From Tribonema minus (Eukaryota > Sar > Xanthophyceae > Tribonematales > Tribonemataceae), in contig JAFCMP010000521.1 of assembly GCA_017506865.1 (NCBI GenBank), positions 434,001-498,000 on the forward strand: DNA of 64,000 nt. Reading direction: 5' to 3'. How positions within the stretch are numbered: position 1 is the first letter of the stretch; every line of letters starts with the position of its first letter. Below are positions 1-64,000 of the stretch, piece after piece. A program made the position numbers and the translations under genes. A model generated the notes under the pieces. That model had not been told where the DNA came from. It was given only the letters and a program-made list of their open reading frames with translations, and searched no databases.

Positions 1-493
1 CTGCTGCCGCTGGCGCTGCAGCATCTGCCTTCGCGGCGGCTGACGGACCTGTGTCTGCTGCCGCTGCCGCGGCTGCCGGTGGTGGCACATCTGCGATGGG
101 CTCGGTCGCGGAGGTTGCAGCTGCTGGGACACCGCTGGAGTTGTTGTGCTGAGGGTCGTGCTGCTGCTGATGGTGCTGCTGCTGCTGCACAGGGGGCTCC
201 GCTGGCACTGCTGCTGCATCAGGACCTGCGGCCTGACGAGGTTGTTGGTCAACTTGCGCTTGCTTCTGATGGTGCTGCTGCTGCTGCTGCTGCTGCTGCT
301 CTGGCTTAACAGCTACTTCCGCCGGAACGTCTCCTGTCGTCGGTCGTGCTTCTGAATTGATGGCACGGACGGCAGCGGCTCCACCAACGAGGTGATCATG
401 TGCCGCGTCCTCAGCGCCCTGAACTGGCTCGCCGTCCACTGCCGCTGCTTCACTAGGAACTTCCAAGATGGCTTCACTTGCAGCGCTTCCCAT
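1..493 (-). CDS. Ala/Gln-rich hypothetical protein, 5' part
   Basis: A single open frame of 164 codons runs leftward from ATG at 493 to the window edge, with no stop reached. The start context has a purine at -3 and G at +4 (GACATGG), which fits a good eukaryotic start. The first 60 residues are mixed (acidic and Ala-rich, beginning MGSAASEAILEVPSEAAAV). A run of seven Gln follows, then a Gln/His stretch, then a Pro/Ala-rich tract. No domain is recognised. It is divergent from the HRD3 gene, with about 490 bp between the two start codons, so the interval probably holds both promoters. Simple-sequence composition lowers certainty, but the continuous frame with a non-repetitive start is better than the overlapping plus-strand frames. 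It could be the N-terminus of a regulatory or nuclear protein; function unknown. Confidence 0.5.
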   Translation of the reverse strand, partial: MGSAASEAILEVPSEAAAVDGEPVQGAEDAAHDHLVGGAAAVRAINSEARPTTGDVPAEVAVKPEQQQQQQQQHHQKQAQVDQQPRQAAGPDAAAVPAEPPVQQQQHHQQQHDPQHNNSSGVPAAATSATEPIADVPPPAAAAAAADTGPSAAAKADAAAPAAA

Positions 494-982
494 GTCGGAT
501 CAGCCAGAATTGCTCTACTGGAAGTTTCGCTGTCGCTGAGCTCAGAGAGTGGGGATGAGGCTGCGTGTGACTGATGTACTCTCCTGGCAGCCTATCTTAT
601 AGCTTCGGCACGGCGCCATCACCATCACCAACAGGCGCGCACATCGCGCTCGCCAGGACGTGCTGAACTTCTGAAGCCGGCTGCGTGCGCATGTGTCGGC
701 CACGTGTCGCATTGAAGTTGGCTTCCGCCCAAAACTCTCACGCTCACAGGTAAGTTATCCTGGGCACAGAGTACTGGAGCCCTTGCAACGACTTTTAGCC
801 CCCCGGCAGTTCTGCAGCCACAAGGATCTGCACCTCGTCGGGAGCGAGACAGTACAGCGAGACAGTACTCGACTTCAAGTTTTTCCCAAGATTGCGTGAA
901 GCCTCTGTTTCAGCAGCAGCTCCGACATCTTGTCTCTGGTGCACAATCGGCAGCATCATTGCCTCACCAATCCGGATCCAGG
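494..982. promoter_or_regulatory. Divergent intergenic region / presumed bidirectional promoter
   Basis: About 490 bp separate the divergent starts at 493 (minus) and 983 (plus). A strong donor-like site (ACAG|GTAAGT) lies at 748/749 and an acceptor-like TCTGTTTCAG at 903-912. HRD3 may therefore have a 5' exon and leader intron here. I found no convincing TATA box. The position supports promoter activity; nothing in the sequence proves it. Confidence 0.35.
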
Positions 983-3900
983 ATGGAAGACGCTCACCAG
1001 ACACAGCCGGATACATCAGCGCTGCTCTATCAGCAAGCGCGGCAGCTGGAGCAGGATCACAAGCTGCCAGAGGCAGCAATCGTGCACCAGCAGGCGGCAG
1101 CCCTGGGTAACCCCGGATCCCAGCACTACGTCGCCAATGCTCTGGCAACAGGGGTGATGGGGTTGCCGCATGACGAGGCGAAGGCGATCATCCTGGAATT
1201 CTTCGCATTCGAGGGGGGGGACCCCGGAGCAGCTGCAAATCTCGGCTACCGCCATCTGCACGGCTACGGCGTTGCGCCCAACTGCCTGGCTGCGCTGAAG
1301 TACTACAGCGCAGCCGCAGAGTGGGCCATGGTGCGGAAGGCGGAGAGGGCGCTCTGGCCGTCCAGGGAGCGGATGAGGCTGAGCTCGATGGCGCTGCACG
1401 GCAAGCGCAGCCAGGCGGAGGTGGACGCGGAGGTGGTGCAGTACTACGAGCACTCAGCGGAGACAGGCAAGTCGTCGCGCGCTGGACCTGCTTGCTGCAT
1501 GGCTCAAGGCAAAGCCTGAGAATTGGGCAGCTGACAACACAATGACGACGGGTACTCGCAGCAGCGACGTAGCATTTGCAGTAACTGTTTGCATGCGCGT
1601 GGAGGCTTCATCAAGCTGCAGTTGTTGGGGGCATCAGAATTCAGGCTCGGACCTGGCATAAAGTAGCTATATGACAAAATAATGTGCGCGCAAGTCTGGG
1701 GTCACTGCTGTTTTGTGATGGGCATCGTCATCATTTCCATCTTCGTGTACTCGCATGTCATGCGCGCAATGCCCACAACACCTCAAATGATGCGGACTTC
1801 ACACAGTGTGCTCGGCTTGGCTTCTCCTGGCTGTGCAAGCGGCGGTGCGGAATTCAGTACAGCCGGTCTGATGTGAGGTCTATGAGCCACATAATCCGAA
1901 AACGGCTCGCTGCATATTTTCGGTCGGGCAGAGAAGGCGGCTCTCCTCGTTCAATCACCGTATGAAGCTGTTGCGTTGCGGCGCTGAATCGAGCGCAGCT
2001 GCTCGTATGGAGCCCGCAGGTGTGTGAGTCTCTCCCCAAGTCCCCTGACTCCCCACGCAGACACCCCTCCCAGGATGTGCTTGGAGACACATTTCGTGTC
2101 ATCAGCGGCAAACAGCATTCGCCGTCGTCTGGCGCCTGCTGCCTCACCCCCAATGCCTGTGCAGGCCCGTGTGCCCCCCCCCCCTGTACAGCCCGCGCAC
2201 ACGCGATGCTCGCTTTCGCCCCCCCCCCCCCCCCCCCCCCCACCCCCCGTCGCCTGAGCGCTGCTGCCGCCCCCCGCCCCCCCCCCCCCCGCGCGCGCAG
2301 GCAACCCCGAGGCGATGCGCGTGGTGGGCACGTTCGCGTACCAGGGCAGCCGCGGCGTCGCGCAGGACGCGGCGCGCGCGCGCGCGTGGTACGAGCGCGC
2401 CGTCGAGGTGGGCGACGAGATGGCGTATGCGGCGCTCGGGCGCATGTACCTGCTGGGCGTAGGCGGGCCGGTGGACGAGGAGAAGGCGCTGGAGCTGTTC
2501 AGGTGGACACCTCGTGCTGTTGGGGAGTGGCCTGTGGCGTGAGCCTCTATTGCCGGGGGGGGGCGCTTGGCCCCCTCGTGCTGTTGGGAAGTGGCATGTG
2601 GCGTGAGCCGCTGTTGCGGGGGGGGGGGGAGGGGGGCGCTTGGCATGCGGCGGGACGTTGCGGCTGCGCGTGCTGCAGCTTGTGTCTTGGGGGGGGGGGT
2701 GGGGGGGGGGGGGGCAGATAAACGCACGCGGCGCTGGGTTTACAGGTGTCGTTGCGGTATTGGTGCACGGGGTTGACTGCACTGGAGACTTGTATACTTC
2801 AACATTGAAGTAGTAGTCTCAGATGGCGCGATCAATAGTTTGGGGGAAGGGGCGGGGGTGCACGCAATTGCAGACAGTGATGTCGCGCTTGGCACAGCCG
2901 CCTTGATGGCAACCGACCCTAAGGACAGCGCCCAGTGGTGCGTCACGAAAATCTGGGTTTTGAGTTCACTGAGAGTTCACTGAGAGCAGCAGGTGCTCAC
3001 TGACGATGACAGCGGCTGAGTGGCTCCCTCCATGATGATTGCCATGCCTGCCAACAAACAATTCATGCTGCGCCTCTGTTCCAGATCGCGCCTGCCCGTC
3101 AGGTGGCGGAAGGCCCTCAAATTGATGTTGAACTTACAGCAGTGCTCGAACTCTCACGTCATCTGTACATACATGCACGGTCCTCACGAGGATCACGTAC
3201 GTCGAAGCATGTGGAAACGCAGCGCGATCGCTGCATGCTAGAACGAGTGGGCCGCGACGGCGCGGAACGCTGAGCGCTGTCAGGATGCGACTCGTTACGT
3301 GCAGGGAGGCGAAGGATTGCGGCCTCGCCGGTCTGTGCCAAATGGCTGAGCATTGTCATAACACGACTCGTTGCGTGCAGGGAGGCGAAGGACCGCGGCC
3401 TCGCCGGCTTGTGCCACATGCACCTGTACGGCCTGGGGGGGCTGCGCAGGGACAGGACCAAGGCGCACAAGCTGTGCGAGAAGGCCGTGGCGACGAGCCT
3501 GATCACGGAACAGGTGCGCGACGGAAGGTCGACGGGGGCATGCATCACTTTGGTTGCAACATGCAAGGCACGGCGCTCGTGCGTGCGCTACGCAGTGCAT
3601 GTTGCTCGGGCCTGTTTTGCATGAGGTGTACCGATTGCCACTGCGCGCATGTGCTGCGAGGAGAAGGAGGGAGGGCAGTGACTGCTGGAGCGGGCCGTTG
3701 AGACCGGCCACACGTTCGCCGCGCGGTTGCGCTGCTCAAACATCCTGCAAGTCACCTACTTCGAAGCACCAAACATTGCACGTGGAACTCGGCGGGAAGC
3801 GCAAGTTGCAGACACACAGCGGGCAAAGCCCCTGTACGCGCAGGTGTGGCCCCCTGCCGCTCCCTGCCGCGACTCTCATCTCCACCGGCATCGATTCTCG

Positions 3901-6900
3901 CCGCAGTGCGGCGTCAGCACCACGCGGACGCTGCTCTGAGCACTGCCGCGCCCCCTCTCGCGCCGCCAAATGTCACCGACTCGCGTGACCAACCTTCTGC
4001 ACCCCTAAACTTCAACTCATCGCTCCCTCCCCCGGCCCCCCTGATTGGGCCCCGCGCGTGCGCGGCGGCAGCACCACGCGGACGCGCTGACGCTGCTTTG
4101 AGCACTGCTGCGCCCGCTCTCGCCGCTACACATCACACGACTCGCGCGACCAACTTGCTGCGCCTCTAAACTTCAACTCGTTTTCCCTCCGCCCCCCGCG
4201 CGCGACTGCGGCGGCAGCACCACGCGGACGCGCTGACGCTGCTGGGCGACATGGCCGTGGAGGCGGACGTGCGCACGCCGCAGCGCTTCTCCAGCGCGCG
4301 CGAGGGCGGCGCCGAGCGCCGCGACTGGGTGCACCCAACCGACCGCCGCCGCATCGGCCCGGCCGAGTTGACGCTAGGTGAGCGATAAAACCTCAAGTTG
4401 AAGTTGGCTTATGAAAATTTCAAGTTGAACTTGGGAGCGGGGCGCCGCAGCGCTTCCAGCGCGCGCGAGGGCGGCGCCAAGCGCCGCGACTGGGTGCAAC
4501 CGACCGACCACCGCCGCATCGGCGCGGCCGAGCTGTCGCTAGGTGAGCCATAAACGTTCAAGTTGAAGTTGGAGTCAGGGGCCGCCGCAGCGCTCCGCCA
4601 GCACGTGCGAGGGCGAATGCGAGCGGCGTGGAACTTGTGGACCCCACGATCGCCACCGCGTCGGCGCAGCTGAGCTGACGCTGGGTGAGAACACTTCAAG
4701 TTTGTTGAAGTAGGGTCGATCCGCCGCTGAGCTGACCGTAGGTGATTGAGAAAACTTCATTTTGAAGTGGGGATAAAGGGCCGCCGCTGCGGCCGAGCTG
4801 ACCCTGTAGACTTGAAGTTGTAGTTGGGGCTGGATGCTGCGGCGGCGTCAGCACCGCTGATGCTCTGGTCGAGGCGCTTGCAGTCCGACCAACGGTGACG
4901 GACGCATTCAGTGCGGTAGCTTGCTGCTGTCTCTGAGGGGTGCAGGCCAGCTGGTGCTGTTATTGCCATGAAGGCACTCGACTACCGGTATGCTCGCACA
5001 GCGGCCCGTGCAGTGGTGCGTCATACACACTTCGACTTGAAGTCACGAGAGACCTGAACAAACAACACAACAACAACAACAACCACTTGTCAACCTTGGA
5101 TATTTCTCCTCCATACATTTCAATACATGTCATGGTGAATTTGAAGCCGCCCGACACTCTGTAGCGTACGTACGTCCTGTGTACGTGGTTTTCACAACGC
5201 ACATGCGCTGCATGCTGTTCATGAGTGTGACACTTTCTTCGCTAACCTCCGGTCACTGTCTCGCCATCTTTAAAGCAAGTCCAACAGCATGCTCGTGGCA
5301 AGCCCAACAGCATACTCGTGGCTACTTTGCCATGTTTGGCAGGTCTGTGCTCTGCAACGTCGCCGCATCTTGCCGCCTCTTGCACGCACTGATGACGCAC
5401 ATCCCTGCGGATCGGAATGAGCACACATGCGACCCTGTGCTTCAGAGCTGAACGCACATGTTTACGCGTTTCTGTTCCAATGTTGTACCCACTCCGCATC
5501 AGCGCTCAAGTACTACAGCGACGCCAGCAAGTCGGGCATCGGCGGGGATCTGGATGCTTTGTACAAGGTGGCGCAGATGTACCGCTTCGGCGAGGGGGAA
5601 AAGTTCAGCTGTCCCCTGGCTGTGACCACGATGGCGCAGGTACAAAGCTCATGTGCTGGAGTACAGTGAAGTTCATGTCAGGGCTTTCGATGATGAACTA
5701 GAGACCAGCGGGCATGAATGCATGCGTTTGCGATGCATTTGCATGGCCCGATGAGCACTTTTGGTACATCAAGGGCACTGTGTGCCGCGTGTGTGTGCCG
5801 TGCTGCACCACATGGCCGAGATTCCGCGAACAAACACTCCTTGAATGGGCGCGTCACTTGTAGTTGAAGTAGATCTGAACAGAGAGTTAACTGCAAATAG
5901 CCACCTGCGAAGTTGGCGCTCTGCGATGCATCACGACAACATGCGCTTCCGGAAGTACTTGAGGGTACATGCGTAGTCAGCACCACACCTGTTCAATGGC
6001 CTTCACACACTGGCAGTGAGCTGCAGTGCACATGCTGTTTGAACGCCTACACGCTTGATTCAACACCATCTTCGAGTGCTTCGGAGCGCACGGCTGGTCG
6101 CACGAGCTGATGCTGATACTATAATCCTCATAGCGGTTCCTCAAGGTTGCCGTGCAAGTCATGCAGCGCTGGGCGTATGCAGGAGCAGACCTCACAGCGT
6201 ATAGCGGGGCGCGATGCCGTCCCTGCGCGACAGAGCAGGCGGTGACGCCCCTCCCGCTAATGCAGCGCACGTCACGCGCACGGCGCGCGCTGTGCAGGCG
6301 TCTACCGCAACGCTTCTTCTCAACTCTACGCACTCGTGTCCTTGCGCATGGCCAACTTCCGGCCCATGACACCTTCGAGAACGTGTACACGCGCATGCAT
6401 ACGCCCCTCACACACACACTCACGCGCACGCATGCGTACCGTATCAACGCGCGGCCTCGCGTGCAGGTGGCGATGCACGGCGTGACGGCGGAGCTCTCGC
6501 TGGCAGCGCAGGAGCGGTACGTGTCGGGCGACGCGCGCGGAGCGTTGGCGCTGTTTGCGCAGGCCGCCGAGACGGGCGACGAGGTGAGCGTTGCCGCCGC
6601 CGCTGCTGCTGCTGCCGCCGCCGCTGCTGCTGCAGCAGCAGCGTAGCACAGCTGAGCTGTGCTACGCCACAATCACGCGCTGCTATGCGTGTGGGTGCAC
6701 CTGCACGGCGCGTTGCGGTGGATGACAGTTGAGCCATGCTGCTGCACGCGGTCCGACGGCGTGCACGACGTGCTCCCCTGCGGCGTCCTCGCCTCAAAGT
6801 TGCTGAGCCATGCTGCTGCGCTGCGCCTGCGCGCCGCCGCCGCAGGTCGCGCAGAGCAACGCCGCGTGGCTGATGGAGCGCGGCGCGTGCCCCGCGGAGC

Positions 6901-9506
6901 TGGACCGCGCGGAGTGCGAGCGGCGCGCGCTGCGGCTGTACCAGCGCGCCGCCGTGCGCGACAACGGCGAGGCGCACCTCAAGGCAAGCGCGCGCGTGGG
7001 GGACCGCTGCAATGACGCCCCCTCCTGCCCCCCCCCCCCCCCTACATGCACATTTCACCAGCAGTCGGCCTTCAAATTACGCCAGAAACGAGCTGCGTCC
7101 TGCAACACCGCTGTGCCGTTCGCCTTCGTCACATTCCAGTTTGATGGATTGGAGATGCGCCCGCATCACCCAACGGCGCGTCCTGCATGGGGACTCTGCT
7201 GTTCTCCTCGGGGACATGCCAGTTGCAGCGCTGCGAGGCGCGTCAGGGCGCGTCCAGTGTGCTGCCCTGAGCATCGATGCAGCGGCCTGCGTCGGCGGCG
7301 CAATGCGCGCGCGTTTGTGCAGGGGCGAGTACCGAGCGCTGAGCTGGTGGGGGTGTGAAGCAGGCCGTAATGCACGCGCACTTGTGTGGTGGCTGAAATG
7401 CGCTGGCAGTTTCAGGGCACTCTGCGAGCGTGCAGTGGCGCGCGGCAGCGCCTGAAGTACGCTCACACCTGTGCCGTGTTGTGCTCACTGCGAAACCCCT
7501 CTGCGCGCCGCCGCCGCTACCGCAGATCGGCGACTACCACTACTACGGCGTGGGCCTCGCGCGCGACGCCTTACGGGTGCCCACATGTGTTGCAGCTAGC
7601 CCTAAACAAAATCCTAACACCTGGGCGCACAGTACGAGCTCACTGTGAAGCCCCTCTGCGCACTCGCGCGCGCCGCCGCTGCCGCAGATCGGCGACTACC
7701 ACTACTACGGCCGCGCGGGCCTCGCGCGCGACGCCCACAAGGCGGTCAAGAGCTACGCGGCCGCCGCCGAGCGGCGCCTGCCGCAGGCCGTCTTCAACCT
7801 GGGCTGGATGTACGCGGCGGGGCGCGGCGTCAGGCAGGACTTTGTGCTCGCCAAGCGCAACTACGACCAGGCGGCGGAGCTGAACGCGGACGTGAGTGAG
7901 CGACGCGCGCGCGCAGCGCTCAGCAAGCCTACCGCGGTGTTCCACAACGCCTGCAGTATCTGATCTGATCCGTTTCTGATGGTTGTTGTGAGTCTCCCGC
8001 GGTTTCCCACACCAGCTGTAGTATCTGGCATGTAGCTGTTGTGGCCTTACGCCGGCGCGGCGGCAGCGCGCTTGCGTGTGCGTGCGTGTGCTGCGGTAGC
8101 GCTGCTTGGGACTACGTCCAGTGCATTGGGCGAGCGCCGCAGGCGTTCGTGGCAGCCATCAACTGCGCGTGTACCGAGGTGCTGCGATGATGCAGGTGAC
8201 GTGCCGCCAGCATAAGTTCAACTTGTTTGCAGTGTTCGCGCTCCAGGCGGCAGGGGTGAACGCAGGCGGGAGCGGCACCGCGCAGCCGTCTTGTTGGAGA
8301 GGCAGGCACACCTTCTTCTCAACTGCCAAACGACATTTCGCACGATGCAAAATGCAAAAGTCCTCGGCTGCCAATCTGCTCACGGCTGCAGATGAAACAA
8401 AAGCGCTGTCCTGCGTGTCCTGGCTGAGCGCCATCACCGCGCACGCGCACGCTCGCCGTGCTGCGTTCCAGCGCTTTGATGTTTGGACGTGCGGTGCAGC
8501 GACGCTTTGCATGCCCCGCGCTGCACGTCTGCGGCGCTGGCGCGCAGCCTCGGCCTCTGACCGGGCGCATGCGGGCATTGCGCCGCCGAGCATAGGCGAC
8601 GCACGATGCGTATGCACGCGCCAGCTTGGCGCTGATGCTTGGGGACCGTTCCCAGTGCTGCTCAAGTCAGAATGTCTCTCAACCCTGCCGCTGCCATTCG
8701 CCTCTTGCACGTACGCTTACGGGCAGCCGCATCAGCGAGCCTTATCTGAGGGCGCCAGCGCGCTGCACCGTGTACCCTGCGCGCGCTTGCGTGGCTGGCC
8801 GCGTACGCCTACCTGCCGCAAGACGCTTCAAGTGGGAGCAACGGTTATGTATGTCGGCGCCATACCCTGCGTTGCAACGCTGAGTTATGGTTGAACTTGA
8901 ACTCACGTTGCTGCCGCCGCCGCCACCCCCTCCTATCCGCTGCCGCCTGCACATGTGCCGTCGCAGGCGAGGCTGCCCGTGCAGCTGGCGCTCTGCGACA
9001 TGTACGCGCGCATGCACGTGCAGCGCTGGGCGCGCGCAGCGTCCGCCCTCCTGCACGCCCCTGAGCATCACCACCACCATCACCACGCGCACGCCCCAGG
9101 CGAGCTGCCGCAGTGGGTCTTCCCCGCCATCAAGCTCGCGCTCGCGCTGATGCTGGCGGTGGTGGTGCGCAAGTCGGTGACGCGCGCGCAGGGGGGAGGG
9201 GGGAGGCGCAACGGCGGCGCTGCTGCCGCCGCTGCTGCTGCCGCCCCCCCTTCCGCGGGGGCGGTGGGGGATGGCCCGCAGCAACGGCAGCAGAGTCACG
9301 GGCCGGCGGCAGGCGACGTGCGTGGTGCGGAGCAGCAGCTGCAGCCACCAGAGCAGCAGCCGCAGCCGCGGCAGCAGCAGCAGCAGGATGTAGGGCGTGG
9401 CGGCAGCGGCTCAATTCAGCAGGAAGACGTCGTGGCGGTGGTCGGCGAGAGGGCGCCGGATGGGGGCGGGGAAGTTGAGGTAGACGCGCACGCCCCCCCC
9501 GAGTAG
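983..9506 (+). CDS. HRD3: Hrd3/SEL1L-type ERAD adaptor with Sel1 repeats
   Basis: Exons: 983-1466, 2301-2502, 3381-3513, 4218-4377, 5503-5639, 6467-6583, 6846-6983, 7688-7891, 8967-9506. The phases agree and give 704 codons plus stop. Hrd3/SEL1L holds the Hrd1 ubiquitin ligase in the ER membrane and presents misfolded lumenal proteins. Sel1-type helical repeats run through exons 1-8. The order of blocks follows SEL1L closely: LGYRHLHGYGV, the AQMYRFGEG block, then VAQSNAAWLMERG, IGDYHYYG, VFNLGWMYAAGRGV and RLPVQLALCDMY. A single C-terminal hydrophobic segment (about residues 576-593, preceded by PQWVFPAIK) matches the family's tail anchor. A Gly/Ala/Gln-rich tail, presumably cytosolic, follows. 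A natural run of seven His lies in the linker before the membrane segment. No signal peptide is visible from this ATG, so a 5' exon may be missing. Introns 1 and 7 use GC donors (CAG|GCAAGT, AAG|GCAAGC). The join of exon 3 to 4 is the least certain. Confidence 0.88.
3288..3345 (+). repeat. 5' exon echo of HRD3 exon 3
   Basis: A 76-bp tandem duplication copies the acceptor and the first ~40 bp of exon 3 (true exon starts 3381). The copy keeps TGCAG and the GGAGGCGAAGGA sequence, then degenerates at the AAATGGCTGA segment, where it is no longer in a Sel1-like frame. It is a decoy acceptor or dead copy, not a second exon, because only the downstream copy continues into the Sel1 repeat. Confidence 0.8.
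3911..4200 (+). repeat. Two 5' exon echoes of HRD3 exon 4
   Basis: The sequence CAG|CACCACGCGGACGC that opens exon 4 at 4218 also occurs with its acceptor at 3918 and 4072. Period is about 150 bp. Each echo is followed by a shared intronic block ending in a TAAACTTCAACTC motif. The copy nearer the exon matches further (through GCGCTGACGCTGCT) than the distant one, so similarity decays with distance. Confidence 0.8.
4446..4830 (+). repeat. Array of four 3' exon echoes of HRD3 exon 4
   Basis: Downstream of the true donor (4377/4378, GACGCTAG|GTGAG) the exon end and donor recur at about 4536, 4686, 4743 and 4806. The copies shorten and diverge progressively (GTCGCTAGGTGAG, GACGCTGGGTGAG, GACCGTAGGTGAT, GACCCTGTAG). 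Copies are separated by motifs such as TTCAAGTTGAAGTTGG. This is the clearest gradient of decay in the window. Confidence 0.85.
7477..7636 (+). repeat. 5' exon echo of HRD3 exon 8
   Basis: A ~160-bp tandem duplication carries the acceptor CCGCAG and the first 45 bp of exon 8 (ATCGGCGACTACCACTACTA, echo at 7526-7570; true exon from 7688). Flanking intron sequence (CTCACTGYGAARCCCCTCTG) is also duplicated. The echo breaks off after GCGCGCGACGCC. Confidence 0.85.
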
Positions 9507-11873
9507 CCACGGCCCTGGCTGGCATGTAGGTATGTATACAGTGTATGAAGCACCACATAAGGTATGGCCGCTGCCGCAAGCTGGCGCATGCAGCCAACGG
9601 CAGCTAAGCAGTGTGTTCATGGACGGAGACGTGCCCGCACTTAGTGCTGCAGCTCACGGGCGTCGTGTGCGCAATGAAGCCTCGCGCGACATCACACGTA
9701 GGATCTCGGCAACAACACATCGGCTCACCGTTGACTTGGATGCGTACAGTGCTATGTGACACGCGCTGTTCTCTCTCTTCCAATGATCACACCCCTTGCA
9801 GCATGCATCACCCAGCGGTGTGTGCATGTCTCCTGCTTCTTCTGTTTTGTGCAAGTATCGCGACATCAGCGTTGCTCCCGTTGTTGACCACAAGGCCAGA
9901 ATGGGCGTGCCCCTGCACTTTGTCCGTGTGGTCAATAATGTTGTCGCCGCGTGGTTGCACGAACTACCAAGTGTTGCGACAGCATTCAAGCTCAGCAGAT
10001 TCAGCTTTCCATGAGGGGCTGTGTTCATGATGTCAAGTGTGACCATTGGACGCTCGCTGAAACACGACGCATGGTTGCCCAGACCTGAAAGCATTTGCGT
10101 CCCGCGCAGTCTTGTACGCGTGTCAACAGCACTGCACCACGGCGATCAGTCGCCATTATCTCTTGGCATGTGTTGATCATGCAAGTACAAGCAGTTGTCG
10201 TGGACTGCTACAACTGCAAGATCATCAATACTTCCAACCAGGGACCGTGCTGACATATTTTGTAGATGTAGATCACGTGGGAGTCTGGCACCCTGAAGCG
10301 ATAACAAAGCGAGGAAAAAACATGGTAGAGCTGACAGAATTATGCTGCGAAGCAGTCCGCAGAATGCCGTCAGGGGGTGCAACACGCAAGATGACACGCC
10401 CTACGCAAGGTGAGTAGGCATAGGCAGGCCAACGGCCAACGAGCACCACAAACCAAATTCAAATGTCAGCAAGCCCCTTTCTCATTTCATGGCAACGGAG
10501 CCCACCAGATCGCAAGCATTTCACCCGCAAGGACTGCTGAAAACGGCAAGCAAGCTCAAGGCAAGAGCTGCCTGACGAGAGCGACGGGCATTGATGCAAT
10601 TGCTGAACACAAGTTGTTGTGCTCAGGTCTGAGGTGCCCCCATGTATTTCACGCAGTGGGCACATGCCACCCCCCTCTATTCTCCTCCAAGCACTGCTGT
10701 GATGTCGGTGAATGCTACTTGGCTACTGAAGTGGCCAGAATCTGGTCTAGACGTGCAGTCTGACGCCTGCACGAGTGGTGCACACGCCTGCTGTGATATG
10801 TATGGCACGCGCTCTTTGCCGTGGCATGCGATCCCCCCGTAAGACGCCATTGTGGGAGGCATGCATCGTGCCCGTCGAGCGCTTCAGCGCATAGACTAGC
10901 AAGGAGTGTCGTTGACTGAAGAAGATTTAGCTGCATGAGATCACCAGCTGTTACATAGGGTGCACGTGCATGCACCGTACCATACTATATAAATGCTCAC
11001 AGTCCCACGCTTTTGCACGTTATGGCGGGTGTCCTCGCCATAGACACACAATGCCATGATCATTTGTGCACACATCGTACTATTGAATGCATTCATGAAA
11101 TATAGTGTAGGACCTGCTCTTGTCACAAGTCAATGCACTACCAAGCCAATTCTCACAGCATGCTCAAGCTGTTGCGGGTAGAGCGAATGCCTGGGCCGCA
11201 GCCTGCTTCATGGTGTTGCAAAGCAGCAGATATGTGTGTGCGCAGCTTCATGGGCGAAGTCTGCGTCCTCCGGTTAGTGCAATGTCAGCACCATAGCGAC
11301 GCTGGAGACTCTTGGAAGTGACAAACAGTCGAAAAGCAAAAATGCACACTGTGTACTAGGGGAAGCAAAACACTGAAAGTAAGGTGCACTTCGATGCATC
11401 ATCCGGCCCAGCTGAGGCCCGCCAACATCCACTGGCTAAGGCCCCAAGCGAGAGCAATGTGTCCAGCTCCAGGGCGCTGCAGATTGGTTGTTGCCTGAAT
11501 AGATTGAACTTGAGCTCACCATTGAGACGAAGCCTCGCACACGACAAGCGAGCCCGATCGAGGCCAGCTCGTGCCGTCAGAGCGCGGACAAGTTTGGCGT
11601 TTGTCTACGAAAGGTTTTTTCGGGAGGATGTAAGTTGAAGTTGTGCTTGACTGAGCGACTGAGTTGTGGCGTGGCTGCTGTGGCATCAACCAGGGCGTTG
11701 GAAATCCAGTCTAGATCATCTGGCAGGTGCTGCTGACGTGCCCATCGTCACAGGGGGACGCCAACACACCAAAAAAAGCGGTGAATTCAACCACAAAGGC
11801 TGTTGGGGCCTAAGAGGACGTGCTCTGTTTTTTAATATGCTTGCCTTGCTGAGTTAGCAAACGAGAGAGGAGC
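9507..11873. other. Intergenic, no gene recognised
   Basis: This interval between HRD3 and Zn2Cys6 gene A is lower in GC than the genes. Open frames up to 146 codons exist (minus 9654-10094; plus 10112-10417, which ends next to a donor-like AAG|GTGAGT), but none shows a recognised domain or supported splicing. The 3' UTR of HRD3 and promoter of gene A must lie here. Confidence 0.5.
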
Positions 11874-14384
11874 ATGGAGGGAGGAGCAGGAGCTGTGAAA
11901 GCGGGCTCTGCAGGCAAGGCAGCAACAAAGGCAGCTCCAGCCAGCGCTGCAGCTGCTGCAGTCGGTGATGCTGCTGGTGTTGTCCCTGCTCGTCCCGCAT
12001 CGGCCAAGGTGAGATGCTGCCAACTTATCAAGCCTACCGAGACGAATGTCGGACGTTTTCGTGCGCAGCGAAGACACCGTAGAGGTATCGCATCGCATCG
12101 CATCAAACGTTTATTCGCAGCTTGTCTAAACGTGCCTGGGGCTTAGCCAAGTGCGAAGTATTTCCAATTCACGTGTAAGAACGCGTTCAGCTTTTGCGGT
12201 TCAGGTGCTGCCTTGTTCGTCAAGTGAAGCTTGTGTACCTGAGTCACAGAGAAGCTTTGGGGTCATGTTATGCGGCTGACCAAGGGCCACAGCTTCAAGC
12301 TACTGCTTCTGTTACAGTCAAAGTTGTGTGCCATCACAAAATCCATGCAGCAGTTGCCTCAGACGCACAGTGTGGCTTCGCGATCATCGAGCCTCTTGAG
12401 GCCGGGCGCTCGGGCTCGTGCATTTGACAGACAGGTGTCCAGGCCACGAGCTCCACTGTTCCGGTGCTCCATGTGCTTCCCCAGCCTTGAGTGGTTGCCA
12501 ACTGCGGACTGCCCTCTCACCTCGGCCTGCACGCCCGCATACGACATGCAAATCACATGGCACGCCTCGCTGCCACAGCACTGACGCACCGGCAGTGGCG
12601 CTGCGGGAGCAAAGGCTCTTCCAGCCTTCAAGTCGAACTGCAGAGTTCGATGGGAGAGTGTCGGTCAGGCTGGGCGCACTGCATCCGTGACGTCCGCTGT
12701 CGCCACTGTCTCTGCCACCGCGATGCGTGTGAAGCTTTGTGTGCTGCGCCTGTGCGCTGTATCTGCGGATGACGCGAAAGCGTGAGACCGCTGTGAGCGC
12801 TCGCCCGCCATGCTGGCAGGGGGCGGCACCGCCGCGGCGCTGCCAACGATATCTCAACTGACACTGCTGCGGAACGAGCATCACTCAGCAGCACACGCCC
12901 GCCTCTCAAGCCCTCCACTCCCTCCCACACCTGCTGCAGAGGGCGTGCGACAACTGCTACATCCACAAGCGGCGCTGCACCGGCGACGGTGTGCCGCCGT
13001 GCGCGGCGTGCGTGCAGAAGGGCCTGGACTGCTCGTACAGCCCCGTGAGTGCCCCGCCCATGGCGCGCAGCGTCGCTCCGCAGTCCTGCCTGCTGCAGCT
13101 CCGAGGCGGCGCTCCCTCTCTGTGCACGCGCCAGTAGGGTGCGCCGGGGGCGTGAGTCGGAGGGGTGAGGCGGAGGCGTAAGGCGGAGCCGCGGGCCGTC
13201 GAACGCAGAATGTTACTCGGCTCGCGATCATCTTGCTGTTGGTGTGCCTGCCGGCCCGCCTGCAATACCGCAAGCCACTGTCACCAGCTGCGCGCATTTC
13301 GGAATCAAGAACTCTATCCCCTCTCTGAGACTGTTGTAACTGCGGAAACCTTCCGGCAACTTTAGGCCCATCGTGGCATGCCGGCCCCGCTTCTGCGCTG
13401 GCGCCGCTGCTGCAGTCGTACGATCGCGCCCCCGCGCGCACAGTGCACCTCTGCGACCGCACGTGCGCCTCGATGACGCCTCACCGCACCCGCCGTTGCC
13501 TGCCGCCCTCCGCCCTCGCGCCGCCGCCGCTGCCGCCGCCGCCGCCGCTGCAGCGCGCCGTCAGGACCTCGCGCCCGCGCCGCCGCCGCACCCTCGACGC
13601 CGACGCCGACGACGAAGCGGCGCTGCCGTTGAAGCGGCCGAGCACCGGCGGCAGCAGCGCTCATCAGCCCCCCCCCCCTCGCACGCGCCCCCCCCTGCCG
13701 CCCGGGGCAGGGGGCTGGGACGCCGCCGCATGGGGGTGCGGCAGTGATCAGCTCGCGGCGCCGCTGACGCACGTGCCGCGGCTCAGCCCGTCGAGCGCGA
13801 CGGGCCTGCTGGGCCTGCGCGAGCACCACTTCCTGGCGGCCTTCGTCTCCGCGTACGCCGCCACGCTCATCCAGTACGAGGCCGAGTTCCAGCCGGCAAT
13901 CGTGGAGATCATGCGCGCGGCCGGCGGCGGCGGCGGCGGCGGTGGCAGCAGCGGAGGCAGCGGCAGGGGCGACCTGCCGCTGGCGGACGCGGCGCCGCCG
14001 AGCGCGCCGCAGGCATCGCTGTGCAGCCTGTGGACGGCGATATCGTGAGTTGCGCGCGCTCCGTCATTCAGCGCGCACGCGCGCGTACGCGTACTCGAAG
14101 TATACTTCACGCGCTGCGTCGGTGGCTGCGCAGGTGGCGCCGGCGCTGAGGCCGCCCGGCGGCGCCGCTGGAGCGTTGGCGCTGGCGCCGCCGCCGCGCA
14201 GTCCGCTGTCACTTTGTTGCGCGCATACAGACGTCCATGGGTGCTCTTCCTCTGCTGCCGCCGCCGCCACTGATGCTGACACCGGCACCGTCGCCACAGC
14301 TGCTGTTGACGAAGACATCGCAGCTGCTGCTGATGCTGCTGCGGCTGCTGTCGCTACTGCCGCCGCTGCCGCTGACATCGCCAC

Positions 14385-14415
<31 letters not shown>

Positions 14416-17400
14416 GCCGCTGCGCAGGTTCGGCGCCATGGTGCAGGGCGCGTCCGTGTACGCGCCGGAGGTGCGCGGCTACCTGCGCTGCGCGGAGCGC
14501 GCGGCGCACGCCGCGCACCAGCGCGAGGGCCCCACGCTCACGACGCTGCACGCGTTCATGATGCTCACCAACGTCTACGTGATGCTTGAGGACTTCAACA
14601 AGTGAGCGCGCTCGCGCGCACACGGGCAGTGTGTGCATGTGCAGCAAGTTGCAGCATGCGATCAGTACGCAGTCATTGACTTGTTGGGATGTAAGAGTAG
14701 CAAACTTGTTGGGATGTTAAGGTAGTAAGTTTGCTGCGCTGGCGCCAGGCGCACGGCCTGCCCTTTTGCGGTACGCTTATGTCCGTTATGCACTTGAGGC
14801 GGCCAACGTCGAGCACGTGCGCGGGTGAGGAAGCAGGCGGCTGGATCAATGAGTGAGTAAATGAGTGAGGCGTTGATCATGACGCGTTGCCCTCAGCGCT
14901 CAGCAGCGTCGGGTCGCCGTGTTCTGCGCATCATGCTTGATGATAACAGCCTTTCACAAGTGTGTGCCACGTGAGTACATGTGAACTCTGGCAGTGCTGG
15001 CAACACGCGCCCTCAAGATGCATCGAGTGGTTGAGAGAGTCAGTGAGAGCTTGGACAAGGCGGCGCACGCCCATGTTGCGTGCTTGAGGTTTATCTTTGT
15101 GTTTGGGATACTTCAACGGGCGCCCGAGGTGCGGAGCTCCGCGCGCTGCGACCACCGTGCAGCGTGCTCAATGCTCAGCACACTGAGCGCAACCAGCGCA
15201 CGCAGCGAACCAGCGCACCAAGTACGCCTAACCCTAGCCCTAACCCTGGGAAGTCGGTGCTCTCACAGCATCTGCGCTGACCGGCCCCGTCAGCAAGGCG
15301 CCAGCACAACACAGGGCGCGCCGAAAGAGACAGAGAAACTCGGCGGCGCGCCTCACTCCCGGTTTTCCGCGCGCCATCGTCCGCCTCTCCCGCCGCGCGA
15401 CAGGCTCGGCGTCTACCTGGAGACCACGACCGACATTGCCAAGAGCAACCCTAACCCTAGCCCTGCGCACGAAGTACTCCTAACCCTAACCCTAATCGTA
15501 ACCCTGGAAAGTCGGTGCTCTCACAGCATGTGCGCCGACGGGCCCAGTCAGCAAGGCGCCATCGCCGCATGAGGGCTCGCATGCCCGTGCCCAGAGCGAG
15601 ACAGCCGGCGGCGCACCTCACCCCTCTGTTTCTCGCGCGCCGTTCGTCTACATATCGCCGCACGCACGCGACAGGCTCGGCGTCTACTTGGAGACCACGA
15701 CCGACATTGCCAAGAGCATCGCGCGCGCGCACGCGCGCGCGCTCGCACGCCTGCACGACCGCGACGAGCTGCACGCGACCGTGAGCGTTCCGCCGCCGCT
15801 GCAGGAGAACACGTGGTTCCTGCTCGAGGTTAGCACGCGTGGTTCCTGCTCGAGGCACGGTTGGTGTTGTGTCTGGCGTATGCATGATGCCTTGCCTTGC
15901 GCGTGTATGTGGAGTAATATTGTTTTAACTACAGTAGAGAAGACTATAACTGCAAGGATTGTATCTTGCTTTGTTGATGAAGAGTGTACGCACACTTGAC
16001 CGTTAGTTCACTGCCGCCTCGCTCCTAGTGTCTGTAGCGGTGAAAACTGAAGTTGCGGATCGCACAGAGGGTACTACTGGCGAGTTCTACCTTGCTGACT
16101 TGGTGTTGCTCCGATGACAAGTACAAGCATGTTGCGTCTATCAACGCAGTCCAGTGCGGCAGACAGCCAGCCCGGCCGCGGCGCTGCTTTGCGCCTTGCT
16201 CCTGGCCTCATCGCCAGAAGTGGCCACAACACCCACCTGGAAGCTTCACGTCAGCTCTGTACGGTTGAAGTCTTTTTTCAAAGAAAAGTTTTTTTCAGTT
16301 ATTTGAAGTACATGACGTCAACTTGAACGCCGCGCCTCCGTCAGTCCTCAACGCCGTCGCGGACTGCGAGCTGTACGGCAGCGAAGGCGCGCACACGCTG
16401 CTCTCAGGGCGGCACCTGCGCGGGTAGAGAGAGCGCAGTACGACAGCCTTAAATGGTAAGGATGGGATGTACAGAGAGTCACCCAGTGGCACAGTGCGTG
16501 TATACTATTCTGTGGCTGCAGCGTACAAAGGTGGACATCAAGTAGGCACAGTGTGGCGCAAGACCAGTAATGGTAGATGAAGTGTGTCTGTCTTGTAATG
16601 CATGATCAGAGGGAGCTTCACAGAAGCGCAGGTCAAGTCCGCTCACTCCATCCTGTAGTGGCAGCGGTCCCTGCACCACTCGGAGCGCCAGAGGCGTCAC
16701 TGCACGTGACGAGAAGTTGATCTCGCAGCACTCTTTACCAGCGTGCGGCACGTGTCTGCTTCAACTAACTGCAAGCACGACATCACACTGGTCAATGCTC
16801 ACCTCGAGGCCCCGCCAATGGACCTGACATGGCCCCCAGTGCGGGCGCTGCCTACAGGAGGAGGACAAACCCTCAGTCGACTGACGGCGAGTAGTGCAGG
16901 TGAGCCAGCTCCGCCCGGCCGGCCCTCAGCAGCGCCCGCATTGAGGGCCATGTCATGTCCATCAGCGGGGCCTCTAGGTGGGCATTCGCCAGTGTGATGT
17001 TGTCCTTGCAGCTGAGGCAGGCAGGTGCCGTGCGCTGGTAGGAGTGCTCCAAGATCAACTCCTTGTTGTTGTGCACAGACACTTCCTCCGCCGGTACAGG
17101 CTGGCGTTCCGAGTCGCGCTGACACCACAGAATGGAGTGGGCGGACTTGACATGGTTCAAGGCTCTTCTGCTGCCCGCTCTGTACCCGCGCACGTAGCGC
17201 CCGGAGAGCAGCGTGTACGCGCCTTCGCTGCCGTACGCTCGCAGTCCGTGACGGTGTCGACGACGCTGACGAGGGCGTTACGGTAGCAGCCCTCCTCCTG
17301 CAGGTCGTAGATGGCATGGGGATCGTAGGCGAACGCGTGGCGGGCGCCACGCTCGTGCGCCGCGTGTGCGGTATTGCTTGCCTGCTTCAGCCACTCTGTG

Positions 17401-20400
17401 GTGCTGCTGCGCTGGCATTGCGCTGCTCGCGACTTCTGCAGTGCCGCCTGTGTGATGCGTGCGCGTGGCTGCCCCGGCTGCGCGGCGCCCGCCGCCGCCG
17501 CTGCTGCCGCCGGCGTCACAGCCGCCGCCGCTGCTGCGGGCAGCACATATGCTGCTGCTGCTGCCGCTGCTGGTGCCGCCGCCTTCGCCGTCGCCGCTGC
17601 TGTGGGTGCCGCCGCCGCGTGTGATGGCGCCGCTGCTGCGGGCGGCACGCTGTCAGATGCCGTAGCCGCTGCCGCTGCTGCCGGTGCCGCCGCCTTCTTG
17701 CGCCGCGCAGCCGCACGGTTCCTCACCCTCACCACGGCGCTGTTGAGCCATGTGCACTGCGCCGTGCGCTGCATCATGACGAGGGCATGGAGCAACTAGG
17801 CGATGCTTGGTCGGCGAGTGCAACAGGATGCACACATGATGTCATCATGTAGAGAACCGCTTGGCTGCCAGCTGCAGTGGCACCTCGGGGGTGACGTGCA
17901 CCGCTGCGCGCAAAGCCCAGCATGTGAACGCGGTGGCGCAGCATGACTGATCTGGTGGACCAAGGGCCTGTCCTAGAAGTGCTGCTGTAGCTGGGCGAGC
18001 AATGTCTTCCTGAGGAGGCGGCCCTCTTGCTGCCTGCCTTTTTCCAGCAGCGTGGCCAGGTGGTCGTGTGCCCGCTGCCAACTTCACCTCTGAAGGTGGG
18101 GGCATCCACCTTCGAATCCCTTGACAGGCCCAGTGCGTTATGAAGTTGAAGTTGTGGAGGCGAAGTGAAGTCTGCGACCAGTTGAAGTATGATGTACGCA
18201 ACTTCAATTTACCTCCATGTGTTGAACTTCACCTTGAACTTGGGGGGTCCGCCCTTGAATTCCTTGACAGCCCCAGTGCGTCATGAAGTTGCAGTCGTGG
18301 AGGTGAGGTGCAGTTGCATACGGTCTGCAACCAGTTGAAGTATGCTGTACGCAACTCCAATTTACCTCCACGCATTGAACTTCACCTTGAAGTTGAGGGG
18401 TCCGCCCTCGCCCTCGAATCCCTTGACAGGTTCAGTTCATCATGAAGTTGAAGTCGTGGAGGTGAAGCGAAACTGCATCGGTCTGCCCCCAGTTGAAGTG
18501 CGCTGGATGCCACTTTTGCCTCTACGCATCGACCATCACCTTGAAGTACCTCCCGCTCCTCGTCCGGGGGCAGCCTGGAGGGCTTGCTGCTTCCACTCGC
18601 TGCTACATCAACTTGCTTCCGTTTCCTCTGTCTCAAGTCTCGGTCGACGCGTTCTCGCAAGAGACGGCGACGGAGCCCGTCATCCCCGCACAGCGGCGTC
18701 GGCCGTACTCCTTGCCAACGAGCGCGCAATCAGCATCGTGTGCGACGGCTCACACATATCATTACATGGCCTAGTAGTACCTGCACGAGGCACTGACCAC
18801 TTGCCGCTGCTGCTGATGTCGCTGCCGCCGCCGCCGCCGCCGCCGCCGCTGCCGCCGACGACAGGCCCTGCGGCTGGCCAAGCTGCTGGTGGACATGGGC
18901 GTCAGGATGCGCGCCGCGGAGCTCAGCAAGCACCAGCGCGGCGCGGTCATCGGCCTCGACGCTCAGCAAAGCGCGTCCGCCCCCGCGTCGTCTTCTCCGT
19001 GAGTGCATACAACGCGACGAGAGCACCGAGACGACGGCAGTCGTGTCAGACACGTGCGCGTGCGCTGTCCGGCTCTCGCGCGTGGCCTCGTTTCGTGACC
19101 ACTGCCCGGAGCACAAGAGCTATAGTTCAAAGCACACTTTGCTCGTAAAGACACTCCCAGCTCGACAGTGTTCCCCTTGCAAAGGGTGTTTGCCGGGGTC
19201 GTGTGCCCGTCGGCTGAGTCAGAGTGCACCTGCGCCGGGTCTGACTGCAACATTCTCTTGTGAGCATTTTCCTGGCCACACCCCTCGACGGCGGCAGCGC
19301 TCGCCAGTAGGTACGGTGCGACCACACGCCCCCGTGATGTGCACAGGCACCATTCTTGCCCTTACTGTAGCTCTGCCGGCGATGGGGGCTGCGCAAGACT
19401 CTAAATAGCTGGTGCGGCGGTGCTAAAGCGAAAGGAGGAGCTGACGCTGCATTTTCCTCTGCGCCGCTTGCTGCCACTGTTGCTGCTGCTGCTGCCGCTG
19501 CTGCTGCTGCTGCCACCGCAGCGGCGGCGGTGCGCCTCGGCCGCCGCCCAACAGCAAGCTCGGCCTCGTCTTCGCCAGCTACGCGCCCGTCGTGGAAGGT
19601 GAGCAATGCTGCTGAGCAATGCTGCTTTGACCTCGTCGCTCTGCGCTGATGTGTTGTCTCGATTGTCAAATGTCTGCGACACCGCGCTCTCGGTAGACTA
19701 GTACCTTGAAGGTGCACCACAAAGGGGCAGTGCATTTTCTGTTGCTTAAAGTGGAGTTGCTGGCTTAGCAGTACAAAGTGGCCGTGCATTTTCGGATGTT
19801 GAGAGTGAAGTTGCCCGGCTTTGTAGTTGCAAGCCCAAGTGCCGCGCGTGCGTGCGCCGCGTCCAGATGCCACACACACCCCTTAGAAGCGTTGGTCGTG
19901 TGCCAACATGTTGATCCTGGGGAGGGGGGGGCGAGTCGGCACTAAATTGTCATGCGGTTCAGCGCCAGTGCGACGTCGTAGTGTCTTGTTGAATTTTGTT
20001 CAAGTTTTGAAGCCCGCCCCACCAGTCATAGCGCTGATTCTGACTTCAGCCTCGCCCCCGGCGCGCGTGCATTTGCTTTTGCTCTCGCCGTGCCGCGCAG
20101 GTCTCCCCTCCTTTGACCCCAAGGAGGTGCAGGAGGCGATTGAGGAGGGGGGGTGCATCACCGCGCCGCAGGTGCGTACTCGTCCACAACATGAAGTTCA
20201 ACATGAAGTTTGCAGCATAGCAGCAGCACTCAGTCACGTCCGTCGCCTGAAGACCATAGGCCAGCTGCGCGAAGGCCCTTTGCACACCGCGCACAGATTC
20301 TCTGAGTCCTTGTGTTCCCCTTCTTCTTGCGATGTGCGTATGCTGCGTTACGCGCGCCCGTGCCTTTCAGCATGGCGACTTCCGTACACAAAGAGTGAGA

Positions 20401-23400
20401 AGCGCGCTCACGTCGAGCGCCGATGCTGAGCGTTGACGCCAAGCCTAACTATAACCCTATCGCTTACGATGAGCATCATCACTGATGCTGAGCACTGACG
20501 AGATGACGCCGAGCGCTAACGCTGAGATCCCTTGCCCCCCCCCCCTCCCCCCCCCCCCCCCCCCCTCCCCCTGTGGCGGCAGGCCGCACAACTGTCGCAC
20601 TTCAATGTCGTGGCGTCTGCGCTCACGGAGCTCTGCAAGCCGTCCGTCGCGTACGCTGACGGCCTCGTGAGTGCCGCGTGCTACGGCGGCAAGGACCTGC
20701 TGCTGGTCGTCATGGGCATCAACCAGCGCCTCGGCCAGGTGAGCGACGCGCGCGGCAACGGAGGCGGCGTTGTGATGGATGTGCTCCGGTGCTGGGCAGC
20801 CCCGTTGCGGCGCAGCGCGCGGTGCGATCGGCCGCCGCGATTGGCGCAAGCATTGTGATGGATGCGCTCCGGTGCTGCGCAGCCCTGTCGCACGGTGGTG
20901 CTGGGGTGGCACTGTGTGATCAGTGCATGTAGGCGAATGGCGCGCCGCGGTGCGGTGAACTCACACTGTGATCGGGGTGATGTCGTGTGTTTGATGATGC
21001 CGCTGTGCAGCCCCGTTGTCGTGGGGTTCAATCACCGCATCGGCCAGGTGACGACGCGTTGTCGCGTTGTGCCTGGTGGTGACTGCGGCGTTATTTGATC
21101 AGTGCGTTGCTGTGGTAGTACGCAACCCTATAGCGAGGCGGGCAGTCGGTGACGCAGCAGCCGCTGTGATCCGTTGGCATGGGGTTCATTGTAGCGCCCC
21201 GGCCCGCTTGGTCTCGCGTTGTGGTGCTATGAATTCTGGTATTTGTGCAGCGGTGGAGGCGGCAGCTGGCGCACATCGTCATCTGGAGCCCTGGCGTTAG
21301 AGCCGCAGTTTATGTGGCAGCTGCTGTCGCCGTCTCACGGACTGACCAGCGCCTCAGCCAGGTGTTGACAAGTCGTAGCGATCTCTTGAAACCGTCACGT
21401 ATGTATGTATACCCTGACGTTAGGGCAGCGGCTGCCAAGGCAGCAGCTGCTGCTACTCGCTGTCATGGGGGTCAGTCGTCGCCTCGGAGAGGCGGTGCTC
21501 AGGGGCACTTGGGCCCTAATGTTAGGGCAGCAGTTGACGCAGCAGCTACTACTTGCGAGCCGCGCCCCTCCCGGCCGCTGCATGCGTTCAACGATACCCA
21601 CTTGCGTCGGTCCTCACGCGTGCGATCAAGAGCAGCACCTCGTCACAGCCAGCATCCCCCCCCCCGACCAAATCCATCGTGCCCAGGGGCGCTCAGCCAC
21701 GGAGCTCCGCACTCCGCTTCTCACGTCGCCACATACACACACTCACGCGCGTGCATCCGCGTTCCGCGTGCGCGCGCGGCGCAGGTCATGCACATGATCA
21801 ACAGCGGCGGTGCGGCGCAGCCGGCGGTGCGCGTCGCCGGCGCGCGGCTGCGCGTCATGGTGGACCGGGTCGTGCGCGCGCTGCGCGGCGGCCTGCTGCG
21901 GCGCTCCGGCTTCAACCAGGTCAAGCTCGTCAGCGACGCGGCGTTCCTGCACCTGCTCGACGGCGACGAGGTGCGCGCGCATCTGTGAAGTTGAACTTGA
22001 ACTTGAAGTGTGAACTTGTGTGCACTTCAGCTTGAAGTTACGTGGGGTGTGTCGCGTGCGAGCGGCACGCGCCGGCGCAACACCGGGTCGTTGTCGTCTG
22101 CGGCGTTGCTGCCGCTGCGCAGCTGGCGTTTTTTTTCCAGTGCGTGCTGGGCGCTGCTGAATGGATGTCTAGGCTCAGAGCTTCCTGTAAATTAATTGGA
22201 TTCTGATGAACTGACTTCAAGGGGGCTCTGACCAGCTGGCGCAGCGACTGCACTACTGCCCAGGAGTACACGCGGGGACTTCACATTCCGCGGCATTCGT
22301 GAAGCGTGTGCACAAATCGCTGCGGCTGCGAACGATGCTTCTAGCAATGCCAGCGACGGGCGTTGGCCGTGTGAAGCTACAGTACCGTTTCGTGAAGCTG
22401 TTCCTGCTTGTTCTCAATTTTCGTTGTAGCACATTTCTCTTCCTGCACAGCGCGGCTCCCGCGCCCGACAAGTCTTGAGATCGGGTCACAAACGCGGGTG
22501 GAGTCCCCTTCAACATCTCAACTTCAACACCAGGGCCGCGCACTCTTGCTGCAAACGCGACGCGTGCTGCACCATGCGCGGCATTCGCCGCCTCTGCCGC
22601 GCGCGCGTCTCGCACCCCGCCCTCTTCTCACCGGCAGCTCGCCGTGTCCGCCGCCGCCGCCGCTGCCGCCGCCGCAGGAGGGCTGCCTGCAGCTGCTGCT
22701 GGAGCTGCTGCGCATGTGCCACGCGGCGCCCGGGCTGATGCGCTTCATACCGTGGCGCCACAACGTGAGCGAGCGCCGCACTGCGTACATACCCTATACC
22801 TGCATGCCCCCGCTGGCGTGTCAACATCACGATGGCAGACATCGCGTGCTGCCAGTAGTGCTTTGTGTTGCGCGCAACCCCCCCCCTCTCGTTGCATGAA
22901 TGCTGCCCTCTCATCAGCACCTCTGTCCTGCTCGCGCTTGCCTTGACGGTGCAGACCCTGTCATGTACTACACTCTTTGATACGTGACTTGTCGCGACTT
23001 TTCGCTGCCAGTGACAGGATGCCTACCTGGTCCCTGGATGCAAGGGCTCCCTCGGTGTTCATAAGCAAGTTTCCGCGGCTAGCCCTGGATGCAAGGGCTC
23101 CCTCGGTGTCCACGTGCATGTGTCTGCTGCCAGCGACAGAATGCGTACGCGAACCTCGGGCGCAAGGGCTTGCTCCGTGCGTACACGCATGCGTATGGGG
23201 GGGGGGGGGTCTCGGCATGGCCCAGCTCCACGGTGGTGCGCGCGTATTGATTTTGCCCTGCTTCGCCCTGCGACTGCGCCGCGTGGAGCAGCACCGCGCC
23301 GCGGCAGCAGCGACGCTCACTGAGGCAAAGCTGGTTTCCGTACTGCACTTGAACAAGTGCAGGGGACCATGCAGGCGAGACACCCACACACAACGCAGCT

Positions 23401-25757
23401 GACCGGACTGTGCTACGTGTATCATGGAGCTGCTGCTCTTGTCTGAGGCAACAACCGAACAACGAACAATCTTGTAACCGCCACAACGGTAACAGTCACG
23501 TCACAAGTGACACTCCAACATCCAGCGTCACCGCATCACGCGCACCCCCGTCCGCCGCCGCCGCTGTTGCGCCGCCGCAGTACCACTGGGCCGCGGCGCT
23601 GCTGCTGAGCGCCGGCCTGTGCAAGCGCTACATCGAGTTTGCGCGCCTGTACAACGCGCTGTGCATGGGCGGCGGGCTGGACCAGCTGCCGCTCGACGAA
23701 GCCGGCAAGGCCGCGCTGTGCCGCTGCAAGTACGTCCCCGCCGCTGCAAGTATGTAACTGTCGCTATCTTGCTTTTGGACACGCCTCGCTGATCGTGGCC
23801 GCTCGATGAAGCCGGCAAGGCCGCGCTGTGCCGCTGCAAGTACGTAACCGCCGCTGCAAGTACGTAACTGTCGCTTCTGGACACGTCTCTCGCTGGTCGG
23901 CCCTTGGGGCCACGACGGCGCACGCCGCCGCGACCGCGTAATTGCTGCTTGTGCCGTGCTTATGTCGCGGGAGGGTGCATGGGGACAGCGACATGGCGAC
24001 CGCAACAGCGCGCTCGCGTTGCAGAAGCAGAGCGAAGCCACCGCTGAGTCTTCTTAAAGCAGGTTGCGTGCCGATAGCTTTGGGTGGGTCGCTGTTGCTG
24101 GAGGTCAGGTGCTCAATGCACTTGTCGCCTGGGCGGCGCCGAAAATTTTCATTGGCCCGCTGAAATGGCTGCTGCGCACTTCAGCAGGCTTTTCCTCTGC
24201 ACAGTAGACTGGAACCCTTTCTTTGATGACATTGGTGTTCAAGCAGATGCTGTGGAACGAAGTTGCTGGAAGCCGCGCCTGCCGCCGTGCGTTGCAAGGT
24301 GCCAAGAGACAGTTCATGATGGCAGACGTTATGAATACATGCAAGCTGCAAGGCACCTCTCACTGTTGCTACCCAAGCACGCATGCCAGTCGGGAGCATC
24401 GCTTCTGTTTGATCTGATTGCAGCACATCTTCACACCAGAAGCGCCTGCGCCGCCTCCGCCGCCGCGCTCTCACAGCCGCCGCCTATGAGCGCGCACTGA
24501 ACCGTGACCCCCCTCGCACGCCCCCCCCGCACCCCCAGGAACGACCGCTGCGCGGCGGCGCACCGCGTCGTCGCCGAGCGCGCGGCGTCCGGCGCCGCGC
24601 ACGTCTTCCTCAACTACACGCTGCTGAGCAGCGCCACCGCCGCGGTGATGCCCGCGGCCGCGCACGCGCCCATTTCCGTTGTCAGCTGCCCCATGGGCGT
24701 GTGCGCGCCGCCCGCGGCGGTGATGGATGAGTACACCGTCGAGGCGGCGGCAGCGGCGGCGCCGGGGCTGGCGGCGGCGGCGGCGGCGCCGCCGATCGTG
24801 CCGCAGCTGCCGCGGCAGACGCAGGCGCGGGAGCGCCACGCAGCCTTCGCCGCGGCAGGCCCGGCGTCAGGCGCCGTGGCCCCAATGGCGCAGAGCGCTG
24901 CCAATGTGGTCCACCGATCGCCGCCGTCTGGGCTCACGCACTTCGGAGGCAGCGCCAGCAGCACCGGCAGCCAAGGCAGCGGATACAGCAGTGGAGGCAG
25001 TGGCGGCGGCGGCGCTGCCATTCCTGTCACGTGGAACACTAATCTTTCGGCGCAGGCCGCGTCGGGCCGCAGCGCAGCCGCAGCTGCCGCGGCTGCTGCT
25101 GCTGGGGCTGATTTCGTATCTGCGGACAGCGATTACGCCGCTGCGCGCAACGTGTGGTCCGCCGCGTCGCTGTCTCGCTCCGCTGTGCCCGGCCTGCGAG
25201 GCGAGGACTCGTTCGGCGGCGGCGGCGGCGGCGCAGCTGCCGGCAGCGCCCCCGTCGGCAGCGGCACCGTCGGCGACGCTGCGGCCGCCAGAATCCACGC
25301 GGACTGGTCCGCTGCGGTGATGCACCTGCCACACGGCGCCCCCGCTCCGTACGTTTTCAGCGGCGGCAGCGCCGGCAGCGGCGCGAGCGCGCGGAGCGAC
25401 GAGGAGGAGCTCATGGCGGCGCTCGCGGCGGAGCTGGAGGCGGACGAGCTGAATGACCTGCTGCAGCTCAGCGGTGGCGTGGCTGCGCCGCTGCCGCCGG
25501 AGCTGCAGTGGCAGCAGGCGTGGCAGCAGCAGCAGCAGCAGCGCGTGCCGGAGGAGCCGCTGCACTACGAGCAGCAGCTGCTCGGCGCCTCAAGCTTCGC
25601 CGGCGCTCAGGCGGCGCCCTTCCACCAGCAGCCGCAGCCGCAGCCGCAGCACAATGCCGCGCTGGCGGCGCTGGCGGCGGCCAGCCCGGCGCTGAGCGAC
25701 ATGGACCTGGCGACGGTGCTGCTCTCCGACAACTGGCTCGCTGACGAGTGCCTGTGA
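11874..25757 (+). CDS. Fungal-type Zn(II)2Cys6 transcription factor, paralogue A
   Basis: Exons: 11874-12008, 12940-13044, 13554-14044, 14428-14601, 15675-15828, 18865-18998, 19522-19598, 20101-20171, 20583-20738, 21785-21970, 22678-22764, 23581-23729, 24539-25757. All phases agree and give 1045 codons plus stop. Residues 48-76 form a CX2CX6CX7CX2CX6C binuclear zinc cluster (C48, C51, C58, C66, C69, C76) with basic residues between C2 and C3, the DNA-binding fold of Gal4-type regulators. A basic linker (KRPS) leads to a middle region (LSPSSATGLLGLREHHFLAAF, LWTAISFGAMVQG, MLEDFNK) that resembles the fungal regulatory middle domain. Conserved helical blocks include EEGGCITAPQ, RLGQ, HLLDGDE, PWRHN and WAAALLLSAGL. 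The tail is Ala/Ser/Gly/Gln-rich with an acidic-hydrophobic motif (EELMAALAAELEADELNDLL) that could activate transcription. Expected to be nuclear; target genes unknown. The exon 4 to 7 path is supported by alignment to B and C. The large intron 5 holds foreign sequence. Confidence 0.82.
15200..15520 (+). repeat. Echo of gene A exon 5 with telomere-like repeats
   Basis: A ~265-bp tandem duplication copies the acceptor and first 44 bp of exon 5 (echo 15404-15447, true exon 15675). Each unit carries CCCTAA-type repeats (15227-15250; 15447-15464 and 15479-15505) followed by GAAAGTCGGTGCTCTCACAG or a near copy. The echo is interrupted directly by the telomere-like repeat at 15447. Confidence 0.8.
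16335..17795 (-). pseudogene. Inverted pair of unrecognised coding fragments in intron 5 of gene A
   Basis: A minus-strand coding-like sequence runs from about 17795 to 16873, with an Ala-rich interval near 17500-17700. It includes segments such as HAFAYDPHAIYDLQEE, GAYTLLSGRYVRGYRAG, KSAHSILW, KELILEHSYQRTAPACLSC and NITLANAHLEAPLMD. Parts of it are repeated in opposite orientation on the plus strand at 16345-16435 (DCELYGSEGAHTLLSG) and 16625-16870 (ITLVNAHLEAPPMDLTW). The two arms meet near 16885. No single frame stays open across either copy. I do not recognise the family; a degraded mobile-element or host gene caught in a palindromic duplication are both possible. It is absent from the homologous introns of B and C. 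Confidence 0.5.
18105..18555 (+). repeat. Three-copy tandem repeat with TTGAAGTT motifs
   Basis: Units of about 143 and 159 bp begin at GAATCCCTTGACAG-type sequence (18114, 18257, 18416). Each contains ATGAAGTTG, CCAGTTGAAGT, and ACTTCACCTTGAA. Copies differ by scattered substitutions. They sit inside intron 5 of gene A. Confidence 0.85.
20995..21520 (+). repeat. Decaying 3' echoes of gene A exon 9
   Basis: Degenerate copies of the end of exon 9 and its donor (GCCTCGGCCAG|GTGAG at 20738/20739) are seen ending near 21050 (CATCGGCCAGGTGACG), 21362 (CGCCTCAGCCAGGTG) and 21500 (CGCCTCGGAGAGGCG). Each is preceded by sequence resembling CTGCTGGTCGTCATGGGC. Divergence makes the outer limits approximate. 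Confidence 0.65.
23730..23890 (+). repeat. 3' echoes of gene A exon 12 and its donor
   Basis: The exon end CCGCTGCAA|GTACGT (23729/23730) recurs within the next 140 bp as GCCGCTGCAAGTATGTAACT, then as a longer copy of the exon end at 23796-23842 (GAAGCCGGCAAGGCCGCGCT), then as another GCTGCAAGTACGTAACTG. The result is a cluster of four near-identical donor sites. Confidence 0.8.
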
Positions 25758-26416
25758 CGTGCAGCGCACGGAGGCACCTCCACAGGCAGCGCAGGACCTG
25801 GCCGCTCGGTACAGTGTACCGGCACGCTGCGCGCTGCGGGCCTCCGGCGCACATAATTGCCGACGATCAAGTAGAGAAAGGTTTAGCCCGGAGAGCGAGT
25901 ATGCGAGAAAGCATGTAGGTGAGAGCGTCATAAGCTCAGGGTAGACGCGCCCCCCCCCCCCCCCCCATCGGCGCCGCAGCAGAGCGAGGGGTGCGACTCA
26001 GAGTGCGACTCATGGTGGACTCATTATTCGCTGAGGAAGCACGTGTGTGTGAGTCGCGATCGCCGCGCCCGCACTGCGCCGCGGAGCGCGCAATGTGCGC
26101 GCCACGTGCAGGCGCCGACAGGGAGCGGCCCTGGATGCACGGATGCGCCCTAGGTTCATCGTAGTTGAAGTGCGCACAAAGTTGAAGTGCACACGCACCG
26201 CACTGCGCCTGGCACAGTCAGGCCACGCGGTTGATAATGTTCCGCATCGGAGAGTGGCGGCGCACTGCCGCAGCGGTGGCGGCGCGCCGTGACGCACGCG
26301 TCGCGGGCAGGGGCGCATGGGTCAGCGCCGCCACACGCGAGCGTGCTGGTGCATTTTTTCTTCCGGCACGGGAGGACGGGTGATGCCCGTGCCGCGTCCT
26401 GCATGACGCACATGCG

Positions 26417-28285
26417 ATGCGCCGTGTGCCTTTGCGCAAAGCTGAAAAGGGTTCGAATGTGTCAGCGCTCGACCGAAGGCCGCGCAGCGCACGGCCGCCA
26501 ACGGCGCCGCCCTGCCGCGCCCTCGAACGCAGCACGCGCCGCCTTTTTGGCGTGCTGCGGCGCGCTCAGTTCATGGCAGCTCCGTGTCGCAGCGGGACAG
26601 AGCGGCGGCGTTCTCCGCTCAAGTCCGTAGGTGCTGATTTTCTACTTTCATTCTTCTCTGAGAGGATTGCTTGGGGGGGAAGTGGGTACAGCCCCCCAGG
26701 CGTCTCGCCACGCACTGTATCAAAGCCCCTTGTTTGTAGAGAGTCCTTGAAAGGCAGGCTGCTTGCTGCTGCTGGCCGCTGCAGCACCGCGGCAGCGGCA
26801 GCGCAGCGGGCGCGCCTGGTTCACTGCGTGGCAGTCTTGGCTGCGGTGGTAGTGTGCGTGCTGCTCCGCAGGTTTGCGGGATGCCGCGCTACTGCTGGCA
26901 ATGTAAGAAGTTGTTTTGCATCGACATGCTTGACCACTTTCCTCGTGTCGTGTGCATGGCACACGTTTGTTTGCACGTCAGCTTGCAGGGTAATCGCCAA
27001 GCTGGGCTGGGACGTCACGGCCGTTTGTTGGCATGCCATCGTGTGCACTGGTCAGTCTTGCCAGCAGATGCATGGGTTGCTTCAGTGTTCATGGTTGACT
27101 GCTACTGAGATGGCACCCTACGATTACAGTTCGAGTGGATGCCCATTGGAAGAACCTAGAGCGCATCTGCATCACATGTTCTCTGTTGCCAAACAGTATA
27201 CAGGTGCAGATGTGCAGGATCAATATGCAGGCTCCAATGTGCGCACCTGCTACAGGCAACACCGCCACAGCTTTCTTAGGCGCAACATGACAATCAAAGT
27301 TCAAGTTCAACACAGACATCATGTTGGGGGGAACACGTTTTTCACACACGACATGCATCCCTCACAGCCAACGCGAAAGCTGCGCAGCAAACAGCAGACG
27401 TTGCAAGCGTCATCATTACTTCCTCCAGTGTACAACAGCGCACTCGTGAGAGCACTGCGAGAGCCCGATACATGCCAACATCACACCGTGCAGAGCAACA
27501 CCCCACGAACTCCCCGGAAGGGCGCAAGAGTGACTTCTCGACTCCCAGGCTGCTCGATCCTTTCAGCAAAGGAAACCATCAACACAGTACTTCAAATGCC
27601 TGCTGCGGCGTGCGCACTGCCGGCCCCCGAGTGTCATGCGCCAGCGATCCCCAAACACGCCCCCGGGCACGCAGCTCATTGGCGGAACGGCCCGCTGACT
27701 AAAGTTTACAGCAGCTCTAAAAGCACACTAGGAAAACACGACCAACACAATCACACTACAGTACTGCTACTGCAAGCCTCCAGCTCGCGCAAGCATGGCC
27801 GCCGCGCTCGCAAGCTGCAGACCTGCCAGTCCTCATTCCGCCACACGCGTAGCTGCCCTTACTTAGCTGCCCTGCCTCTAATGTACACGACCGAAACCCC
27901 TATCGGGCCAGCGCAAGCCGCGCCGCCCGTAAAGCAACGGTCTAAAAGGAAGGCGCCCCGCCGTCAGCACACCATCAACCGCTGGGTGCGGGGCTCAAGT
28001 GCGTCCGACTTCACAACTTCAACATGGAGCGTCTTCTACCGCGCAAGACTCATCGCGATGGCAGCGCCGCATGCTGCCCGAAACGCGGAATCGGTGGCCC
28101 GCCAACAGCCGCTAGAGCGCCAGCCGAAGAGCGCGACGCACGCCGCCATCCCCCCGCTGAGATCGCGCCGAAAGCGCACAAGGGGTGTGTGTGTGCGCAT
28201 GTGTCAGGAGGGGGGGGCGGGGGACAGAGGGGGGCTCCGCAGGCGCCCCCCTGCCCCCCTCCCCCCCCCCCCCCCAAAGCTTTAA
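26417..28285 (+). CDS. 622-codon orphan open reading frame
   Basis: An uninterrupted frame from ATG 26417 to TAA 28283-28285 fills the convergent interval between genes A and B. It overlaps the stop codon of B by a few bases. Base composition here is nearer 55-58% GC, so a chance frame of this length would be very unlikely. The other five frames are broken every few dozen codons. Yet the translation looks unusual: rich in Cys, His, Ser, Arg and Gln, with one hydrophobic stretch (about residues 132-165) and no recognised domain. Third-position bases are not GC-biased as in the neighbouring genes. It even reads through a TTCAAGTTCAA motif typical of introns here. Either an orphan gene or a statistical oddity. 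Confidence 0.3.
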   Translation: MRRVPLRKAEKGSNVSALDRRPRSARPPTAPPCRALERSTRRLFGVLRRAQFMAAPCRSGTERRRSPLKSVGADFLLSFFSERIAWGGSGYSPPGVSPRTVSKPLVCRESLKGRLLAAAGRCSTAAAAAQRARLVHCVAVLAAVVVCVLLRRFAGCRATAGNVRSCFASTCLTTFLVSCAWHTFVCTSACRVIAKLGWDVTAVCWHAIVCTGQSCQQMHGLLQCSWLTATEMAPYDYSSSGCPLEEPRAHLHHMFSVAKQYTGADVQDQYAGSNVRTCYRQHRHSFLRRNMTIKVQVQHRHHVGGNTFFTHDMHPSQPTRKLRSKQQTLQASSLLPPVYNSALVRALREPDTCQHHTVQSNTPRTPRKGARVTSRLPGCSILSAKETINTVLQMPAAACALPAPECHAPAIPKHAPGHAAHWRNGPLTKVYSSSKSTLGKHDQHNHTTVLLLQASSSRKHGRRARKLQTCQSSFRHTRSCPYLAALPLMYTTETPIGPAQAAPPVKQRSKRKAPRRQHTINRWVRGSSASDFTTSTWSVFYRARLIAMAAPHAARNAESVARQQPLERQPKSATHAAIPPLRSRRKRTRGVCVRMCQEGGAGDRGGLRRRPPAPLPPPPPKL

Positions 28286-31200
28286 AAGCCGGATGCAAAC
28301 ATCATCGAGTCGTCGCCGTCCTCCCCGCCAAACTCTGCCGCCAGCGCCATCAGCAGGTCCTCGTCGGCGCCCGCCTGCAGCAGCGAGTCGCCGCGGACCA
28401 GCAGCTCGCCGCCGCCAGCGCCGCTCAGCAGCAGGTCGCCGCCGCCGCCGCTGCTGCCCAGCGAGCCCATGCGGCTCAACAGGCCGTCGCGCAGCAGCGC
28501 CTCCACGTCCATGTCGTCGCCGCCGCCGCCGCCGCCGCCGCCGCTGCTGCTGTCGCCGATCAGCGCGCTGCTGCCGCCGCCGCCGCCGCCGCTGCTGCTG
28601 CTGCCGCTCACGACGTGCAGCTGCCGCGCGCCGAAGATGCCGCCGTCGAGCGGCGCCACCGCCGCGGCGGCGCTGGCGGCAGCGGCATCGCCGGCCTTGA
28701 ACTCCCCAAAGTCGGCGGCCCCACATGCCGCTGGCCCGCCCGAGAAAGAGAAGTACGCGCCGCCCGCCGCCTCCGCTGCCGCGGCCGGCGCCAGCTCAAT
28801 AGCTCCAGCGCCCAGCAGCCGCATCTGCTCCTCCGCGGTGAGCGAGCGCGGCAGGAAGGGTCGCAGCTCCGTGCCGCCGCCGCCGCCGCTGCCGCCACCG
28901 CTGTTGCCGCCGCCGCTGCTGCCGCCGGCCGCGCTGTCAGCGCCGCTGATCACTGCCGGCGCCGCTGCGGGCGCCATCGGCGCGACCGCAGCAGGCGCGC
29001 CTAAAGGCAGCGGCTGTGGCGGCGGCGCTGCCGCAGGCGCGGGCGTGCCAAACGCGGCAGCCGCGAAAGAGATGCGCGCCGGCGCCGGCGCCGCTGCCGC
29101 TGGCCCCGCCGCCGCCGTCTCCGGCAGGCGGCTGCACCGCGTGCGCACCACCCCGTCCGGCGGCGGCAGCGGCACCGGCGGCGCGCGCCGCGGCGACGTC
29201 GACAGCGTGAGCAGGTGCGAGTGCGTCATGCTGGCGGCGGCGGCGCCGACGCCGGGCGAGTTCCAGAGCGTGTTGCGCACAAAGATGCGCGCGCCGCCGC
29301 TCGTGAGGTTGTCGGCGACGGCGCGGTGCACGCCGGCGCAGCAAAATTGCCTGCGGCGGCGGCAGCGGCGGCAGCGCGGACGGCGGGGGTGCGCAGCTCG
29401 TGAGACGATGCGTGTGTGGCGGCGACGCTGTGAGAGAGAGGTCGCGAAACGCAACGTGTGCTGTTCACTGGAGGTGGCGGCGCGCGGAGCTGTGCGGCAG
29501 GGCATTGAGTTAAGCGCGCGTATGGACTGCGCGTTGTGTGTGTCTTCCTCGAAAGCGGCGTGCCCCCGCCATGATGCTGACACACACGGAACATCCGCGC
29601 AGAGTCCTTTCTGGCACCCCCCGGAGCACTGACAATTTGCGCTTCGCGGCCCCCAGCACACTGGCGAGAGGGCTCAACGCCTCGGGTGAAAACATCAAAG
29701 CTCATTTCCCCCTGTACTGCGCTAGACTTGCATTTCCTCAGCCCTCGCTACTCACAGACACGGGCATGGGGTCGCGCCGATCAACTTCGGGTAAAAACTT
29801 CAACTTTGATTACAAACTTCAACTTCCACATGGCGGCGCGCCCCGCGCCGTCCTCGGGAAGCCTGCTGCGGCCGCCGTCGAGCCCGAGGCCGTCGTAGAG
29901 ACACAGATCAACTGCAGGTACAAACTTCAACTTTGAGGGCGCCTGAGCACCTTTAAGTACACACTTCAACCTGGCACAATCTTCAACTTCAACTTACGGG
30001 CACTGGCACATGGCGGCGCGCCCCACGTCGTCCTCGGGGAGCCTGCTGTGGCCGCCGTCGAGCCCGAGGCCGTTGTAGAGGCGTGTCAGCTCGTCCAGCT
30101 CATCGCGCATGCCAGCGCTCAGCAGCAGCGCCGCGCAGAAGTGCGCCGTGTGCGGCCACACGGGGAAGCGCAGCAGGCCGGGCGCCTCGCGCACGAGGCG
30201 CAGCATGTGGCGCAGCCCCTCCTGGGCGCCCTCCTGCGTGAACGGGGACGCGGGGGGGGGGAGGGGGGCGGCGGCGCGCATCTGAGCAGCAGGCGGTGCC
30301 AGCACGAGTGCGCTGCACATGTCTCAGTAGCTGTTGCGACGTTGGGGCGCTTTCCTGTGAATAGGCCGGCCGGGGTTGGGGACAAATAGGGGGCGCCATC
30401 GTGATGCGCCTGGGCAGGTATGTTGTCAGCGCGCGTGCTCTTAAAGGTGAACTCTACATGCATCACTTCATGCATAACAAAGCAGCGTCGCCAAGTCCAC
30501 GCAGCGCACGCTCGCCACTGCCCGATGCGCGCCACCTGCAGCGACAGCAGCGGCGGCGGCGGCAGCGGCGGCAGCAACAGCAGCGCCGGCGGCGGCAGCA
30601 GCAGCAGAAGCAGCAGCAGCAGCGGCGCCAGCGGCAGCGGCAGCGGCAACGATGGCAAGAACACCAGCGGCGGCGGCAACAACAGCAGCAGCGGCGGCGG
30701 CAGCAGCGGCGGCAGCAGCGGCGGCTCACCTCGTCGCGCGCGAGCAGCCGCAGGAAGATGGCGTCAGTGATGAGCATGAGCTGGTTGAAGCCGGGGCGCA
30801 GCAGGTACTCCTGGCCGAGGCTGCGCATGACGCGCTCCAGGACGCGCAGCACGCGCGCGCCCGCGGCGCGCAGCAGCGCGCGCGCCGGCGGCGTCGTGCT
30901 CTGCTGCGACAGCTGCATCACCTGGGGGGTTGGGGGAGGGGGGGGGGGGGAGGGGGGGGAGGGGACCTTGAGGTGGGGTCTGTGCTCTGTGTGTGTGAGA
31001 GTGCGTGTGTGAGTGTGCCGGGGCCTTGAATTACGCACCTCTCCTCTTCGCCCGGCCCTTAGCCACAGCCGCTGGCTTCTTGATGATAACATCAGGCATT
31101 TTGCAGTACTTCGGGTTGATGTGAACCACCCTGCGGTCACGTGCTGAGCGGCACGTCGCTTGCTGCCTTTCGCGGCGCTCGTGTGCAGCGCTACCCGCCC

Positions 31201-33424
31201 TCCACAAGCACCCCGTGGGCGCAACACTCAGCTGCAGCATCACCTCTCCTGCGCTAGCGCTCGACGCAGCACTCGTGCCGATGCCAACCGCAACCGCTGC
31301 TTCAACCCCAGCCGACCCGTACCAGCTTCCTCGTGCACCACATGCTTGGAGGGAAGCGTCCCCGTCCCAATTGCCCGTGCTCTACTGCAACAACAACTCC
31401 ATCATCAACTTCAACACGAACTTTGATTTTGATTCAGCAGGCCTCTCACTAACCTGGACCACGCGGAGGTCGATGCTCAGCACGACCGGCAGCAGGATGG
31501 TCTTGCCCTTGGTGGCAGCGCTCACCAGCGCGTCGACGCCGCCCGTCTCCGGCTGCGCGAGCGCCGTTAGCGCGGATGCACAAATGTTGTGCCTCACCAT
31601 TTGGCGCGCCTGGGGCAGCAGCGGCAGCGGCGGCGGCGGAGTGTCACACGTGAATTTGAAGTTATTCAGCTGCGCGAGCGCTGTGAGCGCGGATGTTATG
31701 CCGAGCCATCTGGCGGGCCTGGAGGGTGTTGAGCGCGCGGCATGACGGCGGCGTCACATGTGAACTTGAAGCTAGTGCTGCGGTGGGGGGGGGGGATTTG
31801 GTTGCACGAGCGCCATGAGCGCAAACGCGACAATGGCGCGGCGCGCACCCTCTGGCGGTCGGGAAAGGTTGAGCATGCAGCGGTCGCAACGCATCGTGCC
31901 GCATCGTGCGTGAAGGTGAAGGTACTGATGTGGCACGTGGCAGTAGGTATGTTACCACTGCGTAATCACGCTACCACGAAAGCACGGAGAAGGGCATGAT
32001 GAGAGCACGGCAGCTCCTCGAGCGAGCCATCGGGGCATGATAGCGTGACATCTGGCCTGCGTGAGGGCGGTACGTGACGGCGCGGTGAGGTCGGCGACGC
32101 ATGCTCTCAGCGGCTGCGGAGCGCTGGTGTGGCAGCGGCGTCACATGCGACACCTGGACTGCGCGCACACAGCGCGAGGCATCCAATTGAGCGAACGATG
32201 GAAACGGCGAGAGCGCGCTTTGGCAGTCCGCAGTGAAGTACGCGCACAGCTGCGTCTGCACCGCGAGGCCTCCGTGCATGCACATAAATGCCGCCGGCGC
32301 TCGGCCACGACGGCGCCGCCGCCGCTCCGCAGCATGTTACCTGCGCACGGCGGCGACGTGCACCAACACGTGACAGCACGACTCTCGATGCGTGCAACAG
32401 CGCTCACAAGAACGCCCGCTGCGCGCTCGGCGCAGCGTCCGCCGGTGCGCGCGTCAGAGCGCGCCGCTGCAGCTCCACGCTGCAGACCGCGGCGATCATA
32501 GAGGGGCAATCACAGAAGTAACGCTGCAGACTGCAGCGATCGCAGACGCGCCGCCTGCGGCGCCACGCTGCTGACTGGAGCGACCGTATGCTTCAAGATG
32601 TTATACTGCAAGTACTTGAGGTATGACAACTGCTGCGGTGTGCGCATCGCGCACTAGGGATGAGTACTGACCTGTGGACCGCGGATGCAGCCGCCCTCCT
32701 CCACCACCGCCTGCAGCTCGTCGGGGCTGCGGCAAAAAAGAGCGGCGGGGGGGCTCGCGGTAAGGCGTCCGTCTGCTGCGGAACGACATGCACATGCACA
32801 CGAGCGCGATGCACGGCGAGCCTCGTGACGAACGCGCGCAGGGCGCACAGGGAGCGTTGACACGCCGCCGCTGCGTGCGCACGCCCCTACATACATGTAC
32901 ATACGCATGCACACAGCGTACGGCGCAGCACTCACAAAGTATATGTACATGGAAGTAGATGAATGTATACAGAGTGCGCACAGTGTGCAGCGCAGTACTC
33001 ACGAAGTATACCTACAAGTACACGAATTGATACTAGTATGCACACGCCAGCAGCTCAGTCGCAGGGCCCGAGGCGCGCGCCGTTGCCTGCCGTCGGCGCC
33101 TGCACAGCGGGAGGCCTCGGTCTACAGCAGATGCTGAGGGAGCGCTGACGCACCCGCACAGCTTGGCGTTCGAGACTCATGTGCAAGCATCGTCACCACA
33201 CACAACCAAGCCGGGATGCGAGAATGACCCCTGCTGAGCACGTGAAGAGTTCCGGCGCTTCTCGAGAGAGGTCCGGTGCATCTGAGAGGGCGGACACCGC
33301 GCGCGCGCACCTGTACGACGGGAGGCCCTCGATGGTCGGCACGAAGCACGCGACCACCGTGCCCGGCGACGAGTCGCGGCCCTCGCGCAGCGCGTCCTCG
33401 TCCAGCCTGCGCGCGAGCAGCAGC

Positions 33425-33491
<67 letters not shown>

Positions 33492-36373
33492 GCAGGAGCA
33501 GGAGCAGCAGTAAAAGAGTGAGGCGGCCGCGGCTTGCAGCAGCAGCAGAAGCAGCGGCGTGCGTGAGGCGCCTGCGGCGGAAGGTGCGGCGCGCGTGAGG
33601 CGCCCGCGGCCCGTCGCGCAGCAGCAGCAGGGGCAGCAGCAACAGCGACTGCGGCAGCAGCAGCAGCAGCAGCAGCAGCGGAGGAGCACCGCGCATGAGG
33701 CGCCCGCGGCACGTCGCGCGCGCAGCAGCAGCGCCGCTGCCAGCGCGCGCCGTCCCCGTAGCGGCACCGCGCGCCTTTGCAGCAAGACGAAGACGCGAAA
33801 ACGACTGTCCGAACGGCCCCTTTCAGGCCCTGGCGCGGGAGCGACTTCCGGATCCGCGCTACCGGTGCGTGATGCTCAGTCAGCCTGAGATCGCGCGCTG
33901 ACATCAGCAGCGTCAGCGCCGCGCAGACGAGAGCCCACCCGCTCTGATGACAGCGGAGAAGGTTGGGCGCTGTGCCAACGGCGTTGCGGCCAGTGAGATG
34001 AGGTTAGGGTTAGGATTAGGGTTACGCCGCGGCGTCCCGTGCGGCGCGCCGCGCCGCGCCGCGCACGCGCGTTGCGATCTCTACGTCGGTGTACCGACCA
34101 GCGTCATGAGAATTTCCGGTGATGTGGTGCGGCTCTCCGTGGTGTGCGCCGTGCGATGACCAGCCGACGCCCGCCGGCTTGCACTGGCCTGCCTGGGAGC
34201 GCTAGTATGGCGCAGCACGCGCGTTGAACGGTCTAGCAGCGGACTCGGAGAGCCGGCTTGGCGCCGGCCCTACTTCCCGCATGCATACATACCCGTGCAT
34301 CTAGGTATATTATATACCTACATACATACCTCGTGTATGAGAGCACCGGCAAGCGCGGCCGCCCGCAAGCATTCGCGCCGTCGCCGCTGGTCCGCGCAGC
34401 ACGCCAGCGCTCCGCACCGGTAGTACATCAAACCCTACCTCAAACACGCCTGACCCTAATTCAACATCGCCAGCGCTCCGCACGATGGTGTACCTCAGAC
34501 CCTACCTCAACAAGCCTGACCCTATTTCAACAGCAGCATCGCTCACCCCGCGGGGCAGAGGCCCAGCACGCGCGCCATGATCTTGTCGCTGGAGGTCTTG
34601 TCTTCGATGCGTGCCTCCGTGTCCATCAGGGAGCGCACGACGCGCAGCGCTTCCAGTAAAAACCAGAGGTCATCATCGACGTGCGGTTTCGCCTGCGCGG
34701 CTGCGCTGCCGTCGATGGCGTGTGCGCTCGCTGCGCCGAAATCGGCGGCGGCAGGCCGGTTGCCGGCGATGCCGCGCGCGACGCTGGCTGCAAGGCCGAC
34801 GTAACGGTAAAACCTGGTCGGCCGGGGGTGCACGACAGGGGGGGCGGGGGGGTTGGCATGTACTGCAGCAGCTGTGAGCACATGCGTGCGGAGCAATGGG
34901 ACAAGTGCTTTTCATCTCGCTCAGGGCGCGAAAAAGCCCAGATGGGTGGTATCTAAGCGGTACACAATCTGTGCGCCATGTGTCGGTGTGCAAGTGTCTC
35001 AACGACAGCCATTCTTTAAAGCACTTTGCCGCGGGGACATGGCATCTCGGGATCCTCCCCTACGTCCTCCTCCATGGGCCCTTGCAAGCACATTCTTGAG
35101 TCAGAAAGACAGACGCAAGCGCCCTTGTGGGCATCTTGTGCGCATCACCCGAGGAAATTCCAATTGCCGGTTGGGCAGGTGCCTTCTGTCAGCTGCGGTT
35201 TTGACATCAGCGAGGCAAGTGCCATGCACCGCCAGCCTTGCGTTTGCGCTTGAAGAGGCCTTGCGCGCTGCTGCGACGCGCTCCTAGCGGCCTGGTTTGC
35301 GGGCTGGCGGCGGGGGGGGGGGCGACGAAGCGTGGGGCAGGGCCTGCAAGCGTATATGAGTGAGGCGTACGCTGCCTGCACGCAGTTCAAAGCGGCGCGT
35401 GCAGAGGCAACGCGGCAGCGTGCGCGCGCGCGGTCGCCGCCGCGCGATGGACGGGTCGGCGAGCCGCAGCGGCCGCTCGCGAGGCAGAAATCAAAGTGCC
35501 AACGGGTGAGCCAGCGGCACCGCCGTGTTTGATGGGGGAGGCGCGATTGCCTTACTGCTGCGTGATGCAGGCGGCAGCACCCGCGGCGGCGCAGCGCTGC
35601 CGCGGCGGCACACCTCGATGGCGAGATAACAGGTGCGCGCGCAACACAAACATGAAGCTCTACGTGCAACTAGCGACCCTCCTCTGCCCCCTGAGCCGGC
35701 GGCACACGCGACAGGCGACCGCCAGCACTCACGCTCCGCGACACGGGCCCGACGTATGCGATCCGCATGCCGTGACCGGTGCTGAGTGCGCAATATGCAA
35801 TAGCAGGGTCTACGCGCCTGTCGCTGCTGCTACTGCGGCAGCGGCAGCGGGGCACCAAACTTCAACAAACAAACGCGCGCGCGGAGCGGCGGCGGCGGCG
35901 GCGCGCTGCTCACCGCGTGTAGTCCTCCGCGCTCGCGTACACGTCCGCGAGCAGCAGCGTCGCGCGCAGCACCTCCGGCGTGGCGTCGTCGTAGCAGTCC
36001 TTAATGGCGTCGCGCGAGCGCGCGAGGTACGCGCTCACGGCGCTCGTGTCCGCGCCGCCCTGCAGCTGCGCGCCGTACGCGATCGCCGCCCACAGGAACG
36101 CCGTGCCCGCGTTCGCCGCGGCGGCGGCGGCGGCGGCGGGGACGAGCGGCGCGTAGGCCGAGTCCGCGCCGCCGCCGCCGCCGCCGCCGCCGCGCCCCAT
36201 GACGTCCATGACGGAGCGCTGCACGTCGCTCTCGCGCACGCGCGCGACGCCCGTGTACGCGCGCAGGAACGCGCGCAGGTGGTCGTTCTCGCGCAGCCCG
36301 AGCAGCCCCGTCGCGGTGGACGGGCTCAGCCGCGGTGCCGCCAGCAGCAGGCCAGCGCCGCCGCCGAGTGCCA

Positions 36374-36418
<45 letters not shown>

Positions 36419-37004
36419 GGCCGCGCATGAGCGCCGTGGCGGCGACCAGCTGCTGCTGCGCTGGGGAGGCGCCGCCGCCGCTGCTGCTGCTGCTGCCGCC
36501 GCGCGGCGGCGCGGGGGGGGGCGGGCCGCCGTCGACGACGTCGGCGTCGTCGCGCGGGCGCTTCGCGCGGAGCATGTGCTTGTCGCGCTGCGCCGCGAGG
36601 ACGGAGCGGAGGCGGCATAGTAAGTTGATGACACTGCGCGCTCCGTTGCGGACGAAGGTGCGTGCGCGCGCGAGGTTGGTGCGCGGGGGACGTCGGCAGC
36701 GTCAGAGCTCGAGGGACGCCGCTTCGAACGCGCGTCTGCCCGCCGCGGTCGCCCAGCGCTCAGCGCGCTTGAGAGGCGTGCCGGCGCGCGCGCGACGTGG
36801 ACACACTCGGACGCCCAGACCACGCGTTGTAAAAAGTGCGAGGGCTGCGGGTCTCACCTGCGTGTAACTGCAGGCCCTCCCCTTCTGCGTACACAGGGTG
36901 CAGTTCTTGCCGTCTCCCGTGCACTTCCTCTTCCGCTTCACGCAGAGGTCACATGCGCGTGCCCTGGTCCCATGATGCTGCAGGCGTGGAGGCTGAAGCA
37001 GCAT
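28282..37004 (-). CDS. Fungal-type Zn(II)2Cys6 transcription factor, paralogue B
   Basis: Exons in transcript order: 37004-36858, 36587-35914, 34813-34547, 33406-33311, 32726-32672, 31609-31454, 30921-30730, 30233-29998, 29350-28282. Phases agree; 963 codons plus stop. Residues 18-45 are the zinc cluster CX2CX6CX6CX2CX6C (C18, C21, C28, C35, C38, C45), here only 17 residues from the start. A basic segment (AKRPR) and Gly/Ala-rich linker lead to LSPSTATGLLGLRENDHLRAF and LWAAIAYGAQLQGG, which align with A and C. Then come FYRYVGLAASVARG, LWFLLEALRVV, EEGGCIRGPQ, LLARDE and CAALLLSAGMRDE. The tail is Gly/Ala-rich and ends with acidic-hydrophobic motifs (DMDVEALLRDGLL, DEDLLMALAAEFGGEDG). Exon 8 (236 bp) equals the sum of the 87- and 149-bp exons of A and C, so one intron is cleanly absent. 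The gene is inverted relative to A and C. It is preceded by three E2F-like sites. Confidence 0.85.
29821..29995 (-). repeat. 3' exon echo of gene B exon 8
   Basis: On the minus strand, just past the donor at 29998/29997 (donor GTAAGTTGAAGTTGAAG), the last ~75 bp of exon 8 recur at about 29905-29829 with few changes, then run into another GAAGTTGAAGTTTG motif. This shows the echo phenomenon is strand-independent and follows transcription direction. Confidence 0.85.
31660..31740 (-). repeat. 5' exon echo of gene B exon 6
   Basis: Upstream of exon 6 (starts 31609 on the minus strand) a copy of its acceptor and start encodes ARQMARHNIRA, matching ARQMVRHNICA of the true exon, before the frame ends. 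A weaker further copy lies near 31800-31835. Each is accompanied by a GTGAACTTGAAG-type motif. Confidence 0.75.
33415..33500. repeat. (CAG/CTG)n microsatellite at a 3' splice site
   Basis: About 24 uninterrupted AGC units lie immediately upstream (in minus-strand sense) of gene B exon 4 (starts 33406). In the transcript this is a CUG tract that takes the place of the polypyrimidine tract before CTCGCGCGCAG. Further interrupted AGC runs lie at 33600-33740. Confidence 0.95.
34002..34024 (+). repeat. Interstitial TTAGGG-like repeat
   Basis: GGTTAGGGTTAGGATTAGGG is embedded in intron 3 of gene B (33407-34546). The window is not a chromosome end here, so this is an interstitial copy. Confidence 0.9.
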
Positions 37005-37023
37005 GTTTCGGCCGTCGCCTGTG

Positions 37024-37073
37024 TTTGGCGCCGAAAACAACGTTGGGCGCCAAAAGGTTGATTGGCGCCAAAT
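37024..37073. promoter_or_regulatory. Three E2F-like palindromes upstream of gene B
   Basis: TTTGGCGCC (37024-37032), TTGGGCGCCAAAA (37043-37055) and ATTGGCGCCAAAT (37061-37073) lie 20-70 bp upstream of the gene B start codon (37004, minus). Their GGCGCC cores are spaced 19 and 18 bp, roughly two helical turns. They match the E2F/DP consensus TTTSSCGC on both strands. If used, B would be cell-cycle regulated. Whether they lie in the promoter or the 5' UTR is unknown. Confidence 0.6.
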
Positions 37074-39403
37074 GTGAAAACCCACCACACCACATCTGGT
37101 GACAGATGAGTACGGATAGAGGCTGTGAGGCAACACGCGTAAGCAATTAAAACTGTGAACGCAGTGCGCGGCTCTTCTCGCCTGCAACACGTGTTGAGGT
37201 AGGCCTCATGAGCATGCCAGTCAGAATGCCTGTAAGAGAACCGTGCATGCGCCTGTGGGCGCATCTATGCGTGCCGGACAGTTTGCTGTAAAGGGCACTT
37301 CGTTGTCTGCTTGCACACCGCCTGCCTGGTTGGAGAGCTCTCGCCTACTTGCTTCAGCAAAAGAGCGAAACCGAACATGAACACCAATCAGCTGCCATTT
37401 GGCTCGCTTCATTGCTCGCCGCTTAATCATATCATGTTATATCACAAGACCGTAATACCTAAGACAAGCGTGTATCCTCTCGAGGGTGGCAGCCAGAGGC
37501 GCTTTATTACACATCAGCAAAAGCGCGCGAGAGAGAGTGGTGCCTGCCTGCACGCGCGCACGCAACACACGCAAACAGCCCGCATTGCGATGCTAGACAA
37601 AACTCAGCAGACATCCATCTCGTGCTCGGCATCTTACTTTGAGGACGCACACACACACGAGCTCGTTGAGCGGCCTCAGCAGAAAACCGGGTCCGTCAAA
37701 TGAAAGCGCGCTTTCAGCCGGAAACACACGACGCACGATGGCGATTCCTTCTTATCGCAGCTGCTCACACGCCAGGGGGCTCACATCGCCTGCAACCACA
37801 ATATGTTGTGGTGCACCACAATCTATTTCTGCATCTTTGAAGCTGCGAACATTTGAGAGGAGGTCCCGAACCATGCCTGGCGAGTCAACTAACGCCGCAA
37901 CCGTTAACATTGTTGGCAAGCGCCGGTCGCGCGTCTCATAACAGCTTGGCGGGCTTCCCATAATCATGTTTCAAAGACTGGCTACCTCGGCCCGCCCTCT
38001 GTGGCAGCACTTACCAACGTCATGTTGACAACGTCATGTTGGCCCAGCGTGAGGGCACATGTACCTGACGTGCATCTGGCCGGGCCACGCACGAAGGCGG
38101 CGTGATATGTCTATATGTCTGCCCTGCCGCATTCTACTTTCAGCCGCAACGCCCGCATGATCCCGCATGATCCCGAAACCGGCTGACCTATTCTAAGTAA
38201 AACCTGCAGATAAGTTAGGCGATTCAGCTGCTGCAGCCATGCCGTACCTCAGAGTCTGACAACAATTGCGCGATATCACCACTAGAGCGGTGTAACTACC
38301 GTTGTGTATGTACAGCAACCACTTGATCTTCTAGAGCAGAAGCTGCAAACATCAAGTTGAACTAGCCTGAGGGTTGAGGTTGAACCTCATGGAGTGCCGA
38401 CCCCCGACCACCAAACCTTACTTCGCTGAATGTGCGCGCGCAGCCTGAGTGGCATGCAGAAAACGACGTTCTGCATGGGCAACAATCTCGCCGCATCAGG
38501 CCTCGCCTTCAATACAGCAGCATTCACGGCGCGCACTGCATGCTGCAGCATGGGCATGCCATTGCCTGCAGGCGCTGCCGCCGCCGCCACCTCAATGCTG
38601 ACCCTGCTGCTGCAGTGACAATGACACCGTGGTGCCAGTGGGCGCATCCACCTGCCAACGGCAACCCAGAGGGCAACGGTGGGGGTGGTGACACCGCGGC
38701 GCGTGCAGCGGCGACTGCGTTCAGTATGGCGGCATCGGCTGGCAACATCATGTGCACTGTGGCACGCGGTGCGGCGGGAATCTGTGAGTCACAAGCGTGC
38801 TTGCAGTGCTGCATGCAGCTCCACCTGCCAGTGTGCCAACAGCGACTCAGAGGGCAGCGGCAGGGACACAGTGGCGGCACCGCGACCGCGCGCAGCGGCG
38901 GCGGCATCCGACCAATATCATATGATCACAATGGCGGCACCGTCCGGCGACACATGCGGGCACAGGTGGGTCACAAGTGTGCGCGCCGTGCCGCAGCGGC
39001 TGCATATTCATATGCACGCAGCCTGAAGTCAGCACCAGCAGTCTGAGAGCAAAATGGTTTGAGTGCCACCGAGTGACACAGCCGCGGCCGCCGGCGCCGC
39101 CCCTCAGGCCCAGGCTGGACGCCAGCACCTCCGAGTCGTCAGTTTCATGGCTCCTCCGCTAGAGAGAACGCCGCCTTCAAGTTGACTGCCATGGCAGCGC
39201 CGCTTCACACACGACACGGTTGCACCCGTCGTGGACGCCGTGCTGCCGCCGCGGCCCTCGGCTTGCATTGCGCATATTGCCTTGCACGACTTTGCACTCA
39301 GTCTTGCGCACGTGCATGCGCCGCAACTTGTGCATGTGGCACGCTAGCGCGACTGCTTCGTGCTGCCGCTGCCGCTGCTGGCCTCGGCGGCGTCGTCGCT
39401 TTG
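37074..39403. other. Gene-poor interval upstream of gene B
   Basis: Apart from the E2F-like cluster just before it and the 71-codon ORF, I see no supported gene. A degenerate ~215-bp tandem duplication spans about 38625-39000 (GGCAACGGTGGGGGTGGTGACA resembles the later GGCAGCGGCAGGGACACAGT). Short direct repeats (CAACGTCATGTTG, 38022-38042) also occur. Confidence 0.45.
37752..37967 (-). CDS. Small unrecognised ORF, 71 codons
   Basis: The frame MIMGSPPSCYETRDRR... has a balanced, non-repetitive composition (TMLTVAALVDSPGM, DAEIDCGAPQHIVV) and lies in AT-richer sequence than the genes. It contains no recognised domain and no splice support. It could be a terminal exon or gene fragment; equally it may be chance. 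Confidence 0.2.
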   Translation of the reverse strand: MIMGSPPSCYETRDRRLPTMLTVAALVDSPGMVRDLLSNVRSFKDAEIDCGAPQHIVVAGDVSPLACEQLR

Positions 39404-40015
39404 CTGCGCACGCTCTCTCCTGCAATGCTCCCCGATCGCCGATGCGTCAATTGGATCGATCAAGCACTAGCAAGCGATTTGACGCTCTCCCCACGCTGCT
39501 TTGTCGCGGCACTGGACACGTGGGATAAAAAAACGAAACAGTTTTTCTGTCAAGGCCGAAGGGTCTGTTCTGCTAAGAGCAAATGTGAGATCATCCCGCT
39601 CGCTCTCTAAATTGCTATTGGGCGCATGAGGATGACGATTGGGCCAAGGGGGGGTCGAGACCCTGCAGCCTTGGCACCACCCCAGATTCCTAGTTGCCCG
39701 TAATGGTCATCAATGATTTCGCGCCATCAGCGCCTTCAGACACAATGTCATGCAGGATGCGGATGCATCTGGCCGAAAAGCTTGCCATGGGGTAGACAGA
39801 TCTCTCTAGGATCTGATGAACTTACTTCAAGGCTCGAGCTCCGGAGTGCCACCAGTAATGGTGGCTGAATGAAAGTTTGAGCGCTCATGAGCGTGATGAA
39901 AGAGTTGCCATGAGCCTCTGAGATAGATAGAGGTCCTATCCAGGAGGCTATGGCTATCCTAGATCAGATTCTGGTGATCACAGAACTTGTTTGAGTTCAA
40001 GGGAGTGGTAATGGT
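39404..40015 (+). repeat. Left inverted repeat arm
   Basis: This 612-bp arm pairs with 42447-43058. Outer end is CTGCGCACGCTCTCTCCTGC; inner end is GAGTGGTAATGGT. It contains an open frame ending at 39610 (NRRCVNWID-like, ALDTWDKK, then the C-terminus KCEIIPLAL) that is equally open in the right arm on the opposite strand. Confidence 0.9.
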
Positions 40016-41790
40016 GGTAGAGTTTGTAGAGTTGACAGCTTGGGGCAGGCCTGGGTGTACAGATATCATGTGCAATCACGCTGTCACGGTGCACTGCGGC
40101 TGCCGCACATTGTGGCACGTCTTGCCAGGTACTACTAGCACTACCTCGCAGCAGCTACTACATAGTAGTACTTCAAGTACTTAAAGTTTGCAACTGCGGT
40201 GCACATAGCCAAGGCCGTCTCTAACTATAGACTGAGAACTACATACAGACTGTCGCCGGCAGGCAGGCACAGCGTCGGTGTTGCCCGGCGTACAGCATAC
40301 AGGCGGTGTGCAGCGCTCGGTGATCCGAAGCCTGGTCACTGACAGGCGCACGGCGGCCTCCTCTACCGCGCAGTGCCACTGGCACGCTCGCAGCTACAAC
40401 TTTCCAAGTAGCACTTTGTAAATTTCTGGTTGAACAGTTCAACTTCAAGTTGTTGCAGTCACGGTGCCGGCCTACTCCGCGAGTGCCATACGATGATTGG
40501 CCTGCGCGCAGACCCTGAGTCCTCTGAGTCTCGTGTGCGGCTCGTGGACCGTGACGCAAGGCTCGTGCACGCGCCGCCGCCGCTGCCGCCGTTGTTGCGG
40601 CCGCACACAAACGTATGCATGATGTCATCCCGGGCCAGCGCCCTTCGCGTCCTTCAAGCGGGCGGCTGCCGGCCTACCAGGTACGGCAGCAGCAGCACCC
40701 CGTTTGCAGTAAAAGTTGTGCATCTCAAAGAGTCGAGAGTCGAGAGGCGCAGCGGCTTGGGGGCGACTCGAATGCGGTTCACTGCCAGGCTGCGCGCCGT
40801 CACTGAGCGCGGCACCGCGATGCGCGCTTCCACATGCACCTTTGAGGAAACCACGCGTTCTGTCCGCACTCGAGCGTTGGTGCCATGGCTGCAAGGTCTT
40901 GTCTAAGACCCCCCCTTGGCCCAATTGCCATCCTTGTCCATCTGATAGTATGCTTGCAATTTAGAGAACGAGCGCCGTGTTGATCTCACCTTCAACGTTT
41001 ACGCTAAGCAGAGCTTCCCTTCGACTCACGTTGTTAGAAAACTGCATCCTACTTGTGGAAACCCACGTTCCCAGCGCCGTGGAAGCAGCTGAGCGGGAGC
41101 GTCTGACAAAGAGTAGTCGATTTGCAAAGCGTCCCAAGTTCAAGTGTTTATCCTGAAGCTTGAACTTCGAAACCGAAGAAAAACGGGCGCAGTTCGGCGA
41201 CAGTGGCAGCAGCAGTTACAGTAGCCGCAACGAGCATCAGTAGCACTTCATCAGCCGTCGCTTAGAGCAGCAGAAGCGCAAGCGAAGAGGTGCGGACACC
41301 GCAACATAGGCTGACGCGCCTCCTTGCGGCTGCGACGGAACGTGGTTGGACGTGGTTCCAGCGCGGTGAGTAAAGTGCATTCGACGCGACTAGGTGCTCG
41401 TACCAGAGAAATCGAAAGCAGCGTGAGCAACAACTTGCTGTTGCTAACCGTGCTAGGCGCAAGAGACACCAGAGCAACGTGAGCATATCGCCGCGCATCG
41501 TGCTACAGTAGGCAGTCTCAGACTGATGCTCGTGCGCGAGAGACACCACAGCAGCTTGTGCAGCGACTTGCTTTAGATCGTGCCAGGGCGGCTGCCTTGT
41601 GAGAAATTGATGCTTCTCTGGACCAACGCGCACAGAGGGTGGCTGAACGCGAGAGGCAAATTAAACGAGCTGCAACCATTGCAGGTCATCGCAACACAAA
41701 TAACATGCATTCATCAGTGAATGCCTCATCCGAAGACGCATTAGGTCCTGGTGATTCATCACGTGCGGAGCCTGAAAGTGCACAGCGCAG

Positions 41791-42480
41791 TTGCCACATT
41801 GGCCACCGGATGCAGGAGGATCACAGGATGGGCTGCCACCACATGCAAATTTACTCGAGCCTCCTCATGTTTTAGGGTTGGCAAATGAGATCTATTCCTA
41901 CGAAGTCAAGTCTTGCCACATGTGTCATGGAGCTTGCCCGCAGGAGACCTATGACGAGCGCCAGCAAGCTACGCACAACAATGCTCCTTTTGTTCGTCCT
42001 GCAGTTTTCATCTGTAGCGAATGCATAGGTCCAGACAACGCATTCCGACAGCGCACGTTGAGTGGTGTTATGCCACCAGTCTGCAGCGTTGACAACCATA
42101 TGGTCCTTGAACCATGTCCCCCTGAACTGTCCGAGCTGAGAGGCTATGCATATTATGCTTTCAAAATGTTTGAAATAATTGCCATGATGAAAGTATATCG
42201 CCTTCCTGGTGGACAACAGGTGGACAAGTAGCCTACGGGTATGCAGGACATGTGACAACCATTACGCTGGACAATACCCAATGCAGTGCAACAGCCTGCG
42301 ATGGATCAGTCTCTGCTCCACCGTTTTGCATACATGAATGTGTGCCACCTTGTGATGCTTTGCGTTGTGCCGCCGAGGCCTGCTCACTCAGAGGCTCAGT
42401 CTGCTGTGCCGTAGTACGCCGTAGTACGCTCTCACATTGCCCGTATACCATTACCACTCCCTTGAACTCAAAAGTTCTGT
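41791..42480 (+). pseudogene. Remnant of Helitron-type CxxC protein (DUF6570-like)
   Basis: The translation has paired CxxC motifs (CHMCHGAC, CSEC), then PPELSELRGYAYYAFKMFEI and RLPGGQQ, followed in another frame by YGYAGHVTTITLDN. This order (zinc-binding CxxC pairs, P-x-E-L, then GGQ-YGYxGHV) is what I know from the N-terminal part of Helitron-associated proteins. No Rep or helicase motifs follow, so only a fragment remains. The upstream Arg-rich coding remnant fits the basic repeats that often precede this domain. Confidence 0.5.
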
Positions 42481-43058
42481 GATCACCAGAATCTGATCTA
42501 CTAGTAGGATAGCCATAGCCTCCTGGATATCTCAGAGGCTCATGGCAACTCTTTCATCACGCTCATGAGCGCTCAAACTTTCATTCAGCCACCACTACTG
42601 GTGGCACTCCGGAGCTCGAGCCTTGAAGTAAGTTCATCAGATCCTAGAGAGATCTGTCTACCCCATGGCAAGCTTTTGAGCTTCGGCCAGATGCATCCGC
42701 ATCCTGCATGACATTGTGTCTGAAGGCGCTGAGGGCGCGAAATCATTGATGATCATTACGGGCAACTAGGAATCTGGGGTGGTGCCAAGGCTGCAGGGTC
42801 TCGACCCCCCCTTGGCCCAATCGTCATCCTCATGCGTCCAATAGCAATTTAGAGAGCGAGCGGGATGATCTCACATTTGCTCTTAGCAGAACAGACCCTT
42901 CGGCCTTGACGGAAAAACTGTTTCGTATTTTTTTTATCCCACGTGTCCAGTGCCGCGACAAAGCAGCGTGGGGAGAGCGTCAAATCGCTTGCTAGTGCTT
43001 GATCGATCCAATTGACGCATCGGCGATTGGGGAGCATTGCAGGAGAGAGCGTGCGCAG
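42447..43058 (-). repeat. Right inverted repeat arm
   Basis: Reverse complement of the left arm with scattered substitutions and a small A-run length difference. Its outer end lies 41 bp upstream of the gene C start codon. The element must therefore contribute to, or interrupt, the gene C promoter or leader. Confidence 0.9.
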
Positions 43059-43099
43059 TATATTCGCGTGGAGAGAGCTCTTGAGTGCGTGGTTGCAGA

Positions 43100-44510
43100 A
43101 TGCGCAGCGGGGCATCGTCCTTGCCAGCTGCGGCAGGCGAGGAAGCCGCTGGCAGCACGGCTGCCGGGACAGGGCAGTGTGGTGCCGTAGGACAGAAGCA
43201 CGCGGCTTGCACGAGCTGCAGAAGGAGGAAGAAGCGGTGAGTGTGGCGCGCGTGGTGTGTGTCGTGCAAATGCAAAAGCTCTCTGTGGCGGGGCGGCGGT
43301 GCGGCAAGCTGGCGGCGGCTGGCGGGGGATTAGGAAGGTATTTTGTCTTTTTGTGCAACTAGGCGCATTGGCTAACGTAACCTGTCCCCGAGGCATGACT
43401 AGCCACTCGGCGACCCGCAGCGCGCAAACTCTTCATCTGGGCTGCGGTAATCGAACGCTACACAGCAGCACGCACATCGCATGCATGAATGCCACTTGTT
43501 GCACGGCCACAAGAACTGCAGTTGCCAAGCGTTTGCTGCCTGTGTCATGTAGACAGATGGCATTGCCCCATTGGCTGAAGCCTTCGTGCTTCGTGCTGCA
43601 TCTGTGTATCTTCAGGTGTCAAGGCGATGGCAAGTCTCCATGCGCCCTCTGCTTGGCTCGCGGCATTGAATGCGTCTATGGCACGGTGAGCGTTGGCTGC
43701 ACGTGCTGTTGCAACGCAGTGATATGGTTTCCTGCACGTGACTGGTGCAGCACGATTAGAGCTCCTCGGAACGCACAGGCACCTTTGTGTGAGGTGATCA
43801 GCTTGCGTGTGCTGTGATTTTCGATCGCAACCCACAGCGACCACAGACATTCAGACTTTTTACGCATACACCACTGTTGTCCATCTGTTGTTTTTTGCAC
43901 TTTCACGTTGGCCACGTCCCTCAGGGCCGGGTCTTTGCTGCATCAGCGGCTTTTTTTTTGCTGTGATGCAGCAAGATCTGCTGCAGAGGCTTCCAGTGCT
44001 CTAATGCAGCACAGACCAGCCCATTAACATTGTGCTTTGAAAATTTTGCTCAAATGCCAAAGGGAACCTTTTTCATGACCTGATGAGGGAGCATATGAAA
44101 AAAAAAGTTATGCAAGTCCCCTTTTCAGAAGTGCTACTTACTTCCATCACGACGTCCGCACGCATCGCTGTTGCACCCTGCAATTCGAGCTCGCATCTGC
44201 GCCGTGCCTGCCAATGGCGGTCACAACGCTCATCTGTCACCAATGTGCCTCACGCCACTCCATGCTGTGCCAGTGCGCCAAGCGCGGGCCCAAGCCGAAG
44301 GCACGCTTCAACAGCGGTGATGCGCCGCCGCGTGCAGTCCCACGCACTGTTGCTGCCGCCAGCAGCCTGGTGCAGCAGCAGCAGCCGCCGCGGCAGCAGC
44401 AGCAGCAGCCGCCACGGCAGCAGTTGCAGCAGCAGCAGCAGCAGCAGCAGTCGCCGCAGCACCACCACCACCATCAGCAGCAGCAGGAGCACCAACATCT
44501 CCTGCACCAC

Positions 44511-44542
<32 letters not shown>

Positions 44543-47500
44543 GCACCAACATCACCAGCAGCAGCAGCAGCAGCACGAGCAGCAGGCGCGCGCCGCGCGC
44601 CAGCTGCTGCCCGCGGTGCCGCGCCTCAGCGTCACGCACGTGGCGCTGATGCTCGGCGCGAAGGAGCACCGCTTTCTGCAGATGTACCGCGTCGCGTACG
44701 CGGGCGTCATGTTCGTGCCCGACGCCGACCTCAGCCGCGCTGCAGAGGAGCTCGGCGGCGGCAGCGGCGGCGGCGGCGGCGCGCGCAGGGCGCTGTCCAC
44801 GGCAGCGGCGGCGGCCAGCGGCGAGCGCGCGCGCGCGGCGTGCGCGGCGGCGAGCGAGTGCACGCTGTGGGCGGCGATCGCGTTCGGCGCGGTGCTGCAC
44901 GGCGCGCGCGACGTGGCGGAGGGCGAGCGCTACACGCACCGCGCGCGCGAGGTGCTGGTGGGGTGCGGCGAGGAGCCGGAGGCGCGCGTGCTGCGCGCGT
45001 ACCTGCTAATGGCGTACCTGCACGTCTCGCTGGAGGACTTTGACAGGTGCGCTCTCGTCGGCGGCGCGGCGCGCTGCAGCCGTCTTGGTGAAGTATGTCA
45101 ACGGCTGTAGGGCTGGGGTCGCGTCGCTAGACCAAGGACCGTGCGGCGCACTGCGCCGCCGCCGTCTTGGTGAAGTACGCCAACAGCTGTAGTCGGAGTC
45201 ACCTATCAAGACCGTGGATCATGCAGCAGGTAGTACTGTCGCGCATGCGCGGGCCAGTGGTTACTGACTTCAACTGGTACTGCAGCTCAGCGCACCGCCA
45301 TGCGAAGGCTTGAGCAGGGAGCTTGAAGGCGTGAGCAGGGAGCTTGACGGCCGTGCCGCGTGCGCACAGTGAACGTGAGCTGGCACGTTTGGTGTGTCCA
45401 TCTGCGTTCTCAGCTGGGGATGCACCTCAAGGGACATGCCACCGTGACCTGTAGGCACTTGTGACCGCAACGTCCTTGATTGCGCGAGCTCTGCATCACT
45501 GGGTGCCGTCGCCAGCTGCTTGTCAGCGCAGCGTTGAGAGGAGCCTGTGGCGGGGGGGTGCTGCTGCTGAGACAAACGTGTACTGTAGTCGCGTGCGACG
45601 TCTGCTTGCAGGAGTGGCAACGTGTCGTGTGCAGGTTGCCTGGGCCGTATTAGTGTGTATACGCAACTTGAAGTTGCGATGTGGGGGCCATATCTCTTGT
45701 TGTCACAGCTGGTCCAGACCATGCTGCGTTCAACTCCACCAGTACGCAGTTGAAGTTCATTGCAGCTGGCGCAGGCCATGCTGTCCGTCCCCTCTTTCAC
45801 TTCTTTCATGAAGCCGGTAGCTGAAGTAGGTAAATGTTGACAGGCCATGCCCATCCGTCCCCTCGTGCTCACTTCTATCATGAAGCCGGTAGTTGAAGTA
45901 ATGGTCAACAGGCCATGCTGTTTGTTCCCTCGTGTTTACTTCTATCATGAAGCTGGTAGTTGAAGTGACGCTTAATTGTCCATCGACTTTCTCCCTAGGC
46001 CGGCTCTGGCCGCAATCAATCATGTGTCCAGAGCAGACTGTCGTCCTCCATTTAGCGCGGCTGCTGTTGTGGCTGGCCTACGCATTCAACAGAAAGCGGC
46101 ACCGTCCTCAGCTAGCAGCATGTCTGCAGGATAGAACTTCAATAACTTGAAGTTGTCCATTCAGGCGATTCCTGAGGGACACTTTCGGTAGCCGAACTGT
46201 TGTTCGTCAAGAAAACGGTATGATTGTTTGGCGGTAGCTTGTTATATGGCAACTCTTGCTGTGCTTGGGAGCGGCGTAGGGGCTTGTACAGATCCCCATT
46301 GAGCGATGCAGAGTCAGCAATGGGGCGAGGACGTGCCGGCCCGTTGCCGTGCATGCACACATGCCCTTCCAGCCATACCTACCTGTCTGGTGGCGCCTCG
46401 CTCAGAGCCTCCATGTGCTCAGCAGCAGTGCTCCGTTGCGCCACTCTCAGGGCCGGCGTATCATGACGTCACGTTCACGGCCGCTCCTTACACTGAGGCA
46501 GTTCCCCTACCACCGATCTATAGTTCAACTGCTAGCAGCCGCGATCATACCCTCCAGCGCTGTCTCTCTTCACGATGTGCTACGGTCGCTGCACCACCGG
46601 CTCGGGTGCCGTCGCCGGCCTTCGCCACAGGCGTCGCCGAAATGCGGGCAGGGGATCGGGCTCGTGTGGAGCCTGTCTCGCGCGCCCGTGCGCATGCCGC
46701 CCAGGTGGTCCAGCACGCCGTCGTCACGCGCGCTTCGCAGGGGGGCTGACGTGCCCCCTCCTCCCCCCCCCCCCCTAAACCCCCCTCCCCCAGGTTCTAC
46801 CTCTACCTCGCCAACGCGGAGCGCGTCGCGGAGGGGCTCGTGCGCATGCGCGTCGCGGCGGTCGCGCGCGCGCACCAGAGCCCGACGCTGTGGGCGAGCG
46901 CGGCGCGCATACCGCCGCCGATCTACGAGGTGATGATACATTCTGCTTGCAAGTGATGTTCTGCTCACAAAAACGTGTCCAGCAACTCGCAAGCGCTGCG
47001 TGTACGCCGAGCGCGGCGCGCAAACCGCCGCCGATCGACGAGGTGATGACACCTGCGCTCTGCCTGCAAGAACGTACTCCAGCAGTCATTTGCGACAGCC
47101 AAATCCGCGCTCTGCTTGCAAAAACGTACTCCAGGAGCCCAGCCCTGTACCTACATTGAAGACATCCGACAACGATTCTGCGTTGCGGTATTAGAGAAAC
47201 TCTTGTCTTGTGTGCCATTGGCCAGCTGCTGGTGTTCATTTCAGAATGCGTGATTGCCTTGGCTGCATGATGCTTAAACGTGTCCAACACCTCGCGAGCT
47301 CTGCGTGCACACCCAACGAAGCGGCCGATGTGTGAGTGCGTTTTGCGTCATTGGGCTACTTAGTGCACTGCTTAACCTGCGCCGTTCTCTTCCCCTGCAG
47401 GACTCGTGGGTCATGCTGCAGTGCCTGCGCATCGTGCGCACGGCGATGGACGCGTACCTCGGCGCGGCGCCGTCCGTGGAGTCACTGCAGCGCTTCAGCG

Positions 47501-48816
47501 CGGGCTACATACGGTGAGCGCCACCGCTGCTGCTGCCGCCGCTCTCCCACGTTCGCGCAAGTTACCCACCAATGAGGTCATGTGTACAAGTGCACGGCTG
47601 CCCTCCCGTGCGCACGTACGTGTGCACGTACCCAACGCGTTCATGTGTTCATGTGCGAGTACGCGAGCGCACCTGCCGCCGCGCAGCGACGCTAATGCGC
47701 GCTTGTCGCACCCCGTGAGATCAGCCGCGCGCTGCGCGACGTACATGACTGTCCGCCATCGCTCCCGGTGCGCGTTTGCCGACATGTAAAGTAGGTACTT
47801 GCTTGCCCCCCACCCCTACATGCCATCAGCGCTGACGTAGTAGGTGCTTTGACTTAGTAGGTGCTTGTGTGCTGACCCCCCCACCCCTCCCCCCGCACAC
47901 CGCCCCTGCTCCCCCCCCCCCCCTACCCCTCGCAGCGAAAAGATGAGGGCCGGCGAGGACGTGGCGTCGTGGATGCTGTACAAGGTCTTTGTGGGCTATG
48001 CGCCGTCCATACCGGGGCTGCCGCTGCTGGGGCCGGACGCGGTGGAGGCCGCCATAGAGGCCGGCGGGTGCATCCAGGGCGCGCAGGTGCGTCACGCCTT
48101 GAGGTTTAGTGTACGCACGGTTGAGCGCTGTGTCTGGATGCGGTGGAGACCGCCATCGAGGTCGGCGGGTGCATCCAGGGCGCGCAGGTGCGTCACGCCT
48201 TGAAGTTCAATGTACGCATGTACGCACGGTTGAGCACCATGCCTGGAGCCGCCATCGAGGCCGGCAGGTGTGCTTCAGGACGCGCTGGTGCGTCGCGCCT
48301 TGAAGTTGGATGCGCATGTGACGGAGTGCTGTGCGTGATGTGTGCAATGCGTTGCGATGCGTCGCACGTGTGCCCCGTTGTCGCAGGCCGTCGGCTCTGC
48401 TGGTGCTGCAGACATTGGATTGAAGCGGCGCTCAACGACTAGGCATGCCACTCGTCAACGTCCTCATATACCTTTGCGGTATCTCGTGCGGCTGGCCTGA
48501 GTAGGCTGTCTCTACCTCGCGTGTGCTCTGCGGCGCTCACCTCTCCGGCCCGTTGGGCATTGTGCGCGTGCCGAGCAACTGCGTCTTGCGGCGGCGGAAG
48601 CGCTGGACCCCGTGACGTCGCCAGCACGTCAGCCACAGCTCTGCAAAACTCCCCGAAACGCTGACATCGACGTCACACTCACACGCACGCACACTCTCAC
48701 ACACACTTACACACCGAGAGCGCCACTCAAAACGATGAGTTCTTATGCGGATGCAAACTGCTTCGCGTCGCCCGGCGTGCGCGCGCGCGCGTCCACACAC
48801 ACACGTGCACACACAC

Positions 48817-48855
<39 letters not shown>

Positions 48856-51800
48856 AACAAATACACCCTTACACACAGAGAACTGCCACTGCAAATATGA
48901 TGTGTTTTCACACGGACGCAAGCTGCCGTCGCACCGCTTGCCGTCGCGCGCGTGCGCACCCACTCACCCACATACACACACGCGCAGAGCGCCACACCAA
49001 TACCAACAGCATTGCTGCCGCTGCGTCGCGCGCCGCCGCAGGCGCGGCAGCTCGCACGCTAGAAGATGCTGAACTTCAGGTCATACACTTCCGCGCGCAC
49101 GCACACACGCTTACACCACAGAGGTCGCCGCATACACACCGAGTTCTTACGCAGATGCAACTCGCCGCTGCTTTGCCCGCCGCCGCAGGCGCGGCAGCTA
49201 GCGCGCCAGAAAATTGTCGCCTCCGCGCTCACGCACCTCGCGCAGCCCGACGCGACGGGCATCGAGACCCTCGTGAGCCACGCTACCAGCGGCAAGACGC
49301 GCCTGCTGCCCGTCCTCATCACGCTGGACGAGCGCGGCATGCAGGTGCGTGCGCATCGGTGAGGTTGAAGTTTGCTGTGTGATGAGCGCTGCCATGCGTG
49401 GCAAGGCGCGCCTGCTGCCCATGCTCGTCACGCTTGACGAGCGCGGCCTGCAGGTGCGTGCACGCTGCTGCTTCTCGTCGACACGACGCATCTTGGTGCC
49501 TGTGCGCTACGCTCTGTACGAGTGGCCTGAGGCTCCTGTAAGAATTGCCGCAGTGGTGAACTTGAAGTGTGCTGTGTGATGAGCGTTGCCACGCGCGGCA
49601 AGACGCGCCTGCTGCCCGTGCTCACCACGCTGGACGAGCGCGGCCTGCAGGTGCGCGCGCGTGCCGGTTTTTGTCAATAAAACGCATGGAAACGAATCAA
49701 AAGTCGGTAAAGCTCTGCGTGACCAATGGCCGTAGTTGCCGCTGCTGACCTTAACCCTGAGCAACGCGTCTCGGTACCTGTTCGTACGAGAGTCACGACG
49801 CTCCTGTTAAAAGCGCCGCAGCGGCGGCGGCACGGGGCTGGCTCTCTGCGCGCCTGTCTTTCGCCTTTGGGCGGGCCGTGCGCGCGTCTGCAGCCGTCTC
49901 TGGCCGCGTGCACGGCAGCGCTCGCGCGGGGCGGCGCACGCGAGCCCCTGGCACCATTTCCGGTGCCACCTCGAGCGCGCGGACGTCGCTCTCTGCGGTA
50001 GCACGTGCTTGCGGTGGCTGTCGCTGAGTTTCGGTCCTTGAATGCGGCGGTGCTGTGCGCGCGCGGCACATGTGGGTGACGGGCAGCATTGCTGGCTTTG
50101 ACGCTGGGGTCTGAACCCCTGCAGGCAGGGCACCAAGCCCTAGCGGTGGGGCTGGGGCCAGGGTGCCGGCAGTGCCAACGCGCGCGAAGGGCACAAGCGC
50201 TGCACCGCTGTCCGTCTGCTGCCATCGCGTCCGCGCCCCGCCCACAACAAATCCCCGCTCACAACACATGCGCTTGCCGGTTCTCGCGTGCGCGCCACCG
50301 CGCAGGTGATGCGCATGATCATCGCCGCGGAGACGCCCGCGGCGTGGGCGGCGGCGCGCGAGGCGGGCGCGTCGATTCACCTCATCCAGGAGCGCCTGAT
50401 GGCGTCCCTCGGTCCCGGCATCATGCAGGCGCCGTGCATGAACTCGTGGGTCATGCTGTTCCAGTCGGCGTTCGTGCGCCTCCTCGTTGGCGACGAGGTG
50501 CGCGCGTGGAAGCGCTTAGTTGAAGTTTACTTTGAAGTTGAAGGTGGAGTGTTCAGCGGTCGTGGGTCATGCTGTTCCAGTCGGCGTTTCGTGCGCCTTC
50601 TCGAGGCGACGAGGTGCGCGCGGCGCGCGACAGCGATTGGCTGAAGTTGAAGTTGATGTTTTCAGCGGTGGCTCTGCAAAGTCGAGGGTGCGCTGTGTCT
50701 CAGACGCCGCCCTCATGGCGCCACTCGGTTCGGGCGGCGTGCACAGCACACACTTGGGGGCACGCTGCTCGCTGCCACCACTGGCGCGCCGCCTCTTTGG
50801 CAACGATGCGGGCGGAATGTCGCCGACGCAGCAGTTGAAGTTGAAGTTTCTAGCGGTGTCTCTGTGAAGTCATGGACGCGTTGTGTCTCCGGCGCCGCCT
50901 CGCGGGGCAACTCGGTTCAGGCAGCGTGCACGGCTTGCAGGTGGGGGCACGCTGCTTGCTGCCGCGTTGATGCGCCGCCTTTTCGCGACGAGGCGCACAG
51001 ACCTTAGCCTGCCATGTTAGCAGAACGCGCTGTGTCCGGGGCCATCCGCACTCGGCTCGCCCGCTGCCGTCGCCGCGCTGACAGCACCGAGATGATCGGC
51101 GCTGCGATTTGATCTGGCTCCGGTCGCGCATGCGGCGGTCATCCTGTGGCGGCGGCGGCGGTGCGCGCATGCCCTGCGCATCGCCTCCTCGGCGCCTCGG
51201 ATGGCCGCGTTCACGCCCGCCGTTGCGGCGCCTACCAGCATACGGCTCTGCTGCAGCTACGCGCCCTGGTGTTGCTGGCCCGCGCCACTTGACAAGCGAT
51301 GCGTTCCGCTGCTGCTCACCTAGAGCCTCCCCGCAACTACGCCACGCGTGTTGACACATATGCCCCCCGACGCCCCATGCCCCCCCCCCCCCCCCTCCCT
51401 TCCCCTCTCTCGTGCACGCGCCGCGCGCAGGAGGGCTGTGCAGAGCTGCTGATGCACATGGTGCACATGCTGCGCCGCGCGCCGGGCCTACCGCACTTCC
51501 CCGCATGGCGGCACAGCGTGAGTGCGCTCCCGCATCGTGTCTCTGCCTTGTCTGATTGGTGACGACGCGTGTCCGCAGGCGCGCTCGCCCCGCCGCTGTC
51601 GTGTGAGATGCATTGAGTCGCATTTTTTATAGCATTTGGTGCTCCAGGGTGTTGGGTGCGCGGTGATGCTCAACGCTGCCGTGCTCAGCGCTCAGGCGCA
51701 AGACGTCCTCCCCCCCTTCCTGCGTCGCCGTAGCGTCGGACCCCTGCGACTCCCCCCCCCCCCCCCCCCCCTTCCTCTTGTTGTAACGTAGAGAGTTGCT

Positions 51801-52983
51801 GCTCATCAGCCTGTTGCTCCACATCGACAGAGGCAGACATCAAAGTGACCATCGCAACAGAAGACCGACGCCAGTCATGTGCTAGAAGCGAATGCATTGT
51901 GGTCCTGTGTACTGGCAACTGTCACATTCGTCAAGCGTGCACCTCAGCAATAAGCAAGCCAGTGGTATATGCCTTAACGCCTCTCATCGCACCGCGTCCC
52001 TCATGCGCGCTGCCGCTGCGTTGTCCTTCTCCTTCTGCTGCTGCGCCGGGCGTTGCGCAGTGGCACTGGGTGGCGGCGCTGCTGCTGAGCGCTGGCATGC
52101 TCGCCGAGCACGACGAGGTCGTGCGCGCGTACAACGCGCTGATGCTCAACGGCGGCCGCGACAAGCTGCCCGAGGACGCCGAGGGCAAGGCCGCCATGTG
52201 CCAGTGCAGGTGAGTGCTTCTGCCGCTGCTGCGCTGTAACATGAAGTCTCTGATGTTGAAGCTGCTGCTGGTTTTCTGAGCACTGGTGGCGCTGGACGCC
52301 GCCGCGGGCACATCCGCCACATGCGCCAGTGCAGGTGCGCGCTGCTGCTGCGCTGTGACTTCAAGTTGTGGATGTGTCTGCTAATAATTTGAGCACTGGT
52401 GGTGCTGGATGCCGCCGCGGGCACAGCCGCAGTGTGTGCTGAGCTGCGCTGCTGCTGATGCGCACTAAGGTGAAGTCGAGACAGCTCTGAGCGCTGCTGC
52501 TCGATGTCGCCAAGGGCAAGGCCGTCATGTGCCGCCGGCGCAGCTAGGCGGCGCCGCTGCTGCGCTGTACGTCGAAGTCGCCGTGCGCCTGCGCAGGTCA
52601 ACGTCGTCGTGCGACACACGGCCGGTCAAGCTTGCTGCCTCAGAGGGGCAGTGCCAAGGGCAGCCCGCCGTGCGCCGAAGCAGCCGGCCACCGCTGGGTC
52701 CCCCACTCCTGTCGCAGAGACCGCTGCAAGCACCGCTCAGCGCCTGAAACCCCCTCACCCTCATCACCCCCCCCCCCCTTCTCCCCCCCCCCAGGCACAT
52801 GCGCTGCACCGCGGTGCACAAGGTCGTCGCGGAGCGCGCCGCTGCCGGCGCCGCGCGCGTCTTCCTCGGCGCCACGCTGCTCAGCGCCGAGAACCGCGCG
52901 TACGAGGTGCGCACCGCCGAGCGGCGCGACGCCGCCGCCGCCGTGACGCCGACCTCGCTGTACATCGACCCGGCGCCGCGCGC

Positions 52984-53014
<31 letters not shown>

Positions 53015-53968
53015 GCAGAAGCGGACAGCGAAGACACGGACGCAGACGACGCCGGCATGTCTGACGCTTCCGACTGCGGCAGCGCCTCGATGGGGCGCAG
53101 CTGGGGCGCTGCGGCGGCCGGCTTCGGCGGCAGCGGCGGCGGCGGCGACGCGCAGTACGCGGCGCGCCTGTCGCCCGGCGACGCGGCGTACGCCGGCGCC
53201 TCCGGCGGCTACTCGTCGCTGACGGCGGGCGTCGCCGCGGAGATGGCTGCTTCGTCTGGCGGCGGCGCGGGCAGCTATGGCGCCGCGGGCGCGTACGGCG
53301 GCGGGTACGGCGTCTATGTCACACGTGCAGTGCCGGTGCCGGCGACTGCGGCGTGCGACGCCGAAATGGGCGACGCGCCGTACGCGCCCGCGGCGCGCTA
53401 CCGGCCGCCGTACAGCACGGCGGTGGAGGACGTGGAGATGCTCGCGGCGCCCGGCGGCGGCAGCGGCGGGGGCGCGCGGCGCTACAGCGGCAGCGTGATG
53501 GCGCCGAACGGCGCCCTGCTCGCGCCGCCGCTGCAGCCGGTGCTGCTGCTGCCGGGGTGGAGCGAGCCGTCGCCGCTCGCGCGCGGCAGCAGCGGCGGCG
53601 GCGGCGGCGGCGGCGCCGTGCACCGCGGCAGCGCGTCGTACACCGCCGGCAGCCTCGGCAAGGACGCGTCGTCGCCGTGGGGCGGGTTCAGCGACTCGGT
53701 GCGCAGCGGCGCCGCGACGGACAGCACGGCGAGCATGACGAGCTGGGTGAGCCACAGTAGCGGCACGGGTAGCGCGTTTGCGCTGGGTCAGGACAGCACG
53801 TTCTCCGTTGCGGCCCAGGACAGCGTGAGCCCGTTCACCGCCGCCGGCGGCGGCGGCGGCGGAGGTGGCGGCAGCAGCAGCGGCAGCGCGCAGGACCGCT
53901 CGCAGTGGGCGCCGCCGCCGCCGCCGCACGCGGAAGATCAGAACTGGGTTTCGGCGCGGGGGACCTGA
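43100..53968 (+). CDS. Fungal-type Zn(II)2Cys6 transcription factor, paralogue C
   Basis: Exons: 43100-43236, 43616-43685, 44274-45046, 46794-46929, 47401-47513, 47936-48086, 49189-49344, 50306-50497, 51431-51517, 52061-52209, 52795-53968. Phases agree and give 1045 codons plus stop. An intron splits the zinc cluster between Arg46 and C47: C37, C40, C47, C55, C58, C65 (CX2CX6CX7CX2CX6C). A basic KRGPKPK linker is followed by a long Gln/His tract (44374-44590). Then come LSVTHVALMLGAKEHRF, LWAAIAFGAVLHGA, FYLYLANAERVAEG and SWVMLQCLRIV. Further blocks are EAGGCIQGAQ, LLPVLITLDERGMQ, LLVGDE, PAWRHS and WVAALLLSAGML. The tail is Gly/Ala/Ser-rich and lacks the acidic-hydrophobic motif of A and B. 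Exon lengths 156, 87 and 149 match A. Start context is AGAATG with A at -3, only 41 bp after the transposon end. Choice of the exon 3 acceptor (44273) is uncertain by a few codons. Confidence 0.85.
45774..45967 (+). repeat. Three-copy 65-70-bp tandem repeat
   Basis: Each unit starts with CAGGCCATG, contains ACTTCTWTCATGAAGCYGGT and ends with AGYTGAAGT. It lies in intron 3 of gene C. Copies differ at about 10-15 positions. Confidence 0.9.
47013..47052 (+). repeat. 3' exon echo of gene C exon 4
   Basis: A copy of the last ~35 bp of exon 4 and its donor (GCGCGCAAACCGCCGCCGAT then GACGAGGTGATGA) lies ~110 bp after the true donor at 46929/46930. Only two or three substitutions separate them. Confidence 0.85.
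48087..48330 (+). repeat. Two 3' exon echoes of gene C exon 6
   Basis: After the true donor (GGCGCGCAG|GTGCGTCACGCC at 48086/48087) the exon end and donor recur at 48189 (almost identical, GGCGCGCAGGTGCGTCACGC) and about 48290 (GACGCGCTGGTGCGTCGCGC). All three are followed at the same offset by the TTGAAGTT motif or its variant (TTGAGGTTT, TTGAAGTTC, TTGAAGTTG). Confidence 0.9.
48791..48862. repeat. (CA)n microsatellite
   Basis: An ACACAC run with a few G interruptions lies in intron 6 of gene C. Confidence 0.95.
49018..49670 (+). repeat. 5' and 3' exon echoes around gene C exon 7
   Basis: A 5' echo (CGCCGCAGGCGCGGCAGCTC, ~49030) precedes the exon (49189-49344). Two 3' echoes (49386-49456, 49578-49652) follow. 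They repeat the last ~70 bp and donor: CGCGCCTGCTGCCCATGCTC and CGCGCCTGCTGCCCGTGCTC, each ending GGCCTGCAG|GTGCGY. Both 3' echoes begin just after a TTGAAGT motif plus TGCTGTGTGATGAGCG. They have no acceptor of their own. Confidence 0.9.
50510..51000 (+). repeat. 3' echoes of gene C exon 8
   Basis: The exon end (GTGGGTCATGCTGTTCCAGT ... GGCGACGAG|GTGCGC) recurs at 50561-50612 with small indels. Two more diverged units follow, each led by TTGAAGTTGAAGTT and a TTTCAGCGGTG or TTTCTAGCGGTG block (50643 and 50832). Units lengthen and diverge away from the exon. Confidence 0.8.
52230..52560 (+). repeat. 3' echoes of gene C exon 10
   Basis: Degenerate copies of GAGGGCAAGGCCGCCATGTG and CCAGTGCAG|GTG occur at 52288-52340, 52402-52440 and 52500-52545, separated by GAAGTC or TTCAAGTTG variants. 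Confidence 0.7.
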
Positions 53969-55944
53969 TGGCGGCAGCGGGAGGGGGGCATTTGGTCCCT
54001 GCTTGTCCTGGCCCCTTACTCTGCGCAGAGGCGCTACCCTTAGACAAGCCCTGCAGCGCTTGCTGTGCTCATGAAACGCTATGGGCGCCTGCGTCGAGCG
54101 TCGAGGCGCCTGCGCTGAGCCGTGATGCAACTATGCTGAGCCGTGATGCAAGTATGTTGAGCGCTGTGGCACCCGCGTGCAGCCCGTACGCGCCTACGCC
54201 CCAAGTACACAAGCGACAGGCCTGCGCTGAAGTGCTGGGCCGCACGCGCGCGTGCAGACGCGAATGCCACCGCATTGAGAGCCACCTATGGCACTGCGTC
54301 CCGGGTTGAGCACTCACATACACGCACTGAGCACGCGACGCGTTCCGGCCTGAGAGCGCCGTGCGGGCAGCGGCGCAGCACTCGCGACAACGCGGCAGTG
54401 CCTAGACATGGACTGCGGTGCGCTGCACTGCACTGATTCCCCGCATAGTGGCGGCAATGCTGAAGCATTCCCACGCAGTTCCGCGTAGCGCATTGTTCCT
54501 TCAGCGTAGCCTGTCTGTCTACATAGTAGCCTGGCTGTCTAGTAGAGCACCCAGGCACTAGAGCTATGCGGGGGAAGCTAAGCGGGGGGGGGGGGGGGGG
54601 GGGGGGGGTCCAACCACCTAGCCCCCTGCTATCGTACCTGGTAACTAAAGAAAAACCTGGCGCCCTGGTCTTGTTGTATCGCGAGCAGCCGCGCCCGCCC
54701 AATGCACTAGTGCGCGTACGGCAGCACGTAAAGAGCAGCGGCGGTGCGCATGACGGTTGTGCGCACGGCGGCAGCGGCCGCGCCCTCACAAGGCAGGCGC
54801 CGTCCGGTGCAGTTTGCTCAGATTTTGTGTGGGGGAGGGGGGGGCGCCTCCCTGAGTTTTCCGGTCGGCGCGCAAAGCGCTGCCGATGCCGCGCGGCGCC
54901 GTGCGGCTTTCCCGGTTTGAAATATGATGACATTGCCCCGCTAGCCTGCAGCGCGCTTGACTAAACATACGTGCTGTGTTTAAGCTCACTGCTCTCCGCG
55001 CAATGGCGCTGCCGTATCTTGGTTGTTCTGCTCGTGCTGCGCCGTCGCACAAGCACTCTATGCATGCATGCATTGACATTTGCGCGCCCTGGATTTGCAG
55101 GGTATCCTATGGCAAGTCAACACTTGAAGGTCCACTTGAGATCGGAGGGGTGAGGTCATTGCCGCACGGCAGCTCTGAGGCCTGGACCCACGATTGCAAT
55201 GACGGCATTGCCAGGTTTGATATTTGCTCCTGCGTTACCTACGTCACATGTTGGCTGCTGTGTGGCGCAGCGAACGTTGGTGACTGATGTAATGTGCTGC
55301 GTGGGCAGACAGCCTTCTAGTGCAAAGATCATGCTTCATATGACCAACAAGAGCACACCAATGGCGCAAGTGATACTGGAGCATTTTGTTGGTGACTGTG
55401 TCACATGGCTTGGTCCCGCCGGAGTCCTGGCCGCCCATTCTTCAAAAAAAGTGTTTTTGCCCTGCGCCTAAGTGCATGATGCCACCTGATAGGAAACGTG
55501 TCTGCAGAGAGAAACCTCACGGAGATCTCATTGAAGAAACGTGTGCGCTGCGTGTGCGGGGTCCTAGCTAGCCCCTGATAGGGTACACCGCCAGACACAA
55601 GGTCATTGTCGGGCGTCGGGCATCGCGGTGCTGCACGCCCGCACGGCCGGTAGCCAGTTCAAGCGCCTCTCCGGATCGTTCTCTACCGAGCAAAATTGCG
55701 CAACGACCACGCTTGTTGTCGGCGCTGGTGTGAATGTTTATGTTTGCGTCTGCATGCACTGTACGTGGTCGTTTCATACGTACACGCCAGAATCGTTTCT
55801 TTCAACTCTTCATCGTCATGAATTCATTCATACAGTCAGAGTACAGTAGGTATGCTGTACCTTGCTTTCGTTGTTGATCGCAAAGCAGCTCTAATGGGCT
55901 TACGAGGAGCCGTGAGCTGAGGGCATTGTGCCCTGCAAGCTGCC
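53969..55944. other. Intergenic between gene C and PTEN-like gene
   Basis: No supported gene. It holds a 21-bp tandem repeat (GCTGAGCCGTGATGCAASTAT twice, near 54114-54155) and an unbroken G-run at 54584-54608. A 215-codon minus-strand frame (54286-54933) is low-complexity and unsupported. Confidence 0.5.
54584..54608 (+). repeat. Poly(G) tract
   Basis: About 25 consecutive G residues. Long C-runs are common upstream of acceptors in this window, but this G-run lies in intergenic sequence. Length in the assembly may be unreliable. Confidence 0.9.
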
Positions 55945-58900
55945 ATGTTCCAGCTGAAGAACTTTTTCTCGTCCTCTAGCAGAGACGTGGGAGGATCACG
56001 CGGGTCGACGCCTCGGGGAGAGCAGCAGAGGAAAAAGGGGGGCCGCGAAGCAGGAGGAGCGCGCGATACCAATGGTGCCTTGGCGGATATCGACAAGCTG
56101 GATATTACTCACATTACCAGCAGGGTAATAGGTGAGTGAAACACTTCCGCTACTGGTGTGGTGCAGCGCTCTGTCGCATGCAGCGCTCGAAGGCAGTTGC
56201 ACTGTTACGTGAGGAGGCGGCTGTGCAACAGGCAGCAGCAGCTGCTGGTGGCGCTGTTACTGTGACGCAAGATTGAGGTTGCTATTGCTGCTGCTTCCAT
56301 ACATCAAACATGTGTGTAGTGCAGGCGATGGGGAATGCAAAGCAGTGCACGTGTCGCAGTGTTGCCCGAGTCATGTACATAGCCTATGCCTTGGACAGCT
56401 GGTGCACCACCCCTCGGCAGTATCAATGTTCACATCGGCAGCCACTGGGACCGTCAGCCGCTGGTATATCGTTTCCCTTTATGACAGAAGTCGCAGGCGC
56501 TGCTGTCGTGCGCAGCAGCAGCATGCCAATATCACCAGCAGGCACCATGTGTGCACAGCTGCACGAGCATCGTCATGGACCACGCGCCCTGACAACTGCC
56601 ATATACCGCAGTCAGCGCTACGGGAAGTGGCGAGCATTCGCTCCGTAGTTGTATTCCACCCGGTACTGCTCGCACGCGACAGTGCACCCTCTCAAGTAGC
56701 AGCAGCGCACTGTGTTGACAGCGCAGCGGATAGTGACATGTGAAGCACTTCCACAACAGCTTATGGGCTGTCGGCACACTTCCACATCACTGGTGCTCAA
56801 GTAGATGATTGCGGTCACTGCACGCGCCCGCACGTGGCGGAGTCTGTCGTAACCGCAGTAGTATCATAGAAAGATAGTTGCGGCGTGTAAACCCCCCCCC
56901 CCGCACTTGACAGTAGGGTGAACAGGTCCCCAACGTCCTGCCACCGCCTACGACAAACCAGCATAGCGCGCGTACGCCACGCTGCCCGCATCAAGCGCCG
57001 GGAAGCCGGCTGCGCGCCGCGCTGCTGAGCGCTGCTGCGCGCGCAAGCGGCGCCGTGCTGCAGCAGCGGCAACAGCAGCAGCAGTAATGCCCTCAGCCAT
57101 AAGCCCAACGTGCACTGCTGCCGCCAGCACCCAGGCGTCACAGCGAGCGATTGCGCCGCCTCAAGCACGTCCGCCCCGTCGCGCAGCAGCAGCAGCAGCC
57201 GCCGCCGCTGCTGCCGTCATTTGTCAGCCGCCGGCCAGCGCAGGCAGTAGGCCACGAAACTGTCGATAGAAGAGCGTGAAGGTGTGCAGCCGCTCACAGT
57301 TGGTGTGTAGGGACGTCCCTTTGCGTGGGCAGCAGGCGCGACCACTGGCCGCAGCCGCGGCAGCAGCGCGCAAACTGCGCTGCCGGCAGCAGCGACGGCG
57401 ACGGCGGCGGCAGCAGCACCTTCTGTCGTCGGCGGGCCATGCACCCCATAGTGCGCTCTTCATGCGCAGAGTCGTGCTGTACCGCCTGCGCGCTCGCTGC
57501 CGCTTTCGTACCTGTAGCGGCGGGGCGAGAGCCCGCTGCCACACGCGAGGGGGCTGTGTGATGACGGGCCCTGTCCATACCTCCTGGCACCTCTGCGCAA
57601 GTACGTTTAGTGACACGCATTGAAGCGCGTACACAGTTGAAGTAAGCGACAATGCAAGGTGAATTTGCAGAGCGCCGGCGGGCGGAGCGCGGCTCGTTCC
57701 TGCCGCAGCTATGTGCGCTGCCGAGCGCTGTCTCTCTCTCTCTCTTAGGCTGTGCGGTCTGGTGACGTGGGCGTCCAAGTAAGACGTGTGTTTGCAGCTC
57801 TGACGCGCGGAGCGCAGCCCGCTGCCGCCGGAGAGCGGTCGCTTGACAGCTCTGTCGGCGTGCTGCTGCCGAGCGCGCTCTCGTCATCCGGCGGTCATGC
57901 GCGCACTGCGGCCTCGTGATTGCGGAGCAGCGCGCCCGCTGCCCGGTGCGGCGTGTCAGCGCGCTGTCTCTGCCGCTCAGGGGCATCCGCGCCGGGCATC
58001 TCGACCACCCGGAACACGGCAGAGGCGCCGGACGACAGGCGCAGGCCGCGATACGGAGCGCAGCGGCAAGGCGCTGACGCACGCGCAGTGCAGCCACGCG
58101 CCGCGCCTTACCGTAACGTCATCGCTGACAACCCCCCCCCCCCCCCCCCGCGGCGCACGCGCATTCACAGCCATGGGCTACGCGCACGACGGCCCCAGCA
58201 GCCGCGACGCGTGCCGCAACAACGCGGACCTCCTCGGCGCGTACCTCGCGGCGTACCACGGCGGCCACTTCCTCGTGTGGAGCGTCGCCGCCGACGGCGG
58301 CAGCAGCGCTCAGTCGAAAAAGCTCTGGGACAGGCTGGGGGGGCAGGTGCTGAATGTGTCGTGGGATCCGCGCGAGAGCGGGGGCGGCGGCGGCGGCGGC
58401 GGTGAGGGGGGGGCGGAGGAGGAGGAGGAGGCGTGCTGCCTGCACCCGCCACTCGGGCAGCTGGTGCACCTGTGCTACAGCATGCAGGGCTGGCTGGAGC
58501 TCCACCCGCAGAACGTCGTCGCGGCGTGCTGCCGCGTGGAGCAGCGCACCGCGGTGCTCATCGCGTGCTACCTGCGCTACTCGGGCGAGGTGAGGCGCGT
58601 GCAACTACGGTTACAGTTACATTTACAGCTAAAAGAGTGCGCGGCGTGCTTACATTTACAGTGGAAACAGTGCGCGGCGTGCTGCTGCGTGGAGCAGCGC
58701 AGGGCCGTGCTCGTCGCGTTCTACCTGCGCCACTCCGGCGAGGTGAGGCGCTCAAAGTTACAGTTGCACTTGCGGTTGGAGAGTCACGCGGCGCGCTGCC
58801 GCATGGAGCAGCGAGCGGCATCGCTCACCGCCTGCTGCTGCTGCGCTGCTGTGGCGAGGCGAGGCAGTTACATGACAGTTTCTGGGGGAGCAGGCTGTCA

Positions 58901-61900
58901 CGCAGCGCAGCGCGATGCGTGTGAAAGTGCAGCGGTGTAGTCGGCGGCGGAGGCAGCGCGCCGCCTGGGGCGGTGGGCGGTGGCGCTCGTTGCGGGGACC
59001 CTGAGCGGCTCCGACGAGGTACTGTGACAGTTGCAGTTGCACCTAGGCAGATCAGGAGTAGGGCCAGACAAATGCGCAGAGCAGCGCCTCGCCAGGCTAC
59101 GAAGAAGGCGCAGTGCTGGACAGCGGCGGCAATGCGGCACCGGCGGCAGTGCCGCGTGCAGCAGAGGGTGGCGCTATTTGTTGAGAGTTAGGGTTGGCGT
59201 TAGGGGTGACTGCGCGAACCGGCAGGCGTTGCAGCTCTCAGGCGCTAGCGCAACCTCAAGTCTCCCCCGGGCACCATCGCATTGAGCGAGCAGTCGCGGC
59301 TTGTGCAGGAGCGGGTGCCTCCCCGCACAGCAAGAAGTGCAGGACAGCTTCAAAGTTGAAGTTTGGTGCGCCCGTCCGCCTTTGAGGCCAGTCAGCAGGA
59401 ACTTCAACTTGCGCTGAGGACATGCACAGCAACGGCCTGCTTATGTCAAGTTTGCAGGCAAGCAAGCACGTGAAGAACGTGGCACACAAATGATGTCATA
59501 AAGATGTTTGCTTGGCCCTCTCAGTTGATGCCAACAGCCGTCACCACAGGGTTTCAAGCCCTGACTGCAGGATCGCTAGGAGTTGGCGGGATGTGGGCTG
59601 GGGGTTACCCCTTGGCGGCTCTCTCAGTTGGTGGCAACAGCTGCCAGTGCAGGGTTCCACGCCCTGATTGCAGGATGGCTAGGATGTTGTGTGACGCGGG
59701 CTGGGGGTGTCCCCTGAGCATGTTGCCCTGCTCATGGTCGGTTAGGGTCAGGTCGATGCCAGGCTCCAGGATTCTGCCAGTGAGCGTCGTGGGCATTGGA
59801 GACCGGTGCCTGTGAATGGTACCTGCGCCAGACGATGGACGTCACTCACGGCGCGCCCTCTCCCGATTCGATGCCTTCGCCGATCGCCCACCATGTTGGC
59901 AAGCATCTCGAGAGTTGCATGCTTGTGGTGTATGGATGTACATGCCCTGCATCGCACGCTTGGCTGGTACGGCGGTCACGCTTGCCAGTGGACACAGACT
60001 CAATGCAGCACGTTGCCTTCTAGCAGCACATGGCTGGCGTCGGTCTCCTGTGGCACCGGTCACCTCGACGTCTACCTCTGGCGGTTCACAGCAGCGGCCC
60101 GCCACGCTGCGCCCCCCGCTGTGCTATGTATCCGGCGGTCACCCCTGTCGTATGTTAGGGTCAGGGCTAGGGTTAGGGTAAGGAGCACCCCGCATTCGAC
60201 GCGCAATGGCACCAGGCACCGATGCCATCAGGGGCAACGGTAGCCTGCAGCGAACGCTGAAACTCCCAATGCGCGCTCTCTCCCCACGCGATGCCCTTCG
60301 CTGTGTCAGGCGACGACAGCCTGCACCAGATGCCAACTGTTGCTGCGCTCTCCCCCCCACACGCGATGCCCTCCCGCGCCCGCCCCCCCCCCCCCCCCTG
60401 CCAGGAGGCCTTTGCGCTGGAGGCGTACAAGAAGGTGCGTGAGAAGCGCCACATGAGCGGCGCGGGGCGCGCGGCGACGGGGCGCGGCGACATGTCCGAC
60501 GTGCCGCCGAGCCTGCGCGTGCTCTTTGCCAACTTCGACCAGTACATGGTGAGTGAAGCGGCGCTGACACTTCTTCAATTTAAAGTTTCTTGTGTGCGGC
60601 GACGGGCCGCAGCGACATGTCTGACGTGCCGCTGAGCCTGCGCGTGCTCTACGCGAACCTCAACCAGTACATGGTGAGCGCTGAGACTTCTTCAACTTGC
60701 AGTGCGTAATGTGCGGCAACGGGCTGCAGTGTCAGGTCATTTGGACATGCTGTCGAGCCTGCGCGTGCTCGTTTCGAACTTCAGCCAGTTCACGGACGAG
60801 CGCTGTTCGCTGCAGCTTGGCAGATCTTTTCACCTTCACAAACTTCGCCGCTTGTGCAGCGACTGCAGCGCCGCATCACCTCTCACGGGACCACTCCGGC
60901 TGCGCAGCTTCACTCCTCGTGTGACCACCGCTGTCGCCGGCTTGATGCGCGATGAATCGTGTCGCTGCGCGGCAGCGCCGGCTCAACCCTTACCCTAGCC
61001 CTACCCCCCCTAACCCCGCTGCGGAGCTGGCGCGGGATGGCGCACAGCCGAACGGCGCCGCATGCGACTCGTGCCGCCGTCGCCGCAGCTCCTGTAACTG
61101 TCCGATGCGTAACTGTCGCGGCCAAACGCCCGCGCAGGGGCTCCGATGCGTAGCCAGCCGCCACCGCTGAGCGTGCGCGCCACAACTGCCGCCGCTTCCG
61201 TGTGAGTGTGTGACGTGCGCCCCGCGCAGCCAGGGTTAGGGTTAGCGCTAGGATTAGGGCCAGAGTGCGCAGGGAACTCTGACGTCGGTACTTGCCGGCT
61301 GCTGCGCGCGCGCCACCGCCGCCGCCGATCCAACTGCTGTAGTTGCCCCCGTCACGCAGGTATCACAGAGAGCGCCTCTGTAACTGTCGGACATGTAACT
61401 GTCCACTGGCGCAGGTCGCGGGGCGCCTCCCGGACCCCACCGTCCTCACGCTGCTGAACCTGACGCTGGAGGGCATGCCCTCATGTATCACAGAGAGCAA
61501 CTGTAAATGTCGGATGTGTAACTGTCCACTGGCGCAGGTCGCGGGGCGCCCGCCGGACCCCACCGTCCTCACGCTCCTGAACCTGTCGCTGGAGGGCATG
61601 CCTTTGATGGACGCCGCGCCGTGCGTGGACGTGTGGGACCAGCAGTCGCTCGTCTACACGACGGCGCACCCGGGCGCGGACGAGGTGCTGTGGAACGCCG
61701 ACGAGGGCTTCTTCTTCCACAAGGTATGTGGGTGTATAGTTCTAACACTGAGGCAGCTGCTTCTCCCGCGAGGCGCGCGCGCGGCAAGGGGTGCCTAGGA
61801 GTGAGGGCTGCGGCGGAGGCGCGATCGGATGAGACGCACGCGGGGCGGATTTGTATAGAAGTACATTTCAAATACATGACTGTCTCAATGTGTTTACGAA

Positions 61901-63913
61901 GCGTGTAGTGAGGGTTGGACGCGAAATCAGACGGTGTGGAACTAGTATTGTGGGGCGCGAGCGTCGGCTTCCTCTTTAGAATGGTGCGTGGGGGGGATTA
62001 CGTGGGCTCGTCGTCAGATGGTGTGCACGCAGGCACTTCGGAACGCGATCGGCGGTGTTTGGTTTCACTCAAGGCGCCGGGGCACAATTGGATTGCCATA
62101 GCTGAGGCGCCATCACATGTGATACATGGGGGTAGGCTTGTATATGTTCGTTCAGGGGCTTGCGCCAGTGTGGCAGGCACGCTGGGAAGTCACAGTTCAC
62201 AGCCACGTGACTCGACACCACATTCGCCTGTCCTCTGCGTGAATGACAGCCCCAGTGTTTTCGGCGCACACACATGTGGAACTGAAATCGCGTTCGGACT
62301 GCGCGCGTGGGGGTCCTTTTACGAGGTGCGCACGCGGGGCTTGCGGTGACCGTGAGGTGGCACGGCTCGGCGGCTGCAGACTGGCTGCTACACATGTGCG
62401 GCCTCAACATACCAATGTACCCCCCCACACACACACGCCCCCCGCCGCGCGAGCAGATCAACCGCGCGCTCTGCGGCGACTTTGTCATCGTCGTGCGCTT
62501 TGGCGGCGGCGACGACGACGATAATGCGGCGGCGGGCCTGCCGCCGTACAGCGACACGCGCGTGCTGCTGCGCTACGCCAACTGCGCGGGCTTCGTGCTG
62601 CCGGGCGTGCCGCTGCGCCTGTCACTCGACGAGATCGACGTCAGCGCGCGCTACGCGGACGGCTTCGACGGCGGCTTCTGCATGACGGCCGTCTTCGACA
62701 CGGTCGACGGCAGCGCGATACAGGACGACCAGGTGCGCTGCGCGCGCGGCGCCCTCCCCCCGTGCTGAGCACTGCAATGCTTGAAGTTGGTGTCTCATTT
62801 CCTTCTCAAGGTGAAGTCGGGGTCAGTCCCTGCCAGCATAGCAGCAGCGGCGGCGACGGCAGCGCGATACAGGACGACCAGGTGCGTGGCTCCCGCGCTG
62901 AAGAAGCGGGTGAAGCATTGGTCGCGGCTCTCGATGCTGCTGGCCTGCCGCCGTGAAGTGCGGTACGGGTACGCGACAGGCTTTGCTCATGCGTCCTGCA
63001 TGACGGCTGTCTTGGACACGGTCGACGGCAGCGCGATACAGGACGACCAGGTGCGCGCGCGCCCCCCCATGCTGCGCACCGCAATACAGTACTTGAAGTT
63101 GGTGTTTCGCTCCCCCTCTCAAGGTGAAGTTGGGGCTCTCAGTTCAGTAGCGACACCATACAGCCACCGGGAGCGGCAGCGGTCCTGCATGACGGCCGTC
63201 TTCGACACGGTCGACGGCAGCGTGATACAGGACGACCAGGTGCGTAGCCCCCGCCGTGCTGAGCGTTTGTTCCCCTCATGTGAAGTTGGGGCTTTCTCAG
63301 CTATTGTTGAAGTTCGGTGGCAAGGTAATACAGCCACTTGGGGAGCGCGGCAGTGGCGGCGCAGCGCGCCGATGGCGATACAGGACGTCCAGGTGCGCGG
63401 GCATCGCCGTGCTGAGCGCTGCGGCGGCGGGTGAAGCGTCCATTGCGGCTCTCGGCGCTGTTGGCCTGCCGCTGTGAGGTGCGCTACGCGACGGTCCCTG
63501 ACGACGCATCCTTCATGATGGTCGTCTTCGAGACCATCGACGGCAACGCCGTTCCGAATGATCAGGCCCCCCTCCGCTGGGTGTTGCGATGGATGATGTC
63601 GACGCAGTCCCTCGCAGCCTGGCTCTGGCAGCACTGGCAGCGCTTGCGTAACCTGCCTGTGCCTTCTGCGTCGCGTCTGGCTCGGCCCTTGTCTTGTGCC
63701 TCGCACAACATTACTGTGACAACACCTCTGCGACCGATAGCGCCTAACATATCATGGCCCGCTTCGCCGCCTCTCGCGCCATGACAGTACTTCAGCGACG
63801 CGCTGGAGCCGCTGCTGCGCGGCGCTGCCGCCGCCGCTGCTGCTGCCGCTGCCGCCGCCATCTGTCACCACGGTTTTCGTCACATCCCGGCATCGGCAGC
63901 ACAGCTACAGTAG
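55945..63913 (+). CDS. PTEN: PTEN-like phosphatase with tensin-type C2 domain
   Basis: Exons: 55945-56131, 58171-58589, 60405-60548, 61538-61723, 62457-62732, 63788-63913. Phases agree and give 445 codons plus stop, close to PTEN (403). PTEN removes the 3-phosphate of PtdIns(3,4,5)P3 at the plasma membrane. Exon 1 ends in LDITHITSRVI and exon 2 opens AMGYAHDGPS, the PTEN family entry motif. RNNADLLGAYLAAYHGGHFLVWSV matches the N-terminal phosphatase strand-helix. The P-loop is C182-CRVEQ-R188, so the CX5R Cys and Arg are kept, but the usual HCKAGKGR glycines, His and Lys are changed. A Gly/Glu insertion of about 24 residues separates WD from HPP in the WPD-like loop. Exons 4-5 form the C2 domain (LTLLNLSLEGMPLMD, LVYTTAHPG, CGDFVIVVRF, RLSLDEIDVSARYAD). 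The last exon ends in an Ala run and a TAG; the protein could continue if a further exon is used. Auxilin-like or formin-like PTEN domains are alternatives, less likely because the length fits PTEN. Confidence 0.8.
58600..58870 (+). repeat. Two 3' exon echoes of the PTEN-like exon 2
   Basis: The exon end and donor (GCGTGCTGCCGCGTGGAGCA ... GGGCGAG|GTGAGGCGC, 58589/58590) recur at 58673-58758 (encoding AACCCVEQRRAVLVAFYLRH) and more weakly at 58786-58865 (AARCRMEQRAASL). Here the separating motif is GTTACAGTTACATTTACAG-like rather than TTGAAG. The frame stays open through both copies. Confidence 0.9.
59187..59206 (+). repeat. TTAGGG-like interstitial repeat
   Basis: GTTAGGGTTGGCGTTAGGGG in intron 2 of the PTEN-like gene, a degenerate telomere-type sequence. 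Confidence 0.7.
60154..60183 (+). repeat. TTAGGG-like interstitial repeat
   Basis: GTTAGGGTCAGGGCTAGGGT followed by TAGGGTAAGG, intron 2 of the PTEN-like gene. Confidence 0.85.
60590..60800 (+). repeat. Two 3' exon echoes of the PTEN-like exon 3
   Basis: The last ~80 bp of exon 3 and its donor recur at 60597-60676 (ACATGTCTGACGTGCCGCTG ... CAGTACATG|GTGAGCG, keeping the frame) and, more diverged, at 60711-60797. ACTTCTTCAA motifs separate the copies. Confidence 0.9.
61231..61260 (+). repeat. TTAGGG-like interstitial repeat
   Basis: CAGGGTTAGGGTTAGCGCTA followed by GGATTAGGGC in intron 3 of the PTEN-like gene. A related run (CTTACCCTAGCCCTACCCCC) lies near 60990-61015. Confidence 0.85.
61410..61481 (+). 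repeat. 5' exon echo of the PTEN-like exon 4
   Basis: The acceptor CACTGGCGCAG and the first ~65 bp of exon 4 are present twice: echo from 61415, true exon from 61538. The echo stops at GGAGGGCATGCCC. Both copies are preceded by TGTAACTG-type hexamers. Only the second continues into the C2 domain. Confidence 0.9.
61920..61990 (+). repeat. 3' exon echo of the PTEN-like exon 4
   Basis: A diverged copy of the exon end encodes ELVLWGASVGFLFRM and ends in GGTGCGTG, matching the true end EVLWNADEGFFFHK and its donor. Confidence 0.75.
62780..63570 (+). repeat. Five 3' exon echoes of the PTEN-like exon 5
   Basis: The exon end CAGCGCGATACAGGACGACC|AG and donor recur near 62881, 63050, 63239, 63393 and 63565. 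The copies at 62998-63050 and 63184-63239 also keep upstream sequence TGCATGACGGCYGTCTT. The outermost has the same layout but many changes. Most units are led by CTTGAAGTTGGTGT or GTGAAGTTGGGGCT. Confidence 0.9.
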
Positions 63914-64000
63914 CGCCTGACGTGCCTGCACTTGGAAATATATGTTCATGCACGTCACATTTAGCCTCGCCGTGTCTTGTGTCGCGCAACAGTACTTTAG

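Follow-up and report, generated by a model that had tools for sequence, protein, structure and literature searches.

Tandem copies of exon edges in introns of the xanthophyte alga Tribonema minus

Tandem exon duplications and vestigial exons are known as copies of whole exons with both of their splice sites, and introner elements as dispersed copies of introns. The introns of T. minus hold copies of another kind, here called echoes. Like vestigial exons they are degenerate, exon-derived copies in neighbouring introns, but unlike the products of tandem exon duplication they are partial, with one exon edge each. Like introners they are repeated sequence that shapes the introns of an algal genome, but they are local and copy exon edges, a difference already pointed out in an earlier, sequence-only reading of this DNA.

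Two further systems are comparable. In work on the potato RdRp gene, where introners are also mentioned, a tandem duplication of an upstream intron-exon structure is described (PMC4974935). As there, a duplicated exon-intron stretch in T. minus brings exonic sequence and splice signals into an intron; unlike that case, existing introns are lengthened, a new intron is not required, and junctions have been duplicated repeatedly, in many genes and often as arrays. The second system, in mammalian cells with Cas9-nickase breaks, yields small tandem duplications when breaks with complementary overhangs, for which a length of 50 bp is named, are filled in and then end-joined, with CST/Pol alpha-primase (PMC8355091), a process marked by its dependence on the structure of the break ends and on CST, Ku80 and 53BP1. 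The T. minus copies are likewise small, direct and tandem, but their spacings mostly exceed that 50-bp overhang, the mechanism in T. minus is one we infer, and the passages available of PMC8355091 do not mention the junction preference found here. Open-access literature, judged by title and the start of the abstract, yielded no description of such exon-edge duplications.

Exon-edge copies in the window and elsewhere in the genome

The window, the whole stretch of 64,000 nucleotides analysed, belongs to a T. minus assembly of 158 Mb in 554 contigs and holds five genes (Table 1), of which the HRD3/SEL1L-like gene encodes the deposited protein JKP88DRAFT_350563 of this xanthophyte. The name 'PTEN' given earlier to the last gene is weak, its best PDB match having E 0.06 and a Pfam match being absent. 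Exons were defined by homology, paralogy and splice-site joining, a codon-trained ORF search and frame-wise Pfam having been too weak for the task; the models of genes B, C, D and the PTEN-like gene come from paralogy and open frames, not from transcripts. The joining rule was tried on a CCT-alpha gene elsewhere in the genome, whose exons are identical from about residue 50 on to the EukProt Trinity protein P0001, as judged over the exons of the fetched stretch, where the predicted joins give the P0001 sequence; its closest named relatives are from brown algae, Vaucheria and Chrysoparadoxa. The top choice was the join of the transcript protein in 6 of 7 gaps, and at the seventh it skipped a small exon that has no Pfam hit.

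Several other features of the window may be recorded here. Two HRD3 introns have apparent GC donors (1467, GCAAGT; 6984, GCAAGC), and gene C at 30233-29998 is without an intron common to B (22678-23729) and D (51431-52209). Gene B contains an imperfect palindrome of ~525 bp (16629-17154) with more inverted arms at 16333-16453 and 17156-17277. Between B and C lies a 622-codon open frame (26417-28285, + strand) without a Pfam family, for which no protein match was found among 8000 candidates scored. The gap between C and D holds an inverted pair of ~620 bp at 94% identity (39404-40015 and 42447-43058, with ~2.4 kb between them), which is perhaps a mobile element.

Table 1. Genes, exon echoes and motif examples in the window (position 1 is its first letter)
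Feature	Position	Strand	Remarks
HRD3/SEL1L-like gene	983..9509	+	nine exons in this model; T. minus JKP88DRAFT_350563 (P0121)
Acceptor echo	3290..3344	+	before exon 3381-3513; exact 76 bp tandem 3269-3344 / 3345-3420
Acceptor echo, farther	3907..3931	+	before exon 4218-4377
Acceptor echo, nearer	4062..4097	+	before exon 4218-4377
Motif examples	4378-4445, 4180-4200		see text
Donor echo 1	4443..4554	+	after exon 4218-4377; part seemingly an exon in deposited P0121
Donor echo 2	4583..4689	+	after exon 4218-4377
Acceptor echo	7511..7570	+	before exon 7688-7891; part seemingly an exon in deposited P0121
Gene B, paralogue 1 of 3	12910..25754	+	Zn2Cys6 domain 12910-13110
Donor echo	21015..21058	+	after exon 20583-20738; 82%, edge score 39, below the count at >=40
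Second short donor echo	21345-21364	+	after exon 20583-20738
Donor echo	23798..23854	+	after exon 23581-23729; spacing 110
Gene C, paralogue 2 of 3	28300..36614	-	
Donor-side echo	29827..29900	-	exon 29998-30233; ends 9 nt before donor, 'bad' in unit-level test
Acceptor echo	31669..31722	-	before exon 31454-31609; 74%, edge score 33, below the count at >=40
Gene D, paralogue 3 of 3	44214..53968	+	
Donor echo	47008..47052	+	after exon 46794-46929
Two donor echoes	48127-48202, 48244-48302	+	after exon ending 48086
Acceptor echo	49028..49067	+	before exon 49189-49344
Donor echo 1	49400..49461	+	after exon 49189-49344
Donor echo 2	49595..49660	+	after exon 49189-49344
Donor echo	50560..50622	+	after exon 50306-50497
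Donor echo	52300..52348	+	after exon 52061-52209
PTEN-like gene	58173..62732	+	four exons, single open frame
Two donor echoes	58673-58751, 58787-58865	+	after exon 58173-58589
Two donor echoes	60596-60678, 60713-60795	+	after exon 60405-60548
Acceptor echo	61400..61479	+	before exon 61538-61723; tandem 61357-61479 / 61482-61602, 90%
Four donor echoes	62854-62886, 62996-63062, 63185-63244, 63375-63398	+	after exon 62457-62732

The edge test used 111 placed exon edges, of which 59 are donors and 52 acceptors, from 14 genes, the five of the window and nine chaperonin (PF00118) loci which were found by Pfam profile and had not been picked in the sequence-only reading; some of the sample thus comes from a window chosen for the phenomenon. 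All ten PF00118 gene clusters were fetched. One, L032, lay outside the edge tests, its exons not being joinable, and two acceptor echoes are visible in its profile table; several others (e.g. L031, L034, L037, L038) entered in part, and exon edges that could not be placed are excluded from every count. A probe of at most 56 bases spanning each edge was aligned to the adjoining intron, a score of 27 being the 99th percentile of 1801 non-cognate comparisons and a score of at least 40 defining a strong copy. Strong copies were present on the expected side of 26 of the 111 edges (donors 17/59, acceptors 9/52), against 0/80 on the wrong side and 0/111 in reverse complement; at scores of at least 27 the corresponding counts were 33/111, 2/80 and 5/111. 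The chaperonin genes contributed strong copies at 10 of 51 edges and the window at 16 of 60, rising to 22 of 60 at the lower threshold.

The exon-edge copies observed in the sequence-only reading are accordingly real, and its account is confirmed in part. It had held that partial copies of the adjoining exon are present in introns of each of the five genes and on either strand, that at least 16 edges have them, and that copies lie with a fixed polarity, and on each of these points the counts agree. For HRD3 exon 4 the two 5' copies stand, as do two firm 3' copies of the four claimed, the other two being short (~4735, which is also an alignment, and 4800, read by eye). For PTEN exon 5 (exon 4 here, ending at 62732) four of the five claimed 3' copies were mapped; the remaining one, at ~63481-63549, has diverged. 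Profile tables of the whole genome, read by eye, showed echoes as hits that duplicate a terminal part, 3' or 5', of an exon next to them. The chaperonin table has such hits in 4 of its 56 rows (two of them beside a single exon), the kinesin table in 2 of 132 and the myosin table in 0 of 96, and all six echo rows of this three-family tally have the expected polarity.

This polarity needs no special machinery, selection on the reading frame being a sufficient cause. A duplication within an exon, or a copy on the wrong side, alters the protein; a copy that preserves the exon has to fall on the side of the intron, with the junction included. Pairs with both copies in exons numbered 0, where random placement expects 17%, and the single pair of 42 to be put in the wrong class involves a copy in gene C aligned up to 9 nt before the donor.

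Local direct repeats are not peculiar to edges or to the window. With simple repeats masked, the window has 48 direct and 6 inverted repeats within 3 kb, against 0 direct and 0-2 inverted in ten block-wise dinucleotide shuffles. In 200 kb of other sequence (20 stretches, each 10 kb long, taken at round coordinates from 18 further contigs) there were 108 direct and 3 inverted repeats within 3 kb; at least one direct pair occurred in 17 of the 20 stretches, with 51 of the 108 pairs concentrated in three. Direct local duplication thus characterises this genome, and the copies are present on many contigs beyond that of the window. Such repeats cover 18.4% of 39,685 annotated intron bases, and echo alignments 6.8%; the earlier phrase that introns are 'built from' exon copies is hence too strong, recognisable exon copies making up ~7% of intron bases. 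Short interstitial telomere repeats of TTAGGG type are also strongly enriched (31 matches per 200 kb, with 10-mers hundreds-fold above expectation) and occur at random loci as well as in the window, at 15238, 15449, 15484, 60170, 61008 and 61233.

The locality of the repeats also bears on the idea that echoes are mobile introner-like elements or an assembly artefact, which we find scarcely credible. Introners are known creators of introns. They also figure among the models listed in PMC4974935; yet two echo units searched genome-wide matched their own array alone, among the best candidates scored, as two other repeat-bearing stretches matched themselves alone, again among the best candidates scored. 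Dispersed elements were rejected on this ground, near-identical dispersed copies not having been found. An artefact is opposed by the 73-100% identity of the 47 mapped copies, which is unlike that of collapsed or doubled reads, and by the many contigs affected.

Structure and decay of the duplicated units

Copies were mapped at 27 of the 31 edges scoring at least 33, giving 47 copies from which those with an alignment ending short of the edge (e.g. gene C 29827-29900) are excluded. The 32 donor and 15 acceptor copies each contain one edge and 13-115 nt of exon, the probe having been cut at 120 nt, a length none reached. When the sequence 3' of the copy was matched to that 3' of the exon, z exceeded 4 for 33 of the 47 copies, was 2-4 for 10 and below 2 for 4, so the unit is an exon edge plus tens of intron bases, repeated head to tail. 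With direct and local orientation and this head-to-tail continuation, the copies are those of tandem genomic duplication. Nearest-copy spacing was 100-200 bp at 107 of 172 loci, with a median of 148-152 in each of three identity classes, and 68-204 bp at 26 of 27 exon edges; alignments <28 and simple repeats were excluded, so spacings below ~50 bp are undetectable. The chaperonin array L036 (3480-4500) has six mapped copies, in which the downstream, intronic end is near-constant and the exon starts vary, as read by eye. Introns that bear echoes are longer (median 905 bp, n=22) than those that do not (592 bp, n=30; p 0.017), which may be an effect of the echoes, or longer introns may merely offer more room for them.

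Alignments of exon with copy have 88.7% identity in their exonic parts and 71.6% in their intronic parts. The 227 exonic differences in the 47 copies comprise 105 synonymous and 122 nonsynonymous changes, a synonymous share of 0.46, where 0.27 is expected without constraint on either side; by our own arithmetic the share would be ~0.41 for a free copy compared with a constrained exon and ~0.79 if both were constrained. The observed value lies near the former, and the copies are thus close to neutral. Pure neutrality does not predict the better-kept exonic parts seen when copies are compared with each other: identity is 78.9% in exonic and 69.2% in intronic parts, the exonic being higher in 26 of 34 pairs, of which 27 come from three arrays, and ungapped 25-nt windows give ~77% and ~69% (30 pairs). 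Exon-like sequence may decay more slowly, or may be converted from the exon. The fading of copies with distance from the exon, which the sequence-only reading had described, did not hold up: in pairs of copies from one array, the closer one had the higher similarity in 23 of 36 (rho 0.10, p 0.50).

It has to be asked whether echoes are retained as functional alternative exons or decoy splice sites. GT or AG is kept in 42 of the 47 copies (window and chaperonin genes), leaving extra GT/AG sites, and the deposited HRD3 protein has two echo-derived peptides, so that echoes seem, from the sequence, to have been annotated as exons in the public HRD3 model (P0121). Retention for function is nevertheless very improbable. 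The frame is broken by 18 of the 20 indels in copies, the other 2 being in-frame. Our echo-less HRD3 model fits homologues better in 14 of 15 comparisons and has a best SEL1L structure match of 186 bits against 149 bits for the deposited one, two models that also differ in C-terminal length and in small peptides that follow exons 1 and 7. CCT alpha, the sole transcript-matched gene, skips its one short echo (edge score 38). A role as coding or alternative exons was rejected on the lack of a conserved frame and the worse fit to homologues.

Preference for exon-intron junctions

Among 41 viable nearest pairs, 24 (0.585) include an exon edge, compared with 0.21 under random placement (p 1e-7), which supports the earlier proposal of local tandem duplication at exon-intron junctions. 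An excess of this kind could arise under uniform, neutral tandem duplication if the frozen exon keeps its copy recognisable, edges then merely looking special. Such a reading would accommodate the near-neutral decay of the copies and the higher identity of exon than of intron parts in exon-copy alignments, and it draws support from the base-wise counts, in which match rates at the low threshold are nearly equal for intron-internal probes and exon edges (24.6% and 29.7%; 95% interval of the ratio 0.84-1.62). The interval becomes 0.995-2.94 at scores of at least 40 and 1.56-10.5 at scores of at least 60; the base-wise excess is weaker than the event-wise one and rises with stringency, and exon freezing alone might yield such a rise.

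We nonetheless consider uniform duplication unlikely. When duplications of 150 bp were simulated with uniform placement, the exons being frozen, the copies decaying and the detection unchanged, the edge fraction was 0.19-0.23 in four settings (four replicates for one setting and three for each other), well short of that observed, the excess corresponding to odds ratios of 4.9-5.9 in the three settings where these were computed. Taken by themselves, the chaperonin genes have an exon edge in 9 of 15 pairs (p 0.006 against one simulated setting, the last). Most tellingly, pairs lying in introns (<8 nt of exon), to which a frozen exon can hardly lend visibility, crowd the splice junctions as well, 8 of 17 falling within 30 nt of one where 1.7 are expected (p 1e-4); an echo copy takes part in 3 of these 17 pairs and in one of the 8 near a junction. 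On the simulations and these junction-near intronic pairs we reject a purely detection-driven excess, and we conclude that junctions are favoured sites of duplication in this sample.

What marks the junctions might be a sequence motif. In introns of the annotated genes TTGAAGTT is 9.8-fold above third-order expectation and clusters just after donors: 12 of its sense matches lie in the initial 50 nt of the 52 introns and 0 in the final 50 nt. The antisense form shows a weak lean towards acceptors, with 5 matches in the final 50 nt and 3 in the initial 50, and the two could pair across the intron. In this particular form of junction targeting, a motif prone to hairpins, with TTGAAGTT near donors and AACTTCAA near acceptors, would act as a stall or break hotspot that sets one end of the unit. 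Of the 17 echo donors, 8 have the motif no more than 100 nt away, as do 5 of 42 other donors (p 0.006), and 12 of the 32 donor copies are preceded by it, compared with 9.7% of intron windows; the near-constant downstream end of the L036 array, again as read by eye, points the same way. Against this, the motif was picked post hoc, copies of one array are not independent, 9 of the 17 echo donors are without it, and at acceptors the antisense bias is weak, the motif being beside 2 of 15 acceptor copies alone. It may also be a splicing signal merely carried along by the duplicates, and we regard a motif-set unit end as quite improbable.

A model of intron lengthening and its consequences

Junction-preferring short tandem duplications, together with survival of the intact exon, probably offer the best explanation of the copies, polarity, head-to-tail structure, locality, junction excess and near-neutral decay observed in this sample. 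Head-to-tail duplications, mostly at 100-200 bp spacing, would occur throughout T. minus genes with a preference for exon-intron junctions. A duplicate that straddles a junction would survive only if one exon stays intact, leaving a spare copy in the intron, which downstream of the exon would consist of its 3' part and the donor and upstream of the acceptor and its 5' part. Selection would then keep the original exon and splice site frozen, with near-neutral drift in the copy and in the intronic part of the unit, so that the exon part would stay recognisable longest. Introns would in this way lengthen from their ends and accumulate decoy splice sites.

How junctions come to be preferred can be addressed at two levels. 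A junction-aimed process tied to transcription, splicing or junction chromatin, possibly marked by TTGAAGTT/AACTTCAA, which adds units of ~100-200 bp at both intron ends and leaves decoy sites, is a tentative proposal that we rate somewhat below even chances. More doubtful still is our best guess at a specific cause, that staggered or paired-nick breaks around the junction, their position perhaps set by transcription or nucleosomes, are filled in and end-joined. Nicks on opposite strands ~100-200 bp apart would give units of the observed size, and transcription, chromatin or the TTGAAGTT motif are candidate sources for a clustering of nicks at junctions.

The finding has a practical side, as the deposited gene model takes echoes for exons and the two resulting peptides worsen the fit of HRD3 to its relatives. 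If mis-annotation of this kind, seen in the one gene checked, is common, proteomes and the studies of intron gain that use them would be affected. Should the model be true, T. minus would show, in a concrete form that can be counted, how introns gain length at their ends, and would have a mutational process with a preference for splice junctions.
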